NCBI RefSeq assembly: GCF_009799805.1
Contig: NZ_CP047050.1
Location: forward strand, 3,043,674 to 3,107,673
DNA from: Myroides phaeus
Lineage (GTDB): Bacteria; Bacteroidota; Bacteroidia; Flavobacteriales; Flavobacteriaceae
DNA length: 64,000 bases
Direction: 5' to 3'
Each line of letters opens with the position of its first letter. Position 1 is the first letter of the stretch. Below the pieces are notes generated by a model, which was not told the origin of the DNA, searched no databases, and saw only the letters and a list, made by a program, of their open reading frames with translations. Positions 1 through 64,000 of this stretch are shown here, one piece after another. The position numbers and the translations under genes were made by a program.

Positions 1-1968
1 AAACCTCACCTTCTCACCTGCAGCATCAATCTTCATTAAATAAATACCTGTTGCCAATTCACTAATATCAATTACAGCGCGATTTGTAGCTCTAACATTA
101 ACCGATTTTACCAACTTATTAGACAAATCATAAATATCAACTTGTGAAAACTTAAATATCTTACCCTTAGCGATCTCGATACTAAACACGTCCTTTATAG
201 GATTAGGCCATATAATAAAATCATTTTCAGACACAAGTGATTCAACAACTTCCCCACTTATCCCCTTCATTTCATCATTACTCACAAGTAAAGAAAAATC
301 TTGACGACCTGTCTGTAGCTCTCCTTTATGAGAAACAACAATCTCATATACTCCAGCTTCAGCATTATCTATTTCTATTTTTTCAACATTATCCACATCA
401 TTATCCCCTTTCACAGCTCTTAAGTCGTTATAATTTTTATTTAATAACCAAGGAAAATACGCAACACCATCCTTATAAACTCTTAAATCCAAATCATTTA
501 CTAAGGCTTTTGCTTGTCGATTTGTTCTAAAATCATAATGAGGAGAATCTTGTTCAACATCAGTCCACACTAACGTAACAATCAAACTATTAGTGTTTTC
601 TGTCAAAATAAACTTCTGTTTAAACTCCCCTTCATTCAATAATAGTCTTTCCTCTATTATAGCATTTTCACCAAGAGAATTAATCATTAAATCAACTCCT
701 TTTTTCGCATTAATCACCCCCCATCCAATCTGATTATTAGGCGATTTTTGTCTTAAATAATCTGCCGAATGCACCATAACTCCCTTCATTGTAGCTGCTT
801 TATAAGGAAACTGTCTATTTTCAATAGCCCATTGTTGCCATAATGTCAAAATTCCAGAAACAACAGGAGCAGCCATAGAAGTTCCACTCATTTTAGCATA
901 CCTTATGATACTTGGTTCTGCAGTCAAAGGCTCAGGATTAGCGTATCCAGAAGAAATCACACGAACACCATTAGCAGCTATATCAGGCTTAATTCTAAAA
1001 TCACAAGAAGGTCCGAAACTACTAAAATCCGCTACTTCATTTGTACCTACCTCATTTACACCAGTCGCAGCAACAACAATTACATTTTTAGCATTAGCTG
1101 TACCCAACAATAAATCATCTCCATGCTTTGACTCATTTACTAAATCAAATTCCAAACGATCATTACCTGCAGAAACTACGGATTGAAAATAAGGATAAGT
1201 ATAAGCTACTCTATCAAATTTAGATGCCTCTTTATTATAAACCCCAAAATAATTAACAGGAACAAGGGGGATAAGATCCTCATCAACTGCCGCTAAACCA
1301 TAAGAATGATTAGAAACTAATAAGCCTTCTTTAGCCATTGCGACCATTTCAGATGCATCATTAATCCAATCAAAACTTACAACCATAGCATTTGGTACCA
1401 TACCTTTTGCTTTATTAAATACACCTTTTGCTTTAATTGTTCCAACAACGTGAGTTGCGTGATTTCGCGATTTTTGATTAGCCTTTAATTCCTTCTCAGT
1501 CATATTTTCTAAAGAAGATATAGCATCACCAAGCTTTACCTCGCTTACTCCATTAACAATAAACTCTCTATGTATATCTAAAGCAACTTGTCCATCCCAC
1601 ACACCAACAATCATATTCTGACCATCCAGTGTAATTCCTAAATCCTCTTTAATAGCCTCAACTTGATTTACTCTTCTTGATTCAAGGTTGCTTGTTGTAT
1701 AATACAAGGGAAAACCATCTTCAGAAATTCTTTTAATCTGAAAAACACGTCCATCACTAAAAACACCTTTCTCTTCTCGCTTACTCCTCTTTAAAAATTC
1801 AGAAATTTTTTCTCTATCCCTTTTATCTTCACTTTGAAATTTAGAAATAAGCAATTTCCCTTGCTCCGTATCATAAGATAAAGCTAATTCTTTTCGAACA
1901 GTAGCATTTTGTGCACTAACAGATAAGGTAAAAAACGATAAAAATAAGATAGAGTGAATTCTTTTCAT
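1..1968 (-). CDS. Subtilisin-like S8 serine protease with type A T9SS sorting domain (3' end cut by window edge)
   Basis: Secreted peptidase of the subtilase family. The frame is open to the first base of the window, so the last few codons and stop are missing. The product starts with a signal peptide (MKRIHSILFLSFFTLSVSAQ). The catalytic triad is visible: Asp125 in GVWDGQ, His170 in NHATHVVGT and Ser364 in SGTSMAAP. A beta-rich region follows, and the end (about residue 575 on) is a type A T9SS C-terminal domain with the usual WPNP, VDIYD and GIYLMKI motifs. It should therefore be exported across the outer membrane by the type IX system and be released or surface-attached. A TACTTTTG promoter box lies about 100 bp upstream. 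The substrate is unknown. Confidence 0.93.
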   Translation of the reverse strand, partial: MKRIHSILFLSFFTLSVSAQNATVRKELALSYDTEQGKLLISKFQSEDKRDREKISEFLKRSKREEKGVFSDGRVFQIKRISEDGFPLYYTTSNLESRRVNQVEAIKEDLGITLDGQNMIVGVWDGQVALDIHREFIVNGVSEVKLGDAISSLENMTEKELKANQKSRNHATHVVGTIKAKGVFNKAKGMVPNAMVVSFDWINDASEMVAMAKEGLLVSNHSYGLAAVDEDLIPLVPVNYFGVYNKEASKFDRVAYTYPYFQSVVSAGNDRLEFDLVNESKHGDDLLLGTANAKNVIVVAATGVNEVGTNEVADFSSFGPSCDFRIKPDIAANGVRVISSGYANPEPLTAEPSIIRYAKMSGTSMAAPVVSGILTLWQQWAIENRQFPYKAATMKGVMVHSADYLRQKSPNNQIGWGVINAKKGVDLMINSLGENAIIEERLLLNEGEFKQKFILTENTNSLIVTLVWTDVEQDSPHYDFRTNRQAKALVNDLDLRVYKDGVAYFPWLLNKNYNDLRAVKGDNDVDNVEKIEIDNAEAGVYEIVVSHKGELQTGRQDFSLLVSNDEMKGISGEVVESLVSENDFIIWPNPIKDVFSIEIAKGKIFKFSQVDIYDLSNKLVKSVNVRATNRAVIDISELATGIYLMKIDAAGEKVRF

Positions 1969-2070
1969 TTAAAAAAGTTGACAATTATAAGTGTTTAAAA
2001 ACAGTAAACAACTAATATAGTAATAGATGATTTAAAAAGATAATCTTTTATCTAAAAACTATTTAGCAGA

Positions 2071-2078
2071 CAAAAGTA
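2071..2078 (-). promoter_or_regulatory. Bacteroidota -7 box for the S8 protease
   Basis: On the minus strand this reads TACTTTTG, matching the TAnnTTTG consensus. It would start a transcript about 100 nt before the protease ATG. No convincing -33 TTTG was seen. It sits back to back with the box of the M3 peptidase gene. Confidence 0.45.
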
Positions 2079-2141
2079 CTACAAAATACCAATATGATTG
2101 CTAAAATCAAGTAATCATATCCGAAAAGGTTATATATTTTC

Positions 2142-2149
2142 TATATTTG
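2142..2149 (+). promoter_or_regulatory. Bacteroidota -7 box for the M3 peptidase gene
   Basis: TATATTTG matches TAnnTTTG and lies 28 bp before the ATG of the peptidase gene, leaving a leader of about 24 nt. Confidence 0.55.
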
Positions 2150-2177
2150 AAACAACTAACAATTACCCTTAACAAAT

Positions 2178-4301
2178 ATGAAAGTTAAAAATGCAGTTAT
2201 TGGTGTTGTTGCAGGAGCGTCATTATTCTCGATTTCTTGTAACAAGACTAAATCTGATGCTACAGAAACAGTAGATTGGAATGAAAACAATGCTTTCTTT
2301 GCAGAAAGTACACTACCTTATTTTACAGCAGACTTTGACAAAATCAAGAACAAAGACTTCAAACCTGCTTTATTAGAAGGAATGCGCCGTCAAATGGAAG
2401 AAATTGACAAAATATGCGCTAATACAGAAGAACCAACTTTTGCCAATACTTTAGAGGCTTTAGAGCGTTCAAGCGACTTATTTGACCGCGTTAGCTCAGT
2501 ATTCTTCTTATTAACAGGAGCACATACAAACGATGAACTAAAAGCAGTTAATGCTGAATTAGCACCTAAGTTTGCAAGTCATAGTGATGGTATTTACTTA
2601 AATGATGCCTTATTCCAACGCATTAAAAAGTTACACGACAATCAAGCGGCATTAAACTTAAATGAAGAACAAGCTCGTTTATTAGATGTTTACTATGAAA
2701 ACTTTGAAAAAGCAGGAGCTAATTTAAGTGCTGAAGACAAAGAAAAATTAAAACAATTAAACCAAGACATTGCTACATTAAACAATGACTTTGGCGATAA
2801 ATTATTAGCAGCTACAAAAGAAGGTGGTGTTAAATTCACAAAAGAAGAATTAGCAGGTTTAAGTGACGAAGAATTAGAGTCTATCAAACAAGCAGACGGA
2901 AGTTATTTAATTCCACTTAACAACACAACACAGCAACCCGATTTAGACAAGCTAACAAATAAAGAGTCAAGAAAAAAACTATTTGAACAAGCGTGGATAC
3001 GTGCTGAAAAAGGAGATACAAACGATACAAGAGCTACAATCATTACTTTAGCAAAGAAAAGAGCTGAAAAAGCTAAGTTAATGGGCTTTGCTAATTATGC
3101 AGAATGGAGTTTACAAGGAACAATGGCAAGCACACCTGCAAATGCTATTCAAATCCTAAAAGACCTTAGTCCATATGCTGTTGGCAGTGCTAAAGAAGAA
3201 GCAAAAGATATTCAAGCTTTAATCAACAAAGAAGCTGATCCGTTTACGCTTACAGCAGCAGATTGGAATTACTACGCTGAAAAAATCAGAGAAGATAAAT
3301 TTGCTTTAAACCAAAATGAGTTAAAACCATACTTTGAAATGAACGCTGTATTAGAAGACGGTGTTTTCTTTATGGCAAAACAACTTTACGGTCTAACATT
3401 TAAAGAACGCAAAGACATTCCGGTTTGGCAAGAAGACGTAAAAGTATATGAAGTATTCAATGAAGACGGAAGTCAAGTAGGATTATTCTATACAGACTAC
3501 TACCAAAGAGACTCTAAACGCGGAGGAGCTTGGATGAGCAATATCGTAGGACAATCAAAATTACTTAACCGTTTGCCAGTAATTTATAACGTAGGTAACT
3601 TCCCTAAGCCAGCAGCAGGACAACCTACATTATTATCACAAGATAACGTAATTACAATGTTCCACGAATTTGGACACGCTATACACGGATTTTTTGCAAA
3701 CCAAACGTACCCAACATTATCAGGTACAAATGTATCTCGTGACTTTGTAGAGTTCCCTTCACAATTCCACGAGCACTTTGCTTTTGAACCTTCCGTTTTA
3801 AAGAACTACGCTAAGCACTATAAAACAGGAGAAGTAATTCCACAAGCATTAGTAGATAAAATGAAAAATGCAGCTACCTTTAATAAAGGTTATAGTATGA
3901 CTGAGTTATTAGGAGCTTCATTACTTGATATGGAATGGCATACAATTAGTGTTGATGCTGAAATTACTGATGCTATCGCTTTTGAACAAGCAGCTTTGAA
4001 AAAATATGGATTAGACCTTGCTACAGTTCCGCCAAGATACCGTTCTACTTATTTCAACCACATTTTTGCAGGAGGATATGCTGCAGGATATTACTCTTAC
4101 AAATGGTCAGAAATGTTAGACTTTGACGCTTACGCGTGGTTAGAACAAAATGGAGGAATGACGCGTGCAAACGGACAAGTCTTAAGAGACAAAGTATTCT
4201 CAAGAGGAAACTCTGAACCGTTAGACAAGTTATACAAAGACTTCAGAGGTAAAAACCCAAGCATAGACGCTTTATTGCACTATTCTGGATTTACAAAATA
4301 A
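2178..4301 (+). CDS. dcp: M3 family zinc metallopeptidase, peptidyl-dipeptidase Dcp-like lipoprotein
   Basis: Oligopeptide-degrading zinc peptidase of the thimet oligopeptidase/Dcp family, probably releasing dipeptides from peptides in the periplasm. The zinc-binding motif HEFGH is at residues 496-500. The downstream FVEFPSQFHEH and the helix with YRSTYFNHIFAGGYAAGYYSY are also typical of the family. The 707-residue length fits Dcp. The N-terminus is a lipoprotein signal (LFSISC, lipidated Cys21), so the enzyme is probably attached to a membrane. The gene stands alone with its own promoter box and a strong terminator. The family call is firm; dipeptidase rather than endo-oligopeptidase specificity is inferred. 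Confidence 0.93.
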   Translation: MKVKNAVIGVVAGASLFSISCNKTKSDATETVDWNENNAFFAESTLPYFTADFDKIKNKDFKPALLEGMRRQMEEIDKICANTEEPTFANTLEALERSSDLFDRVSSVFFLLTGAHTNDELKAVNAELAPKFASHSDGIYLNDALFQRIKKLHDNQAALNLNEEQARLLDVYYENFEKAGANLSAEDKEKLKQLNQDIATLNNDFGDKLLAATKEGGVKFTKEELAGLSDEELESIKQADGSYLIPLNNTTQQPDLDKLTNKESRKKLFEQAWIRAEKGDTNDTRATIITLAKKRAEKAKLMGFANYAEWSLQGTMASTPANAIQILKDLSPYAVGSAKEEAKDIQALINKEADPFTLTAADWNYYAEKIREDKFALNQNELKPYFEMNAVLEDGVFFMAKQLYGLTFKERKDIPVWQEDVKVYEVFNEDGSQVGLFYTDYYQRDSKRGGAWMSNIVGQSKLLNRLPVIYNVGNFPKPAAGQPTLLSQDNVITMFHEFGHAIHGFFANQTYPTLSGTNVSRDFVEFPSQFHEHFAFEPSVLKNYAKHYKTGEVIPQALVDKMKNAATFNKGYSMTELLGASLLDMEWHTISVDAEITDAIAFEQAALKKYGLDLATVPPRYRSTYFNHIFAGGYAAGYYSYKWSEMLDFDAYAWLEQNGGMTRANGQVLRDKVFSRGNSEPLDKLYKDFRGKNPSIDALLHYSGFTK

Positions 4302-4310
4302 AAAAATCAA

Positions 4311-4342
4311 AAAGGGCTAATCTCAACAGATTAGCCCTTTTT
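4311..4342. terminator. Bidirectional intrinsic terminator
   Basis: Stem AAGGGCTAATCT / AGATTAGCCCTT with a four-base loop and T runs on both sides. It can end both the M3 peptidase transcript and the convergent 4404-8225 gene. Confidence 0.85.
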
Positions 4343-4403
4343 TACTACTCAGTAATTATCGGCAACGATTAAGCCTTTTATACTTACTAAAAACAGAAAA
4401 ACT

Positions 4404-7400
4404 CTATTTAGTTAATAAGCTTTCAAGCACATCTAATCGTGCTTTCAAAATATTCACTTCGTCTTGCATTTTATCTAATGCTCCTTGTTGTTCAATAGTA
4501 TGTAAATATAATTCTTCAATCTTCTCTAATTGTTGAATTGATAATTCGGTAAAATCAATTAAATACCTTCCATCTTCAGTACGTTCAATATCAGAAATCT
4601 TAGTTACTCCTGGCAAGTGATTATACTTTTCAATGAAATCTTTCACATAATCTAAAGACTTAAATTCATATGTTAAATTTAAATCAGTTGAACCTGTAAA
4701 GTACTTTTCAAATACGTAATCTGCAAACACAGAGTTTGCAGAGAAAAATTTACCTGAAACAAGCACATCTCCATCAACAGAAAGCTTAGTATTTGTTGCC
4801 TTTGAATTTGTCAACAAAGTATTTCCTCCAATTGCAACACTTCCCCTATGTGCTATTTCAGCAGCATCTTCTGTTGCAACAACTTCCGTTCCTTGATTTA
4901 ACCAAGGATTCTTGCCTTTATCTGTCACAACTTTCTCAATTTCAGTAATCACTTTCTCTTCTTTGATAATCTCGGGAAATGTATTGATTACATCTTGTGT
5001 AACAGTAATTTTTGTAGACGCCACCTTGCCTGTCTCATCTGTGTAGCTATACTCTATATAATTCTTAGCATCTCTACCTTGACTTAAACCTGTTAGCGTC
5101 TCCGCAAATTTTACATTCTCTGTATCCTTTCCATTGTTAAAGGTAAAACCTGCTTTAACTCCTGATTCATTTACTGTTTCATTTGTTAAACTCGCTACAA
5201 ACGTATTTTCCTTGATTATCTCTGTTATGTTGATCTCTTTAACACTATCTCCTTCTTTCACCACAAAAATAATATCACCCTCTTTCTCTATTACCTTAAC
5301 ATCTCCTGTTGTATTGGTAATGAACTCCTCTAAGATTGTTTTGTTATCATTGATGATTGTCTCAAAGTCATTACTAACATCTTGTGATACTGTTATAAAT
5401 CGCTCTGTTCCCAACTCGTCTATATACTTGTAGTACGTAAACTTAGCATCTGCATCTGTTACATTGGCAATAGCTCCTTTGACAAAACGATTCGCAGTGG
5501 TTACTGTCTCTGTGAAAGTAACTACATCTTTACCTGCTTCTTTAGTGTCAATACTCAATCCTTTTCCTGTAGTAGCTGTTTTAGAAACGGCTGTTACAGA
5601 TGTGTACTTCTGATTGTCTTTAACAAACTCTCCTAAGTCGATTGTCTCTGTTCCATTTTCTGTAACATAAGTAATCTTATAGTTATCTCCTTCTTTGACA
5701 ATAGAAATATCTGATCGCTTGTCTGTGATAATCTTTTCTATCTCGCGGATTACTTCTGAATCTTTGATAATCTCAGGAAACGTATTGATTACATCTTGTG
5801 TAACAGTAATTTTTGTAGACGCCGCCTTGCCTGTCTCATCTGTGTAGCTATACTCTATATAATTCTTAGCATCTCTACCTTGACTTAAACCTGTTAACGT
5901 CTCCGCAAATTTTACATTCTCTGTATCCTTTCCATTGTTAAAGGTAAAACCTGCTTTAACTCCTGATTCATTTACTGTTTCATTTGTTAAACTCGCTACA
6001 AACGTATTTTCCTTGATTATCTCTGTGATATTGATCTCTTTAACACTATCTCCTTCTTTCACCACAAAAATAATATCACCCTCTTTCTCTATTACCTTAA
6101 CATCACCTGTTGTATTGGTAATGAACTCCTCTAAGATTGTTTTGTTATCATTGATGATTGTCTCAAAGTCATTACTAACATCTTGTGATACTGTTATAAA
6201 TCGCTCTGTTCCCAACTCGTCTATATACTTGTAGTACGTAAACTTAGCATCTACATCTGTTACATTGGCAATAGCTCCTTTGACAAAACGATTCGCAGTG
6301 GTCACTGTCTCTGTGAAAGTAATTACATCTTTACCTGCTTCTTTAGTGTCAATAGTCAATCCTTTTCCTGTAGTAGCTGTTTTAGAAACGGCTGTTACAG
6401 ATGTGTACTTCTGATTGTCTTTAACAAACTCTCCTAAGTCGATTGTCTCTGTTCCATTTTCTGTAACATAAGTAATCTTATAGTTATCTCCTTCTTTGAC
6501 AATAGAAATATCTGATCGCTTGTCTGTGATAATCTTTTCTATCTCGCGGATTACTTCTGAATCTTTGATAATCTCAGGAAACGTATTGATTACATCTTGT
6601 GTAACAGTAATTTTTGTAGACGCCGCCTTACCTGTCTCATCTGTGTAGCTATACTCTATATAATTCTTAGCATCTCTACCTTGACTTAAACCTGTTAGCG
6701 TCTCCGCAAATTTTACATTCTCTGTATCCTTTCCATTGTTAAAGGTAAAACCTGCTTTAACTCCTGATTCATTTACTGTTTCATTTGTTAAACTCGCTAC
6801 AAACGTATTTTCCTTGATTATCTCTGTGATGTTAATCTCTTTAACACTATCTCCTTCTTTCACCACAAAAATAATATCACCCTCTTTCTCTATTACCTTA
6901 ACATCACCTGTTGTATTGGTAATGAACTCCTCTAAGATTGTTTTGTTATCATTGATGATTGTCTCAAAGTCATTACTAACATCTTGTGATACTGTTATAA
7001 ATCGCTCTGTTCCCAACTCGTCTATATACTTGTAGTACGTAAACTTAGCATCTGCATCTGTTACATTGGCAATAGCTCTTTTGACAAAACGATTCGCAGT
7101 GGTTACTGTCTCTGTGAAAGTAACTACATCTTTACCTGCTTCTTTAGTGTCAATACTCAATCCTTTTCCTGTAGTAGCTGTTTTAGAAACGGCTGTTACA
7201 GATGTGTACTTCTGATTGTCTTTAACAAATTCTCCTAAGTTAATCTCAACCTTATCACCATTCTCATTTAAATAATAGAACTTATTATTTTCATAAAAAA
7301 CATTACCATACTCTCCTTTTAATTGGTTGATAATTTTCGTTATGAATTCTTTTTTAGTAGTTATTTTTTCAATAAAAAAACTATTTTCTGTTAGCTCCGT

Positions 7401-8225
7401 TATAAAAAATTGATTATTAACTAATTCAGTCACAAACTTGTCACTTTTAGCAATCTCTTCAACTGCCAATTTCACTGTCTCACCATCAGAGTCAGTAATT
7501 ACTAATTCATCTTTTATCAACTTAAAAGAAACATTCTTAGTATTAAAATCTTTCCAATCAATCTCAACTTTATCACCATTATCATTTAGGTAATAGAACT
7601 TATTATTTTCATAAATAACATTACCGAATTTGTCCTTTAATTGATCAACTAAATAATTAATAACAGTTTCTGAATGAAATATATCCTCAATATGATTGAT
7701 AATTTCCTGTATTAAATGGATTTCATATTTCTGATTTACTTCATTTTCATAAACAAAAACACCTTTCTTTGTTTTATGAGGTAATAAAGTAGAAGGTAAC
7801 TGCAATTCAATTAAAGGTATAGAAACAATTGAACCATTCGAATCTTGTAAATGTAGAATTCCTTCTTTGTCAACACTCAAAGATTCATTTCTATTTACAT
7901 CAAAATCAATTGTATCATCTCCTAATCTTATCCACCCTTCCTTTCTATCGTTTCCATACTCTCCCCAATAGTAATATCCAGGCGTCAAGACATTCCCAAT
8001 ACTTGTTGTATTAAAAACTAATAATCCTATTTTAGGACTTCTCCCTTCAATCACATCACGATCAGATAAACTTTTTAGTTCAATCTGTGGAATTAACAAC
8101 CCCTTATTGGAGGAATTCAGTTCTAAAATGGACGAAATGTGAGGTTCTTTCGTCCCAATACCAACTTGTGCATAAATTGCGAAATTACACACAAAAAATA
8201 AAATTAACAGTATTTTTCTTCTCAT
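4404..8225 (-). CDS. Large repetitive surface protein: VGIGT N-terminal module, three 267-aa repeats, LPGV/coiled-coil tail
   Basis: No function is known. The 1273-residue product has a signal peptide (MRRKILLILFFVCNFAIYAQ), then the VGIGT module (VGIGTKEPH, NKGLLIPQIEL, GLLVFN). Next come about 200 residues of short alternating beta/charged segments, then three nearly identical 267-residue repeats beginning EFVKDNQKYTSVTAVSK, the last one incomplete. The C-terminal ~110 residues (ADYVFEKYF, HLPGVTKISD, QQLEKIEELYLHTIEQ and a heptad-like end) form a tail common in Bacteroidota secreted proteins and likely to trimerise. The same tail closes the collagen-like protein at 14617-18117. No T9SS sorting domain is visible. 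It is a single-gene unit with its own promoter box. It is probably a fibrous surface protein; this is inference. Confidence 0.9.
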   Translation of the reverse strand: MRRKILLILFFVCNFAIYAQVGIGTKEPHISSILELNSSNKGLLIPQIELKSLSDRDVIEGRSPKIGLLVFNTTSIGNVLTPGYYYWGEYGNDRKEGWIRLGDDTIDFDVNRNESLSVDKEGILHLQDSNGSIVSIPLIELQLPSTLLPHKTKKGVFVYENEVNQKYEIHLIQEIINHIEDIFHSETVINYLVDQLKDKFGNVIYENNKFYYLNDNGDKVEIDWKDFNTKNVSFKLIKDELVITDSDGETVKLAVEEIAKSDKFVTELVNNQFFITELTENSFFIEKITTKKEFITKIINQLKGEYGNVFYENNKFYYLNENGDKVEINLGEFVKDNQKYTSVTAVSKTATTGKGLSIDTKEAGKDVVTFTETVTTANRFVKRAIANVTDADAKFTYYKYIDELGTERFITVSQDVSNDFETIINDNKTILEEFITNTTGDVKVIEKEGDIIFVVKEGDSVKEINITEIIKENTFVASLTNETVNESGVKAGFTFNNGKDTENVKFAETLTGLSQGRDAKNYIEYSYTDETGKAASTKITVTQDVINTFPEIIKDSEVIREIEKIITDKRSDISIVKEGDNYKITYVTENGTETIDLGEFVKDNQKYTSVTAVSKTATTGKGLTIDTKEAGKDVITFTETVTTANRFVKGAIANVTDVDAKFTYYKYIDELGTERFITVSQDVSNDFETIINDNKTILEEFITNTTGDVKVIEKEGDIIFVVKEGDSVKEINITEIIKENTFVASLTNETVNESGVKAGFTFNNGKDTENVKFAETLTGLSQGRDAKNYIEYSYTDETGKAASTKITVTQDVINTFPEIIKDSEVIREIEKIITDKRSDISIVKEGDNYKITYVTENGTETIDLGEFVKDNQKYTSVTAVSKTATTGKGLSIDTKEAGKDVVTFTETVTTANRFVKGAIANVTDADAKFTYYKYIDELGTERFITVSQDVSNDFETIINDNKTILEEFITNTTGDVKVIEKEGDIIFVVKEGDSVKEINITEIIKENTFVASLTNETVNESGVKAGFTFNNGKDTENVKFAETLTGLSQGRDAKNYIEYSYTDETGKVASTKITVTQDVINTFPEIIKEEKVITEIEKVVTDKGKNPWLNQGTEVVATEDAAEIAHRGSVAIGGNTLLTNSKATNTKLSVDGDVLVSGKFFSANSVFADYVFEKYFTGSTDLNLTYEFKSLDYVKDFIEKYNHLPGVTKISDIERTEDGRYLIDFTELSIQQLEKIEELYLHTIEQQGALDKMQDEVNILKARLDVLESLLTK
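4960..7238 (-). repeat. Tandem array of 801-bp units (2.8 copies) inside the surface protein gene
   Basis: The period is exactly 801 bp (267 codons). Identical landmarks recur at 5134, 5935 and 6736, and the unit start (EFVKDNQKY) lies near 7237, 6436 and 5635. The copies differ at only a few bases. The copy nearest the 3' end loses similarity over its last ~40 codons. Such near-identity points to recent duplication or gene conversion and allows copy number to change by recombination. Confidence 0.93.
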
Positions 8226-8273
8226 ATTAGTTAGTATATTAATTTATAGACAATATTATTGATTATTCTTAAA

Positions 8274-8281
8274 CAAAAATA
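8274..8281 (-). promoter_or_regulatory. Bacteroidota -7 box for the 4404-8225 gene
   Basis: The minus strand reads TATTTTTG, matching TAnnTTTG, about 50 bp before the ATG at 8225. It lies in the ~370-bp AT-rich gap up to the FMN reductase gene, where I see no gene and no other clear element. Confidence 0.45.
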
Positions 8282-8574
8282 CAAATTATAACATCTAACA
8301 AAATACTTGCAATTATTTTTACGAAAAACCTAATAGTCAAATAGTTAAAACACATAAAACTTATTAAATAATTACCTAAAACACTATTTCATAAAGATAA
8401 GCTCATTATTTTTTAGTAAAAACACAACATTATATCTAATAAAAAAACACTTTTTAACGCAACTAAATGCAACAGAACGTCAAGTTTAACATTTACGAAT
8501 CTTTTTGTTATTAAAAATAAAAACAAGCTCCACTTTTCTTGTCATAGATTAAGTTTAAAATAAAAACATCCTCC

Positions 8575-8582
8575 TTACATTT
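8575..8582 (+). promoter_or_regulatory. Bacteroidota -7 box that places the FMN reductase start
   Basis: TACATTTG matches TAnnTTTG. A frame starting at the TTG at 8581 overlaps this box, so translation must begin further downstream, at the ATG at 8599 or 8620. Confidence 0.5.
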
Positions 8583-8619
8583 GCCCTATCAATACAATAT
8601 GAATCACAAAAAAATAAAA

Positions 8620-9147
8620 ATGAAAATAGTAGCATTCGCAGCAAGTAATAGTTCAAAATCAATCAACTTAGAATTGATTAAAGCAGTTTCTAAACAATTT
8701 GGAGAACACGAAGTAGAAATCTTAAACCTAAACGATTTTGAAATGCCAATTTATTCGCAAGACAGAAATGAGGCTGGCATTCCTCAATTAGCTTTAGACT
8801 TCAACAAACACATTCAAGAAAGTGATGCCTTAATTATTAGTTTAGCTGAACACAACGGAAGTTTCAGTACAGCATTTAAAAACATATTTGATTGGGGATC
8901 AAGAGCAGAAATGAAGTTTTTCCAAGAAAAACCAATGTTATTGTTATCTACATCACCAGGAGCAAGAGGAGGACAAACAGTAATGGAAAGTGCAAAAGGC
9001 GTATTCCCTTACTTTGGAGCTAATATTAAAAACACATTTAGCTTTCCAAGCTTTTACGACAACTTCAAAGACGGAGAAATTGTAAATGAAACATTAAAAC
9101 AACAAGTAGATGAAGTAATTGCTAATTTCAAAAGCAATCTATCTTAA
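8620..9147 (+). CDS. NADPH-dependent FMN reductase family protein
   Basis: Flavodoxin-fold oxidoreductase of the NADPH-dependent FMN reductase/azoreductase group, presumably cytoplasmic, moving electrons from NAD(P)H to FMN or quinone-like acceptors. Visible signatures are the phosphate-binding loop AASNSSKSIN at the N-terminus, the AEHNGSFSTAFKNIFDW segment (family: P-EYN-S-P..LKN..DW) and STSPGARGG. I chose the ATG at 8620 because relatives begin MKIVAF-like and a promoter box sits at 8575-8582. An in-frame ATG at 8599 would add seven residues. The 175-residue length is normal. The physiological substrate cannot be told. Confidence 0.88.
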   Translation: MKIVAFAASNSSKSINLELIKAVSKQFGEHEVEILNLNDFEMPIYSQDRNEAGIPQLALDFNKHIQESDALIISLAEHNGSFSTAFKNIFDWGSRAEMKFFQEKPMLLLSTSPGARGGQTVMESAKGVFPYFGANIKNTFSFPSFYDNFKDGEIVNETLKQQVDEVIANFKSNLS

Positions 9148-9171
9148 ATAAAAACACTATTTAAAACTAAA

Positions 9172-9207
9172 AAAGCCTAAAATGAGTCATTCATTTTAGG
9201 CTTTTTT
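9172..9207. terminator. Bidirectional intrinsic terminator
   Basis: Stem AAAGCCTAAAATGA / TCATTTTAGGCTTT with a 5-base loop and T-rich flanks. It lies between the FMN reductase gene and the convergent small-gene pair, and abuts the stop codon of the latter. Confidence 0.85.
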
Positions 9208-9383
9208 TAGCTTAACAGGCTATCTAACAACTCTTCTACATTTGTATTTGTAAAAACAGTATCATTTACTAAGTGTATAGCATACTTTTGCTCCTCTACG
9301 CGTTCTACATAAACAATATGATGAATATTAATTAGATATTGCCTGCCATCAGAAGCTTTAATTCGAATAAAAGGGTTTGTCAT
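9207..9383 (-). CDS. Small hypothetical protein, 58 aa
   Basis: A 58-residue frame from ATG (9383) to TAA (9207). The product begins MTNPFIRIKASDGRQYLINI and alternates hydrophobic residues like a small beta-barrel or beta-hairpin protein, ending in an acidic helix (VEELLDSLL). It follows the 9395-9742 gene with an 11-bp gap on the same strand and ends at a strong terminator, which supports it being real and co-transcribed. The pattern slightly recalls FlbD/LytTR-like beta folds; this is only a resemblance. Function unknown. Confidence 0.7.
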   Translation of the reverse strand: MTNPFIRIKASDGRQYLINIHHIVYVERVEEQKYAIHLVNDTVFTNTNVEELLDSLLS

Positions 9384-9394
9384 TATTTATTAAT

Positions 9395-9742
9395 TTACAT
9401 ACTTGGTAATATTTTCACTATATCTTTTATGTTGTTTTCAGAAAAAACACATTCGACAACATCTCCTGAAACAAGCCATACTTTCAATTTTACAGTCTGA
9501 CTATCAATACTTGTTACAGCATAAGAAATAATATATCTAAAAGGAATAACCCTATACTCAACAGCCTTACCAGCACGTAGATAACTTAGATAAAGTTGGC
9601 TATACCCTGTGGCAAAATAACCATCTACCCCACGGTAACAATTCTTTAACCTATAAAAGGAAATATGTTTTGTAAAATGTTCTTTTACTCGTTTTGAATC
9701 TTCCTTTTTAAGTCCATTTATAATGTATTCATTTTCTTGCAT
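9395..9742 (-). CDS. Hypothetical protein, PH-like fold possible, 115 aa
   Basis: A 115-residue protein with no signal peptide or membrane segment. The central part (YLSYLRAGKAVEYRVIPFRY, then strands rich in Val/Ile/Tyr and a final acidic helix) resembles the bacterial PH-like pattern of seven strands and a C-terminal helix. I do not recognise a named family. It forms a two-gene unit with the small gene 11 bp downstream. Role unknown. Confidence 0.75.
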   Translation of the reverse strand: MQENEYIINGLKKEDSKRVKEHFTKHISFYRLKNCYRGVDGYFATGYSQLYLSYLRAGKAVEYRVIPFRYIISYAVTSIDSQTVKLKVWLVSGDVVECVFSENNIKDIVKILPSM

Positions 9743-9926
9743 CTTTACTCACTTTACTTTTCACTAAAAATACATAAAAAAGAATAGTATGCAATACTAT
9801 TTTTTCTATAAACTGCACATTCACAAATAATTTATACAATACACTCCTTTCAGAAATAAGCACTGAATATAGCGTTAAACTTAATCCAATCCCCTTCCCC
9901 TTTTTTTATAAACCTAATCTTTTGCT

Positions 9927-9934
9927 TACCTTTG
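9927..9934 (+). promoter_or_regulatory. Bacteroidota -7 box for the FUSC gene
   Basis: TACCTTTG matches TAnnTTTG and is about 150 bp upstream of the ATG at 10082, which implies a long leader. The ~340-bp gap before this gene contains no other gene that I can see. Confidence 0.5.
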
Positions 9935-9957
9935 CATCCTCTAAGTCCTTAGATACC

Positions 9958-9989
9958 ATAAAGACAAGTATCCTTTCTTATGTCTTTAT
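9958..9989 (+). promoter_or_regulatory. Hairpin in the leader of the FUSC gene
   Basis: Arms ATAAAGACA and TGTCTTTAT (9 bp, perfect) enclose a 14-base loop. It starts about 25 bp after the promoter box and so would be near the 5' end of the transcript. There is no T run, so it is not a simple terminator. A second small stem (ATAGGA / TCCTAT) follows near 10030. A role in mRNA stability or regulation is only a guess. Confidence 0.4.
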
Positions 9990-10081
9990 ACAAAACACTA
10001 AAAACAGCATAATTACAACTACAATGTTATAGGAAGTCACTCCTATCACACCCTATTAATAGTTATAATAAACAATATAAA

Positions 10082-11200
10082 ATGAAAGACAATTTCTTTG
10101 TAAACTTATTTGTACAAGAAAGTAAAACCTTATTTAAACTAAAACACAGTGAACGATTATGGCACATTCCGTTAATGGCAATGTTAGCCACTGGAATCCC
10201 TTTGTTAACCGGATGGTACTTTAACAACCTACAAGCAGGATTATTAGCTTGTTTGGCTGGATTAGTAATTTTATACCTTCCTTCTAATATTCCAACACCA
10301 CAGCGAATGCTTACAATGCTTGTTTGTTCATTCGGGTTCATGTTATCCTTTGCTGTTGGTATTACCTTTAGTTTCAACTTTGTTATTTCCTCTATTGCCT
10401 TTGGTATATTTGTAACCGCTGTGCAATGGGTAAACCTGTATTTTAATACCCGACCACCCGGAAGTTACTTTTTTATTATGGTGGCTTCTATGTCAAGTAA
10501 TATGCCGTTTAACTTAGCTTCTATCCCAACCCGACTTGGCTATGTTGTTATGGGAACTATGTTTGCTTGTACATTGGCTATGATCTACAGTTTAATTGTA
10601 GGTAAAAAATACAACAGTAAAACTACGGCCCCATTGATTGTTCCAGTACCAATCAAGAAACAAGTCGATTACTTAATTCACTCTTTGATAGTTGGAGCCT
10701 TTATGTTTATTTCACTACTTACAGGACATTTACTGAAACTAAACAACCCATATTGGATACCCGCTTCCTGTGCTGCTATTATGCAAGGAATATCGCTTTA
10801 TCACGTATGGCAAAGAGCACTACAACGTATTACGGGGACATTTATAGGGTTGGGACTGTGTTGGCTTTTGATTTCTATTTCAGACTCGCCTTTATACATC
10901 TGTATATGCATCATGGTATTACAGTTCATCATTGAAATGTTTGTTACGCGAAACTACGCTGTAGCTGTGATATTTATTACCGCTCTAACCGTACTTTTAG
11001 CCGATGCAGCTAACCCACTAATCAGTACGCCAAATGCCTTAATTACAGCCCGCTTTTTAGACATCGTTATTGGAAGTATCATTGGAGGAATTGGTGGATG
11101 GTTTATTCACCACGAATATTTAAGAAAACAAACCAGAGATGGTATAAGAAACACAAGGTTGCAATTACTTAAAAAAATGCGCCGACAAGAACGTATATAA
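10082..11200 (+). CDS. FUSC family inner-membrane protein
   Basis: Membrane protein of the fusaric-acid-resistance (FUSC/YccS/AaeB-like) family. The 372 residues hold two clusters of hydrophobic helices (about residues 25-175 and 205-350) joined by a short polar linker, as in other short FUSC proteins. Family landmarks are NPYWIPASCAAIMQG at the start of the second cluster and RITGTFIGL just after. The short, basic C-terminus (KKMRRQER) is cytoplasmic by the positive-inside rule. Family members are linked to efflux of aromatic acids, but the substrate here is unknown. It is a single gene between its own promoter box and terminator. Confidence 0.85.
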   Translation: MKDNFFVNLFVQESKTLFKLKHSERLWHIPLMAMLATGIPLLTGWYFNNLQAGLLACLAGLVILYLPSNIPTPQRMLTMLVCSFGFMLSFAVGITFSFNFVISSIAFGIFVTAVQWVNLYFNTRPPGSYFFIMVASMSSNMPFNLASIPTRLGYVVMGTMFACTLAMIYSLIVGKKYNSKTTAPLIVPVPIKKQVDYLIHSLIVGAFMFISLLTGHLLKLNNPYWIPASCAAIMQGISLYHVWQRALQRITGTFIGLGLCWLLISISDSPLYICICIMVLQFIIEMFVTRNYAVAVIFITALTVLLADAANPLISTPNALITARFLDIVIGSIIGGIGGWFIHHEYLRKQTRDGIRNTRLQLLKKMRRQERI

Positions 11201-11203
11201 TAA

Positions 11204-11236
11204 AAAATCCCACTGCAAACACAGTGGGATTTTTTA
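11204..11236. terminator. Bidirectional intrinsic terminator
   Basis: Stem AAATCCCACTG / CAGTGGGATTT, loop of about 6 bases, A run before and T run after. It separates the FUSC gene from the convergent WG-repeat-like gene. Confidence 0.85.
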
Positions 11237-11258
11237 TTATAACAACCTTAACTATCTC

Positions 11259-12275
11259 CTATTTTAGGTAATTTGCCAAGATAAAGTCGGTTTCATCTTC
11301 CAAGTAATCCTGTAAAGTACCTAATCTATTCATAAAATAAAAGTCATTCTCTATCTGTCCCTCCTCCATAGGTCTAACTTCAATAATAAAGAAATGTTTA
11401 TGAGGCACAGGACAAACACTTATGACGTTTTTCCATATATCTACTAAGGGTCTTTCGCGCTTTAAATCAATTACTTTTAAATGAACTGGAATAGGCATAT
11501 CAAATTCGTGATTCACGTAATAACGTCCACTCCTCTTCGTATCTCTATAAATTACAGGAGCCTTTTTCAACATAGAATCCTTTTTATTTAGGTAAACTAA
11601 ATGCTCTTTTCCTTTATATGTAATCGGAAACACCTCATTGTGAATCGTTTCAAAAGACTGTACTTTTCTTCCACGCGAATTACACACTCTTACTTTTTCA
11701 TTATTTACTTTCCTCACAATCTTAGACTCATTGTCAAACATACCAACGTAATTCTTGACAATACGCTTTAATCTTGCTCTCTTGGCCTTATATAAATCCT
11801 GATCTATACACACAAATCGTTCACCAATTGTTTCAATCGGTAAAAAAGGTTCTCTTTTAATATCAGGATCAACCGTATAAACTTTTGTTGTAATCAATTG
11901 TCGGTTTTCAATCACAAAAGCCTTACATTTTTCTTTGACTATTCCCAACTTAAGATTAGGAACAAGTTTCCAATTCCAAAACTCTGTTCTTACTTGATAT
12001 GTAATAACAACTTGTGCAATTGTAAAATGATTAACTACTGTTAGCAATATTCTTGAGTAGTGAAAGGGAGCAACTACTTTATTGGTGTGACTAATAATCC
12101 CATACAATCCGTTCTTGCTTTTTACGACAGCAAAACCAGTAGCAACAAATTTATCAGCTTCCAAATATTGAGGTTCTATCAAAACTACGTTGTTTTGATC
12201 GCGATATCCATATAGATTATTACTCCCTAAAAAAGGCGAGAAATCTATAACTGTGGTGATAGGAGTAGTATTCAT
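11259..12275 (-). CDS. WG-repeat-like hypothetical protein, 338 aa
   Basis: The N-terminal ~90 residues look like degenerate WG beta-propeller-type repeats: YGYRDQNNVVLIEPQY followed by a second unit with GLYGIISHTNKVVAPFHY, each with the pattern of aromatic-Gly, turn, and pattern IEPQY/VAPFHY. The rest is rich in basic residues and beta strands and is not recognised. There is no signal peptide, so it is probably cytoplasmic. It is a single gene that converges on the FUSC gene. Function unknown. Confidence 0.75.
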   Translation of the reverse strand: MNTTPITTVIDFSPFLGSNNLYGYRDQNNVVLIEPQYLEADKFVATGFAVVKSKNGLYGIISHTNKVVAPFHYSRILLTVVNHFTIAQVVITYQVRTEFWNWKLVPNLKLGIVKEKCKAFVIENRQLITTKVYTVDPDIKREPFLPIETIGERFVCIDQDLYKAKRARLKRIVKNYVGMFDNESKIVRKVNNEKVRVCNSRGRKVQSFETIHNEVFPITYKGKEHLVYLNKKDSMLKKAPVIYRDTKRSGRYYVNHEFDMPIPVHLKVIDLKRERPLVDIWKNVISVCPVPHKHFFIIEVRPMEEGQIENDFYFMNRLGTLQDYLEDETDFILANYLK

Positions 12276-12410
12276 AAGGAAATGATTAGTAATCTTAAAT
12301 ATAAATCATTTTTTTTATAAAAAACAAACAACAAACAGAATTATTTGACTCGTAAACAAATAATTACATATTAAAAGAAGGAAACTTATCTTGTTTATAC
12401 ACGGCTTGCT

Positions 12411-12508
12411 CACATAATACAAGCATAATGCAAACATAATGCTCCCATAATTTCCCATTATTCTTATGGAAACACTATGACACCACTATGGGAGCACTAT
12501 GGTACCAC
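12411..12508. repeat. Degenerate 11-bp tandem repeat (two blocks) in non-coding DNA
   Basis: Four CATAATR/T heptamers start at 12413, 12424, 12435 and 12446, exactly 11 bp apart, followed by a weaker copy at 12456. Three CACTATG heptamers start at 12473, 12484 and 12495, again exactly 11 bp apart. The outer parts also pair (GCTCCCATA with TATGGGAGC). The array lies in the 540-bp gap between the WG-like gene and ggt, which holds no gene that I can find. An 11-bp period puts each copy on the same face of the helix, so protein binding is possible. Confidence 0.8.
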
Positions 12509-12705
12509 CCAAAATATGAATGCATTAAAACCTGTCTTGTCCTACTATAGCTGTACAGTTATAGTTGCTAATCCGGTTTAGTATTATACGCTTATTTCAC
12601 AATAACCCAACCATCAAAAGAAGCATAAAGATATCTTCCAAAAACACCTTGCCTCATACTTGCTTAAACAACGCTATAACTAATTTTTTAAAATTCGGTA
12701 TAAAA

Positions 12706-12740
12706 ATAAAAGGTCATCACAAAAAATGATGACCTTTTAT
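12706..12740 (-). terminator. Intrinsic terminator of ggt
   Basis: Stem AAAAGGTCATCA / TGATGACCTTTT with a 7-base loop, T-rich on the minus-strand 3' side, about 75 bp beyond the ggt stop. Confidence 0.8.
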
Positions 12741-12814
12741 TAAATTCACTCAATCAAACCTCTTTGTTCAACCAAGTTTTTATTCTTTACATTCTATACA
12801 AATCAGAATAGTTA

Positions 12815-14491
12815 CTAATATCCTTTAGCAACATCATCTCCTCTTGGGTCTGCCCCTGCTTGATACGTACCATCTGCATTAACTAAAATTCCCTCTACAC
12901 GACCATAAGGCTTGCGTTCTTTCAGCATATATCCTTTGCTCTGTAAAGCTTTGCGAACTCCTGTAGACAAAGCCTTTGGTTCATAATCAATTTGGTCTGG
13001 CAACCACTGGTGATGAAAACGCGGTGCAGCAACTGCCTCTTGCATATTCATTCCAAAATCAACTACATTTAAGATAGTCTGAAAAACTGAAGTAATAATA
13101 GTAGATCCTCCTGGCGTACCCACAACCATATAAAGTTTGTCGTCTTTTTCAAGAATTGTAGGCGACATTGAGCTCAACATACGCTTTTCAGGTTCGATAG
13201 CATTTGCCTTACCACCAACTAACCCATACATATTTGGAACTCCTGGTTTGATAGAGAAGTCGTCCATTTCATTGTTTAATAAGAAACCAGCTCCACCTAC
13301 CACAACTTTAGAACCATACGAATCGTTTAATGTAGTTGTAGCCGATACAGCGTTCCCCCATTTATCAACTACACAATAATGCGTTGTTTCATCACTTTCA
13401 TAACCACTTAACTCACCCGCACTTACATCCGAACTCTTCGTTGCCTTGTCAAAAGACATTGTTTTCAGACGTTCTACATTGTATGCCTTATCAACTAACT
13501 TCTCTGTAGGCACTTTGTGAAAAGCTGGATCTCCTAAATGTTCTGCACGATCAGCATATACCCTGCGCGATGCTTCTGTCATTACCTGCACGGCTTTTTC
13601 AGATTGGAATCCCCATTGCTTCATTGGAAATTGGTCTATCGACTGAAATAGAGCGATAAGCGCAATACCACCACTACTTGGAGGAGGCATTGAAATAACC
13701 TTTAACCCTTTGTATTCTCCAACAATAGGAGTACGCCAAACAGCTTCATATCTCTTCAAATCCTCTAACGTAATCATTCCATTACCACGGTTCATTTCAG
13801 CTACAATTAACTCAGCTGTTTTACCTTCATAAAATCCTTTTCTACCGTCTTTTTGAACTCTCTTTAATGTTTCTGCTAAATCCGATTGAACCAACAAATC
13901 ACCTGCTTTCCAATGTTCTTTAGCTGTTAAAGCATTCTTTTGTGTATTATATTTTTCAAAAATCGCATAATGGTCCGTCAACTCCTTTGCTTGTTTGGCA
14001 GTAATAGCAAACCCTTTCTCTGCTAAATCAATAGCAGGCTGAACTAATTCTGCCCAAGATAGTGTACCATATTTTTGGTGAGCCTTAACCATTCCATCCA
14101 CTGTACCTGGAATTCCTGTTGCTAACGTACCATTTTGACTTAAATCAGTAATTGCCTCTCCATCACCAGACCAATACATATTTTCTCTGGCGTGCATTGG
14201 AGCTTTCTCACGGTAATCTAAAGCGTCAATTGTTCCGTCATTACCTCTGTAAACGATAAAACCACCACCACCGATGTTACCAGCATTAGGATAAACAACA
14301 GCTAAAGCCAACTCTACTGCCACCGCAGCGTCAACAGCATTCCCACCTTTTTTCAAGATGTCAACTCCTACTTTACTGGCTTCAGGATGAGCAGATACAA
14401 TCACTCCATTTTTAAATGTTTCCGGATTTTGTGCTACTACTTGCAGTAAACTACCACAAAGCACAAATGCAGATATAAGTATTTTTCTCAT
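12815..14491 (-). CDS. ggt: Gamma-glutamyltransferase
   Basis: Periplasmic or secreted enzyme that cleaves or transfers the gamma-glutamyl group of glutathione and related peptides. It is made as a precursor that cuts itself before a threonine. The self-cleavage/catalytic Thr is Thr369 in ETTHYCVVDKWGNAVSAT. The substrate-binding PPPSSGG loop, GGGGFIVYR near the N-terminus, and GTPGGSTI near the C-terminus are all present. A Sec signal peptide (MRKILISAFVLCGSLLQVVAQ region) ends in AQ. Length 558 is standard. Single gene with terminator. High confidence. Confidence 0.97.
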   Translation of the reverse strand: MRKILISAFVLCGSLLQVVAQNPETFKNGVIVSAHPEASKVGVDILKKGGNAVDAAVAVELALAVVYPNAGNIGGGGFIVYRGNDGTIDALDYREKAPMHARENMYWSGDGEAITDLSQNGTLATGIPGTVDGMVKAHQKYGTLSWAELVQPAIDLAEKGFAITAKQAKELTDHYAIFEKYNTQKNALTAKEHWKAGDLLVQSDLAETLKRVQKDGRKGFYEGKTAELIVAEMNRGNGMITLEDLKRYEAVWRTPIVGEYKGLKVISMPPPSSGGIALIALFQSIDQFPMKQWGFQSEKAVQVMTEASRRVYADRAEHLGDPAFHKVPTEKLVDKAYNVERLKTMSFDKATKSSDVSAGELSGYESDETTHYCVVDKWGNAVSATTTLNDSYGSKVVVGGAGFLLNNEMDDFSIKPGVPNMYGLVGGKANAIEPEKRMLSSMSPTILEKDDKLYMVVGTPGGSTIITSVFQTILNVVDFGMNMQEAVAAPRFHHQWLPDQIDYEPKALSTGVRKALQSKGYMLKERKPYGRVEGILVNADGTYQAGADPRGDDVAKGY

Positions 14492-14562
14492 TATTTATAG
14501 TTTTGATTGCTGCAATATAGATAAATTAGAAAGGTAGATTGTCTTTTTCCGTGATTTTAACG

Positions 14563-14594
14563 ACAAAAAAAATCCCTGAGGTTACCCTCAGGGA
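14563..14594 (-). terminator. Intrinsic terminator of the 20.8-14.6 kb operon
   Basis: Stem TCCCTGAGG / CCTCAGGGA with a short loop, followed on the minus strand by a run of eight T. It lies just after the stop of the collagen-like gene. Confidence 0.88.
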
Positions 14595-14616
14595 CTGATT
14601 TTCAAAAAAACAATTA

Positions 14617-17600
14617 CTATAAATTATTAAGTAACTCTTCCATTTTCTGCATTCTCAATTCTAAATTATTGATATGCTCTTGTTGTTTTTTGTTCACTTC
14701 ATCTTGTTCGATAATGTGTAAGTACAACTCCTCAATTTTCTCTAATTGTTCAATAACCAATTTAGAGTAATCTACAATGTATCCGTTTGCTGCTTTGTTC
14801 AAGTCACCGATTGGCGTAACACCAGGTAAATGGTGATTTTCTTTTACAAAGTTTTTCACATACTCTAAATCTTTGAAGTCATAGTCGTATTTAATAGCCG
14901 ACTCTCCTAAGAAATATTTCTCGAATACGTAATCCGCATAAGTTGATGTTTGAGAGTAGATAGTTCCGTTTACGAAAGTATCACCTTCTACGTATAACTT
15001 GGCGTTTGTAGCAATATTTCCTAATTTTGCAGGTACATTATCTGCTCCAATTGCTACATTTCCATATTGATAGATATCATCTTCTGTTGTTTCTGGGCGA
15101 TCATTTGGTGCTTTTTGTTTATTCCAAGCTCCATTTTTAAACCCAGGTTTAATACTTAGAGTACCATCTGTCAACAATTTAAAATCTGTATCTACAGGCT
15201 TAACCACACCCGGAGCTTCAAAAACTGCAGTATTAATAGAGATTACATAAGGATTCGATGCTGTTCCCACATCATTCATAGTACCATTTTTACCATTAAT
15301 TTTCAATGGCAATACAACAGTAGTAACTCCACCTACTCCTGCTGGTCCTTGAGCTCCTGTTACTCCAGTATCTCCTTTTGCTCCAGTATCTCCTTTTTCA
15401 CCATCTTTTCCATTTGCTCCTGCAGGTCCTGTTGCTCCGGTATCTCCTTTTGCTCCTTGTGGTCCAACTGGTCCTTGGATTCCTTGATCTCCTTTTGAAA
15501 CAATATGTTCAGTTCCTTCTCCATCAATAATGATTACACTTCCGTCTTCGCCTGGTTTAGCTGTAACAGATAATCCCTTATCTCCTTGGATTCCTTGGTC
15601 TCCTGTTTCTCCTTTTGGTCCTTGTGGTCCAACTGGTCCTTGGATTCCTTGATCTCCTTTTGAAACAATATGTTCAGTTCCTTCTCCATCAATAATGATT
15701 ACACTTCCGTCTTCGCCTGGTTTAGCTGTAACAGATAATCCCTTATCTCCTTGGATTCCTTGGTCTCCTGTTTCTCCTTTTGGTCCTTGTGGTCCAACTG
15801 GTCCTTGGATTCCTTGATCTCCTTTTGCACCAGCTTCTCCATTGTCTCCATTGATTTTTGTCCAACTATTAGTCGTCTCATCATAGATCCAAACACCACT
15901 ATCATTGTGAACAACTGTTACTCCTGCACCTGGTCCTCCTGGTGTTCCAGGTTCCCCTGGTTCTCCATCTTTACCTGCTTGTGATTCTGATTTGAAACCA
16001 GTATCTCCTTTGTCTCCTTTATCTCCTTTTTCACCATCTTCTCCATTGATTTTTACCCATGTACCATCTGGTTGAACAACCCAAACTCCGTCATTATTGG
16101 TTACAATAGTTACACCTTCTCCTGGTCCTCCTGGAGTACCTGGTTTTCCTGGCATACCTTCGGCTCCTGGTTCACCTGGTTTTCCTTCCATATTCTGACC
16201 TTTAAAGCCAGTATCTCCTTTGTCTCCTTTATCTCCTTTATCTCCTTTTTCACCATCTTCTCCATTGATTTTTACCCATGTACCATCTGGTTGAACAACC
16301 CAAACTCCGTCATTATTGGTTACAATAGTTACACCTTCTCCTGGTCCTCCTGGAGTACCTGGTTTTCCTGGCATACCTTCGGCTCCTGGTTCACCTGGTT
16401 TTCCTTCCATATTCTGACCTTTAAAGCCAGTATCTCCTTTATCTCCTTTTTCACCATCTTCTCCTTTTTCACCATCTTCTCCATTGATTTTTACCCATGT
16501 ACCATCTGGTTGAACAACCCAAACTCCGTCATTATTGGTTACAATAGTTACACCTTCTCCTGGTCCTCCTGGAGTACCTGGTTTTCCTGGCATACCTTCG
16601 GCTCCTGGTTCACCTGGTTTTCCTTCCATATTCTGACCTTTAAAGCCAGTATCTCCTTTGTCTCCTTTATCTCCTTTATCTCCTTTTGCACCAGCTTCTC
16701 CATTGTCTCCATTGATATTCGTCCAAGTATTGGTCGTTTCATCATAGATCCAAACACCTTCATTATTGTGAACAACTGTTACTCCTGCACCTGGTCCTCC
16801 TGGTGTTCCTGGTTTTCCTGGTTCTCCGTCTTTACCTGGTTGTGATTCTGATTTGAAACCAGTATCTCCTTTGTCTCCTTTTGGTCCTTTTAAACCGTCT
16901 AACTGTTCTTCTGTAAAGTCCTCATAAACAAATGAATACCCATCATCTCCTTTGTCTCCTTTTGGACCATTGATATTTGTCCAAGTATTAGTCGTTTCAT
17001 CATAGATCCAAACACCACTATCGTTATGAACAATAGTTACGCCTGCACCCGGTCCTCCTGGAGTACCTGGTTTTCCTGGTTTTCCTGACTGACCTGGTTG
17101 TGATTCTGAATTATACCCTGAATCTCCTTTGTCTCCCTTATCTCCTTTTGGACCATTGATTTTTGTCCAAGTATTGGTCGTTTCATCATAGATCCAAACA
17201 CCATCATTATTGTGAACAATAGTCACTCCTTCTCCTGGTCCTCCTGGTGTTCCTGGTGTTCCTGGTTCTCCGTCTTTACCTGCTTGTGATTCTGATTTGA
17301 AACCAGTATCTCCTTTGTCTCCCTTCTCTCCTTTTGGACCATTGATATTTGTCCAAGTATTAGTCGTTTCATCATAGATCCAAACACCATCGTTATTGTG
17401 AACGATAGTTACGCCTGCACCTGGTCCTCCTGGAGTACCTGGTTTCCCTGGTTTTCCTGACTGACCTGGTTGTGATTCTGAATTATACCCTGAATCTCCT
17501 TTTGGTCCTTTTAAACCATCTAATTGTTCTTGAGTAAAGTCTTCATATAAGAACGAATCTCCTTTATCTCCTTTTGGACCAGCTAATAAATCAACTTTAA

Positions 17601-18117
17601 CCCCTTTTTCTAAAATTGGGTTTCCTGCAGCATCAATAGCATCCTCATTATAATAAATGAAACTTGTATCTCCTTCTTTATAATCAATCTTCGTTACAGT
17701 TTCAAATTGTTTCAACTCTTTCAAAGAAATACTTACCGATTTCTTATCAGTATCATGTAAATAAAGTGAATCATTTTCTACAGTAAAATGGCTGTTACGA
17801 GTATTTAAGTCTTCAAAATTTTTATCACTTACTAAATGATACCATTTATCTTCATACCAATAATAAAATCCTTTTTGTAAATCCTGAGCCTTCTCATTAG
17901 TGTTAAACACCAATAATGACTCGATCATATCTCCATCAATAGTCTCGTCATCTGTAAGAGATTTTAAACTAACACGAGGGACTAACATTCCTTTATTTGT
18001 AGCATCTACATCTAACATAGCAGCAGTTTTAGGCAAAGCCGTACCAATACCCACTTGTGAATATCCTGCTGTAGTCAATGTAAAAGCTAATCCTATATAT
18101 ATTAATCTTTTTTTCAT
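14617..18117 (-). CDS. Collagen-like (Gly-X-Y) surface protein with VGIGT N-module and LPGV/coiled-coil tail
   Basis: A 1166-residue secreted fibrous protein. Order: signal peptide ending GYSQ, VGIGT module (VGIGTALPK, NKGMLVPRVSL, LLVFN, GFYYWYEDKW), a ~100-residue linker, then about 780 residues of Gly-X-Y triplets (GEKGDKGDKGDTG, GKPGEPG, GPQGPKG) broken by short beta-like inserts such as GVTIVHNNDGVWIYDETT. The tail (YADYVFEKYF, HHLPGVTP, IEQLEKIEELYLHIIEQ) is shared with the 4404-8225 protein and ends in a heptad-like helix, suited to trimerisation of a collagen triple helix. It is the last gene of a four-gene operon, 35 bp after the gene before it. No T9SS sorting domain or LPXTG is seen, so the surface anchor is unclear. 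Adhesin or stalk role is inferred. Confidence 0.92.
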   Translation of the reverse strand: MKKRLIYIGLAFTLTTAGYSQVGIGTALPKTAAMLDVDATNKGMLVPRVSLKSLTDDETIDGDMIESLLVFNTNEKAQDLQKGFYYWYEDKWYHLVSDKNFEDLNTRNSHFTVENDSLYLHDTDKKSVSISLKELKQFETVTKIDYKEGDTSFIYYNEDAIDAAGNPILEKGVKVDLLAGPKGDKGDSFLYEDFTQEQLDGLKGPKGDSGYNSESQPGQSGKPGKPGTPGGPGAGVTIVHNNDGVWIYDETTNTWTNINGPKGEKGDKGDTGFKSESQAGKDGEPGTPGTPGGPGEGVTIVHNNDGVWIYDETTNTWTKINGPKGDKGDKGDSGYNSESQPGQSGKPGKPGTPGGPGAGVTIVHNDSGVWIYDETTNTWTNINGPKGDKGDDGYSFVYEDFTEEQLDGLKGPKGDKGDTGFKSESQPGKDGEPGKPGTPGGPGAGVTVVHNNEGVWIYDETTNTWTNINGDNGEAGAKGDKGDKGDKGDTGFKGQNMEGKPGEPGAEGMPGKPGTPGGPGEGVTIVTNNDGVWVVQPDGTWVKINGEDGEKGEDGEKGDKGDTGFKGQNMEGKPGEPGAEGMPGKPGTPGGPGEGVTIVTNNDGVWVVQPDGTWVKINGEDGEKGDKGDKGDKGDTGFKGQNMEGKPGEPGAEGMPGKPGTPGGPGEGVTIVTNNDGVWVVQPDGTWVKINGEDGEKGDKGDKGDTGFKSESQAGKDGEPGEPGTPGGPGAGVTVVHNDSGVWIYDETTNSWTKINGDNGEAGAKGDQGIQGPVGPQGPKGETGDQGIQGDKGLSVTAKPGEDGSVIIIDGEGTEHIVSKGDQGIQGPVGPQGPKGETGDQGIQGDKGLSVTAKPGEDGSVIIIDGEGTEHIVSKGDQGIQGPVGPQGAKGDTGATGPAGANGKDGEKGDTGAKGDTGVTGAQGPAGVGGVTTVVLPLKINGKNGTMNDVGTASNPYVISINTAVFEAPGVVKPVDTDFKLLTDGTLSIKPGFKNGAWNKQKAPNDRPETTEDDIYQYGNVAIGADNVPAKLGNIATNAKLYVEGDTFVNGTIYSQTSTYADYVFEKYFLGESAIKYDYDFKDLEYVKNFVKENHHLPGVTPIGDLNKAANGYIVDYSKLVIEQLEKIEELYLHIIEQDEVNKKQQEHINNLELRMQKMEELLNNL
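15461..15850 (-). repeat. 165-bp tandem repeat in the collagen-like gene
   Basis: The same 10-mer landmark recurs at 15461, 15626 and 15791, a period of 165 bp (55 codons). Each unit encodes GIQGPVGPQG, then GDKGLSVTAKPGEDGSV and an acidic beta-like insert. Two full copies and part of a third are nearly identical in DNA. Confidence 0.9.
16020..16690 (-). repeat. 219-bp tandem repeat in the collagen-like gene
   Basis: Identical landmarks at 16192, 16411 and 16630 show a period of 219 bp (73 codons). Units encode GFKGQNMEGKPGEPG, a run of Pro-rich triplets, the insert GVTIVTNNDGVWVVQPDG and EDGEKGDKG. Small differences in the number of KGD triplets between copies show that the array has slipped. 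Confidence 0.9.
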
Positions 18118-18152
18118 GGCGATTATTTTCTAACTATTATCTTTATATTTTT

Positions 18153-19046
18153 TTAATCAAAGTAGCGTCTAAATTTGATAGAAACCCCATTTTGATTTAC
18201 CCTAAATCCTTCTTTAAAACTTGAGTCATTACTCACAGTAAATCGAAACTTTACCTTTTTTTCCAGATCTGTAATTCTTATAAAAAACATATAGGTATAT
18301 CCTTGAATACTTCCTCCACGTGTATGTTTTGATATAATCGTAGCACTTTGAGGAGGCACCAATTCTGATCCATTCACATCCGTTATCCCACATTTTTTAG
18401 AGTATAATCCTAAATAACCATGGCGATTACCATTAGGGTCTTTTATAAAAGGGTTATGAAAATCCGGATTTGAATCTTCACTCATATTTCCTCTATCATT
18501 CCAACCATCAATGGACACCTCTACTTTATAATACCCTTTAGGCATTGTAAACACCTCTCCATAATTATCATACTCATAATGTAAAGTAACTCCGCGCTCT
18601 ATATCTGTCGTTGAATAATCCGTTTTTTCTTTTTTAAACCTTATGTAATTAGTGGCACTTAAATTCGTATAAGGAATAAGTACTTCTTGTGTTGCCTCAG
18701 CTGTTCCCCCCATCATTCTAATGGTAGTCATTCTATCAACCCCTTCATTATTTAAAAGTTGATTCCACTTTTTACCATCCCAAACATAAATACCTTTCCT
18801 TGCAATATTATCCTCGTGATTTCCTCCCATAACGTTGTACACTAAAGTACCGACTTGAGGATCAACGATAGGGTTTTGGTTATCATCAAACACTTCAAAA
18901 ACATGCTTTGGCAATAAAATTCCTTTTGTATCAGAACTAACCTCCAACACTGCTGATTTATGAGGCTTATGTGTCCCTATACCAACCTGACTCCAAGCTG
19001 AAAAGCAACTAATCAATAGTCCTACTCTTACTATATTTTTCATCAT
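18153..19046 (-). CDS. VGIGT-module secreted protein with C-terminal beta-rich domain, 297 aa
   Basis: Unknown function. Signal peptide, then the shared module (QVGIGTHKPHKSAVLEVSS, KGILLPK, GTLVYN, GIYVWDGKKW) in the first ~110 residues. The remaining ~180 residues begin with GYYKVEVSIDGW and end FRFTVSNDSSF..VSIKFRRYFD; the spacing of strands recalls a C1q/TNF-type jelly roll, but this is only a visual likeness. The ATG overlaps the stop of the gene before it by 4 bp, and the collagen-like gene follows 35 bp later, so the four genes are surely co-transcribed. It could be a head or cap subunit for the collagen-like fibre. Confidence 0.85.
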   Translation of the reverse strand: MMKNIVRVGLLISCFSAWSQVGIGTHKPHKSAVLEVSSDTKGILLPKHVFEVFDDNQNPIVDPQVGTLVYNVMGGNHEDNIARKGIYVWDGKKWNQLLNNEGVDRMTTIRMMGGTAEATQEVLIPYTNLSATNYIRFKKEKTDYSTTDIERGVTLHYEYDNYGEVFTMPKGYYKVEVSIDGWNDRGNMSEDSNPDFHNPFIKDPNGNRHGYLGLYSKKCGITDVNGSELVPPQSATIISKHTRGGSIQGYTYMFFIRITDLEKKVKFRFTVSNDSSFKEGFRVNQNGVSIKFRRYFD

Positions 19047-19942
19047 AATATTGATTTTTCAATGTTTACATATGTATCAAGTATAATGATATTTCCTTTT
19101 TTAAAAGTTGTCCCTTCCACTGCCTGTAAAATTAATTTCACATTACTAATTTGATTTCCCCCTTCTTTTTCAGGTATAGTTAATCCAAAATAAAAAGAAG
19201 CAGAAAACTCTCTTGACAATGGTCTGAAGCTCCCATTTTCCTTCACTGCAAAAGGCACTAAAGCATCTGCAAATGCATTATTTAAAACAACAGCTGTGTC
19301 AACTCTAACTTCACTTCTAAAATTTATTAAATGCGCTCTATAAGACTGGTTTGTATCTCCAAGCGTATTCTCTATATTAAGCATATTACCTTCATCTTCA
19401 ATTTTTCCTCTTAAGTAAAAAGCAATCAAATAATTTCCAGGTCGCAACATCAAATCTTTTAAACCATCTGCTCTATCATAAAGAAGTACATCACCATAAG
19501 TATTATCAAAATCAAATTCTTTTAAAGGAATTTCTATTTCGTACCGTGGTTCTTCTTCTGGTCTTTGCCACGTACTATTCTGTACTTTAATTACCGCATT
19601 TTCAATAGAACTTCCTCTATTTACAATAGCACTCCACATACCATTTTTAAACATATAAACTCCAGGAATTATAACTTTACTATTATTGTAAACTAACATT
19701 CCTTCTGCTGGATTCTTAATTGGTTCTTCTTTGTTTAATACGTCTTCTATTTCCACTACAGGTAATACAAATCCTTTTGCTTTATCACCTTGCACAATAC
19801 TTTCGTCAATTGTAGACATATCCAAAATAACAGCAGGCGAAACTACTCCATGATGATTAGTGGCTGTTTGAGCAATTAATGTATTTATACTAATCAACAT
19901 TAACACTGATGCTATACTATATTTTAAAATATTTGTTTTCAT
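19043..19942 (-). CDS. VGIGT-like secreted protein with C-terminal beta-rich domain, 299 aa
   Basis: Unknown function. Signal peptide (SINTLIAQ end), then a diverged copy of the shared module: the VGIGT motif is replaced by ATNHHGVVSPAVILDM, but AKGFVLPVVEI, GMLVYNN and PGVYMFKNGMW are kept. The C-terminal ~180 residues contain RPGNYLIAFYLRG and end GNIIILDTYVNI, again a beta-sandwich-like pattern similar to its neighbours. It follows the 19948 gene after 5 bp and overlaps the next by 4 bp. Second gene of the operon. Confidence 0.83.
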   Translation of the reverse strand: MKTNILKYSIASVLMLISINTLIAQTATNHHGVVSPAVILDMSTIDESIVQGDKAKGFVLPVVEIEDVLNKEEPIKNPAEGMLVYNNSKVIIPGVYMFKNGMWSAIVNRGSSIENAVIKVQNSTWQRPEEEPRYEIEIPLKEFDFDNTYGDVLLYDRADGLKDLMLRPGNYLIAFYLRGKIEDEGNMLNIENTLGDTNQSYRAHLINFRSEVRVDTAVVLNNAFADALVPFAVKENGSFRPLSREFSASFYFGLTIPEKEGGNQISNVKLILQAVEGTTFKKGNIIILDTYVNIEKSIL

Positions 19943-19947
19943 TCCTC

Positions 19948-20814
19948 CTATTTTAATTTTGTTATTTTCAAGTATGAATTTTTTGCTACTAATCGATACT
20001 TAGCTGTATAATAAGTACTGTTTGATGCTTTTCCTACTCCTAAACTAAAATTATGTAACACCTCTTTTCCCTTATCTTTTTTTAAGTCCATTATATTCGA
20101 AAAAACTACTAAATGTTCTTCTCCTTCAGGAGAAAAAGTAGAGCGTTCTACTCTATAAGTTGCTGCTATTCTCTGATTAAGAGAAGTAACATAATTCTCA
20201 TTAAAATTTGTGAAATATGCCATATTATAATAAGTCCTATTAGCTTCTTTTGGCGCTATAAAAACAGCGAAAAACTCAATCAAATAGACTCCTGAAGAAA
20301 ATCCTAATTGAATCTCATTAGACTTCCCAGCATCTAAAACAGATAAACTACTAATATGCCCATCATTCAATATTTTAAATAAAAAATCATTTTGATTCAG
20401 TAGATACATTTGTCCATTTTCTGTTACAGGTATTTCAAATGAGCTTGCTGTTTTATCTACTAATTCAAACCCTATAATCGCTGTTTTAGGCAATCTATCA
20501 AAGTTTGCCAGTTGCTCCCAAGCTCCTTTTTCTCCATTTAGTTTATTATTCCAAAAAGACAACGTACTTTCTTCTTTATCATGTACATCAATAACTACAA
20601 GTCCATCTGGCATATCCTTTTGTTCACCAACAATTGGATTATTTTCATACCTGTTCTTTATATCCACACGCGGTAATAAAACCCCTTTATCTTTTACATC
20701 AAACTCAGCTGTAGCATTTGCACTAACTCCCCTTTTATTAACCCCTATTTGACTATATCCAGTGGTAGCTATTAAAGCTAAACACGTTACTAAAAAAAAT
20801 CTACCTATTCTCAT
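19948..20814 (-). CDS. VGIGT-like secreted protein with C-terminal beta-rich domain, first gene of operon, 288 aa
   Basis: Unknown function. I start it at the ATG at 20814, which gives a clean signal peptide (MRIGRFFLVTCLALIATTGY, then SQ). The longest frame would put 20 extra residues in front of it. The module reads QIGVNKRGVSANATAEFDV, DKGVLLPRVDI and a diverged LVV stretch. The C-terminal domain has SSGVYLIEFFAVFI and ends AKYRLVAKNSYLKITKL, resembling the C-terminal parts of the next two genes. The three are probably paralogues that arose by duplication. Confidence 0.82.
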   Translation of the reverse strand: MRIGRFFLVTCLALIATTGYSQIGVNKRGVSANATAEFDVKDKGVLLPRVDIKNRYENNPIVGEQKDMPDGLVVIDVHDKEESTLSFWNNKLNGEKGAWEQLANFDRLPKTAIIGFELVDKTASSFEIPVTENGQMYLLNQNDFLFKILNDGHISSLSVLDAGKSNEIQLGFSSGVYLIEFFAVFIAPKEANRTYYNMAYFTNFNENYVTSLNQRIAATYRVERSTFSPEGEEHLVVFSNIMDLKKDKGKEVLHNFSLGVGKASNSTYYTAKYRLVAKNSYLKITKLK

Positions 20815-21189
20815 AACCTTTGCCTTGTATATCATTAACAATATAATTTTATCTGTTTTTAAACAAAACAACATTGTTTTTTAACCCATTTAATAAAGAT
20901 AATTTATTACTTTAAATTAATTCACTTTTTGCGAATCTATTTTTAACCTTTTTTTAAAAAAATTAAACTTATCAAACATTTTTTATGTTCTATTACCTAT
21001 TTACAAAAACCGTGACAAAACATGATGCTCAATATTAAAATTCTCTAATATTGTAATACAAAAACCTCAAAAGCACGTATAAACAACACAAAAACAAACA
21101 CTTAATGCTTTATTTTTATTTAAAAAAAATAACTGATATTTTTTTACGCATTACATATATTTGCCTCAATTCTATTTTTTTTATACAAA
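20815..21189. other. Non-coding gap upstream of the collagen-like operon
   Basis: About 375 bp of very AT-rich DNA between the start of the 20814 gene and the terminator of the next operon. It should hold the promoter of the four-gene operon, but I could not find a clean TAnnTTTG box facing left. A TATATTTG on the plus strand near 21157 faces away from it and has no gene to serve. Confidence 0.5.
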
Positions 21190-21222
21190 AAAAGCCGGCT
21201 TACATCAGTAAACCGGCTTCAC
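21190..21222 (-). terminator. Intrinsic terminator of the 34.8-21.2 kb operon
   Basis: On the minus strand AAGCCGGTTTAC / GTAAGCCGGCTT (one G-U pair) with a 4-base loop, then seven T. It lies 9 bp after the stop of the OmpA gene. Confidence 0.88.
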
Positions 21223-21230
21223 TCAATATG

Positions 21231-23201
21231 TTAAAAAGAAGACTGATCCATTTTAACAATTATAAACTCACTTCGCCTATTCGCTTGGTGTTCTTCTTTC
21301 GTACAAGGAACGTTGTTTGCACATTGGTTTACCAACTGCGTTTCTCCATATCCCTTTGCACTTATTCTTGTTTCTTCAATACCTTGACTTATCATCCAAG
21401 CCCTTGTAGATTGTGCTCTGCGTTCAGACAACTTCATGTTGTAAGCATCGTTTCCTCTGCTGTCTGTATGCGCTCTAACATCTATCGTAATCTGTGGATA
21501 TAACTTCAATACCTCAACTACTTTTGCCAACTCAACAGCTGCATCTGGTCTAATAGAATGCTTGTCAAAATCAAAATAAATAGGATCTAATTTTAACTTA
21601 GCAAACAAGTCGTCATCCATCCCTATTTTCTCTTCCACAGGGTCTAATCCAATATTAACTTCTTTAGACACATTAAACTCTTTCCCTAACAAAGTCGAAA
21701 CCTCAGCGGTAAGGAAGTCATCAGCACTTGCTTTTAATCTAAATTTGCGATTACACTCCACTGCTTCTGTCGCAAAATGTCCTTCTTCATCCGTAGTAAT
21801 TACTCCCAATTCTTTGTAATTTGCATCAAATAATACAACTGTCGCGTTAACAATTGGCAACTTAGTACTGTTGTCAAAAACAACTCCTTCTATCTTTTGT
21901 ATGCAATCAACTACTTGAAAAAAGTAAATATCATCATTACCTACACCCCCTTCTCGGTTAGAACTAACAAATCCCTTGCGGTTCTTATCATTGATAAAAA
22001 AGGCAAAATCATCTGAAGAACTATTGATAGGTGCACCTACGCTCACTACTTTTCCAAATGTACCATCCACATTGATTTTTGCCATATAGACATCTAAACC
22101 ACCTAAACCAGGGCGACCATCTGATGAGAAATACAAATAGTTGTCTTTAGAAATAAAAGGAAACGTCTCTCGGCCTTCCGTGTTAATGCGATTACCCACA
22201 TTTTCTGGTGTTCCAAAAGAAGCATCTTCATAGATTGCTACCCTATAAATATCAGACTCCCCTATTGTTCCTGTTCGATCAGAAGCAAAGTATAACCACT
22301 TTTCATCAGGAGACAAAGCTGGGTGAGCTGTATTAAAATCATCTGAATTAAAAGGCAATTCAACCGCTTCATTCCACTGTCCGCTTTCATTCAAAGTAGC
22401 CTTGTACAACTTCAATAAAATGGCGTAATCACTGTTGTAAACCTTTTTATTCTTTTTAAAATTGTTACGCGTGAAGTACATCGTTTTGCCATCTTTTGTA
22501 AAAATAGCAGAAGCCTCATTTACCTTTGTTTTTGCCGACTTATCAAACAACTCGGGTTCACTAAAACTACCATCTGAAGCAATAGTGGACATATACAAAC
22601 TTGTAACTGCCTCGTTAGTCCATTTGTGAATCTTTCCACCATGTTCTGTTTCACGGGCAGACGTAAATACCAATTTATCCCCTAAAATAGCAGCCCCATA
22701 ATCTGAATACTCACTATTAATAGGCAAAGACTCCAAGTCGTAACGCTGAATCATAGCGTTGATTTCATCCAGATAGGTATCTTTCTTTTCTTCAAACAAA
22801 ATACCTCTACTATCGCTTTTTTCAAGCTTTGCAAACAAGCCTAAATACTCATCTGCCTTTTCGTAATTCTCAACTCCTCTCAACGTCTGAGCGTAGCGAT
22901 AATACGATTCGGAAGGCAGTTTAGCATCCTCTTGCTTTGCCAGGGTAAACAACTCCTCATACCACTTATGAGCTGTTTTTAAATCTCCCTTAAAGTAATA
23001 GGCCTCTGCCAACTTAGATAAGGTATTGATACTCTTATATCCCTTATCCACAATTTTCTCGTAGATTTCAATCGCATTGACATATTCATAGTGGTCAAAA
23101 CTCTTATCTGCTTTCTTCTCTTTAACACCTTGAGCAAAACCACCCATGGTAACCAAAAACACAGAGGCAATTGAAAAAAACCTAATCACATTCTTTTTCA
23201 T
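21231..23201 (-). CDS. PorE-like OmpA family protein (TPR, PD40 propeller, CRD-like, OmpA domains)
   Basis: Predicted outer-membrane/peptidoglycan linker. Domain order over 656 residues: signal peptide ending GGFAQ; TPR-like helices (about 30-150); PD40/WD40-like propeller blades with HPALSPDEKWLYFASDR and FPFISKDNYLYFSSDG (160-415); a carboxypeptidase-regulatory-like domain from EGVVFDNSTKLPIVNATV (435-520); and an OmpA peptidoglycan-binding domain with YFDFDKHSIRPDA and AHTDSRGNDAYN..LSERRA (540-650). This is the PorE architecture of the T9SS, but PorE is a lipoprotein and no lipobox cysteine is seen here. It is last in the operon, 16 bp after porP/sprF, which fits a role in fixing a type B T9SS substrate to the cell wall. 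Confidence 0.92.
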   Translation of the reverse strand: MKKNVIRFFSIASVFLVTMGGFAQGVKEKKADKSFDHYEYVNAIEIYEKIVDKGYKSINTLSKLAEAYYFKGDLKTAHKWYEELFTLAKQEDAKLPSESYYRYAQTLRGVENYEKADEYLGLFAKLEKSDSRGILFEEKKDTYLDEINAMIQRYDLESLPINSEYSDYGAAILGDKLVFTSARETEHGGKIHKWTNEAVTSLYMSTIASDGSFSEPELFDKSAKTKVNEASAIFTKDGKTMYFTRNNFKKNKKVYNSDYAILLKLYKATLNESGQWNEAVELPFNSDDFNTAHPALSPDEKWLYFASDRTGTIGESDIYRVAIYEDASFGTPENVGNRINTEGRETFPFISKDNYLYFSSDGRPGLGGLDVYMAKINVDGTFGKVVSVGAPINSSSDDFAFFINDKNRKGFVSSNREGGVGNDDIYFFQVVDCIQKIEGVVFDNSTKLPIVNATVVLFDANYKELGVITTDEEGHFATEAVECNRKFRLKASADDFLTAEVSTLLGKEFNVSKEVNIGLDPVEEKIGMDDDLFAKLKLDPIYFDFDKHSIRPDAAVELAKVVEVLKLYPQITIDVRAHTDSRGNDAYNMKLSERRAQSTRAWMISQGIEETRISAKGYGETQLVNQCANNVPCTKEEHQANRRSEFIIVKMDQSSF

Positions 23202-23217
23202 ATCACATCGTTTAGTA

Positions 23218-24162
23218 TTAGAAGAATCTCGGTGTATTCAATTTTGTCTTGTGATTAAAAATATCAAACTTCAAGAAAAACTCGTGTGAACCAGAATTGT
23301 AATTAGCCAACTTAGTAGTATCAGCATCGTAAGAATAACCAATCATTAAGTTTGGATTAACTTGAAACCCGACCAAACCACTCACTGAAGCATCCCATCG
23401 GTAAGCAGCTCCCACAGTAAACTTGTCTATAAACAAGAAATTAGCTGTTAAGTCCACTTGCAATGGCGCTCCCGATACAGCCTTTGCTAAAAAAGCAGGC
23501 TTAAACTTCAAGCTTGGATTTAACTCAAACACATACCCTCCCATTACATAGAAGTGTGCTTTCTGACTCATCACGGTAATCTCATTATCGTCATAGCGAT
23601 CAGTTGTCAAGAAATTAGGCACAGACAATCCCACATACGCTTTGTCAGAATACAAGTACAAACCAGCCCCAACATTCGGGTTAAATTTATTCTTGATATT
23701 GTTTGCCAACTCCGCAGCAGAAGGATCATAAGCGTGTAGTTTATCGTACTCCACATCAAGTAAATTAGCAGTAGCTTTCACACCAAATGCCAATTTAAAA
23801 TCGCGGTTTACGTCTATAGTGTATGACATGTCTAACGAGATATTATTCTCTGTCATCACCCCTAATTTATCATTGGTAAACGTACCTCCAATTCCCAATT
23901 TAGAATCGCCTATCGGACTATGAGCAGATAGATGAGCTGTTTTAGGAGCCCCATCCAGTCCTACCCATTGTGCGCGATAATGTCCAAAAAGAGAAAGCGC
24001 CCCTGTAGACCCCGCATAAGCAGGGTTTACGTTAGAGGGATTGTACATATACTGAGTATATTGAGGATCTTGTTGACCAAAAGTTTGTTGGGCTGTAGCT
24101 AAACATACCAAGCACAAGCCCACTTTTTTTAGTATTGAATTGTAATTCATCTGTCTTTTCAT
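23218..24162 (-). CDS. PorP/SprF family type IX secretion system membrane protein
   Basis: Outer-membrane beta-barrel protein of the PorP/SprF family, which in Flavobacterium is needed to secrete or anchor one partner protein with a type B sorting domain. Signature: signal peptide ending FGQ, then QDPQYTQYMYNPSNVNPAYAG, GHYRAQWVGLDGAPKT and SPIGDSKLGIGG, followed by repeating beta strands to the C-terminus. Its ATG overlaps the stop of the preceding type B substrate gene by one base (TAATG), a strong sign of translational coupling and partnership. 314 residues is normal. An internal ATG four codons on is also possible. Confidence 0.95.
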   Translation of the reverse strand: MKRQMNYNSILKKVGLCLVCLATAQQTFGQQDPQYTQYMYNPSNVNPAYAGSTGALSLFGHYRAQWVGLDGAPKTAHLSAHSPIGDSKLGIGGTFTNDKLGVMTENNISLDMSYTIDVNRDFKLAFGVKATANLLDVEYDKLHAYDPSAAELANNIKNKFNPNVGAGLYLYSDKAYVGLSVPNFLTTDRYDDNEITVMSQKAHFYVMGGYVFELNPSLKFKPAFLAKAVSGAPLQVDLTANFLFIDKFTVGAAYRWDASVSGLVGFQVNPNLMIGYSYDADTTKLANYNSGSHEFFLKFDIFNHKTKLNTPRFF

Positions 24163-25418
24163 TAATTAGATTCTAAGTGTAGGTATCCTGTTTTTTTAAT
24201 TCTACGAGAAGCCCCTGTAGATTTATCCGGATACTCATACGTTACCACAAAGTAATAAGTACCCGATGGCAACTTCTCATTTTTATTCATTGTTACCCTA
24301 CCCTCAGAATAGCCTTTAAAGACATTTCCATTACTGTTATAATTCGTTGTTTCGTAAACTTTAACTCCCCAACGATTATATATTTCCACGCGGTTATCTG
24401 GATATTTGTTCAAGTTATCAATGCGGAAAAACTCATTGTGTCCTGTACCATTTACAGATACAAAGTTGTATATCACAACCTCGCCATCCAACATCCAATC
24501 CGTCTTAACAGTAGCTAAGGTAAAGTACCCCACATCTTCTACTGCAATAGGTGTTGTAACTGTTTGATTAGCCTCATCCACAATTCCTCCTTCATCTACC
24601 CACATCTTATCCTTTTCGTTCCAGCGAACAATGCGTAGGTTTTTATCTGCTTCTAACAACAATTCAGCCGGTGTAGTACGCTTGTCATAACTCAAAGTAA
24701 CAATCGCATTCTCTTGCTTATTGTCCCTCTTTTTTATAATCCAGTACTCCATATTATCCACTAATTGAATAACCCCTGCCTTTTTTGTACGTTCATCAAA
24801 AAATGGCTTATCCTTGTAAATATACTCTGCAGAGAATATATCTTTATTTGACTTAACCATTGACGTTCCCGCTGGGCGATACATTCCTTGGTCGCCAATA
24901 GGAAAAGTAAAATCGCTTTTACCCTCCTTTTCAACAGCTCCTTCCAGGTGACTCTTATCCGATGGATTAGCAGCTTCTGCTTTATCTAAAAAAGTAACGG
25001 CTCCTTTGTTTTTATCAACCTTTCCAATACCATTTAAAAAATCAGCCTTACCCGCCACAATCATATTGTTTTGAATATCAAAAGCCATCTTCTCTGTAGC
25101 ATTGTCTAGCACTAAATCGTTAAACTTAGTCAGGCTATCACCCACTATTACCTGTGTAGTCTTACCCATCAGAATAGTTTTCCCTTCTGGTGTAATCCCC
25201 TTATAATCAAAACTCCCTTCATTAGTCAGGTGTTTATGCACCATAAAAGTTCCGTTATTTTTAAAATCCGCTTTAGCCTTATTTTCAAAATCATAATGCG
25301 TAGAAAGCAGTGAGCCAGCCTTTACATATAGCTGCCCTTTATTCACTGTTTGCGCCATCGTACCTAACGGAGTAAGAGATAGAACTACTAAGAGTGTGTT
25401 ATAATTAATTTTCATCAT
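24162..25418 (-). CDS. Secreted protein with type B T9SS (gliding-motility-associated) C-terminal domain, 418 aa
   Basis: Surface protein exported by the type IX system. Signal peptide, then a repetitive beta region with many GK/TFxxxKxLTNEGSFDY-like strands (residues 30-300), and a C-terminal type B sorting domain of the CHU_C/gliding-motility type: VSVNGTGHNEFFRI, YPDNRVEIYNRWGVKVYE and LPSGTYYFVVTY. The next gene, overlapping by one base, is its likely PorP/SprF partner. The arrangement recalls the sprB operon of Flavobacterium, but this protein is short and not an SprB orthologue. Probably the anchor of the surface structure encoded by the operon; this is inference. Confidence 0.92.
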   Translation of the reverse strand: MMKINYNTLLVVLSLTPLGTMAQTVNKGQLYVKAGSLLSTHYDFENKAKADFKNNGTFMVHKHLTNEGSFDYKGITPEGKTILMGKTTQVIVGDSLTKFNDLVLDNATEKMAFDIQNNMIVAGKADFLNGIGKVDKNKGAVTFLDKAEAANPSDKSHLEGAVEKEGKSDFTFPIGDQGMYRPAGTSMVKSNKDIFSAEYIYKDKPFFDERTKKAGVIQLVDNMEYWIIKKRDNKQENAIVTLSYDKRTTPAELLLEADKNLRIVRWNEKDKMWVDEGGIVDEANQTVTTPIAVEDVGYFTLATVKTDWMLDGEVVIYNFVSVNGTGHNEFFRIDNLNKYPDNRVEIYNRWGVKVYETTNYNSNGNVFKGYSEGRVTMNKNEKLPSGTYYFVVTYEYPDKSTGASRRIKKTGYLHLESN

Positions 25419-25437
25419 GTCGCTCTTTTATAGTTCA

Positions 25438-26076
25438 CTATTTTACTACAAACACGATGTTCATAATTGAATAAGCACTCCCCGTACCAATAACTTTATA
25501 CTTCATTAAACCCTTCTCATCAATTACGATTTCATCAAATGTTGTCTTATCGTAATCAGTTACATAATAGTACAAATCCGTTGCGTTTGGGAAATGAGGA
25601 ATACCACCTTTATCTGCCATAGGAGCACCTGTACTTCCTACAGCATTCCCTTTTAAACCAAACTGCTTTGTGTACTCAGCATATAAGTCTTTCTCTTCTA
25701 GTTTATCAGCCGTTACTGTTGACGTATCAAAAACAATAGAAGGCATATAGAAAAATTTCACAGCCTTATTATCTGTTGTTACCATTTGTTGCCACTTCGT
25801 ACCATCGTTATAATAAAACCCAGGCACTACATCATTAACTTTACTGGTATTATAAACAGTCATACCTGCTACGTGTTCGTTTAAAGGTGTAGCGTCTGTT
25901 GTTTTTTCTAATGCTAAACGAGGTAATAAAAGACCTTTATTTGTAGCATCTAACTCTAAAACTGCATTTGCATTAACATCTGGAGTATTATTAGCTCCCG
26001 CCACTCCAATTTTAGTTTGTGCAAATCCTAAAGTCGTTAGTAAAGTAAATGCAAATCCTAAATATATTTTTTTCAT
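25438..26076 (-). CDS. VGIGT-module secreted protein, 212 aa
   Basis: Unknown function. Signal peptide (MKKIYLGFAFTLLTTLGFAQ), then the shared module with TKIGVAGANN, VLELDATNKGLLLPRLAL, GMTVYN and PGFYYNDGTKWQQM. The C-terminal ~100 residues (IVFDTSTVTADKLEEKDLY to IMNIVFVVK) are a small beta-rich domain with no recognised family. It lies 19 bp before the type B substrate gene and 99 bp after the 26176 gene, all on one strand. It is the smallest member of the module family here. Confidence 0.87.
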   Translation of the reverse strand: MKKIYLGFAFTLLTTLGFAQTKIGVAGANNTPDVNANAVLELDATNKGLLLPRLALEKTTDATPLNEHVAGMTVYNTSKVNDVVPGFYYNDGTKWQQMVTTDNKAVKFFYMPSIVFDTSTVTADKLEEKDLYAEYTKQFGLKGNAVGSTGAPMADKGGIPHFPNATDLYYYVTDYDKTTFDEIVIDEKGLMKYKVIGTGSAYSIMNIVFVVK

Positions 26077-26100
26077 AATGTCATTTTGAGTTTAAGTGTA

Positions 26101-26130
26101 AGGAAGTACAAGTGGTGAGTTGTACTTCCT
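26101..26130. promoter_or_regulatory. Hairpin between two genes of the large operon
   Basis: Perfect 11-bp arms AGGAAGTACAA and TTGTACTTCCT around an 8-base loop, in the 99-bp gap between the 28401-26176 and 26076-25438 genes. The T run is on the plus-strand side, so it is not a good terminator for the operon transcript. It could stabilise or mark a processing point in the mRNA, or mark the end of an antisense transcript. Confidence 0.6.
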
Positions 26131-26175
26131 TTTTTTAATTATCTTGTTGTTTTGAGTTTGAAGTTGTCACTAAGG

Positions 26176-28401
26176 CTATTTTACCAAATCACCTGTGTAT
26201 TCAACTACTACGTCATAGTCTCCTGTAGGAACAACTATGAATTGTGATCCCATACCGATGTTAAATTCAACTTTAGTACCTAATAATTTAATATCAGTAG
26301 CGCTATTAGCAACAACAATATCTCCTTTCATTAATTTAATTGAAAGTATTCCTTTAATAGCCAAATCATCAGTTGCTTTAGGTAAATCAACCCCTGTTGT
26401 TCTTGCAGAATTAACCCAAGTACCAGCAACTTCTTTACCTGCTTTAGTTGTTCCTTTAGCTAAATACACATAACGACCGTTATACACATTTCCTGTTAAA
26501 ACAATATCTCCTACATTTGTAATATTATCTCCTAAAGCTTTTTTAACAACATCTTTATACTTGTTAATCACCTTAGTTAACATAGAAAGAGGTAAGTCAA
26601 TCTCCTTATTTTCATATTTTTTAGTTGTATCATTATAAACAACTTGATAGAAAACGTGTGGCGATTTATCAGTTACAGCTGAATTTTTATCATCACCATC
26701 GTGGTCACCATAATACACGTTACCACCAGCGTTTAATACATTTGTGATTGCATTTTTGATATCCTCATTATTCTCAATAGACGATAGAATATCTCCTGTC
26801 ATATTGATATAATCAGGCTGCCCTGCTTCATTGTCGTATTTATAAAAGATCTCTCCTTTTTTAACGTTTACATCTACTGGCGCATTTACTTTAGCATAAT
26901 CTTTTAACTTACCATCAACCTCAGCTTCAGTTCTTGTAATTGCTGTTTTAGTCTCAGCTCCTTTTACTAAATCATTTAAGTTAATCGTTTTATACTCATT
27001 TGTAGCTGCATCATAATATTGGAATACCCAAACTTTTTCTTTTCCTTGATTTGGGTCACTTGGATCTTTATCAACCTCAATTTCTTTATAGATAACATTC
27101 CCTTCAGAGAACTGAGTGATGTATTGTAAATACTCCTCTACTGTAGTAAACGTTTTATCCTTACCATCAACTTGTATAGTAATATTTCCTGGAGTAGTTA
27201 AGATTTCTTCAATATTATTGATTACTCCCCCTACAACATCAATATGAATTGCACCAGCTGGCACTGCAGTCCACTTAGTTACATCTACTTCTCCTCCTCC
27301 ATTAATGTAAGACTCAGACAAATAATACTGCTTATTGTTGTAAGTAACAATTGAAGTTTTAGTCTCAGCAGCTGCTACTAACTCATTTAAGTTAATTGTT
27401 TTATACGCTTTTGTAGTTGCATCATAATATTGGAATGCCCAAATTTTCTTATTTGCATCATTAGGATCTTCAATTTGTGTATAGATAACATTTCCTTCAG
27501 AGAACTGAGTGATGTATTGTAAATACTCTTCTACTGTAGTAAACGTTTTATCCTTACCATCAACTTGTATAGTAATATTAGGGTTAGACTCTAAAATCTC
27601 TTTGATGTTATTTACAACAACTTCTTTTACGTCAATTGTAATAGCGCCTGGTGTTTTTGCATTTAATCCCTTGATAATATCAGCTTCAGTAGCCTTAGGA
27701 TCTATTTTTAATGCCTCTTCAATTGCTTTTGTAATTGCAGCTTCATTAAAATATACATAGCCTGTTACTTTACCATTATTATCTTTAAGCTCAATAAAGA
27801 AAGTATTTGTCTCAATTCCGCGAATCATATTCGTTAAATTGATTTTCTCAGTCTTATATGTTTTACTTGTTACATCATAAGTTACATAAGACATTTCTCC
27901 AGTCTTAGGATCATATACAATTGTAGTATGACTTTCTCCAGCTACTGGTTTACCATCGCTATCTACATTTCCTGGGTTAGTAGGAACGATATAGTTAATC
28001 AAGTTTTTAAGGTTAGTTACGTCAGCTCCAATTTTAGTGATGTTATCACCTAAATTTTCAATTGCTTTATCTAACTCTGATTTACTAACTATTCTATTCC
28101 ATTTAGCACCATCCCAGTAGTAGAAACCTTTAGGTAATGTTATTATGTTATTATCTGTTGCATCTTTTACTTCATTTACTTCATTTATATTGTAAACCAA
28201 AAGACTTTCTACTTGACTACCTTCTATTGGTTTATAAATTTTTATGTCTGTCAATTCAACTCTCGGAATCAATAAACCTTTAGTGGTAGAGAAAATCTCA
28301 AGTTCAGCTGAAACAGCAGGATCAGGTGTCCCGATACCTACCTGTGCGTTAGCGAAATAAACTGATCCTAACAATGCTGCGATTAACGTAATTTTTTTCA
28401 T
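26176..28401 (-). CDS. VGIGT-module secreted repeat protein, 741 aa
   Basis: Unknown function. Signal peptide (MKKITLIAALLGSVYFANAQ), shared module (VGIGTPDPAVSAELEI, TKGLLIPRVEL, SLLVYN, GFYYWDGAKWNRI), then a long acidic region built of repeating units that each carry VIYxxxED-, WxFQYYDAxT-, YKTINLNDLV- and NITIQVDGKDKTFTTVEEY-like segments. These resemble the repeat texture of the 4404-8225 protein. The C-terminal ~70 residues (GILSIKLMKGDIVVANSATD to DVVVEYTGDLVK) form a separate beta-rich domain. No sorting domain is seen. It is 35 bp after the giant gene and clearly in its operon. Confidence 0.87.
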   Translation of the reverse strand: MKKITLIAALLGSVYFANAQVGIGTPDPAVSAELEIFSTTKGLLIPRVELTDIKIYKPIEGSQVESLLVYNINEVNEVKDATDNNIITLPKGFYYWDGAKWNRIVSKSELDKAIENLGDNITKIGADVTNLKNLINYIVPTNPGNVDSDGKPVAGESHTTIVYDPKTGEMSYVTYDVTSKTYKTEKINLTNMIRGIETNTFFIELKDNNGKVTGYVYFNEAAITKAIEEALKIDPKATEADIIKGLNAKTPGAITIDVKEVVVNNIKEILESNPNITIQVDGKDKTFTTVEEYLQYITQFSEGNVIYTQIEDPNDANKKIWAFQYYDATTKAYKTINLNELVAAAETKTSIVTYNNKQYYLSESYINGGGEVDVTKWTAVPAGAIHIDVVGGVINNIEEILTTPGNITIQVDGKDKTFTTVEEYLQYITQFSEGNVIYKEIEVDKDPSDPNQGKEKVWVFQYYDAATNEYKTINLNDLVKGAETKTAITRTEAEVDGKLKDYAKVNAPVDVNVKKGEIFYKYDNEAGQPDYINMTGDILSSIENNEDIKNAITNVLNAGGNVYYGDHDGDDKNSAVTDKSPHVFYQVVYNDTTKKYENKEIDLPLSMLTKVINKYKDVVKKALGDNITNVGDIVLTGNVYNGRYVYLAKGTTKAGKEVAGTWVNSARTTGVDLPKATDDLAIKGILSIKLMKGDIVVANSATDIKLLGTKVEFNIGMGSQFIVVPTGDYDVVVEYTGDLVK
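27091..27580 (-). repeat. Internal duplication in the 741-aa protein gene
   Basis: About 95 bp around the segment encoding NITIQVDGKDKTFTTVEEYL are almost identical at 27091-27187 and 27484-27580, 393 bp (131 codons) apart. The units around them are less alike, suggesting an older duplication with partial conversion. Confidence 0.8.
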
Positions 28402-28436
28402 GTCTAATAAAGTGTTTGTGTTATTACTATTGTTGT

Positions 28437-31400
28437 TTATATTTTAATTTTGTGTGTTACGTTCAAGTTTGATTTAACTGAACAGTTTTTTGTTTTTACC
28501 TTAATAGGTATTCTTCTACCTACTAAGCAACCATTTCTATACGTCTGTACAAATATTACCTCATACAATACTCCAGTAGGTTTTCCATCATCATCTACCT
28601 CTTCAATAGGCGTAATCTTACCTGGCATTTTAAATTTATTATTACCTAAATCCGTAAGCTCATCCCCGCCTTTTTCTTGGGTAAAAATCTTGTAAGTACT
28701 ACAAGCGTCACTTGGCAAAATTTCTAACACACCACTATTACAGATGTCCTTTGTATCTTTTTCAATGTCAAAATTACTTCCCAAGTCAATCTTTGGAGCG
28801 ATACTCACCTCATACACTTTTGTGAAGTTTCCTAAAACCCCAACGATACTACCATATGAGATCTTAACCCTATCAAACGGCTCATCAACCTCATCAATGA
28901 TCATTTTAAATTTGTTCTTGTAACCAATCCCTAATAGTTTTAAGTCAATTACTTTTACTCCTCCCGTACCATCAATTTCTTCACCTACCTTTTGATCTCC
29001 GAGGTAACGTTGGATTTTATATCCTTTAATCAACTCTAAACTCAATACAGGGTTACCTGGTACTTCTGTAATGATATGTAGCTTATCACCAGGTACAGCT
29101 TGTTGTTTAAACACTACGGTTAAACTTGCCATATTGGCTACAGCTACCCCTCTTGAAATCATTGCATACGTTTCTAAATCATCATCAACAGCATTCCACG
29201 CATGAGAAACAGAAGCCGTAGCACTTGCTACTCCTAAACCGATATCTTGTACTCCGTGAAGCACGTCTAACACAGATTCGTGAACACCTGTTGTAACAGG
29301 AGCACAATATCCAGGGCTAAAAGCATCTACTCGCTTCTCGTAGTACACTCCATATACTTTTGCCAATTGAGCTACCCCAACTAAAGCACCTAAGGAAATT
29401 TGAACCCCGTGATACGCTTGAGCTCCATTCTTATCAGAAGGAACAAATGTGTATTCAAATACGTTGTCAGAAGCTAATAAATCAAGTACTCCTCCTGCAA
29501 CTGGTTTAATAGCTCCAATTCTCTTACCATTTGCATCAAGCCCTACAACCGACATTCCTCCTGCCAATACCAATCCGCTATACTCCTTACCTAACTTAAT
29601 GGTAACTGGCGTACCTGCTGGAACAGGTTGATCTCCATCAAAATAAATATTCTGCCAAGTAGTCCCTAATCCAAGTAAAGCTACAGTCGTAGAAATAGTA
29701 GAGTGTGTGGTTGGATCTGTGTCTGTTGCATTTTCTTTACCTGCCACAAAACCACCTAAAGTAGTAAACCACGTTGTTTTCCAGTTCCCAACACCCGTAG
29801 CATATACACGCTCTGTTAATGGAGGACAAACTGAACTATCCCATACGTTTACAACCAAACTTTCAAAAGTTGCACAACCATTACTTGACTCACTTGATAC
29901 TGTTAAGGTGTAAATACCAGGAGCTGTAAATTCAACTATATCACCTGTTTTTAACTTTTTACCAGTATGGTCATGCCACACTACATTTGAACCATTTGTA
30001 TATACTGCTGGTAATTTGATAGAAACTGATGTATTGCTTCCAGGATCAAACTTTAATCCTCTCCTATTTCCTCCTTCTATTTCTAATTCTGGCACTGGAT
30101 TATATTCTATCACAATTGGATCAGATGGTTCAGAAAAACAAGCCTCTTTATTCTTAATACGCACTGTATAAACCCCAGGCTGATCAGCTATAAAAGTCTT
30201 TTCTTTTCCTCTTTTTGCTTCTTTTTCTTGTTCTTCTGTAGTTGCATTTTTATCTACATTACCCTCAATTGCAACGCCATTCAAATACCATTGATAAAAT
30301 TCAGCTTTCTCATTTACCGTTAGAATTCTCTCGTCGCCTGAACAAATCACCTCACTTTTTCCGTTTACAGTTGGTTTTGCTGGCATTGGAAGTAATTCTA
30401 CTTTCACTTCAGCAGCATCCCCTTGGAAACAATATCCAAAGTCCTCTACGGTTACATAGTAAGTTGTATTAACTAAAGCAGTAACAGTAATAGATGATCC
30501 TATTTGTGGTACATCTGTTCTGTCTTTCGTCTTATACCATTTGAAAATTGGGTTATCTAATTTTGGTTTCCCAAGTCCATATAACTTAGCTTTTAACTCT
30601 ACTACAGTACCGTAGCATACAGCATTTTTTCCAGTACCCCCTCCTTCTATTACTATATATTTATTATCAATTGGCTTACAATTCGTAGACAACTTATACT
30701 CAACTTCTTTTGATTCTTCTACTCCTTGAGTATTCTTATAAGTAACTACTGCCTTATTCACTACTTCATTCGCTGAAGGAGCATTGTTAACTTTCGTCTT
30801 TAACGTAAAGTCAATCGACTCACCTACTTTAAGTACCCCTATTTTGTATGTAATTTTATTGCCATCTACTATACCACCACCATTGTCAATAATCTCAATT
30901 ACAGCAGGTACAGCCTCGCTAATTACATCTTGAATCACAAACGACTTTAAGTCTTTATTACCTGTATTTTTTACCGTAATTAAATATGTCAATTCATCTC
31001 CAACCAAAGCCTGGTTGCTATTTACTCCATTACTACTTCCTGTCTTAGTAATAGCAACATCGTAATTTGGTGTTACCCCAATCTCAGTACCTGGTTTCTT
31101 TGTTGTATCAGGTGTAGTTGGTTTATTATTATCTGTTGGCGGAAATGAAGGAATCTCATCACCTGTCTGGTTAACTCTAACCACAGCAATATTTTTAATA
31201 ACATCAATTCCTTCTAAATTGTCATTTACTTTAGCTTTAAATGTAAATGCAGTCGTACTTCCTACTTTCAGTTCCACATCACTTGTAAAGTGAACCTTTC
31301 CATTGTAAAAATCTCCTCCACTTATGAAAGTCAGTCCTTTTGGAAGTTCATCACTAACCGTAAACCCAAGCAATGAAGCTGTACCATTATTTTTTACGTG

Positions 31401-34400
31401 GATTGTATATTCAACCATTTCTCCACCTTTTACAGTAGTCGTTTTTGAAATACCATCAACTTTATAAGACTTCCAGCTTACTACATCAGAAGATGCATAC
31501 ACAGAACAGCTACGCGTTACACCGTACAATTCAACAGGAGGGAAAACACCAACGTTTAACACGTTTTTAATTCCAACCGAAATACGATCATAACGACCAG
31601 CTACTTTAAATGGAATATCAAGAACGTTTCCAGCGTTAATTAAGCTTAACACATCAACTCCTTCTACTAATCCATTTTTCCAATCCAAGGTTGCTACTTT
31701 CGCATCCCCGTTGTAAGCAATAATTTCTAAGCTTTCTAACAAAGGAACAGTTACCCCACCCTGACCTACTTTTAAGCGTATTTTAGTTACGTCATTAGGC
31801 ACAGAAAGTGTATTGAAATAAATAAACTGTTTTACTGAAGCACCAACACCCAATGTACCCAAACTGATTTGAGAGAAATTAGTTGTATTTTCATTAATAG
31901 CCCATTCCGGATTTGTAACACCAGCCTTTCCTAAATCATTCACTGATAAACCAAGACCATCATATTCATAAGAAGTTGCAAAAGCAGGCGCACAAGTATC
32001 ACTTCCTGTTTCATAACACATTCCGTACACATTCATTGAATTTGGAGCAGCAGTAGCACCAACCAATGCTTTAGAAACATCCGTAATTTTAATTGACTTA
32101 TATTCTTTAGAAGGTGTAATTGCTAAATACGTACGCCCTAAAGCATCAACTATAACTCTAATTTTTCCATTTTTAAATGAAGATGTTACAGCCTGACTTC
32201 CTTCTTCTAAAACCGTTCTTCCTTTAGAATCCTTTACCTCTACTTTAAAATAGTGATCTCCTAATAAAACATTATTCAATAAACCTGCTACAACATTACC
32301 TAAACTACCGCCCAGTAAAGCTTTTAACTTATCACTTTCAAAATCAATTCTTACATACGAAGTAACATTAGCCTTTACCGAATTTTCATATCCCAATTCT
32401 ACATACCCTTCCATTTTTCCTAATCCCAATAAAATACCAGCCCCAGATTGAAGTGTAGTGTACGAATCAAAATTCCCATCAAACAAGTTATTGATGTCAT
32501 TTGCATTTTCAGCTCCTATTAAAGTAGTAGCACAAACTGGCGAAATAAAAGGCGATACCCCCGTAGTAACCGGACAAGCATCATTCACTCTTTTCACCCC
32601 ATATAATCTAATAGCAGGAGTAACAGACACATTAACCCCAGCAAAGGCATTTATCTCTACCCTATCAAATGTTTTTCTTGTGTCAAATTTTAGTGTTTGA
32701 ATTCCCCCTGACTTAAACAAACTCAATAAATCAAGGTTGTTTACTAATCCTTGTTGCAGTCCAAATGTTTCTTGCTCTTTATCTCCTAAATACGTTTTAA
32801 CCTTATAACTTCCAATTAAGTTAATACTTGCCAAAGACGTAGGATCTAATTGTAAGCGCACTTGAAGTTCATCACCAATTTGAGAAGGCGTATTAAAATA
32901 AACCATCTGTCCTACAGAACCACCAAGCGTTATAAGCCCTGTACTAATCTCAGAATACTCAGATGAGTTATCGCTAATTGCTTTATATGGATTTTTTGCT
33001 CCAGCCTCACCTAACTTACCTAAACTTAGAGTCACCCCCTTTTGGTCATAAGAAGTAAACTGTGGTGCAAAACACGCATCAGTACCTATCTCACGACACA
33101 TATTATATACTTTTAAAGTACGCGTTTCTCCATTTGGAATACTCGACACTTTATTTGTAACCTTTATACTATTATAAGATGAACTAGGAGTAACAGCTAA
33201 GTAGTATCTACCAATTTTATCTTGTACTACCGTCATTTTACCTCCCGTAGTTCCAGCAAAACCATTCTGACTTGTCGTTTTAGCAACTGATGTACTACCG
33301 TTATATGCCTCCACTTCAAAATAAGAATTACCAATTAAAGTACCTACTACAGCATCTAATGCCTTACCTAAAGTACCACCTAACAATTTCCCTAACACCT
33401 CATCTTGCGAATCAATGCGGATATAAGAAGTTGTATAAGCAGGCACAGTAGTATCATACCCCATTTGAATCATACCATGTGCAGGTAAAGACGAAAGTAA
33501 AGAGCCCGCACTTGCAATTAGTGAAGCATACGTTTCATTATTACCATCTATGGCATTTGTTGCAAAATCAACATTTTCAAAATCTATAATTGACGTAGCA
33601 CAACTTGCCGTTTCAAAAGGTACAGCAGTTGGTGCAGGTACAACTACTTGCGGATTAACACATGTTTTACCATCATATCTTTCAACGTCATAAATACACA
33701 AACCACCATTAGCTAATCCCACGCCAATAGCTGTATTAATGCGTAACTCAACTTTGTCAAATGCTTTTCCTGGCGCAAACGTCAATATAGAAGACTCTTT
33801 TCCGCTAAGCAATGTTAGTAAGTCAGTACCATTTAATAAACCACCACTCAAAGAGCGATTATACACCAACTGATTCTTGTTATAAGCTCTTACTTCTAAG
33901 GCATTAATCACATTCAAATCTAAGAAACTTTCATTTGCTCCAATCTTTATATTGAATGTAGCATCTGCTGCTGAAGTAGTTGGGAAATTAAAATATTGTG
34001 ACAAATGACCACCTACACCAACATTTAAGAAATTACCTGATTTTAGAATTGAATAAGAATTTACATCGTTATCAATAGATTTAGAAAACTCTTTAGTTCC
34101 GATTAATTCAAAAAGCCCTCCAAGCAAATCAATCTTTAACCCTTTAGCTTCTATGGCTGTAGATACGGGCTTACCACATGAATTATCCCCTTTATAATAG
34201 AACGCTTCATACACGTTCATTTCTAATTTATTTCCACCTAATAAGTTTAAAATACTTCCCTCTGCTCTTAAACTTACTCTCACCCCTTTAAAGGGCTTAC
34301 TCGCAGAAATAGCTAAATATAAATCTCCATTAGCTGTTTCAGAGAAATCAACAATTACATCTTTACTATTAAGTGCAGTAGTATCATTCTCATAAGCTTC

Positions 34401-34835
34401 TACAATTAAATTAGAACCTAACACCCCTAATAATCCGCCTACTAACTTCCCTAAATCTAAATTTGCTCCCTTGTTGATTGGTGCTGATACTTTTACATAA
34501 GCTACTGTGTTTGCAGGAACTGCGGTTTCGAAATTAGTTTGAATCCATGCTTCACCATTCGCTCCAACGACAACTGCTATATTAGTTGCGAATAGACTTG
34601 CGAATGAATCTAGATTCTTATCAACAGCCTTATCTACATCTATAACATTAGCTATATTTTTATCAGTAGTTGGTTTATATGAACCTATCCCCAAAACAGT
34701 TATTTTGTTATTTGTTCCAAAAATAGCACTCTTAGCATAAACCTTTTCCTGTCCATACCCATACGTCAGTGGTACGAGCAGTACTAAAAATATTATTAAC
34801 CTCTTCCAAAGAAGAAAAGTAGTTTTGTTTTTCAT
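28437..34835 (-). CDS. Giant multidomain secreted protein with repeated modules, DUF11 and Ig/PKD-like domains, 2132 aa
   Basis: First gene of the large surface operon. I start it at ATG 34835, which gives a signal peptide (WKRLIIFLVLLVPLTYGYGQ); 39 codons upstream are open but unlike protein. Residues ~25-1110 hold three related modules of ~350 residues, each with YVRID/YVKVS, LGGxLGxxL, YLAITPS, a Cys-containing stretch such as MCREIGTDACFAP, and YFNTxS. Two DUF11-type domains follow (~1115-1215, ~1258-1365; VGDELTYLITVKNTGN), then Ig/PKD-like domains with Cys (~1390-1640) and a fourth, diverged module (~1660-2010). It ends in KTKNCSVKSNLNVTHKIKI, with no type A or B T9SS sorting domain, which is unusual for such a protein. 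An adhesin or filament role is inferred from size, repeats and operon partners. Confidence 0.9.
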   Translation of the reverse strand: MKNKTTFLLWKRLIIFLVLLVPLTYGYGQEKVYAKSAIFGTNNKITVLGIGSYKPTTDKNIANVIDVDKAVDKNLDSFASLFATNIAVVVGANGEAWIQTNFETAVPANTVAYVKVSAPINKGANLDLGKLVGGLLGVLGSNLIVEAYENDTTALNSKDVIVDFSETANGDLYLAISASKPFKGVRVSLRAEGSILNLLGGNKLEMNVYEAFYYKGDNSCGKPVSTAIEAKGLKIDLLGGLFELIGTKEFSKSIDNDVNSYSILKSGNFLNVGVGGHLSQYFNFPTTSAADATFNIKIGANESFLDLNVINALEVRAYNKNQLVYNRSLSGGLLNGTDLLTLLSGKESSILTFAPGKAFDKVELRINTAIGVGLANGGLCIYDVERYDGKTCVNPQVVVPAPTAVPFETASCATSIIDFENVDFATNAIDGNNETYASLIASAGSLLSSLPAHGMIQMGYDTTVPAYTTSYIRIDSQDEVLGKLLGGTLGKALDAVVGTLIGNSYFEVEAYNGSTSVAKTTSQNGFAGTTGGKMTVVQDKIGRYYLAVTPSSSYNSIKVTNKVSSIPNGETRTLKVYNMCREIGTDACFAPQFTSYDQKGVTLSLGKLGEAGAKNPYKAISDNSSEYSEISTGLITLGGSVGQMVYFNTPSQIGDELQVRLQLDPTSLASINLIGSYKVKTYLGDKEQETFGLQQGLVNNLDLLSLFKSGGIQTLKFDTRKTFDRVEINAFAGVNVSVTPAIRLYGVKRVNDACPVTTGVSPFISPVCATTLIGAENANDINNLFDGNFDSYTTLQSGAGILLGLGKMEGYVELGYENSVKANVTSYVRIDFESDKLKALLGGSLGNVVAGLLNNVLLGDHYFKVEVKDSKGRTVLEEGSQAVTSSFKNGKIRVIVDALGRTYLAITPSKEYKSIKITDVSKALVGATAAPNSMNVYGMCYETGSDTCAPAFATSYEYDGLGLSVNDLGKAGVTNPEWAINENTTNFSQISLGTLGVGASVKQFIYFNTLSVPNDVTKIRLKVGQGGVTVPLLESLEIIAYNGDAKVATLDWKNGLVEGVDVLSLINAGNVLDIPFKVAGRYDRISVGIKNVLNVGVFPPVELYGVTRSCSVYASSDVVSWKSYKVDGISKTTTVKGGEMVEYTIHVKNNGTASLLGFTVSDELPKGLTFISGGDFYNGKVHFTSDVELKVGSTTAFTFKAKVNDNLEGIDVIKNIAVVRVNQTGDEIPSFPPTDNNKPTTPDTTKKPGTEIGVTPNYDVAITKTGSSNGVNSNQALVGDELTYLITVKNTGNKDLKSFVIQDVISEAVPAVIEIIDNGGGIVDGNKITYKIGVLKVGESIDFTLKTKVNNAPSANEVVNKAVVTYKNTQGVEESKEVEYKLSTNCKPIDNKYIVIEGGGTGKNAVCYGTVVELKAKLYGLGKPKLDNPIFKWYKTKDRTDVPQIGSSITVTALVNTTYYVTVEDFGYCFQGDAAEVKVELLPMPAKPTVNGKSEVICSGDERILTVNEKAEFYQWYLNGVAIEGNVDKNATTEEQEKEAKRGKEKTFIADQPGVYTVRIKNKEACFSEPSDPIVIEYNPVPELEIEGGNRRGLKFDPGSNTSVSIKLPAVYTNGSNVVWHDHTGKKLKTGDIVEFTAPGIYTLTVSSESSNGCATFESLVVNVWDSSVCPPLTERVYATGVGNWKTTWFTTLGGFVAGKENATDTDPTTHSTISTTVALLGLGTTWQNIYFDGDQPVPAGTPVTIKLGKEYSGLVLAGGMSVVGLDANGKRIGAIKPVAGGVLDLLASDNVFEYTFVPSDKNGAQAYHGVQISLGALVGVAQLAKVYGVYYEKRVDAFSPGYCAPVTTGVHESVLDVLHGVQDIGLGVASATASVSHAWNAVDDDLETYAMISRGVAVANMASLTVVFKQQAVPGDKLHIITEVPGNPVLSLELIKGYKIQRYLGDQKVGEEIDGTGGVKVIDLKLLGIGYKNKFKMIIDEVDEPFDRVKISYGSIVGVLGNFTKVYEVSIAPKIDLGSNFDIEKDTKDICNSGVLEILPSDACSTYKIFTQEKGGDELTDLGNNKFKMPGKITPIEEVDDDGKPTGVLYEVIFVQTYRNGCLVGRRIPIKVKTKNCSVKSNLNVTHKIKI

Positions 34836-36150
34836 TTGTTGTTTGTTAATGTGTTTGAGTTTTGTTTTTTGTTGTGTTGTAATTGCAATTGCTTGTGATA
34901 ACAATGCAAAAACAGATTCTCTCTCTTTCGCTCTTAAAAAAACACAGTACACTATTAGTATTTTAATACTACCTGGCCTGGTGTTTTGCCTATAGAAATT
35001 GTGAATTGTGGTGGTCTATTAGGCCAAAGTATCCCTGTTATGCTATCCATTAACAGGCTTACTACTCGTCTGATCAAAAGAGTCCTGTGTAGATTTGTCA
35101 TTTTCTTAGCAAAGCCTACACTACCCTGTCTAAGTTTCTGTTTTAATTCTGTTCAGTTTCTCCATACCAACTTTTAGGTGAATAATAAATAGTTTTAAAA
35201 CTGTTGCTCTTCATAAAGCGAGGAACACAGCAATTCAATAAATCATAAAAAGGCCGTCTTTTGGTCAGAAACATTTTTCACAATTCTCATCCCTGTAAAA
35301 AACCTTCACAAAAAGGAAACAGAAACAAAGCTTTGTGATAAAAATTACAACTTACCTACTCAATATACCCGGCGACTAAAAATGTCATTATTATAATTTA
35401 CACTTACCATAAATGACTTATGGCTTTTAAAATTATTGTTCGTTAGTAAGAAATTTGCAGTAAAAAAAGGAAGCATTCACACCCGTAAATCGAAAAGCAT
35501 CTTCCTTAATAAAGTAGAAATAAAGAATCTCTATTTATAAAAAGCACATTATTATATATAAGCTAATCACCCTTATTTTTTATGTTAAATTCTAATGAAT
35601 AAACACAATAATTACAGAATTACAACCTCACTATAACCAATAATAAATAAGTAACTAATTTATCAACAAAACATTGGGGAAAAATTTACATAAAAAATAA
35701 TCATTATTAGTAGAAAAAGGTATATATTGCGTCACCAAAATATATGATCAAAAACCATGATACAAAACACACAAAACACTGAAAACAAACACATTAAACA
35801 AAACAATCTTCCCGTTTTAACAACACGGAAACAATAACACTCTCCGGCTGTCAAGCTTTTTTCATAGATAAATTCGATACTTAGGTAAAAGAAAACTATG
35901 ATAATTAAGTATTTTAGACAGCAACCTGTAAAAAAGACAATTAGATAAGTAGATATAAATAGCGAGTAGTTTCACAATTATTACAATCACCACGTGTAGT
36001 TTAAATTGCTTTCTTTGATTACTTTCATTATCTCACAAATTGTCGTAACTTCAATGTAGCATAAAACCAGTAATACCAAAGGCTAAGAGGTATAATTGTA
36101 ATTTTATGTTTACTTGATAAAGAATTGTTTTAGTTAAAAATTTAAGTTTA
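34836..36150. other. 1.3-kb non-coding region between the divergent surface operon and LuxR-type regulator
   Basis: No convincing gene on either strand. It must hold the promoters of the large leftward operon and of the rightward regulator. Seen: a small stem TAGTATT / AATACTA near 34955-34971, a long AT-rich and CA-rich stretch at 35560-35830, and scattered short palindromes. I found no clean TAnnTTTG box, no riboswitch that I recognise, and no terminator. The length is far above the typical spacing in this window, so a long leader, a small RNA or multiple operator sites are possible. Confidence 0.5.
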
Positions 36151-37419
36151 ATGGGGTCGAAAAATAAATTATACCATTCCCTTATAGTGGTATGCTCAAT
36201 AATAGCAGTAATTGCTGCTATCCCACTCTTTCAAATCTGTAGTAAAGCCTTTTCGTTTTCTACCAATTTCATAACTACAATTACCCACGAATTATGTGGT
36301 AATACGTGTAGTATCAAAACATTTGTATTCACGGGATTAAACTCAATACTCTCTATCAAGGAGATTTATTTATCCCACGCTATGTTACCAACACTTTTAT
36401 CTATAGAATTAAATCCCTTCGTCGCAGTACCAATGGTTGCAATGAATTACTTTATATCAGGATTATTCTATGGAATGGTTGTCTTGTGTCTAATGTCAAC
36501 TTTAGTGATTTATAAAATCTTCAAAGAGCGCAAGTGGCGCCTTTACTTTATAATACAAATTTTAATCACTTGTTATTTTATAATTGGCGATGTTCAATCA
36601 TACACAACCCTAAAGCCGGAGTTGTTTGACAATTACATACAAACGGGAATTATTATTGCTATTTTAATGCTTACCTCCCTTTTGCTATCTACTTACTTCC
36701 CTTTCAAGACTAAAAAGCTATTCTTTAAATACGAGCTTAAAATATTTACCGCTATTTCCCTTATTGGTATAGCCTTTTATTTTTCAAATTTCTTGGCTAA
36801 CCCTGCTATGTCTCCCCTACTAACGGTGTCTATTGTAATCATATTTGCACTAACGCAATATTGTATCTACAAGCTAAGCAAGACTGGAAAATACCTTCTA
36901 TACCCTATCTTAATCATTTTACTGATTAAGTTTTATACCATCTGTTTCACGCAAACAAAATTATTTGAAAGTATAGAAGAGTTTACAAACTCTATCAGTG
37001 CCTTAAAAGTAGTAGCTATCCTAATCATCTTGTTTAGCATTATCAATAATTATGTGCTTATCAAAAAGTTTCAAAACAGGAATATCGAAAATCAGGTTGT
37101 TATTTCTCAGTACGTGGCTTTGCTAAAGAACTACCACGAACTACTGATTGAAGAAAAGAAAGCCAAAGCTATAAAAGAAGCAGAAACAGTTTCTTTAAAA
37201 GACCATCAAGAAAACCTATGTGAATACTTAAAAGCTAATTACAAGCTTACAGAAAGAGAACTACACGTACTCTATCACATTTGGGATGGTATGAGCAACA
37301 AAGAAATTGCCAGCGAGCTCAACATATCCTTAAGTACAACAAAATATCACATCAGCAATATTTACTTGAAGCTAAATGTTAATTCAAGACCACAAGTATT
37401 TGCTTTAAAAGATTGGTAA
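36151..37419 (+). CDS. Membrane-anchored LuxR-family transcriptional regulator
   Basis: 422 residues. The first ~310 contain about eight hydrophobic segments (for example around 10-30, 80-105, 115-135, 150-172, 185-210, 218-240, 245-265 and 288-310). Then come a helical, charged linker and a LuxR/GerE helix-turn-helix at the C-terminus (LTERELHVLYHIWDGMSNKE, NISLSTTKYHISNIYLKLNV). The domain arrangement suggests a regulator that senses something in the membrane or outside and binds DNA from the membrane. It is divergent from the giant surface operon across 1.3 kb and ends at its own terminator, so control of that operon is a natural guess, not shown. Confidence 0.88.
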   Translation: MGSKNKLYHSLIVVCSIIAVIAAIPLFQICSKAFSFSTNFITTITHELCGNTCSIKTFVFTGLNSILSIKEIYLSHAMLPTLLSIELNPFVAVPMVAMNYFISGLFYGMVVLCLMSTLVIYKIFKERKWRLYFIIQILITCYFIIGDVQSYTTLKPELFDNYIQTGIIIAILMLTSLLLSTYFPFKTKKLFFKYELKIFTAISLIGIAFYFSNFLANPAMSPLLTVSIVIIFALTQYCIYKLSKTGKYLLYPILIILLIKFYTICFTQTKLFESIEEFTNSISALKVVAILIILFSIINNYVLIKKFQNRNIENQVVISQYVALLKNYHELLIEEKKAKAIKEAETVSLKDHQENLCEYLKANYKLTERELHVLYHIWDGMSNKEIASELNISLSTTKYHISNIYLKLNVNSRPQVFALKDW

Positions 37420-37440
37420 CACCTTACAGTTTCCAAAAAT

Positions 37441-37476
37441 AAAAGGCTAACAACGAAGTATCGTGTTAGCCTTTTT
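37441..37476. terminator. Bidirectional intrinsic terminator
   Basis: Stem AAAAGGCTAACAACGA / TCGTGTTAGCCTTTT with one bulge and T-rich flanks on both strands. It separates the LuxR-type gene from the convergent SWIM gene. Confidence 0.85.
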
Positions 37477-37494
37477 ATATTTCCTTATTTATTT

Positions 37495-38526
37495 TTAATA
37501 TCCCTCAAAAGTAAATCGCTTAAAGAATGGGCGCACCTCTTCAAAGAAGTCCTCCTCTAACGCTACTTTCAACAAGAATTCTGTAAACTCAGGTTCAAAA
37601 TCGTAGCGATTAAACTTCGTAACAGAAAGCATCCCGTTTAGCAAATCCCCATAAAAGAGTTTTTGAGGCTTTGTACCTGTTAGGTAGAGCTGTTGTGCTA
37701 AAATATAATTATAGCGCTTATTTCCCTTCTTTACCCCTTTAAACAGGGTATCAAAATACGCTTTAACCAACTGCTCCCACACTTTTTCATCTTGAATATT
37801 GTTGATAGACAGAGCAAACTTTTCAATATACTGATCTACATACGTACCAATGCGTTTACTGTAATGTGTAATGCGTTTATCAAAAGCATATATCGTATCT
37901 AAAAAGCCTGTGAATATATCAAAAGCCACCGGTTTACTAATATTCATTACCACAAATTGATCAATTGGCTCTAAAGCGATAGTCAGCAAGTCGAGCACTT
38001 TCTTAATCTTAGCCGCCTCTAAAGTCTTGCGCTTTCCAGCCACAGAAAAAATAGCTTGTTCTGCAATTTCCTTCACCTGCTCTTTGGTATAAACCACTTC
38101 TTTAGTACTAAACGTCAAGGTAAACTGTTGCTCTAAAGGTTTATTCTTTTTAAACACCCCACTCAACCAGCTCATTAAAACCTCTTTGTCCATAGTTAGC
38201 ATTAACTCCTCACTTTCGGTCAGTTTTTTCTTTCTTCCTCCCCCCTTTGCTTTAGTAGATTTTGTTTCGCCAGTAGTGGTCGTATTCATCGCCAGCAACA
38301 CTGCTATTTTGTGTAAACAAACAGCGGTAGTTTCAGCACAGTCGCACTGCATTTCTTTCACCTCCTCCTCTTGTACCACAATACTAACATCATAGCTGTG
38401 TTCTGCATCATCCACAAAGGCTATAAAGTGACCTTTTTCCTCTTCTTCTAACTCCCTTACAGGCATCACTGTTGCCTTGGCAATATCTCTTTTTAAGGTT
38501 TTCTTTAGTATGGCTTCAATCTTCAT
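37495..38526 (-). CDS. SWIM zinc-finger domain protein, 343 aa
   Basis: Contains a SWIM zinc finger, CxC-x6-CxH, at Cys61, Cys63, Cys70 and His72 (QCDCAETTAVCLHKIAVLLA). The SWIM family is proposed to bind DNA or protein. It is preceded by a short beta-rich part, as usual. A basic linker (KSTKAKGGGRKKK) and a helix-rich C-terminal ~240 residues follow, unrecognised. There is no signal peptide, so it is cytoplasmic. Often such genes sit next to a SNF2 helicase or MoxR-type genes, but none is seen here. Partner and function unknown. Confidence 0.87.
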   Translation of the reverse strand: MKIEAILKKTLKRDIAKATVMPVRELEEEEKGHFIAFVDDAEHSYDVSIVVQEEEVKEMQCDCAETTAVCLHKIAVLLAMNTTTTGETKSTKAKGGGRKKKLTESEELMLTMDKEVLMSWLSGVFKKNKPLEQQFTLTFSTKEVVYTKEQVKEIAEQAIFSVAGKRKTLEAAKIKKVLDLLTIALEPIDQFVVMNISKPVAFDIFTGFLDTIYAFDKRITHYSKRIGTYVDQYIEKFALSINNIQDEKVWEQLVKAYFDTLFKGVKKGNKRYNYILAQQLYLTGTKPQKLFYGDLLNGMLSVTKFNRYDFEPEFTEFLLKVALEEDFFEEVRPFFKRFTFEGY

Positions 38527-38726
38527 AAATGATGGGATAAATTACTATAGCAAAGCTACGTTGTATTAAGCAAATTAAAAAACGTTCGTTTTAGGGGGTA
38601 GTGCTTCAGGAGGTGTTACTCAAAAATGCAAGCCATTCACTAAAATCTCTTTTCTTTTACCGCAAAACAACACTATCTTAGTGTTAAATGCGTGTGTAAA
38701 ATAGTCTAACAAATAAACATAAGCAG

Positions 38727-38912
38727 ATGAGTAGTCGTAATCGTGTTGGTTTTGGGGGAATTCTTTTGTATTTATACCTCATAATAAGTCAGGTAATGAC
38801 TTTGTATTTTTGGTATCAATGGGCACAGGATCACAGTTTTGTGAGTACTGTATTTATTGGGCCATTTGTCAGCGAATTAAAAGGGCTACTTTGGATATTT
38901 TTTATTTGGTAG
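38727..38912 (+). CDS. Small membrane protein, 61 aa
   Basis: A 61-residue frame starting MSSRNRVGFGGILLYLYLII with a Gly/Arg-rich start, one hydrophobic segment (about 9-29), a short loop and a second hydrophobic C-terminal end (LKGLLWIFFIW). Very small membrane proteins with an SSRNRxGFGG-like start are seen in flavobacteria, but I cannot name the family. It is isolated. Could be real but weakly supported. Confidence 0.55.
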   Translation: MSSRNRVGFGGILLYLYLIISQVMTLYFWYQWAQDHSFVSTVFIGPFVSELKGLLWIFFIW

Positions 38913-39338
38913 AATACTGAACTTACTTTGAAATAACTACATAAGTATAATTGGTAAATTAACTTAGATAATAATTCCTGATTTTAAATTGCGAAGTAGA
39001 GCAAGCATTTATGATCTTTTGAGATTAAGAAAGGCAATTAAAGAAATTACAGTCCTTATATTACTCCTTAAATTTTTAATATCATACAACCTTTTTATTC
39101 TACTCGTCTTTGAAATCAAGGAAATTCAATGACTAAAACTTCCCTAATTAGATTCACTTGCACAAAAAAGATATAAAAACAAAAAAAATTATACGCTAAA
39201 AAGCTAATATAATAATTTGTTTTTTACTTATAAAAGCAATAAAAAACACATTTAAATTATGTACATTGTGTAAGCATAAGTTTGTTTTTCAACAACAATA
39301 ATCACACAACGTAACATATAGTAATTTTTATAGAAAAT
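38913..39338. other. AT-rich gap before the restriction gene
   Basis: About 425 bp with stops in all frames and very high AT. Apart from the promoter box at 39277-39284 I see nothing in it. It may mark the left edge of an acquired restriction-modification cassette. Confidence 0.45.
39277..39284 (+). promoter_or_regulatory. Bacteroidota -7 box for the restriction gene
   Basis: TAAGTTTG matches TAnnTTTG, about 55 bp before the ATG at 39339. Confidence 0.45.
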
Positions 39339-39917
39339 ATGGCTAAATTAAAAATAAGCAACGCAGAAATACAAGAAATTTTATCAGGTAAAGAATATAA
39401 TTTCCCAAAATATACAACACAAATAATGAATCTTGCGAACTCCAATGCTCAAGGCACAAGACCAAAAGTAGTAGGACAAATGAGTGATCTAATCCAAGAA
39501 TGTCCTGCAAACAAGCTTGAAGAGTGGGAAGAATGGTATTTAAAAAAACACCCAAATGCACTTGAAAATGCAACCGAAAAAGTATTAGCTATGGTAAATA
39601 ACCTTAAAGAGGTTATCTTTCAGATAGACGAAGAAATGGTTGCAGAATGGGTAAAAGAGCTTGTTATCGTTAAAACATTTACAGGATTAAAGTTTCAAGA
39701 AGCAATACTAAAAACTGTAGCCTCTGAAAAAAACACTACGTACCGTTTAGCAAAACCACACGAAGAAAGTCAAGGAATTGATGGATTAATTGGAACTGTA
39801 GCAGTTAGTATTAAACCTATTACTTACAAAGTAAAGAATCTTAATGAAAATATTGAAGTACCTATTATTTTTTATGAGAAAAAAAGTACAGGTATAACAG
39901 TTGAGTATGACTTTTAA
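39339..39917 (+). CDS. MjaI-family type II restriction endonuclease
   Basis: 192-residue nuclease resembling the MjaI family (RE_MjaI). I recognise NFPKYTTQIMNLANSNAQGT and RPKVVGQMSDLIQE near the N-terminus, and EEWEEWYLKKHP and LVIVKTFTGLKFQEAIL further on. The segment GIDGLIGTVAVSIKP looks like a PD-(D/E)xK-type catalytic core with Asp148 and Lys159. MjaI itself cuts CTAG, so that site is a fair guess, not a result. The partner DNA methyltransferase is convergent, sharing a terminator. Short enzymes like this act in the cytoplasm on unmodified foreign DNA. Confidence 0.88.
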   Translation: MAKLKISNAEIQEILSGKEYNFPKYTTQIMNLANSNAQGTRPKVVGQMSDLIQECPANKLEEWEEWYLKKHPNALENATEKVLAMVNNLKEVIFQIDEEMVAEWVKELVIVKTFTGLKFQEAILKTVASEKNTTYRLAKPHEESQGIDGLIGTVAVSIKPITYKVKNLNENIEVPIIFYEKKSTGITVEYDF

Positions 39918-40003
39918 AAAAATGATAGCAACAATACAATATATAGAGTTTTACATTTTAAACTAATGCTGTTTCAAAATTATTAAGAGAAACTCAACAT
40001 ATA

Positions 40004-40037
40004 AAAAAAGGAGTTATAGTACTATAACTCCTTTTTA
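40004..40037. terminator. Bidirectional terminator between the restriction and methylase genes
   Basis: A perfect palindrome AAAGGAGTTATAGT / ACTATAACTCCTTT, with A/T runs on both sides, between two convergent genes. Confidence 0.88.
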
Positions 40038-41153
40038 TCAAAACAAAGATGTTTGTAAATCATTTTTCAACACAATATCTTTATTTAATAAAATACTTAC
40101 TGGTTTATTTTTAAGACTTGTATAAGTGACATTTATTATATCTTTCTCTAAATTAATAGACTCAACATACTTAAAATCAATATTTAATTCTTGTTTAGTC
40201 ATTACCTCTAAACCAATATTTTCATTAAAATATTTAAACTCCGATTTTTTAGGGTCATTTTTTCTACTGTCCACAAATGCCTTATGATTAGCAACTCTAT
40301 TAACTACCACAGAATTTAAAGTATTAACATCCTTTGAAAATATATTATCAAAAACCAATTCTTTAAAACTTTCATCAATCTCATACCCTATACTATTTCT
40401 TCCTGTACCAATTGCAGCCAACATTGTAGTTCCTGTTCCCAAAAAAGGATCTAAAACAGTATCTCCATAAACAGAATACATATTAATTAAGCGATAAGGT
40501 AATTCAAAAGGATAAGCAGCACTTCTTTCTCTCCCCACACTCTTATTAATACGTTGTGTTGTTCCTTTTAAATCCCACAAATCTGAGAACCATATATTTC
40601 TTTCTTCCCAAAAATAAGCAGATTGTTGTCTTAATGCTTTATCATCAGCCTTTGTAAAATCTCTTTTTCCGCCTTTACGAAAAATTAGTACCCATTCATG
40701 CTCTAAAGTAACATATGCTCCACCAGGTAACATACCAGATCCCATAAACTTATTTGGAGCATTAGTTTGCTTCCTCCATATGATATTAGGTAAATTATCC
40801 ATTCCTAATTGAATAAACTTTTGTATTATTCTACTATGACTTGAATACAAAGCAAAATTTTTATTTAAAGTTCTTGTAGCATCACCAATATTTACACAAG
40901 CGATTCCACCTGGTTTTAAAACGCGATAAACCTCTTCCCAAACTTTATCAAGTTCAAGATGCATCAACTCATACACAGCATAAGAATCACCTTCTTCAAA
41001 TTTCTTATAAATATCTTTATTTTGCTTAGCCATTATATCATCCCACATTTCAATCATAGGGTATGGAGGTGATGTTACCACTAACTCAATACTCTCATCT
41101 TTAATTTGATGCATGTTTTGTGCAGGACCAATATTTATGTTATGATTTGTCAT
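40038..41153 (-). CDS. DNA methyltransferase, N4-cytosine/N6-adenine type, partner of MjaI-like nuclease
   Basis: S-adenosylmethionine-dependent DNA methyltransferase of 371 residues. The catalytic motif IV TSPPY (27-31) precedes the SAM-binding motif I DPFLGTGT (235-242), so it is the beta-type order. SPPY favours N4-cytosine methylation, as in other CTAG methylases such as M.MthZI. The target-recognition part is probably the region between these motifs (about 90-215). The C-terminal ~100 residues are lineage-specific. Together with the convergent nuclease gene it forms a complete type II system. The exact site and base are not shown by the sequence. Confidence 0.92.
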   Translation of the reverse strand: MTNHNINIGPAQNMHQIKDESIELVVTSPPYPMIEMWDDIMAKQNKDIYKKFEEGDSYAVYELMHLELDKVWEEVYRVLKPGGIACVNIGDATRTLNKNFALYSSHSRIIQKFIQLGMDNLPNIIWRKQTNAPNKFMGSGMLPGGAYVTLEHEWVLIFRKGGKRDFTKADDKALRQQSAYFWEERNIWFSDLWDLKGTTQRINKSVGRERSAAYPFELPYRLINMYSVYGDTVLDPFLGTGTTMLAAIGTGRNSIGYEIDESFKELVFDNIFSKDVNTLNSVVVNRVANHKAFVDSRKNDPKKSEFKYFNENIGLEVMTKQELNIDFKYVESINLEKDIINVTYTSLKNKPVSILLNKDIVLKNDLQTSLF

Positions 41154-41183
41154 TTAATTCTATTATTTCTCTAATCCAATCTA

Positions 41184-41191
41184 CAAAAATA
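41184..41191 (-). promoter_or_regulatory. Bacteroidota -7 box for the DNA methylase gene
   Basis: The minus strand reads TATTTTTG, matching TAnnTTTG, about 30 bp before the methylase ATG. The rest of the 324-bp gap to 41478 is AT-rich with no gene seen. Confidence 0.5.
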
Positions 41192-41477
41192 AGCTATTAT
41201 TATTCATTACATATGCTATTCGTAAATTATAGCCAAATAAGAAATAGTTATTATATAGCTTACTTGCATATAAAAGTAGACGTTTTCATCTACAATATTT
41301 CACATAATTCTGCTATTAATAATAGCAAAATTACAACTTCAGTTAAATGAAAATAAATCCTATTGTACCCAAAATCAATCATATCAATGATTTTACAAAT
41401 AATCTTTCTCTACAACAAAACAAATGTGTTTTTATGTATAGTTTAATACTATAAGTATAGTATAGTATCTATTATTT

Positions 41478-41765
41478 TTATTTATCACTTTCTTTCAACA
41501 ACCTCATAGTTTTTATTACCAATCTTAACATACTTATTTTTGTATACTTATCTATTTCAGACGTGATTCTACCTAATAAAAGCCTACCTACACACAAACA
41601 CCCTAAATCCTGAATATCAATAACATACAAATAATATTCACTTCTTTCTTTGGAACGGCTTTGCAATAGTGCAAGAATCCTTCGCAAAACACCCTCATTT
41701 TCCGAAGAAGTACTAAACAGTGGTGTATTCGTTCCCGATAAAAACACAAATAAGAATAACAACAT
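41478..41765 (-). CDS. Possible small hypothetical protein, 95 aa
   Basis: A 95-residue frame with a hydrophobic start (MLLFLFVFLSG) and a basic, Leu/Ile-rich C-terminal half. No family is recognised. It starts 54 bp after a terminator on the same strand and has no clear promoter box. It could be a genuine orphan next to the restriction system, a decayed gene or a chance frame. Confidence 0.35.
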   Translation of the reverse strand: MLLFLFVFLSGTNTPLFSTSSENEGVLRRILALLQSRSKERSEYYLYVIDIQDLGCLCVGRLLLGRITSEIDKYTKISMLRLVIKTMRLLKESDK

Positions 41766-41818
41766 TATCGCTTGTTCATATTCTGTTGCCTTTCAAAAAA
41801 ATAAATTACTAAGAAATT

Positions 41819-41855
41819 AAAAAAAGCCCTTCAATTTTCATTGAAAGGCTTTTGT
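41819..41855 (-). terminator. Intrinsic terminator of the 41877-42278 gene
   Basis: Stem AAAAGCCCTTCAAT / ATTGAAAGGCTTTT (one mismatch) with a 4-base loop and T-rich minus-strand 3' side. Confidence 0.82.
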
Positions 41856-41876
41856 AATTTTATGATGTACTAACAA

Positions 41877-42278
41877 TTAACCATCGATGCAAACACCATC
41901 GTCAAACTGTCCGTTAGCCATTTCTATCGTTAAAAAATGTCCGCCAAATAAATCTCCTCCTTCATACATAAACTCAACCGCTGTATCTCCCGTGAAATAC
42001 AATGAAATTAAATTAAGCCCCTGCATAAATGCTTCATCCGTAATAGATCCGTCTTCGTTATAAGCATCGTAAAGCTCATCTACAATTAATCTCTTCCCTC
42101 TTTGATCAAACGCCTGTAAATCGCTTACAATCGTATTTACATCGGCTAACAATCCGTCTAAATTGTCATCCATATTGTGAATAGCAATGGTGATCTCCTC
42201 TTCTCCGTGGGCTAAGTCCATTTGTAATACGTCTTGATCGTAATCTGCTACTTCAAAATCCTTTGCTGTAATTGTCAT
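41877..42278 (-). CDS. Hypothetical acidic protein, 133 aa
   Basis: Small, very acidic, presumably cytoplasmic protein with no signal peptide. It looks like a compact alpha/beta domain of the DUF2262-like kind (MDDNLDGLLADVNTIV, LYDAYNEDG, FMYEGGDLFGGHFLTIEM), a type found in many bacteria without known function. A promoter box lies 46 bp upstream and a terminator follows, so it is a single-gene unit. Family assignment is tentative. Confidence 0.78.
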   Translation of the reverse strand: MTITAKDFEVADYDQDVLQMDLAHGEEEITIAIHNMDDNLDGLLADVNTIVSDLQAFDQRGKRLIVDELYDAYNEDGSITDEAFMQGLNLISLYFTGDTAVEFMYEGGDLFGGHFLTIEMANGQFDDGVCIDG

Positions 42279-42323
42279 AAATAATCTATTTTATTAATTA
42301 GCGTTCTGTGTCTCTTACGCATA

Positions 42324-42331
42324 CAAATATA
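42324..42331 (-). promoter_or_regulatory. Bacteroidota -7 box for the 41877-42278 gene
   Basis: The minus strand reads TATATTTG, matching TAnnTTTG, 46 bp before the ATG. Confidence 0.5.
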
Positions 42332-42471
42332 CTTCTAATACAAAAGAGAGAAACAGTAGTTTTATCTTTTCTCACAAAAAAAACGACAAATCCAATGTAG
42401 CGTTACAATGTGCCTCTTGTGTATTGCTTTTATAAATTGTACTTTAACTATATCTAAAAACAATAAATAGT

Positions 42472-42768
42472 ATGGAAAAAACAATCAAAATACTTTTAGC
42501 TGTTATCTTGTTGCTCTGCTTACTTCCCTTGCCGTATGGTTTCTTTGAATTAGTTCGCTTTATTGCATTCATCGGTTTTGGGTATTTAGCCTTTATGGCC
42601 AACAAGAGAAATAATCAGAATGAAATGATTCTCTTTGGTGCTTTGGCATTGCTATTTCAACCGTTCTTTAAAATTGCCCTGGGTAGAACGCTGTGGAATA
42701 TTGTAGATGTAGTAGTAGCCGTAGGTTTGTTGTTTACGATGAACAAGAAGAACATCTTTAAAAAGTAA
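42472..42768 (+). CDS. Small membrane protein (DUF6804-like), 98 aa
   Basis: 98 residues, with hydrophobic segments at about 5-25, 28-42, 51-68 and 77-90 and a basic end (NKKNIFKK). The pattern (LPLPYGFFELVRFIAF, ALLFQPFFKIALGRTLWNIV) matches small four-helix membrane proteins common in Bacteroidota. Function unknown. Single gene followed by a terminator. Confidence 0.82.
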   Translation: MEKTIKILLAVILLLCLLPLPYGFFELVRFIAFIGFGYLAFMANKRNNQNEMILFGALALLFQPFFKIALGRTLWNIVDVVVAVGLLFTMNKKNIFKK

Positions 42769-42781
42769 ATTATAGGGTATA

Positions 42782-42820
42782 AAAAAAATCCTTTTAGAAA
42801 ACGCTCTAAAAGGATTTTTA
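42782..42820. terminator. Bidirectional intrinsic terminator
   Basis: Stem AAATCCTTTTAGA / TCTAAAAGGATTT with a short loop and A/T runs at both ends, between convergent genes. Confidence 0.85.
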
Positions 42821-42839
42821 TATAAATAGTAGTTATGGA

Positions 42840-43454
42840 TTATTGTTTAACGCCGATTAAACGAATTACGGCTGCGTCGCCAAGGTGAAATTGCCCTTCT
42901 TGTAATGTTACTACTTGCTCTTCGGCTACGGTAAAGGTGAAGTCTTGAAAGTCTTCTTTTAACTCAGCAAGGTCAAATAACATACTTACTTCTCCCGGGC
43001 CACCAACAGCGGGATTCTGCTCTTGTTTGGCTTTGTGCTGTTTGCTAAAGCCCTCTAAGATTAGCGTACCTCCTTTTTTTACAGCTTGTGCCAATTTGCG
43101 GTGGTACATGCGTCTGTATTCTTCTGGAAAGTGGGCAAAGATTAACCCCAGTGTGTCAAACTCTCTTCTGTCAAGGTCTATTTCTTTGACAGTAGATACT
43201 AAGTAGTTAATCACTACTCCCCTGTCTTGTGCTAACTGCAAGGCTTTCTTTTGTCCTTCTACACTCATATCAAATGCGGAAACAGTCCACCCTTGTTGAG
43301 CTGCAAACACAGCGTTTCGCCCTTCTCCTTCTGCGGCTAATAATACGGTGCCTACTTGTGGCAACTCGCTTAGCGCTTGTTCAAAAAAGCGATTAGGCGT
43401 TGTGCCATACGCGTAAACTTCTTCTTTATATCGGTTGTCCCAAAAATTGCTCAT
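42840..43454 (-). CDS. Class I SAM-dependent methyltransferase, 204 aa
   Basis: Small cytoplasmic methyltransferase of the TehB/thiopurine-like type. It opens with FWDNRYKEEVYAYGTTPNRF, followed by the SAM-binding loop LLAAEGEGRNAVFAAQ and the acidic strand end AFDMS. Relatives act on small molecules such as tellurite or thiols; substrate unknown here. It follows the rhodanese gene by only 3 bp, so the two are co-transcribed and may deal with sulfur or metalloid chemistry; that link is inference. Confidence 0.88.
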   Translation of the reverse strand: MSNFWDNRYKEEVYAYGTTPNRFFEQALSELPQVGTVLLAAEGEGRNAVFAAQQGWTVSAFDMSVEGQKKALQLAQDRGVVINYLVSTVKEIDLDRREFDTLGLIFAHFPEEYRRMYHRKLAQAVKKGGTLILEGFSKQHKAKQEQNPAVGGPGEVSMLFDLAELKEDFQDFTFTVAEEQVVTLQEGQFHLGDAAVIRLIGVKQ

Positions 43455-43457
43455 CGT

Positions 43458-43775
43458 TTATTTGTTTACGCTTTTTGCTACATTTTGCCAAGAACCTCCA
43501 TTGATTACTTGCTCGTATCCGTTGTTGTTTAACACCTGCTTTGCTTGTCCACTGCGCATTCCACTACGGCAGAATACAACAATTGCTTTGTCTTTTGGCA
43601 ATTTGTTTAATTGTCTTTCTAAAGTGTCTAACGGAATATTGATTGCTCCGGTTACAGAACCATCGTTAAATTCCCCTTGTGTGCGTACATCTACTAATAA
43701 TGCTCCGCCTTTGATGTATTGTTCTAATTCGTCATTTGAACCAAAACCTGCTACTTTTTTAATAAAATCAAACAT
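43458..43775 (-). CDS. Rhodanese-like domain protein
   Basis: Single-domain rhodanese of 105 residues. The active-site loop CRSGMRS carries Cys69, which would hold the persulfide during sulfur transfer. Other landmarks are LLVDVRTQGEFNDGSVTGAINIP and the C-terminal NGGSW. No signal peptide is present, so it is cytoplasmic. It is the first gene of a two-gene operon with the methyltransferase and has a promoter box 20 bp upstream. Confidence 0.93.
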   Translation of the reverse strand: MFDFIKKVAGFGSNDELEQYIKGGALLVDVRTQGEFNDGSVTGAINIPLDTLERQLNKLPKDKAIVVFCRSGMRSGQAKQVLNNNGYEQVINGGSWQNVAKSVNK

Positions 43776-43795
43776 TGTGCTACAATTTTAGATTG

Positions 43796-43803
43796 CAAAA
43801 ATA
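43796..43803 (-). promoter_or_regulatory. Bacteroidota -7 box for the rhodanese operon
   Basis: The minus strand reads TATTTTTG, matching TAnnTTTG, 21 bp before the ATG, which gives a very short leader. Confidence 0.55.
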
Positions 43804-43918
43804 CACTCACCTATTCCTATAGAGTGTAACTTAGGTTACACAGAATGGAAGTTTCACAGCATTTTGGCTGCTTAAGCGGAAAAAGACAATGGCATTTTAC
43901 AGAAAAAAATAAAAAACA

Positions 43919-43926
43919 TACTTTTG
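43919..43926 (+). promoter_or_regulatory. Bacteroidota -7 box that fixes the rlmH start
   Basis: TACTTTTG matches TAnnTTTG and lies 15 bp before the ATG at 43941. A start further upstream at 43845 would be outside the transcript. Confidence 0.55.
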
Positions 43927-43940
43927 CAAAAAATACACGA

Positions 43941-44414
43941 ATGAATATCAAGTTAATTGCCATAGGAAAAACGGATAGTAAACCGCTACAGACATTAATG
44001 GATGAATACACTAAACGCCTGTCGTTTTACGTCAAGTTTGACTTGGAGGTTATTCCGGATATCAAAAATTCGAAGAATATGTCGGAGGCTCAACAAAAAC
44101 AAAAGGAAGGGGAACTTATTTTATCTAAAATAACGCCTACTGATTTCTTGGTTTTGTTGGATGAAAATGGAAAGGAATTTAGCAGTGTTGGCTTTTCTGA
44201 AGAATTGCAAAAAAGAATGAATGCGGGGATTAAAACCTTGGTGTTTGTCATTGGTGGACCTTATGGTTTCTCTGAAGATGTGTACAAAAATGCAAAGGGA
44301 AAGATATCGCTTTCTCGCATGACGTTTTCTCACCAAATGATTCGCTTGTTTATCATAGAACAGATTTATCGCGGGTTTACAATTTTGCGCAATGAACCGT
44401 ATCACCATCAATAA
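43941..44414 (+). CDS. rlmH: 23S rRNA (pseudouridine1915-N3)-methyltransferase RlmH
   Basis: SPOUT-class enzyme that methylates pseudouridine 1915 in helix 69 of 23S rRNA. Visible family motifs are the SAM-binding FVIGGPYGFSEDV, the LSRMTFSHQMIRLFIIEQIY segment and the C-terminal EPYHH. I use the ATG at 43941: it gives MNIKLIAIGKTD, the normal RlmH start, and a 157-residue protein as in other bacteria. The longer frame from 43845 adds 32 unrelated residues and overlaps the promoter box. Single gene with terminator. Confidence 0.96.
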   Translation: MNIKLIAIGKTDSKPLQTLMDEYTKRLSFYVKFDLEVIPDIKNSKNMSEAQQKQKEGELILSKITPTDFLVLLDENGKEFSSVGFSEELQKRMNAGIKTLVFVIGGPYGFSEDVYKNAKGKISLSRMTFSHQMIRLFIIEQIYRGFTILRNEPYHHQ

Positions 44415-44444
44415 AAAAAAGCCTGTTTTTCAACAGGCTTTTAT
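44415..44444. terminator. Bidirectional intrinsic terminator
   Basis: Stem AAAAGCCTGTT / AACAGGCTTTT with a 4-base loop, A and T runs on each side, between rlmH and the convergent lipoprotein gene. Confidence 0.85.
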
Positions 44445-44448
44445 ATTT

Positions 44449-45057
44449 TTAGTAGATTAAATCTGTCTTAGCAAATTTGTCTTGTACTTCTTTTTCAACT
44501 AAGAAAATACGCGTTTGTAGGTATTGTTCAAATGTCAGGTCTTTATTGAATCCTAACTGAACGCTGTCGCGGTCTTGAATTGCTTGTACTAATTGGTCTT
44601 TAGACACTGCATTTCCTTCAAACAAAATAGTGTTTGCATCTTTTACATACACCACGTTTGCCATAGTTGTTGGTCCTACGAATCCGTAGTCTAACTCCTT
44701 AATTGGAAAGAATGACAAGTGTTTGCTCACCGTATCCGCATAGCTTAAAAACACACCTTTTTCATCTTTGTGCATGTTTTCTTCGTTGTACTTGTGGTCT
44801 TTGATGCGCTTAATCTCTGTCAATACGTCTTTTACATTCAAATCGCGTTGCACAGAAACGATGTAATTTGTACCGCTAATTCTGTTGGCTTCGATTAATT
44901 CAAAGCTCTTACCTTCTTCTCCTGTTTCAAAATAAATAGGCGAATGGTCTTCCACTCCCTCTTCTACTGTAAAACCTGCACGAGGAATGTGCATTTCTTT
45001 TCGATTGCAACTGCCTAATAGTATCAAAGCAGGAATTAGCAATAATAGCTTTTTCAT
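44449..45057 (-). CDS. Hypothetical lipoprotein, 202 aa
   Basis: Lipoprotein signal with lipobox LGSC (Cys17 lipidated). The rest is a soluble, beta-rich domain with many charged residues and no recognised family. It overlaps the stop of folP by 4 bp and lies downstream of it, so it is translated from the same transcript. There is no evident functional link with folate synthesis; it may simply share the promoter. Confidence 0.85.
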   Translation of the reverse strand: MKKLLLLIPALILLGSCNRKEMHIPRAGFTVEEGVEDHSPIYFETGEEGKSFELIEANRISGTNYIVSVQRDLNVKDVLTEIKRIKDHKYNEENMHKDEKGVFLSYADTVSKHLSFFPIKELDYGFVGPTTMANVVYVKDANTILFEGNAVSKDQLVQAIQDRDSVQLGFNKDLTFEQYLQTRIFLVEKEVQDKFAKTDLIY

Positions 45058-45878
45058 TTAATTATCTGTTTTAATATTTCTCTTGTTTGTACTGCTTCCT
45101 TAACATCGTGAACGCGCAAAATATTGGCTCCTTTTTGTAGCGCAATGGTGTTTAATACGGTAGTTCCGTTTAACGCCTCTTGTGCTGTGATGTCTAACAG
45201 TTTATAAATCATTGACTTTCTCGATATCCCTACTAATAGCGGTAGGTCAAACGAAGATAGTAATTCCATCTTACCCATTAGTTCGTAATTCTGCTCTAAG
45301 GTTTTTGCAAACCCAAAACCGGGGTCTAAAATGATGTCGTTAATCTTGTGTTCACGGGCTTTAGCAACGCGTTCTGCAAAGTATAGCTTTACTTCTTTGA
45401 CCAAATCACTATACGCAGTCAGCGATTGCATAGTTTGTGGGGTTCCGCGCATATGCATCATAATATAAGGCACTTGCAACTGTCCTACTGTTTCAAGCAT
45501 TGCCTCGTCTAAGTGGCCTGCTGCAATATCATTTACTATTGCCGCACCTGCTTCTACTGTGGCCTTTGCTACTGCTGCTCTGAATGTGTCTATGGATAAA
45601 TGGGTAGTTGGAAACTCCTTTTGCAACATCGCTACAATCGGAACGATGCGCTGTATTTCTTCTTGTTCACTGACAAACTCAGCACTTGGTTTACTTGAAT
45701 AAGCGCCTACATCAATAAAGTCTGCCCCTTGCGCAATCATCTCTTCTGCGTGTTTTAGAAATGCCGCATCGGACTTGTACTTTCCTCCGTCATAAAAAGA
45801 ATTGGGAGTGATGTTTAGAATCCCCATTATTTTTGGAGAACTTAAATCAACCAATTCTCCTTTACAATTTATTGTCAT
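45054..45878 (-). CDS. folP: Dihydropteroate synthase
   Basis: Folate-pathway enzyme that joins para-aminobenzoate to dihydropterin pyrophosphate; it is the sulfonamide target. Motifs present are GILNITPNSFYDGG (residues 19-32), the pABA/pterin loop DVGAYSSKP, ISIDTF-like LSIDTFRA, IVNDIAAG, and DPGFGFAKTLEQN. I start at ATG 45878 (274 residues), because the preceding 24 codons are not conserved-looking and relatives begin just before this point. It is the first gene of a unit with a lipoprotein gene and is divergent from the DUF1599 gene. Confidence 0.95.
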   Translation of the reverse strand: MTINCKGELVDLSSPKIMGILNITPNSFYDGGKYKSDAAFLKHAEEMIAQGADFIDVGAYSSKPSAEFVSEQEEIQRIVPIVAMLQKEFPTTHLSIDTFRAAVAKATVEAGAAIVNDIAAGHLDEAMLETVGQLQVPYIMMHMRGTPQTMQSLTAYSDLVKEVKLYFAERVAKAREHKINDIILDPGFGFAKTLEQNYELMGKMELLSSFDLPLLVGISRKSMIYKLLDITAQEALNGTTVLNTIALQKGANILRVHDVKEAVQTREILKQIIK

Positions 45879-45967
45879 TCCGCTCAATACCTTACTTTTT
45901 TTCGTATTTTTATATATTATTACGCTCCAAAAACACTTTCCCTCTTTCAAAGGGTTAGTATTATTAC

Positions 45968-45975
45968 TATTTTTG
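45968..45975 (+). promoter_or_regulatory. Bacteroidota -7 box for the DUF1599-to-tpiA operon
   Basis: TATTTTTG matches TAnnTTTG, 28 bp before the ATG at 46003. It supports the short start rather than the long open frame from 45802, which would run into folP. Confidence 0.5.
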
Positions 45976-46002
45976 GAAAAATATTACACAAATATAATTC
46001 AA

Positions 46003-46548
46003 ATGAATACTACTTCTACTCAATTTGACCAAGTAATTGCCATCTGCAGGGATTTATACCAGAAAAAAATGCACGATTATGGATGTGCTTGGCGAATTTT
46101 ACGTTTACCTTCTTTGACGGATCAAATATTTATTAAAGCACAACGCATTAGAAGTATTCAAGAAAATGAAGTGCGCAAAGTGGATGAGGGTGAAATGCCA
46201 GAGTTTATTGGTATTATCAACTATTGCGTGATGGCACTTATCAATTTAGAGAAAGGCGTAGCAACGCAACCTGACTTGTCAAGTGAGGAGGCAATTAAAT
46301 TGTACGATGAGAAAATTGCAGAGACAAAGGCGTTAATGGAAAACAAGAATCACGATTATGGTGAGGCTTGGAGAGAAATGCGCGTGAGCTCTTTAACGGA
46401 TTTAATCTTGCAAAAATTATTGCGCGTTAAACAAATTGAAGATAACAAAGGAAAGACATTAGTGTCTGAAGGAATTGCTGCTAATTACCAGGATATGCTT
46501 AATTATTCTGTGTTTGCTTTAATTCACTTAGACGTTGCTAATCAATAA
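46003..46548 (+). CDS. DUF1599 domain protein with internal duplication, 181 aa
   Basis: Cytoplasmic protein made of two related halves. KKMHDYGCAWRILRLPSLTD followed by QIFIKAQRIRSIQ in the first half matches KNHDYGEAWREMRVSSLTDL and ILQKLLRVKQIE in the second. This is the DUF1599 family, widespread in Bacteroidota and without a settled function. I start at ATG 46003 because of the promoter box and the lack of protein-like sequence upstream. It opens a five-gene run (DoxX, OppB-like, TlpA-like, TpiA) on the plus strand. Confidence 0.92.
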   Translation: MNTTSTQFDQVIAICRDLYQKKMHDYGCAWRILRLPSLTDQIFIKAQRIRSIQENEVRKVDEGEMPEFIGIINYCVMALINLEKGVATQPDLSSEEAIKLYDEKIAETKALMENKNHDYGEAWREMRVSSLTDLILQKLLRVKQIEDNKGKTLVSEGIAANYQDMLNYSVFALIHLDVANQ

Positions 46549-46575
46549 TAACGTTTTTTAAACAATCATTAAATT

Positions 46576-47676
46576 ATGAAAATCATTGCTCAACTATCGC
46601 GCATATTTGTAGGTGTTTTATTCATCTTGTCAGGATTAGTTAAGTTAAATGACCCAATGGGGTTTTCTTACAAATTGGAAGAATACTTCTCTGAGGCTGT
46701 TTTAAACTTACCTTTTCTAATTCCTTATGCTGTTGCTTTAGCCGTTGTATTGGTTATTGCTGAAGTGGTTTTAGGGGTGGCTTTATTGGTAGGATACAAG
46801 CGCAAGTGGACTTTGACTTTGCTTTTTTTAATGATTATATTCTTTACATTCCTAACTTTTTACTCTGCTTATTACAACAAAGTAACTGATTGTGGGTGTT
46901 TTGGAGATGCAATTGCACTAACGCCTTGGGGCTCGTTTACCAAAGATGTGGTGTTGTTAGTCTTGCTTTTAATCATCTTAAGAGATAGAGAGGTGGTACA
47001 ACCTTTATTCCCTGGTAAAACGAATGGTACTCTTGTATTCGCTTCATTGGTATTGAGTGGTTTTATGGGGTATTGGGTGTTAAATCACTTGCCTTTGAAA
47101 GACTTTAGAGCATATAAAGTAGGTACTGACATTATGAAGGGAATGGAAATTCCGGAAGACGCACCGCGTGCGGTTTACGAGATGTCATTCTACTATGACG
47201 TAAACGGTGAGGAACGCAAGTTTAGCGATAAAGAATTAACTAAACTGCCTGAAGGGGCTAAGTTTATCAGAAGAGAAGACAAACTTATTTCTGAAGGTTT
47301 CCAACCGGCTATTCACGACTTGTCTATGGATAAAGATGGTGAGGATTTCCTTGGTGAAATGCTTGCTGAACCTAAGTTAGTGTGGATTATTGCTTATGAC
47401 TTAACGCGCGCTGACGAAAAAGGTTTAGAGGCGATGAAGGACTTTGCTAATAAAGCGATTGTCAACGGATACATCGTAGCGGGTATGTCTGCTTCTGCTC
47501 AAAACTTGGTGGAAGATGTTCAAAAGAAATACAACTTGCCTTTTGACTTCTACTCTTGTGATGGTACGACTTTAAAGACTATCGAACGCGGTAATCCAAG
47601 TATCGTTGTCCTTGAAAATGGCGTAATTGTAGAGAAAAAACACTGGAACGACAGAGAAAAAGTAACCCTTAAATAA
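46576..47676 (+). CDS. DoxX-like membrane protein, BT_3928 family, 366 aa
   Basis: Inner-membrane protein. Four N-terminal membrane helices (to about residue 150) form a DoxX/MauE-like core, with the characteristic FILSGLVKLNDPMGFSYKLE start and TDCGCFGDAIALTPWGSFTKD. The C-terminal half is a soluble domain with a thioredoxin-like look but no CxxC pair (NPSIVVLENGVIVEKKHWND near the end). DoxX-type proteins are linked to quinone and redox homeostasis. It lies 27 bp after the DUF1599 gene and 12 bp before the permease gene. Confidence 0.9.
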   Translation: MKIIAQLSRIFVGVLFILSGLVKLNDPMGFSYKLEEYFSEAVLNLPFLIPYAVALAVVLVIAEVVLGVALLVGYKRKWTLTLLFLMIIFFTFLTFYSAYYNKVTDCGCFGDAIALTPWGSFTKDVVLLVLLLIILRDREVVQPLFPGKTNGTLVFASLVLSGFMGYWVLNHLPLKDFRAYKVGTDIMKGMEIPEDAPRAVYEMSFYYDVNGEERKFSDKELTKLPEGAKFIRREDKLISEGFQPAIHDLSMDKDGEDFLGEMLAEPKLVWIIAYDLTRADEKGLEAMKDFANKAIVNGYIVAGMSASAQNLVEDVQKKYNLPFDFYSCDGTTLKTIERGNPSIVVLENGVIVEKKHWNDREKVTLK

Positions 47677-47688
47677 CATAAAACAATC

Positions 47689-48765
47689 TTGTTAAGCTAT
47701 TTCCTTAAAAAACTGCTTTACGCTTTTTTTACCCTTTTTGGTGTAGTTACAGTGGTGTTCTTTTTGTTCAACGTATTGCCAGGTGATCCGGCGAGAATGA
47801 TGCTTGACCAAAATGAGAACTCTGAACAATTGCTGGCTATTAAAAAGAAATATGGTTTTGACCAGCCGATTAGTAAACAATATGTATTGTATCTAAACGA
47901 CTTATCTCCTATTTCTGTGCACAGTAATACGGCTGATGACTACAGCTTTAACACAGATGATAAATATACTGGAGTAACCTTGCTTAACACAGGGAGCTAT
48001 TCTGTAATGGCAAAAACCCCTTATTTGAGAGAGAGCTTTCAGAAAAGTGGTAAAAAAGTGAGTAGCATCTTGGCAGATACCTTGCCTAATACGGTGTTAT
48101 TAGCTTCTTTAGCTATCGCAATCGCCTTAGTGGTTGGGGTGTTTTTAGGAATCATATCTGCCTTGTTTAAGAATACGTGGATAGACAAGAGTATTGCAAT
48201 TATCAGTACGTTTGGAATGAGTATCCCCTCTTTTTTTAGTGCTATTTTATTTGCCTGGATATTCGGTTATGTATTACACAAATACACCCATTTACCGATG
48301 ACTGGGAGCTTGTATGAAGTTGACGACTTGGGTATAGGCCGACATTTAGCTTTAAAAAATGCCATTCTACCGTCTATTGTATTAGGGATTAGACCCCTTG
48401 CTGTTGTGATTCAATTAATGCGTAATACCCTGTTAGAGGTGTTGTCTCAAGATTACATCCGAACAGCCAAAGCAAAGGGATTAAGCACGAGTAAAATTAT
48501 CCGTAAACACGCGTTGAAAAACTCCTTAAACCCAGTGGTAACTGCCCTTTCAGGTTGGTTTGCCTCTATGTTAGCAGGAGCAGTATTTGTGGAGTACATC
48601 TTTGGTTGGAATGGCCTTGGCAAAGAAATTGTAGATGCGTTGAATACATTAGACCTTCCGGTCATTATGGGGGCGGTACTAATCATTGCTACTTCTTTTG
48701 TAATCATTACAATTTTAGTAGATTTGATTTATGCGTATTTAGACCCTCGAGTTAAATTAAACTAA
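47689..48765 (+). CDS. ABC transporter permease, OppB/DppB type
   Basis: Peptide-type ABC transporter membrane subunit of 358 residues. It starts with a TTG codon 12 bp after the DoxX gene; no closer ATG fits the conserved beginning MLSYFLKKLLYAFFTLFGVV. The signature VLPGDPARMMLDQN follows, and the EAA loop is DYIRTAKAKGLSTSKIIRKH. Compared with OppB there is an extra ~60-residue soluble insert after the first helix (LNDLSPISVHSN onward), which is common in Bacteroidota. No ATPase or binding protein is next to it, so the partners must be elsewhere. Confidence 0.93.
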   Translation: MLSYFLKKLLYAFFTLFGVVTVVFFLFNVLPGDPARMMLDQNENSEQLLAIKKKYGFDQPISKQYVLYLNDLSPISVHSNTADDYSFNTDDKYTGVTLLNTGSYSVMAKTPYLRESFQKSGKKVSSILADTLPNTVLLASLAIAIALVVGVFLGIISALFKNTWIDKSIAIISTFGMSIPSFFSAILFAWIFGYVLHKYTHLPMTGSLYEVDDLGIGRHLALKNAILPSIVLGIRPLAVVIQLMRNTLLEVLSQDYIRTAKAKGLSTSKIIRKHALKNSLNPVVTALSGWFASMLAGAVFVEYIFGWNGLGKEIVDALNTLDLPVIMGAVLIIATSFVIITILVDLIYAYLDPRVKLN

Positions 48766-48788
48766 CTTTTTAAAATAGAAATAACCCC

Positions 48789-49370
48789 ATGAGAAAAACA
48801 GTAATCGCTTTAGCATTCGCGGCTATTTCATTCGCTTCTTGTAATCAGAAAACGGTAACGACAGAAGAAATTACAAATGAAGTGGAGCAACAAGCTGAAA
48901 CAGCAAAAACAGAAGAAGTAGCAAAAGACACAACTGTGTTTGCTGAAAGAGCTTTAAAACAAGAGTTTGTTGGCTTAGATGGTAAATTCATCAACTTAGA
49001 ACAAATATTAGCACAGTACAAAGATAAAGTTGTACTAATTGACGTATGGGCGGCTTGGTGTCCTGATTGTATCAAGGCTGTACCGACTATGCAAGAAATC
49101 AAAAAAGAGTTTACTAACGTGGTTTTCTTAAACTTGTCGTTAGATAAAACTCAAGACTCTTGGAAAGAGGCTATTAAAAAACACGAAATTGAAGGAGAAC
49201 ACTACTTCTCAATGGAAGGTAAAGGTATGAAAGGTGATTTCGGTAAAGCGTTAGACTTAAACTGGATCCCAAGATATATTGTTGTTGGTAAAGACGGTAA
49301 AATCGCTTTGTATAATGCAACAGAAAAGAACTTTGAAGAAATTAAAGAATTACTAAACAAAATTCAATAA
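48789..49370 (+). CDS. TlpA-like thioredoxin-fold lipoprotein, 193 aa
   Basis: Lipoprotein with lipobox FASC (Cys18) and a thioredoxin-like domain whose active site is WAAWCPDC (Cys91, Cys94). It probably works as a periplasmic disulfide reductase. After the signal comes a ~40-residue acidic linker, then FVGLDGKFINLEQIL leading into the fold, with cis-Pro at IPRYIVV. It ends 1 bp before tpiA and belongs to the same operon. Confidence 0.93.
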   Translation: MRKTVIALAFAAISFASCNQKTVTTEEITNEVEQQAETAKTEEVAKDTTVFAERALKQEFVGLDGKFINLEQILAQYKDKVVLIDVWAAWCPDCIKAVPTMQEIKKEFTNVVFLNLSLDKTQDSWKEAIKKHEIEGEHYFSMEGKGMKGDFGKALDLNWIPRYIVVGKDGKIALYNATEKNFEEIKELLNKIQ

Positions 49371-49371
49371 T

Positions 49372-50127
49372 ATGAGACACACAATCGTTGCGGGTAACTG
49401 GAAAATGCACAAAACATATTCAGAAACGCACACTCTATTAGACGAACTTATAACAAAACTTCCAAGTGGAAAAGAGGTTGAAGTAATCGTTGCTCCAACT
49501 TTCACTAACTTAGCAAGTGCTGTAGCTCACTTAGATGGTACTAACATTCAAGTGGCTGCTCAAAATATGCACCAAGCTGAAGGGGGTGCTTTTACTGGAG
49601 AAATCTCTGCTCAAATGTTGTTGAGTGTTGGAGTTGAAACGGTAATCATTGGACACTCTGAAAGAAGACACTACTTCAATGAAACTGACGCTGTATTGGC
49701 TGATAAAGTAAACACTGCTTTAAGACACAATATGCGTGTTATTTTCTGTATTGGTGAGGAATTAAAAGACAGAGAAAGCAAACAATACTTAAATGTTATC
49801 TTTAACCAATTAACTGATGGGTTATTCCACTTGTCTAAAGACCAATGGAAAAATATCGTAATTGCTTACGAACCAGTTTGGGCTATTGGTACTGGTGAAA
49901 CTGCTTCTCCTGAACAAGCGCAAGAGATTCACGCTTTCATCCGTCAAGAGATTGAAAGAAAATACGACAAAAACGTTGCTGAAAACACGTCTATCCTTTA
50001 CGGAGGTAGTGTGAAACCAAGTAATGCAAAAGAAATCTTCTCTAAAGCTGATGTTGACGGTGGTCTTATCGGTGGTGCTGCTTTGGTAGCAGATGATTTT
50101 ATTGCTATTATTGAGGCTGCTAACTAA
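49372..50127 (+). CDS. tpiA: Triosephosphate isomerase
   Basis: Glycolytic enzyme interconverting dihydroxyacetone phosphate and glyceraldehyde 3-phosphate. All catalytic residues are in place: Asn9 and Lys11 in GNWKMHKT, His95 in IIGHSERR, Glu167 in AYEPVWAIGTG, and the phosphate-binding YGGSVKPSNA and GGLIGGAAL loops. 251 residues is standard. It is the last gene of the plus-strand operon and is followed by a strong terminator. Confidence 0.98.
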   Translation: MRHTIVAGNWKMHKTYSETHTLLDELITKLPSGKEVEVIVAPTFTNLASAVAHLDGTNIQVAAQNMHQAEGGAFTGEISAQMLLSVGVETVIIGHSERRHYFNETDAVLADKVNTALRHNMRVIFCIGEELKDRESKQYLNVIFNQLTDGLFHLSKDQWKNIVIAYEPVWAIGTGETASPEQAQEIHAFIRQEIERKYDKNVAENTSILYGGSVKPSNAKEIFSKADVDGGLIGGAALVADDFIAIIEAAN

Positions 50128-50144
50128 TTGTAGTTATTCATCAT

Positions 50145-50184
50145 AAAAAAATAGGCTATCTAATTGCAGATAGCCTATTTTTTT
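50145..50184 (+). terminator. Intrinsic terminator after tpiA
   Basis: Stem AAAAATAGGCTATCT / AGATAGCCTATTTTT with a 6-base loop and T run. Confidence 0.88.
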
Positions 50185-50314
50185 ATGTTTATACCTCAAC
50201 GGTAATATATCTTCTTACTGATTTATGAGCGCTTGAGCGAATTATCTCTCCTTCTCTTTGCATTGTGTACTTCTGCTTATTTCACTCCCTCCTGCCCATA
50301 GCTTTTGCGCTACA

Positions 50315-50875
50315 TTATATTCTTCTTATTTCACTTAATTGCTCTTCCCGAATGCCTAAATACGAGGCGATATTCTTTTCTGATATACGTTCTATATTCT
50401 CTTGCAACTTGCGCAACAGACGATAGTAACGCTGTACGGGTGACATTAACTGCAACTGATAAGCGCGTTCTTCTAAAAGCATACAATAGTCCTCTGTAAA
50501 ACGACGTGCAATCATATTTAACTCAGGATATTCTCTGTAAAAACGCAAAAGTACTTGATTAGGAATAGCGTAAACAATACAATCTTCTATACATTGCACA
50601 TACTCCAAGGAAGGCTTGCTCTTATACATCTGATAAGTTGCCCCTAAAATACTGTGTTCAAAAGCGTACCAAACGTCTACTTCTCTACCTTCGTATAGAT
50701 AATAACCGCGTACAGCTCCTTCTTCAATAACATATAAACTATCTGATTGATGCCCTTTCTGAAGTAGAAAGTCTCCTTTTCGCTTAAAGAATATTTGGGT
50801 ATTTTCTTCTAAAGCAACTTTACACAATGGTGATAGGTAACCATATTGTTCCAGTAACCTAACGAGTGTATTCAT
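50315..50875 (-). CDS. Crp/Fnr family transcriptional regulator
   Basis: 186 residues: a cyclic-nucleotide-binding-type beta barrel (KGDFLLQKGHQSDSLYVIEE followed by GAVRGYYLYEG, about residues 30-110) and a C-terminal helix-turn-helix (ISEKNIASYLGIREEQLSEI). The ATG at 50875 (MNTLVRLLEQYG) is preferred, as relatives start there; the frame is open for another 25 codons upstream. There are no Cys clusters for an iron-sulfur centre, so it is not an Fnr oxygen sensor. Single gene; its targets are unknown. Confidence 0.88.
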   Translation of the reverse strand: MNTLVRLLEQYGYLSPLCKVALEENTQIFFKRKGDFLLQKGHQSDSLYVIEEGAVRGYYLYEGREVDVWYAFEHSILGATYQMYKSKPSLEYVQCIEDCIVYAIPNQVLLRFYREYPELNMIARRFTEDYCMLLEERAYQLQLMSPVQRYYRLLRKLQENIERISEKNIASYLGIREEQLSEIRRI

Positions 50876-51029
50876 AGTACTTTTTCTTTTATTAGCTTGT
50901 TTTATTCGTAACTCTAATATACCAATAATGTTTAACATCTTGGTAATCAAAGGTGTTTTTATTTTGAAGCCTTTTCGTTTTAAAACAAGAGAATATACTG
51001 TATTTTGTTGTTTAACATAGGTTATAAAA

Positions 51030-51062
51030 AAAGGTTCTTATTGAAAAAACAATGAGAACCTC
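51030..51062 (-). terminator. Intrinsic terminator of the aldehyde dehydrogenase gene
   Basis: Stem AGGTTCTTATTG / CAATGAGAACCT with a 6-base A loop and, on the minus strand, a run of seven T. Confidence 0.85.
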
Positions 51063-51103
51063 TCTTATCCTACTTTCTTAGAAGTAGTATATAAAACTGA
51101 CAA

Positions 51104-52504
51104 TTAATACGCGTTGTCGATATCAGTAACACGGATAAGTTTTTCGTTTACAAATTCGTGAATACCATATTTCGCTTGCTCTCTACCATATCCTGAAAGT
51201 TTAGTACCTCCGAATGGTAACTCAGGAGCAATTCCTGTAACGTGGTTAATGTAAACCATTCCTGTTACAATCTCTCTCGCTACTGCAATTCCGTGTTCTT
51301 TATTTTCTGTGAAAACACTTCCTCCTAATCCGTAAGGAGTATCGTTTGCTAAAGCAATTGCCTCAGCATCGTTTTCAACAACATAAATCATAAACACAGG
51401 TCCGAATACCTCTTGAGAATAGATATCCATCTCTTTTGTGATCCCTGTTAAAATAGCTGGTTCCATAAACCATCCATCTCTATCTAATTTTTTACCACCG
51501 TGAACTAAAGTAACTCCTTGTTCAACAGCTTTCTGAACTTGTCCTAAAACATCTTCTCTTGCTCTTTCACTGCTCAATGGCGCAACTTGTGTATCTGCTT
51601 CTAATGGATCACCAATTTTAGCTGCTTTAACTGCTTCAACAACACCAGCGATAAATTCATCTGCTAAGTTCTTGTTTACAATTAAACGTTTTGGAGATAC
51701 ACATACTTGTCCTGCATTCCATAAACGCCCTTCTACAGCTCCTCTGATTGATTTTTTAACATCAGCATCTTCTAAAACGATAAACGCATCACTTCCTCCC
51801 AACTCTAACGTTGTTTTTTTGATGTGTTTACCTGCCGCTTCAGCTACACTTGCTCCTGCAAACTCACTTCCTGTGAAAGCAACTCCTTTTACTCTTGGGT
51901 CAGCGATAATCTTTTCGATTTGTGATCCTGGTACAAATAAGTTTGTATATACGTTTACTGGTAATCCACACTCAATAAAGATGTCCTCCATGATTTGAGC
52001 ACATTGTGGAATATTAGAAGCGTGTTTTAATACCATTGTATTACCAGCCATTAAGTTTGGCCCTGCAGATCTTGTAATTTGGTAGAATGGGAAGTTCCAA
52101 GGTTGTACACTTAAGATTACACCGATTGGTTCTTTACTGATGAAAGCTTCTCCAAATGGCGTTTCGATTTTCTCATCTGCTAATAAGCTTGCTGCATTTG
52201 TAGCGTAGAAATCAAAGATGTCTGCACATAACAATACTTCTCCGATACCTTCTTTTAATAATTTACCCATTTCACGAGTAATTAAGGCACCTAATTCTTC
52301 TTTTCTTGCGCGGAAAGTTTCTGCTACTTTGTGAATAATCTTAGCACGCTCGCTGATTGATGTTCTTTTCCATCCGTCAAAAGCTGCGTCTGCTTTCGTT
52401 AAGATTTGATCAATTTCTGTAGCTGACATTACGTCAAATACTTTCTCTTCTTTTCCTGTAGTAGGATTTATTGTTTTGATATTAGATTTATTCTGTGTAC
52501 TCAT
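51104..52504 (-). CDS. NAD(P)-dependent aldehyde dehydrogenase, succinate-semialdehyde dehydrogenase-like
   Basis: 466-residue cytoplasmic aldehyde dehydrogenase. Catalytic Cys268 in GQVCVSPK and general base Glu234 in LELGGSDAF are present, as are PWNFPFYQITRSAGPNLMAG and EVFGPVF. The short form without an N-terminal extension and the overall wording resemble the GabD/SSADH group, which converts succinate semialdehyde to succinate. No gabT or transport gene is next to it, so the substrate is only inferred. Single gene with terminator. Confidence 0.93.
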   Translation of the reverse strand: MSTQNKSNIKTINPTTGKEEKVFDVMSATEIDQILTKADAAFDGWKRTSISERAKIIHKVAETFRARKEELGALITREMGKLLKEGIGEVLLCADIFDFYATNAASLLADEKIETPFGEAFISKEPIGVILSVQPWNFPFYQITRSAGPNLMAGNTMVLKHASNIPQCAQIMEDIFIECGLPVNVYTNLFVPGSQIEKIIADPRVKGVAFTGSEFAGASVAEAAGKHIKKTTLELGGSDAFIVLEDADVKKSIRGAVEGRLWNAGQVCVSPKRLIVNKNLADEFIAGVVEAVKAAKIGDPLEADTQVAPLSSERAREDVLGQVQKAVEQGVTLVHGGKKLDRDGWFMEPAILTGITKEMDIYSQEVFGPVFMIYVVENDAEAIALANDTPYGLGGSVFTENKEHGIAVAREIVTGMVYINHVTGIAPELPFGGTKLSGYGREQAKYGIHEFVNEKLIRVTDIDNAY

Positions 52505-52721
52505 ATCTATTTATTTAATTTAATGTATTTACTAATTTAATTAATCTAAAATCACTTTATACCCTATATAATGTTAAAAATAACCACCAGTGATGTATAA
52601 TCCATAAAATGTGATAATTAACACAACAACAGATTTGTGATTTAGAACAACGTACAATGCAACAGCATTGCAAAAACAAGAATTTCCCTTTCTTTCTGTC
52701 GTCTTTTTTTGTCAAATATTC

Positions 52722-52729
52722 TACATTTG
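52722..52729 (+). promoter_or_regulatory. Bacteroidota -7 box for the metal-efflux operon
   Basis: TACATTTG matches TAnnTTTG and lies only 4 bp before the ATG at 52734. If it is used, the transcript starts at or almost at the start codon. Confidence 0.45.
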
Positions 52730-52733
52730 TACT

Positions 52734-53075
52734 ATGAAACAATGCAATAACATACTAACACTACTGCTCTCGCTTATCTTCATAGCGATTAGTATGTATC
52801 CGTGTGCAGATAAGTATGAGCATATTGTTTCTACTAATGAACTTGGTTTTAAGCAGACAACCGTACAACAACACAGTGACAACACACCTCATCAAGATGC
52901 GTGTTCTCCTTTGTGTGCCTGTTCTTGTTGTGCCGTATCACTAACTGTTGCCAAACCCACGTCAATACTGACTTTCGAGGCAACTCCTATCAGTTCCAAA
53001 GTTAATTCTATTTACCAAAAATCGGTCGATAATTTAGTCTATTCTATCTGGCAGCCCCCTAAATTACTGGTATAA
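52734..53075 (+). CDS. DUF6660-type small Cys-rich exported protein, 113 aa
   Basis: Begins with a signal-like segment (MKQCNNILTLLLSLIFIAIS) and carries a Cys cluster, CSPLCACSCC, typical of the DUF6660 family found next to CzcA/CusA efflux genes in Bacteroidota. The cluster and several His residues (QQHSDNTPHQD) suggest metal binding in the periplasm, but this is inferred. The gene starts at ATG 52734; 22 further codons upstream are open but lie before the promoter box. It is 82 bp upstream of the efflux pump gene. Confidence 0.85.
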   Translation: MKQCNNILTLLLSLIFIAISMYPCADKYEHIVSTNELGFKQTTVQQHSDNTPHQDACSPLCACSCCAVSLTVAKPTSILTFEATPISSKVNSIYQKSVDNLVYSIWQPPKLLV

Positions 53076-53157
53076 ATAATCTTATGTTGCGTATTTGCTC
53101 TTCCTCTTGAAAGCGTAGAATACCGCCATTTTATACCTTAATTTAAACCATACTACA

Positions 53158-56100
53158 ATGTTAGATAAAATCATACATTTTAGTATCCGCAACAAATTTA
53201 TCGTGGGAATATTCGTCTTTGCCCTTGTGGGACTTGGCGTGTATGCTGCTGTAAATTTGCCAATGGATACACAACCTGATATTACCAATAATCAAGTACA
53301 AATCATTACTACCTCACCTACTTTGGCTACGCAAGAGGTAGAACAATTTATCACCTATCCCATCGAATTAGCAATTAAGCCGATTCCGAATATCACAGAA
53401 CTTCGCTCTATTAGTCGCTTTGGCTTAAGTGTGATTACCGTTGTCTTTACAGAAAAAACGGACATCTATTGGGCACGAGCACAACTATCAGAAAAATTAA
53501 AAAGTGCGGAAGAAGTAATTCCCAAAGGCGTTGGAAAACCAGAGCTTGCTCCTGTGAGTACAGGGTTGGGCGAGATATACCAATATGTTGTTTACGCCAA
53601 AGAGGGCTATGAGCAACAATACAATAGTATGGACTTGCGCACCATACAAGATTGGATTATCAAACCACAATTAGTAGGTGTTAAAGGAGTAGCTGAAGTA
53701 AATACCTTAGGCGGACAACTAAAGCAATATGAAGTTGCCGTTAAACCAGACCGCTTGAAAAGTATGGATTCTTCTATCATCGAGATATTTGATGCCTTAG
53801 AAGCTAACAACGAAAATACAGGTGGTGCTTATATCGACAAGAAACCTTATGCTTACTTCATCCGAAGTGTTGGAATGATTGGTAGTTTGGAAGACATTGA
53901 ACGCATCGTTGTCAAAAATGTAAACGGAACCCCTGTGTTGATTCGCGATGTGGCTGATGTGAGAATCGGCAGTAGTATTCGCTATGGCGCTGTAACCAAA
54001 GACGGAAAGGGCGAAGATGTAAGCGGAATGGTGATGATGCTAAAGGATGCCAATACCCAAGAGGTAGTTCAATTGGTAAAAGAGCGCATGACACAAATTG
54101 AGAAAACACTCCCTGAGGGTGTGGCTATCGAACCGTTTATCGACCGAACGAAATTGATTGACAAAACGGTGAGTACCATTCAAACCAACCTTGTAGAAGG
54201 TGCGTTGATTGTGGTATTTGTCCTTGTTTTACTATTGGGAAATTGGAGAGCCGGACTTATTGTAGCTTCTGTAATCCCCTTAGCCTTGCTATTTGCTATT
54301 TCGATGATGTACCTGTTTGGCGTGAGTGGTAACCTGATGAGTTTAGGGGCAATTGACTTTGGACTAATCGTAGATGGTGCTGTTATCATTGTAGAGGCCA
54401 TTGTACACCGACTACACAGTGGTCATAAGCGCAAACTAACCCAATCTGAAATGGATGAACAAGTTTTTAGTTCAGCCTCTAAAATAAGAACCAGTGCCTC
54501 TTTTGGTGAAATCATTATTCTTATTGTTTACCTGCCTATCTTAGCCTTATCGGGTATTGAAGGTAAGATGTTTGGACCAATGGCAATGACCGTAGCCTTT
54601 GCTATTTTAGGTGCTTTTATCTTATCGCTAACTTATGTTCCGATGATATCTTCTGTGTTTTTATCTAAAACAGCAGGAAAAGAAAAGCCAAACTTCAGCG
54701 ACAAGCTGATTGATAAACTGTACAGTTGGTACAAGCCTCTTTTAGAAGGTGCTTTTAAAATAAAACGCTTGGTACTTGTGGTGGCCTTCGGACTTTTCGC
54801 CTTGGCGTTATTTGTCTTTAGTCGCTTAGGTGGTGAGTTTATCCCTACCCTTGATGAAGGCGATTTAGCAACGCACGTCATCATATCTTCTGGAAGTTCC
54901 CTATCACAAGAAATAGAAACAACAACCAAGGCAGAACAACTATTAAGAGATCGCTTTCCGGAAGTAAAGATGGTTATCTCTAAAATTGGGAGTGCCGAAA
55001 TACCAACAGACCCAATGCCAATGGAGGCTGCGGATGTAATCATTGTTTTAAAAGACAAAAAAGAATGGGTAAGTGCAAAGACAAAAGAAGAACTCATTGC
55101 TAAAATGGAAGAAACCTTAGAGGAGATTCCGGGTGTGAGTACTGAGTTTTCACAGCCTATTCAAATGCGCTTTAACGAACTAATGACCGGTGTTCGTAGT
55201 GATGTTGCCATCAAAGTATTTGGCGATGACTTAGACCGCTTAGCCAGTATAGGAGATGAAATCAACGGATTAATAACAACGGTAAACGGCGTGGCTAGTC
55301 CGAAACTTGAAAGAGTAACAGGACTTCCGCAAATATCTATTAAGTACGACAAAGACAAATTAGCCTTATACGGTTTAAAAATCTCAGATATCAGTCAGAT
55401 TGTCCGTGCCGGATATGCAGGTGAAATAGCTGGTTTTGTCTATGAAGGAGAAAAGCGCTTTGACGTTGTAGTGCGCTTAGACCACGATGCCCGTCAAGAC
55501 ATTACAAACCTAAGAGATATGTTTATTCCCCTGCCAAACGGACAGCAAATTCCACTGGGACAAATAGCCTCTGTTGCTTACGAAGGTGGTCCACAACAAA
55601 TTAGTCGTGAAGACGGAAAAAGACGTATTGTGTTAGGATTTAACGTGCGCGAAAGAGATGTAAAAAGTGTAGTAAACGACATTCAAGACAAGTTAGACCA
55701 ACACCTAAACTTACCAGATGGGTACTATATTACGTATGGTGGACAATTCGAAAACTTGGTAGATGCACAAAACAGATTGATGGTAGCTGTGCCAATGGCC
55801 CTTGCTTTAATCTTTGTTTTACTGTACTTCACCTTTAAATCAGTCAAACAGTCGCTAATGATTTTCACTGCTATTCCCCTTTCAGCTATTGGAGGAGTAG
55901 CCGCACTATACCTGCGCGATATGCCCTTTAGCATCTCGGCGGGAGTAGGATTTATTGCTCTTTTTGGAGTAGCCGTTTTAAACGGTATTGTTTTAATCGG
56001 ACAGTTTAATCAACTAAAAGCAGAGGGTATGAATTTATACGACAGAATAATTGAAGGTACTAAAATACGCTTGCGCCCTGTATTACTTACAGCGGCAGTA

Positions 56101-57507
56101 GCTTCTTTAGGTTTCTTGCCCATGGCCTTGAGTACAAGTGCTGGTGCAGAAGTACAAAAACCATTAGCAACCGTTGTGATAGGCGGACTTATCTCTGCTA
56201 CTATCTTAACCTTAATTGTTTTGCCAATCATCTATTATTACGAGGAAAAAGGGTTTGGTATTCGCCAGAAATCAAACACAGCAATCATTAGTTCTCTTCT
56301 CCTTTTAGTGGGATTAGGGGCAAATGCGCAAGAGGTAAAACGTCTTTCTCTAAACCAAGCTTTGGAGATTGCCCTTGAAAACAACCAAGGTATAAAAGCC
56401 GCTGATTTGTCTGTTCAAAGTCAGAAACAAATGACTAAAACCAGTTACGACTTAGCGAAAACAGAGGTTACAACAGGCTTTGGCTACCTCAACGGAAAAG
56501 GGCAAAAAGACATTAGCGTTAATGTTAGTCAAGCTTTTAGTCCGTTTACCTATGGTAAGAAAAAAGCAGTATTAAACAAAAATTACGAAACAGCTATTTT
56601 ACAACAACAAGGTACTGTTATAGCTACTGAATATGCCGTGAAACAAGCGTGGGAAAACATCTTGTTTGCCCTTTCAAAAGACCTGTTATTACAAGAACAA
56701 GCGGTTTTGTTGAGAGATTTTTCTAAGTCAGCCAAGTTGAGATATGACACGGGAGAAACTACGTTAATGGAGAGTAATGTGGCGATTGCAAAAGAACAAG
56801 AAATCAATGTGATGATCACGCAAAACGCAACGGTACTTGAGAATGAAAAGTCTAAAATAAAGGCACTTCTCAATATCACATACGACTTTATCCCTGCTGA
56901 AACCGAACTGTATTACGATAAACACAATCCGCTTTCTACTTTAGATTTAAGTCAGAACAACACCTTGCAATTGGCAGCAAAGCAAATTGAGTCTATTGAA
57001 GCAGAACGCAAATTGGAGAAAGCTACGCTACTACCTGATATTACTTTAGCTTACAATATTGAATCTGAAGCAGGACCAGTAGAGAGCAACGGACAACTTA
57101 TTGGCAATTACGGCAAGGACCTGCGCATTCCGAGTTATTCCATAGGTATTTCTATTCCCCTTTTCTTTGGCAGTCAATCTTCAAAAATAAAGGCTAAGAA
57201 GTATGAAGTACAACAGGTAAGCATGCAAAAAGAGTACATTCACAAGCAATTAGAGGAAACCGTACAGCAACAGTTAGACATTATTAAAGCGCAAGAAAAG
57301 GTGATTGATTACTATTTAGACAATGCTTTAAAAAATGCGGCTATCATCAAAGACCACGCAAGAAAGCAATACAATAATGGAGATATTTCTTATGTGGAAT
57401 ATATACAATCAACAGAAACTGCTTTTACGATTCAAAACAATTATTTAGAAGCTGTATTGCAGTACAATTTAAGCCACAACACACTCCATTATTTAGTAAA
57501 CCAATAA
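53158..57507 (+). CDS. CzcA-type heavy-metal RND efflux pump fused to a TolC-like outer-membrane domain
   Basis: 1449-residue fusion. Residues 1 to ~1040 are a CusA/CzcA-type RND proton-metal antiporter of the inner membrane, with PMDTQPDITNNQVQI near the start and DFGLIVDGAVIIVE (Asp400, Asp406) in the fourth helix, a form usual for Czc-type (Co/Zn/Cd) rather than Cu/Ag pumps. From about residue 1055 a TolC/OEP domain follows (LSLNQALEIALENNQG, YDTGETTLMESNVA, YNNGDISYVEYIQ). The joint contains ISSLLLLVGLGANAQE, which looks like the leftover signal peptide of a once-separate TolC gene. Such fusions are known in Bacteroidota. The adaptor gene follows 12 bp later. Confidence 0.95.
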   Translation: MLDKIIHFSIRNKFIVGIFVFALVGLGVYAAVNLPMDTQPDITNNQVQIITTSPTLATQEVEQFITYPIELAIKPIPNITELRSISRFGLSVITVVFTEKTDIYWARAQLSEKLKSAEEVIPKGVGKPELAPVSTGLGEIYQYVVYAKEGYEQQYNSMDLRTIQDWIIKPQLVGVKGVAEVNTLGGQLKQYEVAVKPDRLKSMDSSIIEIFDALEANNENTGGAYIDKKPYAYFIRSVGMIGSLEDIERIVVKNVNGTPVLIRDVADVRIGSSIRYGAVTKDGKGEDVSGMVMMLKDANTQEVVQLVKERMTQIEKTLPEGVAIEPFIDRTKLIDKTVSTIQTNLVEGALIVVFVLVLLLGNWRAGLIVASVIPLALLFAISMMYLFGVSGNLMSLGAIDFGLIVDGAVIIVEAIVHRLHSGHKRKLTQSEMDEQVFSSASKIRTSASFGEIIILIVYLPILALSGIEGKMFGPMAMTVAFAILGAFILSLTYVPMISSVFLSKTAGKEKPNFSDKLIDKLYSWYKPLLEGAFKIKRLVLVVAFGLFALALFVFSRLGGEFIPTLDEGDLATHVIISSGSSLSQEIETTTKAEQLLRDRFPEVKMVISKIGSAEIPTDPMPMEAADVIIVLKDKKEWVSAKTKEELIAKMEETLEEIPGVSTEFSQPIQMRFNELMTGVRSDVAIKVFGDDLDRLASIGDEINGLITTVNGVASPKLERVTGLPQISIKYDKDKLALYGLKISDISQIVRAGYAGEIAGFVYEGEKRFDVVVRLDHDARQDITNLRDMFIPLPNGQQIPLGQIASVAYEGGPQQISREDGKRRIVLGFNVRERDVKSVVNDIQDKLDQHLNLPDGYYITYGGQFENLVDAQNRLMVAVPMALALIFVLLYFTFKSVKQSLMIFTAIPLSAIGGVAALYLRDMPFSISAGVGFIALFGVAVLNGIVLIGQFNQLKAEGMNLYDRIIEGTKIRLRPVLLTAAVASLGFLPMALSTSAGAEVQKPLATVVIGGLISATILTLIVLPIIYYYEEKGFGIRQKSNTAIISSLLLLVGLGANAQEVKRLSLNQALEIALENNQGIKAADLSVQSQKQMTKTSYDLAKTEVTTGFGYLNGKGQKDISVNVSQAFSPFTYGKKKAVLNKNYETAILQQQGTVIATEYAVKQAWENILFALSKDLLLQEQAVLLRDFSKSAKLRYDTGETTLMESNVAIAKEQEINVMITQNATVLENEKSKIKALLNITYDFIPAETELYYDKHNPLSTLDLSQNNTLQLAAKQIESIEAERKLEKATLLPDITLAYNIESEAGPVESNGQLIGNYGKDLRIPSYSIGISIPLFFGSQSSKIKAKKYEVQQVSMQKEYIHKQLEETVQQQLDIIKAQEKVIDYYLDNALKNAAIIKDHARKQYNNGDISYVEYIQSTETAFTIQNNYLEAVLQYNLSHNTLHYLVNQ

Positions 57508-57519
57508 ACAAACATCGAC

Positions 57520-58731
57520 ATGAAAAAGTCATTCATCATAGTAACTATTGCTACTTCTCTCCTATTTTGGAACTGCAATAGCAAAGAAGAAAATACAACA
57601 GATAAGCAAGCTAAAGATACTGCCCTTACAAATACAGAAACTACGACTGAAAACGAAGCAGGCAATAAAGAAGTGGAGTTAAACAAAGCACAATTCACTA
57701 CTGCCAACATCAAGTTGGGGGCAATAGAACAAAAAAACCTAAGCGATGTTATTCGCGTTAATGGCAAGACAGAATTACCTGCGCAAAACCAAGCAGATGT
57801 GTCTTCTTTTATGAGCGGTACAATTACCAACATCTTTGTAAGCTTAGGGGATAAGGTAAAAAAAGGACAAGTCATTGCATCAATCGACAGTCCGGAGTTC
57901 ATCCAATTACAAGAAGAGTACCTCATTTCTAAAAATACGTTGGAGTACTTAGAATTGGAATACCAGCGACAACAAACTCTACGTGCGGAGAATGTAAACT
58001 CGGCTAAAATATATCAAAAGACAAAAGCCGACTTAAACATTGAACGCGCCAGATACCAATCGCTTAGCAATCGCATAAAACTGGTTAATACCATACCCGG
58101 ACAAAGTTCGTCTTCTCTAAAGATAGTAGCCCCAATTTCTGGAAACATTGCTACTATTCCGGTTAAGATTGGAACAAATGTAATGGCAGGACAATCGCTA
58201 TTTACCTTGGTTGACAACTCCCAAATACACTTGGATTTGATGGTGTATGAAAAAGATTTGGCAAGTGTTCACATCGGTCAGAAGGTTTCGTTTAACCTAA
58301 CGAATATCGATAAGACAGAAGTAACGGCTACTATTTTCAGCATTGGCAAGTCGTTTGAACCTGGTACTAAAACAGTGGCTGTACACGCGAATATTGACAA
58401 TATTCCGGATAATCTAATAACGGGATTATATGTAAATGCGTTGATACAAACTGGTCATAATACAGTTGATGTACTTCCGAGTGATGCTATTGTTAAAGCA
58501 GATGGTAGGGAGTTTATCTTTTACAATGAAAAAGAAGACGAGAAAACAACCGCAAGTGAGCACTTTCACTTTGAACGCGTGGAAGTTAAAACAGGGGTGA
58601 GTGAGCTTGGATACACGCAAGTAACCGTTCTTGGTACTCCTCCTAAAGACGGAGAAATCGTGGTTAAAGGAGCTTATTACTTACAAAGTCACTTGATTAA
58701 AAACGAAGGTGGCGGTGGTCACGAACACTAA
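57520..58731 (+). CDS. RND efflux periplasmic adaptor, CzcB/CusB-like lipoprotein
   Basis: Membrane-fusion protein of the tripartite metal pump, 403 residues. Lipobox FWNC (Cys19), then an acidic Thr/Glu-rich linker. A lipoyl-like hairpin follows (GTITNIFVSLGDKVKKGQVI before the coiled coil, and IVAPISGNIATIPVKIGTNV after it), and then beta-barrel domains. The C-terminus ends GGGGHEH, a possible weak metal site. It is directly downstream of the pump gene and ends at a terminator, completing a DUF6660-pump-adaptor operon. Confidence 0.94.
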   Translation: MKKSFIIVTIATSLLFWNCNSKEENTTDKQAKDTALTNTETTTENEAGNKEVELNKAQFTTANIKLGAIEQKNLSDVIRVNGKTELPAQNQADVSSFMSGTITNIFVSLGDKVKKGQVIASIDSPEFIQLQEEYLISKNTLEYLELEYQRQQTLRAENVNSAKIYQKTKADLNIERARYQSLSNRIKLVNTIPGQSSSSLKIVAPISGNIATIPVKIGTNVMAGQSLFTLVDNSQIHLDLMVYEKDLASVHIGQKVSFNLTNIDKTEVTATIFSIGKSFEPGTKTVAVHANIDNIPDNLITGLYVNALIQTGHNTVDVLPSDAIVKADGREFIFYNEKEDEKTTASEHFHFERVEVKTGVSELGYTQVTVLGTPPKDGEIVVKGAYYLQSHLIKNEGGGGHEH

Positions 58732-58743
58732 TCTTAATACACA

Positions 58744-58780
58744 ACAAAAGCGGATGCCTACTATAGACATCCGCTTTTGT
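58744..58780 (+). terminator. Intrinsic terminator of the metal-efflux operon
   Basis: Stem ACAAAAGCGGATG / CATCCGCTTTTGT with an 11-base loop, followed by T. Confidence 0.85.
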
Positions 58781-58851
58781 TTTATCTTGTTTATTGAACT
58801 ACTCCTTTGCTGCATCATCTGCTATAAAGAGCACTTCTATTGTGCTATAAA

Positions 58852-59340
58852 CTAATACAATTTCTTCAACTCTTTAATCAACTGCTCTACTTCTGCCATT
58901 GGCATTTTTACTGCACTATTAATTGGTCGCATATCAACCTCTACCGTTAATACACCTTTATTATCCTCTTGATAGCCCATTTGTTTAGCTGCAAATTTCA
59001 CTGTCTTTCCAACGTCGTATTTCTTTCTCTTGTCTTTAAACCATCCGTAATCAGCTTGGTAATAAATAACCTCTTTTCCGAAAGAAATCTCCTCTTTACC
59101 ATAGGTATTCCATAGGGCTAAACGAAATACGAAATACCCTAAAAAAAGAATAAAGGCAAACAATACGATGCCTAAAATAGACATTCCCTCGCCTCCTGAC
59201 ACTACACCACCTACAATTCCGACTATTGGCAAGGCCACACATAAAAATACTAAGATATACAGCACCACTCTAACCATAAGAGATGCTTTCTTTACTTCCA
59301 AAACAACCTCGCGATTGTTATACTGATATTGCGTTTTCAT
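58852..59340 (-). CDS. Hypothetical membrane protein, 162 aa
   Basis: Two hydrophobic segments near residues 25-47 and 57-80, separated by a Gly-rich turn (IVGGVVSGGEG), then a soluble domain with beta strands (EISFGKEVIYYQADYGWF). The latter resembles a bacterial PH-like domain. I use ATG 59340; an in-frame GTG at 59355 would add five residues. Function unknown. The gene stands between the efflux operon and prmC, on the minus strand. Confidence 0.8.
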   Translation of the reverse strand: MKTQYQYNNREVVLEVKKASLMVRVVLYILVFLCVALPIVGIVGGVVSGGEGMSILGIVLFAFILFLGYFVFRLALWNTYGKEEISFGKEVIYYQADYGWFKDKRKKYDVGKTVKFAAKQMGYQEDNKGVLTVEVDMRPINSAVKMPMAEVEQLIKELKKLY

Positions 59341-59465
59341 ACTTAACTGATTCACTTAATTAAAGATAGTAAATTCAGCTTTTAAAAACAATGTAGAATA
59401 GTGTGCTTTTGAAAGATTCATCCTTTATATAGAAGTATTTTAATACCTTTCTATTGCCTTACTAC

Positions 59466-60311
59466 TTATGTTTTTTTAATCGCTTTAATCATACGGTCGT
59501 TTCCTACCATATCTTTTCTCAATTCAATAGCTGTAAACAATAGCGATTGAAATAACGCAACCGTTTCTGCACCTAAGTATTGATTTATTTCATAGAAAAG
59601 CATTCCCCCTTCTTGAAGATTATCATTTGCTAAAGTTGCTATTTTTCGATAGAAAATCAACGCATCGTCATCTTCTACAAATAGCGCTAAATGTGGCTCG
59701 TAATCTAAAACATTCTTTTTAATCTCTACTTTTTCTAAGTTTCGAACATAAGGAGGGTTAGACACAATCACGTCATACTGTGCAGGTAATTGTTCTAATG
59801 CCAAAACATCTTGTAAAATAGCTTGTACCTCAACACCGTTTTCCTTTGCATTGTGTGTTGCCATTTCTAACGCTTTAGGCGATACATCCATCAAAGTAAC
59901 CTGTGCATTAGGCAACTCCTTTGCTAAGGTAATTCCAATACAACCACTCCCCGTACCAATATCTAAAATGCGAATAGGCTTATCAGCGTCTACACTATTA
60001 ATTATCCACTCTACCAACTCCTCCGTTTCAGGGCGAGGAATTAGGGTGTTTTCATTCACGTTAAACGTTAATCCGTAAAAATATGCACGACCAAAAATAT
60101 ACTGAATCGGCTTTTCTTGTTGTAAGTCGGCCAACACCTCATCCCAAGTAGTCAGCTTATCCGTTTGTAAATCGGGATTCATAACCAAGTCAATACGCGA
60201 CTTCCCTTCTATTTCTTCTAAGGCAATTAAAAACAATTGCTCTGCTTCCATTTCATCATATAAAGGCGAAAGTACTTCCTTAAAGCGGTTTTGATAAGAC
60301 TTGATTTGCAT
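59466..60311 (-). CDS. prmC: Peptide chain release factor N5-glutamine methyltransferase PrmC
   Basis: Methylates the Gln of the GGQ motif in release factors RF1 and RF2. Signature catalytic motif NPPYV at residues 185-189, SAM-binding DIGTGSGCIGI upstream of it, and PRPETEELV in the linker. A helical N-terminal domain of ~80 residues binds the factor. 281 residues is usual. A promoter box (TATCTTTG) lies about 50 bp upstream, overlapping the ribD promoter region. Confidence 0.96.
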   Translation of the reverse strand: MQIKSYQNRFKEVLSPLYDEMEAEQLFLIALEEIEGKSRIDLVMNPDLQTDKLTTWDEVLADLQQEKPIQYIFGRAYFYGLTFNVNENTLIPRPETEELVEWIINSVDADKPIRILDIGTGSGCIGITLAKELPNAQVTLMDVSPKALEMATHNAKENGVEVQAILQDVLALEQLPAQYDVIVSNPPYVRNLEKVEIKKNVLDYEPHLALFVEDDDALIFYRKIATLANDNLQEGGMLFYEINQYLGAETVALFQSLLFTAIELRKDMVGNDRMIKAIKKT

Positions 60312-60350
60312 AGTTGTACACTAAAATTAATGAGTTTTAGCTAAAAAGCT

Positions 60351-60358
60351 TAAATTTG
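60351..60358 (+). promoter_or_regulatory. Bacteroidota -7 box for ribD
   Basis: TAAATTTG matches TAnnTTTG. It covers the TTG at 60356, so that codon cannot be the ribD start; the next TTG at 60383 is. Confidence 0.5.
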
Positions 60359-60360
60359 TT

Positions 60361-60368
60361 CAAAGATA
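60361..60368 (-). promoter_or_regulatory. Bacteroidota -7 box for prmC
   Basis: The minus strand reads TATCTTTG, matching TAnnTTTG, about 50 bp before the prmC ATG. It is 2 bp from the ribD box on the other strand. Confidence 0.5.
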
Positions 60369-60382
60369 CAGTTTTATCAATT

Positions 60383-61423
60383 TTGGAAAAACACGAATTA
60401 TATATTTCTCGTTGCCTACAATTAGCTAAACAAGGGACCTTTGCAGCGATGCCAAACCCCTCAGTAGGAGCTGTTGTGGTGTACAACGATAAAATCATAG
60501 GCGAGGGATTTACTTCTGCTTATGGTGGACCGCACGCAGAACCCAACGCAATTGCATCCGTTAAAAATCAGGAACTACTTAAAGAAAGTACGCTTTACGT
60601 GAGCTTAGAACCGTGTAGTCACTTTGGAAAAACACCGCCTTGTTGTGATTTAGTCATCGCAAAGCAAATTCCGAGAGTGGTGATTGGTACTGTAGATCCA
60701 TTTGCAAAAGTATGCGGTCGTGGTATTCAGAAAATGCGCGAAGCAGGTATTGACGTTGTCGTTGGTGTGTTAGAAAAGGAATGTCAAGAGAGCAATAAAC
60801 GCTTTTTTACGTTTCACCAAAAACAACGCCCTTATATCATCTTGAAATGGGCAGAAACACCAGACCATTATTTGGCGCCATTGACAAGGGATAACCAACG
60901 TCCTTTTTGGATATCAAATACGTATTCTAAACAAACCGTACACCAATATCGCAGTGAAGAAATGGCGTTTTTAGTGGGTACGCAAACCGTACTTGACGAC
61001 AACCCGTCTTTAACTACAAGAGATTGGTATGGCAACAACCCTGTGCGTGTGTATTTGGATAGAACGGGTAAAGTGGACAACAGCTTTGCTCTTCAAAATG
61101 GAGAGGCTAAAACGATATGCATCACTGCTAATGAAGCCTTGGTTACAACGGAGAACGTCATTTATGAGTATGCCGACTTTGACCAAGATTTGCTACCTCA
61201 AGTATGTGCAATTCTGTACCGACATAACATCTTGTCGTTAGTTGTAGAAGGAGGTCGTCAGACATTGCAAAGTTTCATTGACCACAATCTTTGGGATGAA
61301 GCGCGTATATTTGTAGGCGAAACCAATTTACACGATGGGTTGAAAGCCCCTGTGATAAGTAAATTTGACACAGAAGAAAAACACCTTATTTTAAACGATA
61401 CACTACGAATTGTATTCCCGTAA
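60383..61423 (+). CDS. ribD: Bifunctional riboflavin biosynthesis deaminase/reductase RibD
   Basis: Performs the second and third steps of riboflavin synthesis. N-terminal cytidine-deaminase-type domain with zinc ligands His51 (HAEPNA, Glu53 general acid) and Cys78/Cys87 in PCSHFGKTPPC. C-terminal reductase domain from about residue 150 with YIILKWAETPDH, and VEGGRQTLQSF near the end. No ATG fits. I use TTG 60383 (giving MEKHELYISRCLQLA, as in relatives) rather than the TTG at 60356, which overlaps a promoter box. It lies 2 bp before yigZ. Confidence 0.95.
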   Translation: MEKHELYISRCLQLAKQGTFAAMPNPSVGAVVVYNDKIIGEGFTSAYGGPHAEPNAIASVKNQELLKESTLYVSLEPCSHFGKTPPCCDLVIAKQIPRVVIGTVDPFAKVCGRGIQKMREAGIDVVVGVLEKECQESNKRFFTFHQKQRPYIILKWAETPDHYLAPLTRDNQRPFWISNTYSKQTVHQYRSEEMAFLVGTQTVLDDNPSLTTRDWYGNNPVRVYLDRTGKVDNSFALQNGEAKTICITANEALVTTENVIYEYADFDQDLLPQVCAILYRHNILSLVVEGGRQTLQSFIDHNLWDEARIFVGETNLHDGLKAPVISKFDTEEKHLILNDTLRIVFP

Positions 61424-61425
61424 AC

Positions 61426-62052
61426 ATGAGTGAAGAAATAGATTCATATAAAACAATAAGCCGACCAACGGAAGAGGTCTTGTATAAAGAGAAGAATAGT
61501 AAATTCTTTGGATACGCCTTTCCGATTCAGAAAGAGGAGGAAGTAAAGGAAATCTTAGAAGGCATCAAAAAAGTACATTACAACGCACGCCATTGGTGCT
61601 ACGCCTTTCAGTTGGGAGCAGAACAAATATACTACCGCGCCAATGATGATGGGGAACCAAGTAATACTGCTGGTGCTCCTATTTATGGGCAGATACAGTC
61701 ATTTGAAGTTACAGATATACTGATTGTTGTTGTCCGTTATTTTGGAGGGGTTAAATTAGGTGTGGGTGGACTTATCACTGCTTATCGAGCAACAGCTCAA
61801 ATGGCAATGGAAGAAGCTGACATCATTGAAAAAACCATTGACAAGAAGTTTAAGGTTCGCTTTGAATACAAAGACATGAATAATGTGATGCGCGTGATAA
61901 AGGAAAAGAACTTAAACATCTTAGACCAAACAATGGAGATGAGTTGTGAAATAGAGTTATCTATCCGCAAAAGTGAATACCCCCAGGCTTTAGAGGCGTT
62001 TGTACCTTTTTATGAAGTCAAAGTGATTGAAGCTGATGCAGAAGATTATTAA
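61426..62052 (+). CDS. yigZ: YigZ/IMPACT family protein
   Basis: Cytoplasmic member of the UPF0029/IMPACT family, 208 residues, related to the eukaryotic IMPACT regulator of translation. Clear motifs: RHWCYAFQLG, NDDGEPSNTAGAPIYGQI and VVRYFGGVKLGVGGLITAY. The C-terminal ~70 residues are the usual DUF1949-like domain. Bacterial function is not settled. It starts 2 bp after ribD and is co-transcribed with it. Confidence 0.94.
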   Translation: MSEEIDSYKTISRPTEEVLYKEKNSKFFGYAFPIQKEEEVKEILEGIKKVHYNARHWCYAFQLGAEQIYYRANDDGEPSNTAGAPIYGQIQSFEVTDILIVVVRYFGGVKLGVGGLITAYRATAQMAMEEADIIEKTIDKKFKVRFEYKDMNNVMRVIKEKNLNILDQTMEMSCEIELSIRKSEYPQALEAFVPFYEVKVIEADAEDY

Positions 62053-62057
62053 AATAT

Positions 62058-62082
62058 AAAAGAGCGATTGTCGCTCTTTTTT
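62058..62082 (+). terminator. Intrinsic terminator after ribD-yigZ
   Basis: Stem AAAGAGCGA / TCGCTCTTT with a 3-base loop and seven T. Confidence 0.85.
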
Positions 62083-62124
62083 TGTGGATTGTTATACTTG
62101 TAATTTAAGTCAAAACACGCAAGT

Positions 62125-62340
62125 CTATTTTATTTCTATTACTTCTATAAAACCAGGACTACAAGCAAAACCTTTTTTCAAGTCTACACCGTATACTCTT
62201 AAAAAAGCTTCTTGTATTGGTTTACCTTGTTCTACCATCCACGGGGGAGTAAAAGATACGAATTCAACACTCATCCCTTTCTCAATGTACATTTCACCTT
62301 CTTTATGTGTACGAAGTACCGTAGCTCTATATCTTGCCAT
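62125..62340 (-). CDS. Small protein (DUF6140-like), 71 aa
   Basis: 71-residue soluble protein, MARYRATVLRTHKEGEMYIE at the start and FACSPGFIEVIEI at the end, resembling small DUF6140-type proteins of Bacteroidota. There is no signal peptide. It is convergent with yigZ and preceded by a gap holding a long inverted repeat. Function unknown. Confidence 0.8.
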   Translation of the reverse strand: MARYRATVLRTHKEGEMYIEKGMSVEFVSFTPPWMVEQGKPIQEAFLRVYGVDLKKGFACSPGFIEVIEIK

Positions 62341-62397
62341 AATTCTTCATTTTCTAATTAAACGTAACAACATTTTCAACCATTCAAAACAAAAAAA

Positions 62398-62459
62398 GGG
62401 TGAACACTATGTTTTTTTTAGTGAAAAAAAATTCACTCAAAAAAACATAGTGTTCACCC
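62398..62459. repeat. Long inverted repeat (28-bp arms) in non-coding DNA
   Basis: Arms at 62398-62425 and 62432-62459 are complementary over 28 bp with a single mismatch, around a 6-base A loop. The outer part reads GGGTGAACACTATG / CATAGTGTTCACCC. There is no T run after it, so it is not a standard terminator, and the flanks do not show a target duplication. It may act as a cruciform, an mRNA 3' end or a palindromic repeat element. Confidence 0.9.
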
Positions 62460-62530
62460 AATTTTACAAAGGCATTATCTCTAAAAATAACTCCCACGTT
62501 TATTATAAACTACATTCTCAAAAAAGCACA

Positions 62531-62575
62531 AAAAAAGAGGTTGATACCACAAAATGCGATATCAACCTCTTTTAA
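62531..62575 (-). terminator. Intrinsic terminator of the 62598-63332 gene
   Basis: Stem AAAAGAGGTTGATA / TATCAACCTCTTTT with a 13-base loop and T-rich minus-strand 3' side. Confidence 0.83.
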
Positions 62576-62597
62576 AACTATATTCTGTTATGTAAAC

Positions 62598-63332
62598 TTA
62601 CAATCCTAAGAAACCTACAAAGTCAGCATACTGTTTTGCTAAATACAACTGATACTCTTCAGTTCTTTCTACTTTCACCTTACCATACTCTGGTTGTGCA
62701 ACCACATAGTATAAGAAAGCATCTACTCTATCCTTAGGAATTTTCATATCCTCTAACAAATCACTTTTAGGGTATTCCTCAACAAACTCTTGAATACGGA
62801 TATCTAATCTTTCGTATAAAATCGCTGTCTTATCCTTTTTCTTTCTTCCTGAAATCAAATTAGCTAACGCATCTAAACTAATACCCATTCCATAATTTGC
62901 CGTAGAAGCAAACACAGTATTGTTCTTTTTATATCTTCTTTCAGCAGGAGTCAACTTCTTCTTATTTCCTACTTCAAACAAATCATCATCGAAATTCTTG
63001 TGTAAAATAACAACCTCCTCTAACGTTTGACCTGGCTTAGTGAACACAACATTCACTCTACCTAATTTAAAATCCTCTGCTGTCATCACATAATCCACAG
63101 GAGAAATTCTTTTATTAGTGAACTGAATTGTATCACCAACTTGCGTATTGATCATAAAATAACCACGACCATCAAGTTTAGTTTCTTCATTACTATTTTT
63201 ATTAACAATAGTAGCAGGTACTATTTTACCGTCATACATACGAGCACGTCCGTCAATAATCTTCGTTTCTTGGGCAAAAACACTCATAGAAAATAGACAT
63301 CCGATACCCATTAGCCAATAAGCTGATTTCAT
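62598..63332 (-). CDS. Exported protein with carboxypeptidase-regulatory-like domain, 244 aa
   Basis: Signal peptide ending FAQ, then a domain of the carboxypeptidase-D-regulatory-like type (IIDGRARMYDGKIVPATIVN, LDGRGYFMINTQVGDTIQFT) over the first ~105 residues. The C-terminal half is helical and charged, with no recognised family (LTPAERRYKKNN; VDAFLYYVVAQPEY). Probably periplasmic. This two-part protein is common in flavobacteria but has no known role. Single gene with its own terminator. Confidence 0.87.
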   Translation of the reverse strand: MKSAYWLMGIGCLFSMSVFAQETKIIDGRARMYDGKIVPATIVNKNSNEETKLDGRGYFMINTQVGDTIQFTNKRISPVDYVMTAEDFKLGRVNVVFTKPGQTLEEVVILHKNFDDDLFEVGNKKKLTPAERRYKKNNTVFASTANYGMGISLDALANLISGRKKKDKTAILYERLDIRIQEFVEEYPKSDLLEDMKIPKDRVDAFLYYVVAQPEYGKVKVERTEEYQLYLAKQYADFVGFLGL

Positions 63333-63403
63333 AATATTTGTTTTATGTAAATATAATTATTTGTTTTTAGTAAAACCATTAATTACAAAAAGTCTTTTTT
63401 ATA

Positions 63404-63811
63404 CTAATTTTCTATTGCAGAAATCTTTTCAACAACATATTTTGGAGCAGCGATTGGACGACCCGTTTTCATATCAATAAACACCAATACAGAATTACCA
63501 GTTGTTAACAATTCACCCGCTTCATTATACAGTTCATAATCGAATTCTATCTTCACGGAACTCAGCTTTTTAAAGACAGTTCTGATGGTCAAAATCTCAT
63601 CGTATTTTGCTGATTTTTTATAGTTCATTGTCAAAGAGACAACGGGCAACATCACCCCCATTTCCTCCATCTTCTTATATGATACCCCAAGGTTCCTCAA
63701 CCACTCAACCCTCCCAATTTCAAGGTATTGCGCATAATTACCGTGATAAACAACCCCCATTTGATCTGTCTCTGCATAACGCACTCTGACGTTACAATCA
63801 AAATATTTCAT
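63404..63811 (-). CDS. Acyl-CoA thioesterase, YbgC/FadM-like hot-dog family
   Basis: 135-residue hot-dog thioesterase. The catalytic Asp16 and His23 lie in VRYAETDQMGVVYHGNYAQY, the family signature. It would hydrolyse acyl-CoA or acyl-ACP thioesters in the cytoplasm. The exact acyl group is unknown. It is the last gene in the window on the minus strand. Confidence 0.94.
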   Translation of the reverse strand: MKYFDCNVRVRYAETDQMGVVYHGNYAQYLEIGRVEWLRNLGVSYKKMEEMGVMLPVVSLTMNYKKSAKYDEILTIRTVFKKLSSVKIEFDYELYNEAGELLTTGNSVLVFIDMKTGRPIAAPKYVVEKISAIEN

Positions 63812-64000
63812 ATTCCTTTTAATTATATTTGTTTCTTCTTTTTTTTATAGTACTTACCAAATTAATTTGTTTTATACAATGCCTATAAAGTTTTTTTATC
63901 CCAAAATTTGTTCACATATTTGTGCTCGCAAACAAAGGTAATTTTCACCCCCTGGAAATTTACCCAAAAGTAGTAACTGTTTTTATAATTCTAACCTAAA
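63812..64000. other. Non-coding right end of the window
   Basis: 189 bp of AT-rich DNA upstream of the thioesterase gene. It has a TTATCCCAA sequence near 63897, which matches a DnaA box at seven of nine positions, but no cluster of boxes. A divergent gene probably begins just beyond the edge. Confidence 0.35.

Follow-up and report, generated by a model that had tools for sequence, protein, structure and literature searches.

A Myroides phaeus locus with T9SS anchor genes and conserved C-terminal protein ends as a candidate static surface station

A stretch of 64,000 nucleotides from Myroides phaeus (the window) encodes secreted proteins with a common N-terminal module next to T9SS anchoring genes, which raises the question of which end of these proteins is linked to the anchor. 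A first-pass annotation regarded the module as a docking part for a surface structure, followed by completely divergent C-terminal regions. In Flavobacteriia, a C-terminal domain of ~105 residues (hereafter cdom) marks the link to the cell-surface anchor better than the N-terminal module does.

The N-terminal module and its carriers

The seven secreted ORFs assigned to the module family are all present on the minus strand and contain one alignable module; their signal-peptide-like starts were judged by eye. A profile built from the seven modules recovers each of them, with E-values from 2.2e-27 to 7.7e-40. A wider profile of 66 rows, which holds three of the seven, likewise recovers them all, with 8e-10 and 2e-8 for the two lowest-scoring members. 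Prediction of the module alone gives a single unit (pLDDT 91.9, pTM 0.74). The VGIGT motif, expected directly after the signal cut, is found there in four proteins and is replaced in the other three by QTATN (19043–19942), QIGVN (19948–20814), and QTKIGV (25438–26076). The family is larger than the proposed seven members: the 3.1-Mb genome has 21 module matches at E≤1e-5 and 27 at E≤1. It corresponds to the newer Pfam entry PF26696, which is precomputed on a relative 100% identical to the 297-aa protein of the window (18153–19046, PF26696.1) and on all 120 listed relatives, out of 591, of the 212-aa protein (25438–26076), the N-terminal module being the common part. As far as could be seen, the earlier remark that no role is assigned to the module still holds.

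The regions following the module do not diverge completely, and some members have C-terminal parts in common. The 1273-aa protein (4404–8225), which contains long internal repeats, has the same YVFEKYF..HLPGVT..coiled-coil-like C-terminal end (by eye) as the 1166-aa collagen-like protein (14617–18117). In addition, the C-terminal domain of the 212-aa protein is found in much larger paralogues. Gene 4404–8225 does not belong to the single cluster in which it had been placed, as other genes on both strands lie between. The gene at 14617–18117 contains DNA repeats, and its product matches PF01391 (E 5e-42) and harbors 15 Gly-X-Y runs of at least six, comprising 127 triplets. These collagen runs, together with heptads seen by eye, are only indirect pointers to a possible trimeric fibre.

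Anchor genes and gene order

The anchor genes occupy the centre of the locus, all on the minus strand. The small type B substrate (24162–25418, 418 aa) ends in a CHU_C sorting domain at about 24177–24476, which matches PF13585 above the cut-off (E 4e-22) and TIGR04131 with 29.6 bits, below the cut-off of 35. It is adjoined by a PorP/SprF-family carrier (23218–24162, PF11751 E 3e-90) and a PorE-like protein with TPR, PD40, CarboxypepD_reg, and OmpA domains (21231–23201), which scores 354 bits against the PorE model, below the curated cut-off of 600. On one side of the anchor genes lie the 212-aa protein, composed of the module (25771–26076, alignment and profile match) and cdom (25441–25758, ending in MNIVFVVK), a 741-aa protein with the module at about 28078–28401 (26176–28401), and a giant secreted protein (28437–34952). 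The giant has 2171 residues from its GTG, an internal MKNKTTFLLW being the likelier start, and terminates in the tail NCSVKSNLNVTHKIKI. It has no recognised CTD, and Pfam gave nothing at E≤1 for its last 671 residues. On the other side, two module proteins with short C-terminal parts (19948–20814 and 19043–19942) precede the 297-aa and collagen-like proteins. The first of them could also start at 20874, but its signal peptide is better when translation begins at 20814. The locus products other than the type B, PorP, and PorE-like proteins have signal peptides, and no known T9SS sorting domain was found in them.

In the Myroides/Paenimyroides-type loci that were read whole, the genes keep one order: first a giant, then a module protein, a small module protein, and the type B CTD protein. 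PorP and PorE genes come next in most of the 24 loci of this type, seven of which lack PorP in the stretch read.

Two other proteins reportedly also come ahead of a type B protein with its carrier in the gliding adhesin operon SprC-SprD-SprB-SprF, said to have been described by Rhodes in 2011. In the gliding system, the twin Cys links SprF to the track, and the Cys-X-Cys of the carrier C-tail is required for this attachment, according to section 6 of PMC12635249. The SprF-like copy used for comparison has CNC, whereas Cys is absent from the last 40 residues of the window PorP, and in this respect the locus differs from the SprF/SprB gliding adhesin system. Because the carrier tail has no Cys, the station is expected to be static. 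PMC12618676 describes a substrate of a PorE-containing operon of Flavobacterium johnsoniae as static.

The closest known systems are the PorE-PorP-PG1035 complex of Porphyromonas gingivalis (PMC9143113) and the PorE/SprF-like/type B operons of F. johnsoniae, such as Fjoh_3952-3951-3950 (PMC12618676). Like the window, they encode a type B CTD protein, a PorP-family carrier, and a PorE-like protein in a row. The window differs in that its type B protein is small and is preceded by large proteins without a known CTD and with conserved C-terminal ends. Partners of this large kind are not mentioned for either system in the accessible parts of PMC9143113 and PMC12618676. The anchor composed of PorE, PorP, and type B protein is known, and as far as we could find, neither of the two C-terminal ends has been reported.

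Linkage of the C-terminal ends to the anchor

Within 41 genomes, 13 of 14 cdom matches lie at most 7 kb from PorP (start to start), against ~2% expected by position. Outside this genome, the distance is at most 5.4 kb for 9/9 matches. The type B gene is located between cdom and PorP in all 13 PorP-near cases, each read as sequence. Among 46 cdom loci, a type B CTD gene follows directly downstream in 28 and occurs anywhere in the stretch in 31. Moreover, in each of the 10 sampled genera that carry cdom, its gene is grouped with type B and PorP genes. In Bacteroidales, linkage of cdom to PorP was not seen.

The position of cdom is strictly C-terminal: its end lies 0–9 residues from the C-terminus in 50/50 proteins of 146–2787 aa and 0–1 residue from it in 55/55 giant relatives, and the giants with cdom in other genera reach 3,900 aa. 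The predicted cdom structure contains strands and is beta-rich, with a pLDDT of 80–97 per ten-residue block. A structural search with this model gave no significant match, and no Pfam entry common to the carriers covers cdom. The second conserved end belongs to the large partner at cdom loci, which often has a terminal tail resembling N-P-x-[IL]-x-x-[KR]. This pattern, which was picked after the loci were seen, many of them close relatives, occurs in 35/46 cdom loci and 5/40 control stretches, and its strict N-P form in 16/46 and 0/40, respectively.

A proposed static station and its alternatives

We propose, with a probability of roughly one half, that the locus 21231–34952, extended by 14617–20814, builds a static surface station for fibres or adhesins, in which fibrous proteins are held by their C-terminal ends and the VGIGT module is distal. 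Judging from domains and gene order, and as in PorE-PorP-PG1035, T9SS would export the small type B protein, the PorP carrier would clamp it, and PorE would tie PorP to the cell wall. The other products may then join the station through cdom, carried by the 212-aa protein here and by giants in other genera, and, in the case of the large partner, through its N-[P..]-x-[IL]-x-x-[KR] tail. They would bind physically at the station, and the cdom proteins may either travel along with the type B protein or possess a novel kind of sorting signal. At the far end, the N-terminal VGIGT/KGLLxPR module could form an oligomerising, perhaps trimeric, fibre start or cap instead of a dock.

T9SS cargo is currently recognised by known C-terminal domains. 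More tentatively, we suggest that in Bacteroidota the two unrecognised C-terminal tags surface and hold giant proteins without known sorting domains via type B/PorP stations, forming a split-adhesin branch of T9SS with the sorting signal on a separate small adaptor. If so, T9SS cargo lists leave out a large number of giant adhesin-like proteins in Flavobacteriia and Bacteroidales, PG1035 and other small type B proteins of unknown function could be seen as adaptors for other proteins, and the focus shifts away from the N-terminal module towards the C-terminal ends.

The earlier proposal of a surface structure holds insofar as several surface-type proteins adjoin the T9SS anchoring genes; its docking part fares poorly. 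A module docking onto the type B substrate, PorP, or PorE, with the variable C-terminal parts as exposed business ends, would agree with 11 of 22 module matches in this genome lying at most 12 kb from PorP, and with type B/PorP genes in 5/17 module-bearing stretches of other genomes against 0/40 controls (Fisher p 0.0015). However, in other genomes of the family only 1/100 module matches lies within 6 kb of a listed PorP, 2/100 within 12 kb, and 6/100 within 20 kb, as measured against 150 of 270 PorP matches and with distances counted from the N-terminal end of genes that are sometimes long. In addition, none of the 55 cdom giants matched the module profile (precomputed PF26696 is on two of them), and viral contigs encode the module (VGIGT/KGFLLPRM in 12 IMG/VR contigs). 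The viral copies are mostly C-terminal, 2–19 residues from the C-terminus in 10/14 occurrences, whereas the window copies are N-terminal; only two of the viral proteins have a signal-peptide-like start by eye. We therefore consider docking by the module unlikely. Since the module is rarely near PorP, cdom is always near it outside this genome, and viral contigs share the module, the module appears to be a fibre part in wide use, also by phage tails, and the C-terminal end looks like the anchor-linked part.

That part could itself be a new class of T9SS sorting domain, making cdom-ending proteins direct substrates that use the neighbouring PorP, a reading we regard as possible though somewhat doubtful. 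It is consistent with a predicted beta-rich domain of ~105 residues at the strict C-terminus of signal-peptide proteins of very unequal length, with its adjoining PorP in Flavobacteriia, and with SprA in all 11 Bacteroidales genomes with cdom loci checked. SprA also occurs in every module-positive (not cdom) genome of two samples (22/22 and 36/36), a weak comparison, as 21 of 22 SprA-negative genomes are from one family and 85/89 genomes of the second sample are SprA-positive. Against this reading, the type B protein, as a second product, already requires PorP, and in Bacteroidales PorP is not found close to the cdom genes. Moreover, hhalign showed no profile similarity of cdom to type A or type B CTDs (probabilities 0.5 and 0.3), a weak test given only 11 for type A versus type B. 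Generic clustering, with unrelated surface proteins gathered at one locus and the module as a common bacteroidete filler domain, appears very unlikely. Module genes are indeed common, occur in tandem, and often lie far from PorP, and among the 24 Myroides/Paenimyroides-type loci only that of M. phaeus was seen to have three short module genes in a block; yet cdom keeps its company of type B and PorP genes across genera, and the tail protein recurs.

The exported N-terminal module

The first-pass annotation had described seven secreted proteins with a common N-terminal VGIGT module on the minus strand of this region (3043674-3107673 of a single-contig 3.1 Mb genome), and both ORF reading and profile search bear this out. 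The module begins with the Q that follows the apparent signal cut (7/7 proteins) and reaches a conserved W roughly 75 residues downstream. Predicted alone from a 66-sequence alignment, it forms a single compact unit (pLDDT 91.9, pTM 0.74), in which the chain is mostly extended with a few strands. No model in our library copy of Pfam, in NCBIfam or in PHROGs covers it. In precomputed annotation, PF26696.1 is assigned to all 120 listed of the 591 relatives of the 212-aa protein (25438-26076, minus strand; best named match among those listed from Myroides phaeus, 93% identity) and to 6/6 relatives of the 297-aa protein (18153-19046), including the window's own copy. Since the N-module is what these two families have in common, PF26696 is very probably the module.

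The genome contains 21 module matches at E<=1e-5, spread over about nine places, and 27/41 genomes of the family have the module at E<=1e-3. It starts at most 60 residues from the N-terminus in 214/235 modules pooled from fetched loci, a biased pool because the loci (L-numbers, stretches of genomes or contigs) were fetched largely by the module. Several other arrangements were observed. In L001:7095-12145, a 191-aa protein consists of two tandem modules, the second recognized by eye, and the last ~60 residues of the adjoining 1492-aa protein resemble the module core, representing a C-terminal module in a cellular protein. Three tandem genes in L006:6462-8804 (250-277 aa) encode proteins whose mature part opens VGIGT-like but is devoid of the KGLLxPR part. 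In other genera (L024, L028, L034, L116, and L119), short genes for module proteins (250-316 aa) occur in groups of two to four, adjacent to a single large protein whose end resembles a type A CTD.

The C-terminal domain and its linkage to PorP genes

Five module proteins of the genome (212, 824, 975, 1769, and 2787 aa) have in common a C-terminal domain of ~105 aa, here named cdom (25441-25758 in the 212-aa protein), which ends in (M/I)N(I/V)VFVVK or a variant. In the fetched loci, cdom is located 0-9 residues from the C-terminus in 50/50 proteins; 49 of them carry the module and the remaining one is cut by the stretch end, a pairing that says little because the loci were fetched via the module. 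A length-limited protein search yielded 55 giants (1339-3936 aa) related to the cdom protein of L176. In each of the 55, cdom stops 0-1 residue short of the C-terminus, and 0/55 match the module profile; cdom proteins therefore have an exchangeable N-terminus and a constant C-terminus. PF26696 is found on 2/55 in the precomputed table, and no Pfam entry is common to the giants.

A genome-wide profile search gave 14 cdom matches in 10 of the 41 family genomes, 13 of which lie within 7 kb of a listed PorP gene (150 of 270 PorP matches are listed), start to start. Outside this genome, cdom lies within 5.4 kb of a listed PorP in 9/9 cases vs 1/100 for the module within 6 kb (Fisher p 2e-12); the module count rises to 2/100 within 12 kb and 6/100 within 20 kb. 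Some of the genes are long and have the module at their far end, the N-terminal one, which lengthens the measured distance. The first-pass annotation rightly suspected a surface assembly, but the N-terminal module to which it gave the linking role is probably the wrong end for the anchor link.

The large partner of the window, a 2171-aa giant (28437..34952, minus strand), yielded no CTD with Pfam on its last 671 aa or with our own type A and type B profiles. Its last residues, SNLNVTHKIKI, fit the tail pattern N-[PKRLH]-x-[ILMV]-x-x-[KR]. Proteins of 300 aa or more with this ending occur in 35/46 cdom loci vs 5/40 control stretches (5/318 proteins), and with its strict N-P form in 16/46 vs 0 of 40. 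The contrast is descriptive, as the pattern was written once the loci had been viewed and many of them are closely related.

The cdom gene, type B gene, and PorP occur together in 9/9 loci read from other genomes (L022, L023, and L173-L179). In L173-L178 the type B gene directly follows the cdom gene. Of these six loci, L176 alone contains a complete cdom protein (2346 aa, without the module); the others show truncated ones, of which 276 to 1594 aa can be read. The cdom and type B genes of L179 are separated by a gene for a tail protein, and PorE comes after PorP. Among 46 cdom stretches, type B genes are present in 31 and PorP in 23. All 13 Bacteroidales cdom loci (Dysgonomonas, Prevotella, and relatives) are without PorP in the stretch, and seven of them have a tail protein; SprA is present in 14/14 Bacteroidales genomes checked, 11 of which have cdom loci. 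Seven Myroides-type loci (L055, L057, L058, L060, L062, L064, and L065) show a second form, composed of giant, module, module plus cdom, and type B genes; neither PorP nor PorE lies in the stretch fetched. By analogy, they may resemble the orphan type B substrates of F. johnsoniae, which use a common distant carrier (PMC12618676). PorP is also missing from the stretches L098, L007 (its PorP sits in the neighbouring L006), and L011 of this genome. In the latter (L011:325-12333), the 2787-aa module and cdom protein, 107 kb from a listed PorP and with none nearby, is located between two 517-aa tail proteins, each ending in VNPN[IL]R.

The anchor genes and a possible assembly

The neighbours of the module genes, all on the minus strand, encode a small type B CTD protein (24162..25418, PF13585), a PorP/SprF carrier (23218..24162, PF11751), and a PorE-like TPR-PD40-CarboxypepD-OmpA protein (21231..23201, from domain matches). 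The anchor is of a known kind: in P. gingivalis the three equivalent proteins assemble into one complex whose type B member lies at the surface (PMC9143113). For the C-terminal ends, no published description was found in the open-access literature searched. A PorE-containing operon of F. johnsoniae has a static substrate (PMC12618676), and a C-terminal Cys-X-Cys is required in SprF, which carries the moving adhesin (PMC12635249). Unlike SprF, the window PorP and the four others beside small type B proteins lack Cys throughout the last 40 residues; a sixth copy, in L003, has CNC there. The station is predicted to be static because the window PorP lacks the C-tail Cys needed by the SprF of the moving adhesin.

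By steps known elsewhere, the type B protein would be exported and clamped on PorP, with PorE reaching the peptidoglycan. The cdom and the tail would either attach to this station or leave the cell together with the type B protein, and the VGIGT module would lie distal. Gene order and the strict C-terminal position of cdom are shown by the sequences. None of the seven module proteins has a known CTD by Pfam or NCBIfam. A less probable alternative is that cdom itself is a sorting domain. Its profile shows no likeness to type A or type B CTDs, but the test is weak, since the type A-type B control scored low too. That cdom binds the station or is carried out by the type B protein is the reading we prefer. 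Divergent from the giant gene, 36151-37419 encodes a possible local regulator of LuxR type whose membrane part resembles 7TMR-DISM (match below cut-off).

The module in viral contigs and collagen-like proteins

The module is also encoded on twelve viral contigs. Among six of their module proteins compared with PHROGs, those of L128 and L132 match tail families and four have no match; the L123 protein is encoded close to a baseplate hub gene, the L122 protein behind a virion structural gene. The viral module is 2-19 residues from the C-terminus in 10/14 occurrences, which include the near-copies L125/L126 and L128/L129. The proteins of L121 and L127 start like signal peptides, so not every contig in this set need be purely viral. 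Since the module is N-terminal in exported cellular proteins and C-terminal in viral structural proteins, we infer that a fibre cap or trimer starter would fit better than a specific dock.

The 1166-aa protein (14617-18117) contains 15 collagen runs with 127 triplets (Pfam E 5e-42). Collagen helices require three chains, which holds for these runs only if such helices form. The gene carries long DNA repeats at 15435-17502 (periods of 165, 186, and 219 bases, 85-98% match), and recombination between them could change its length.
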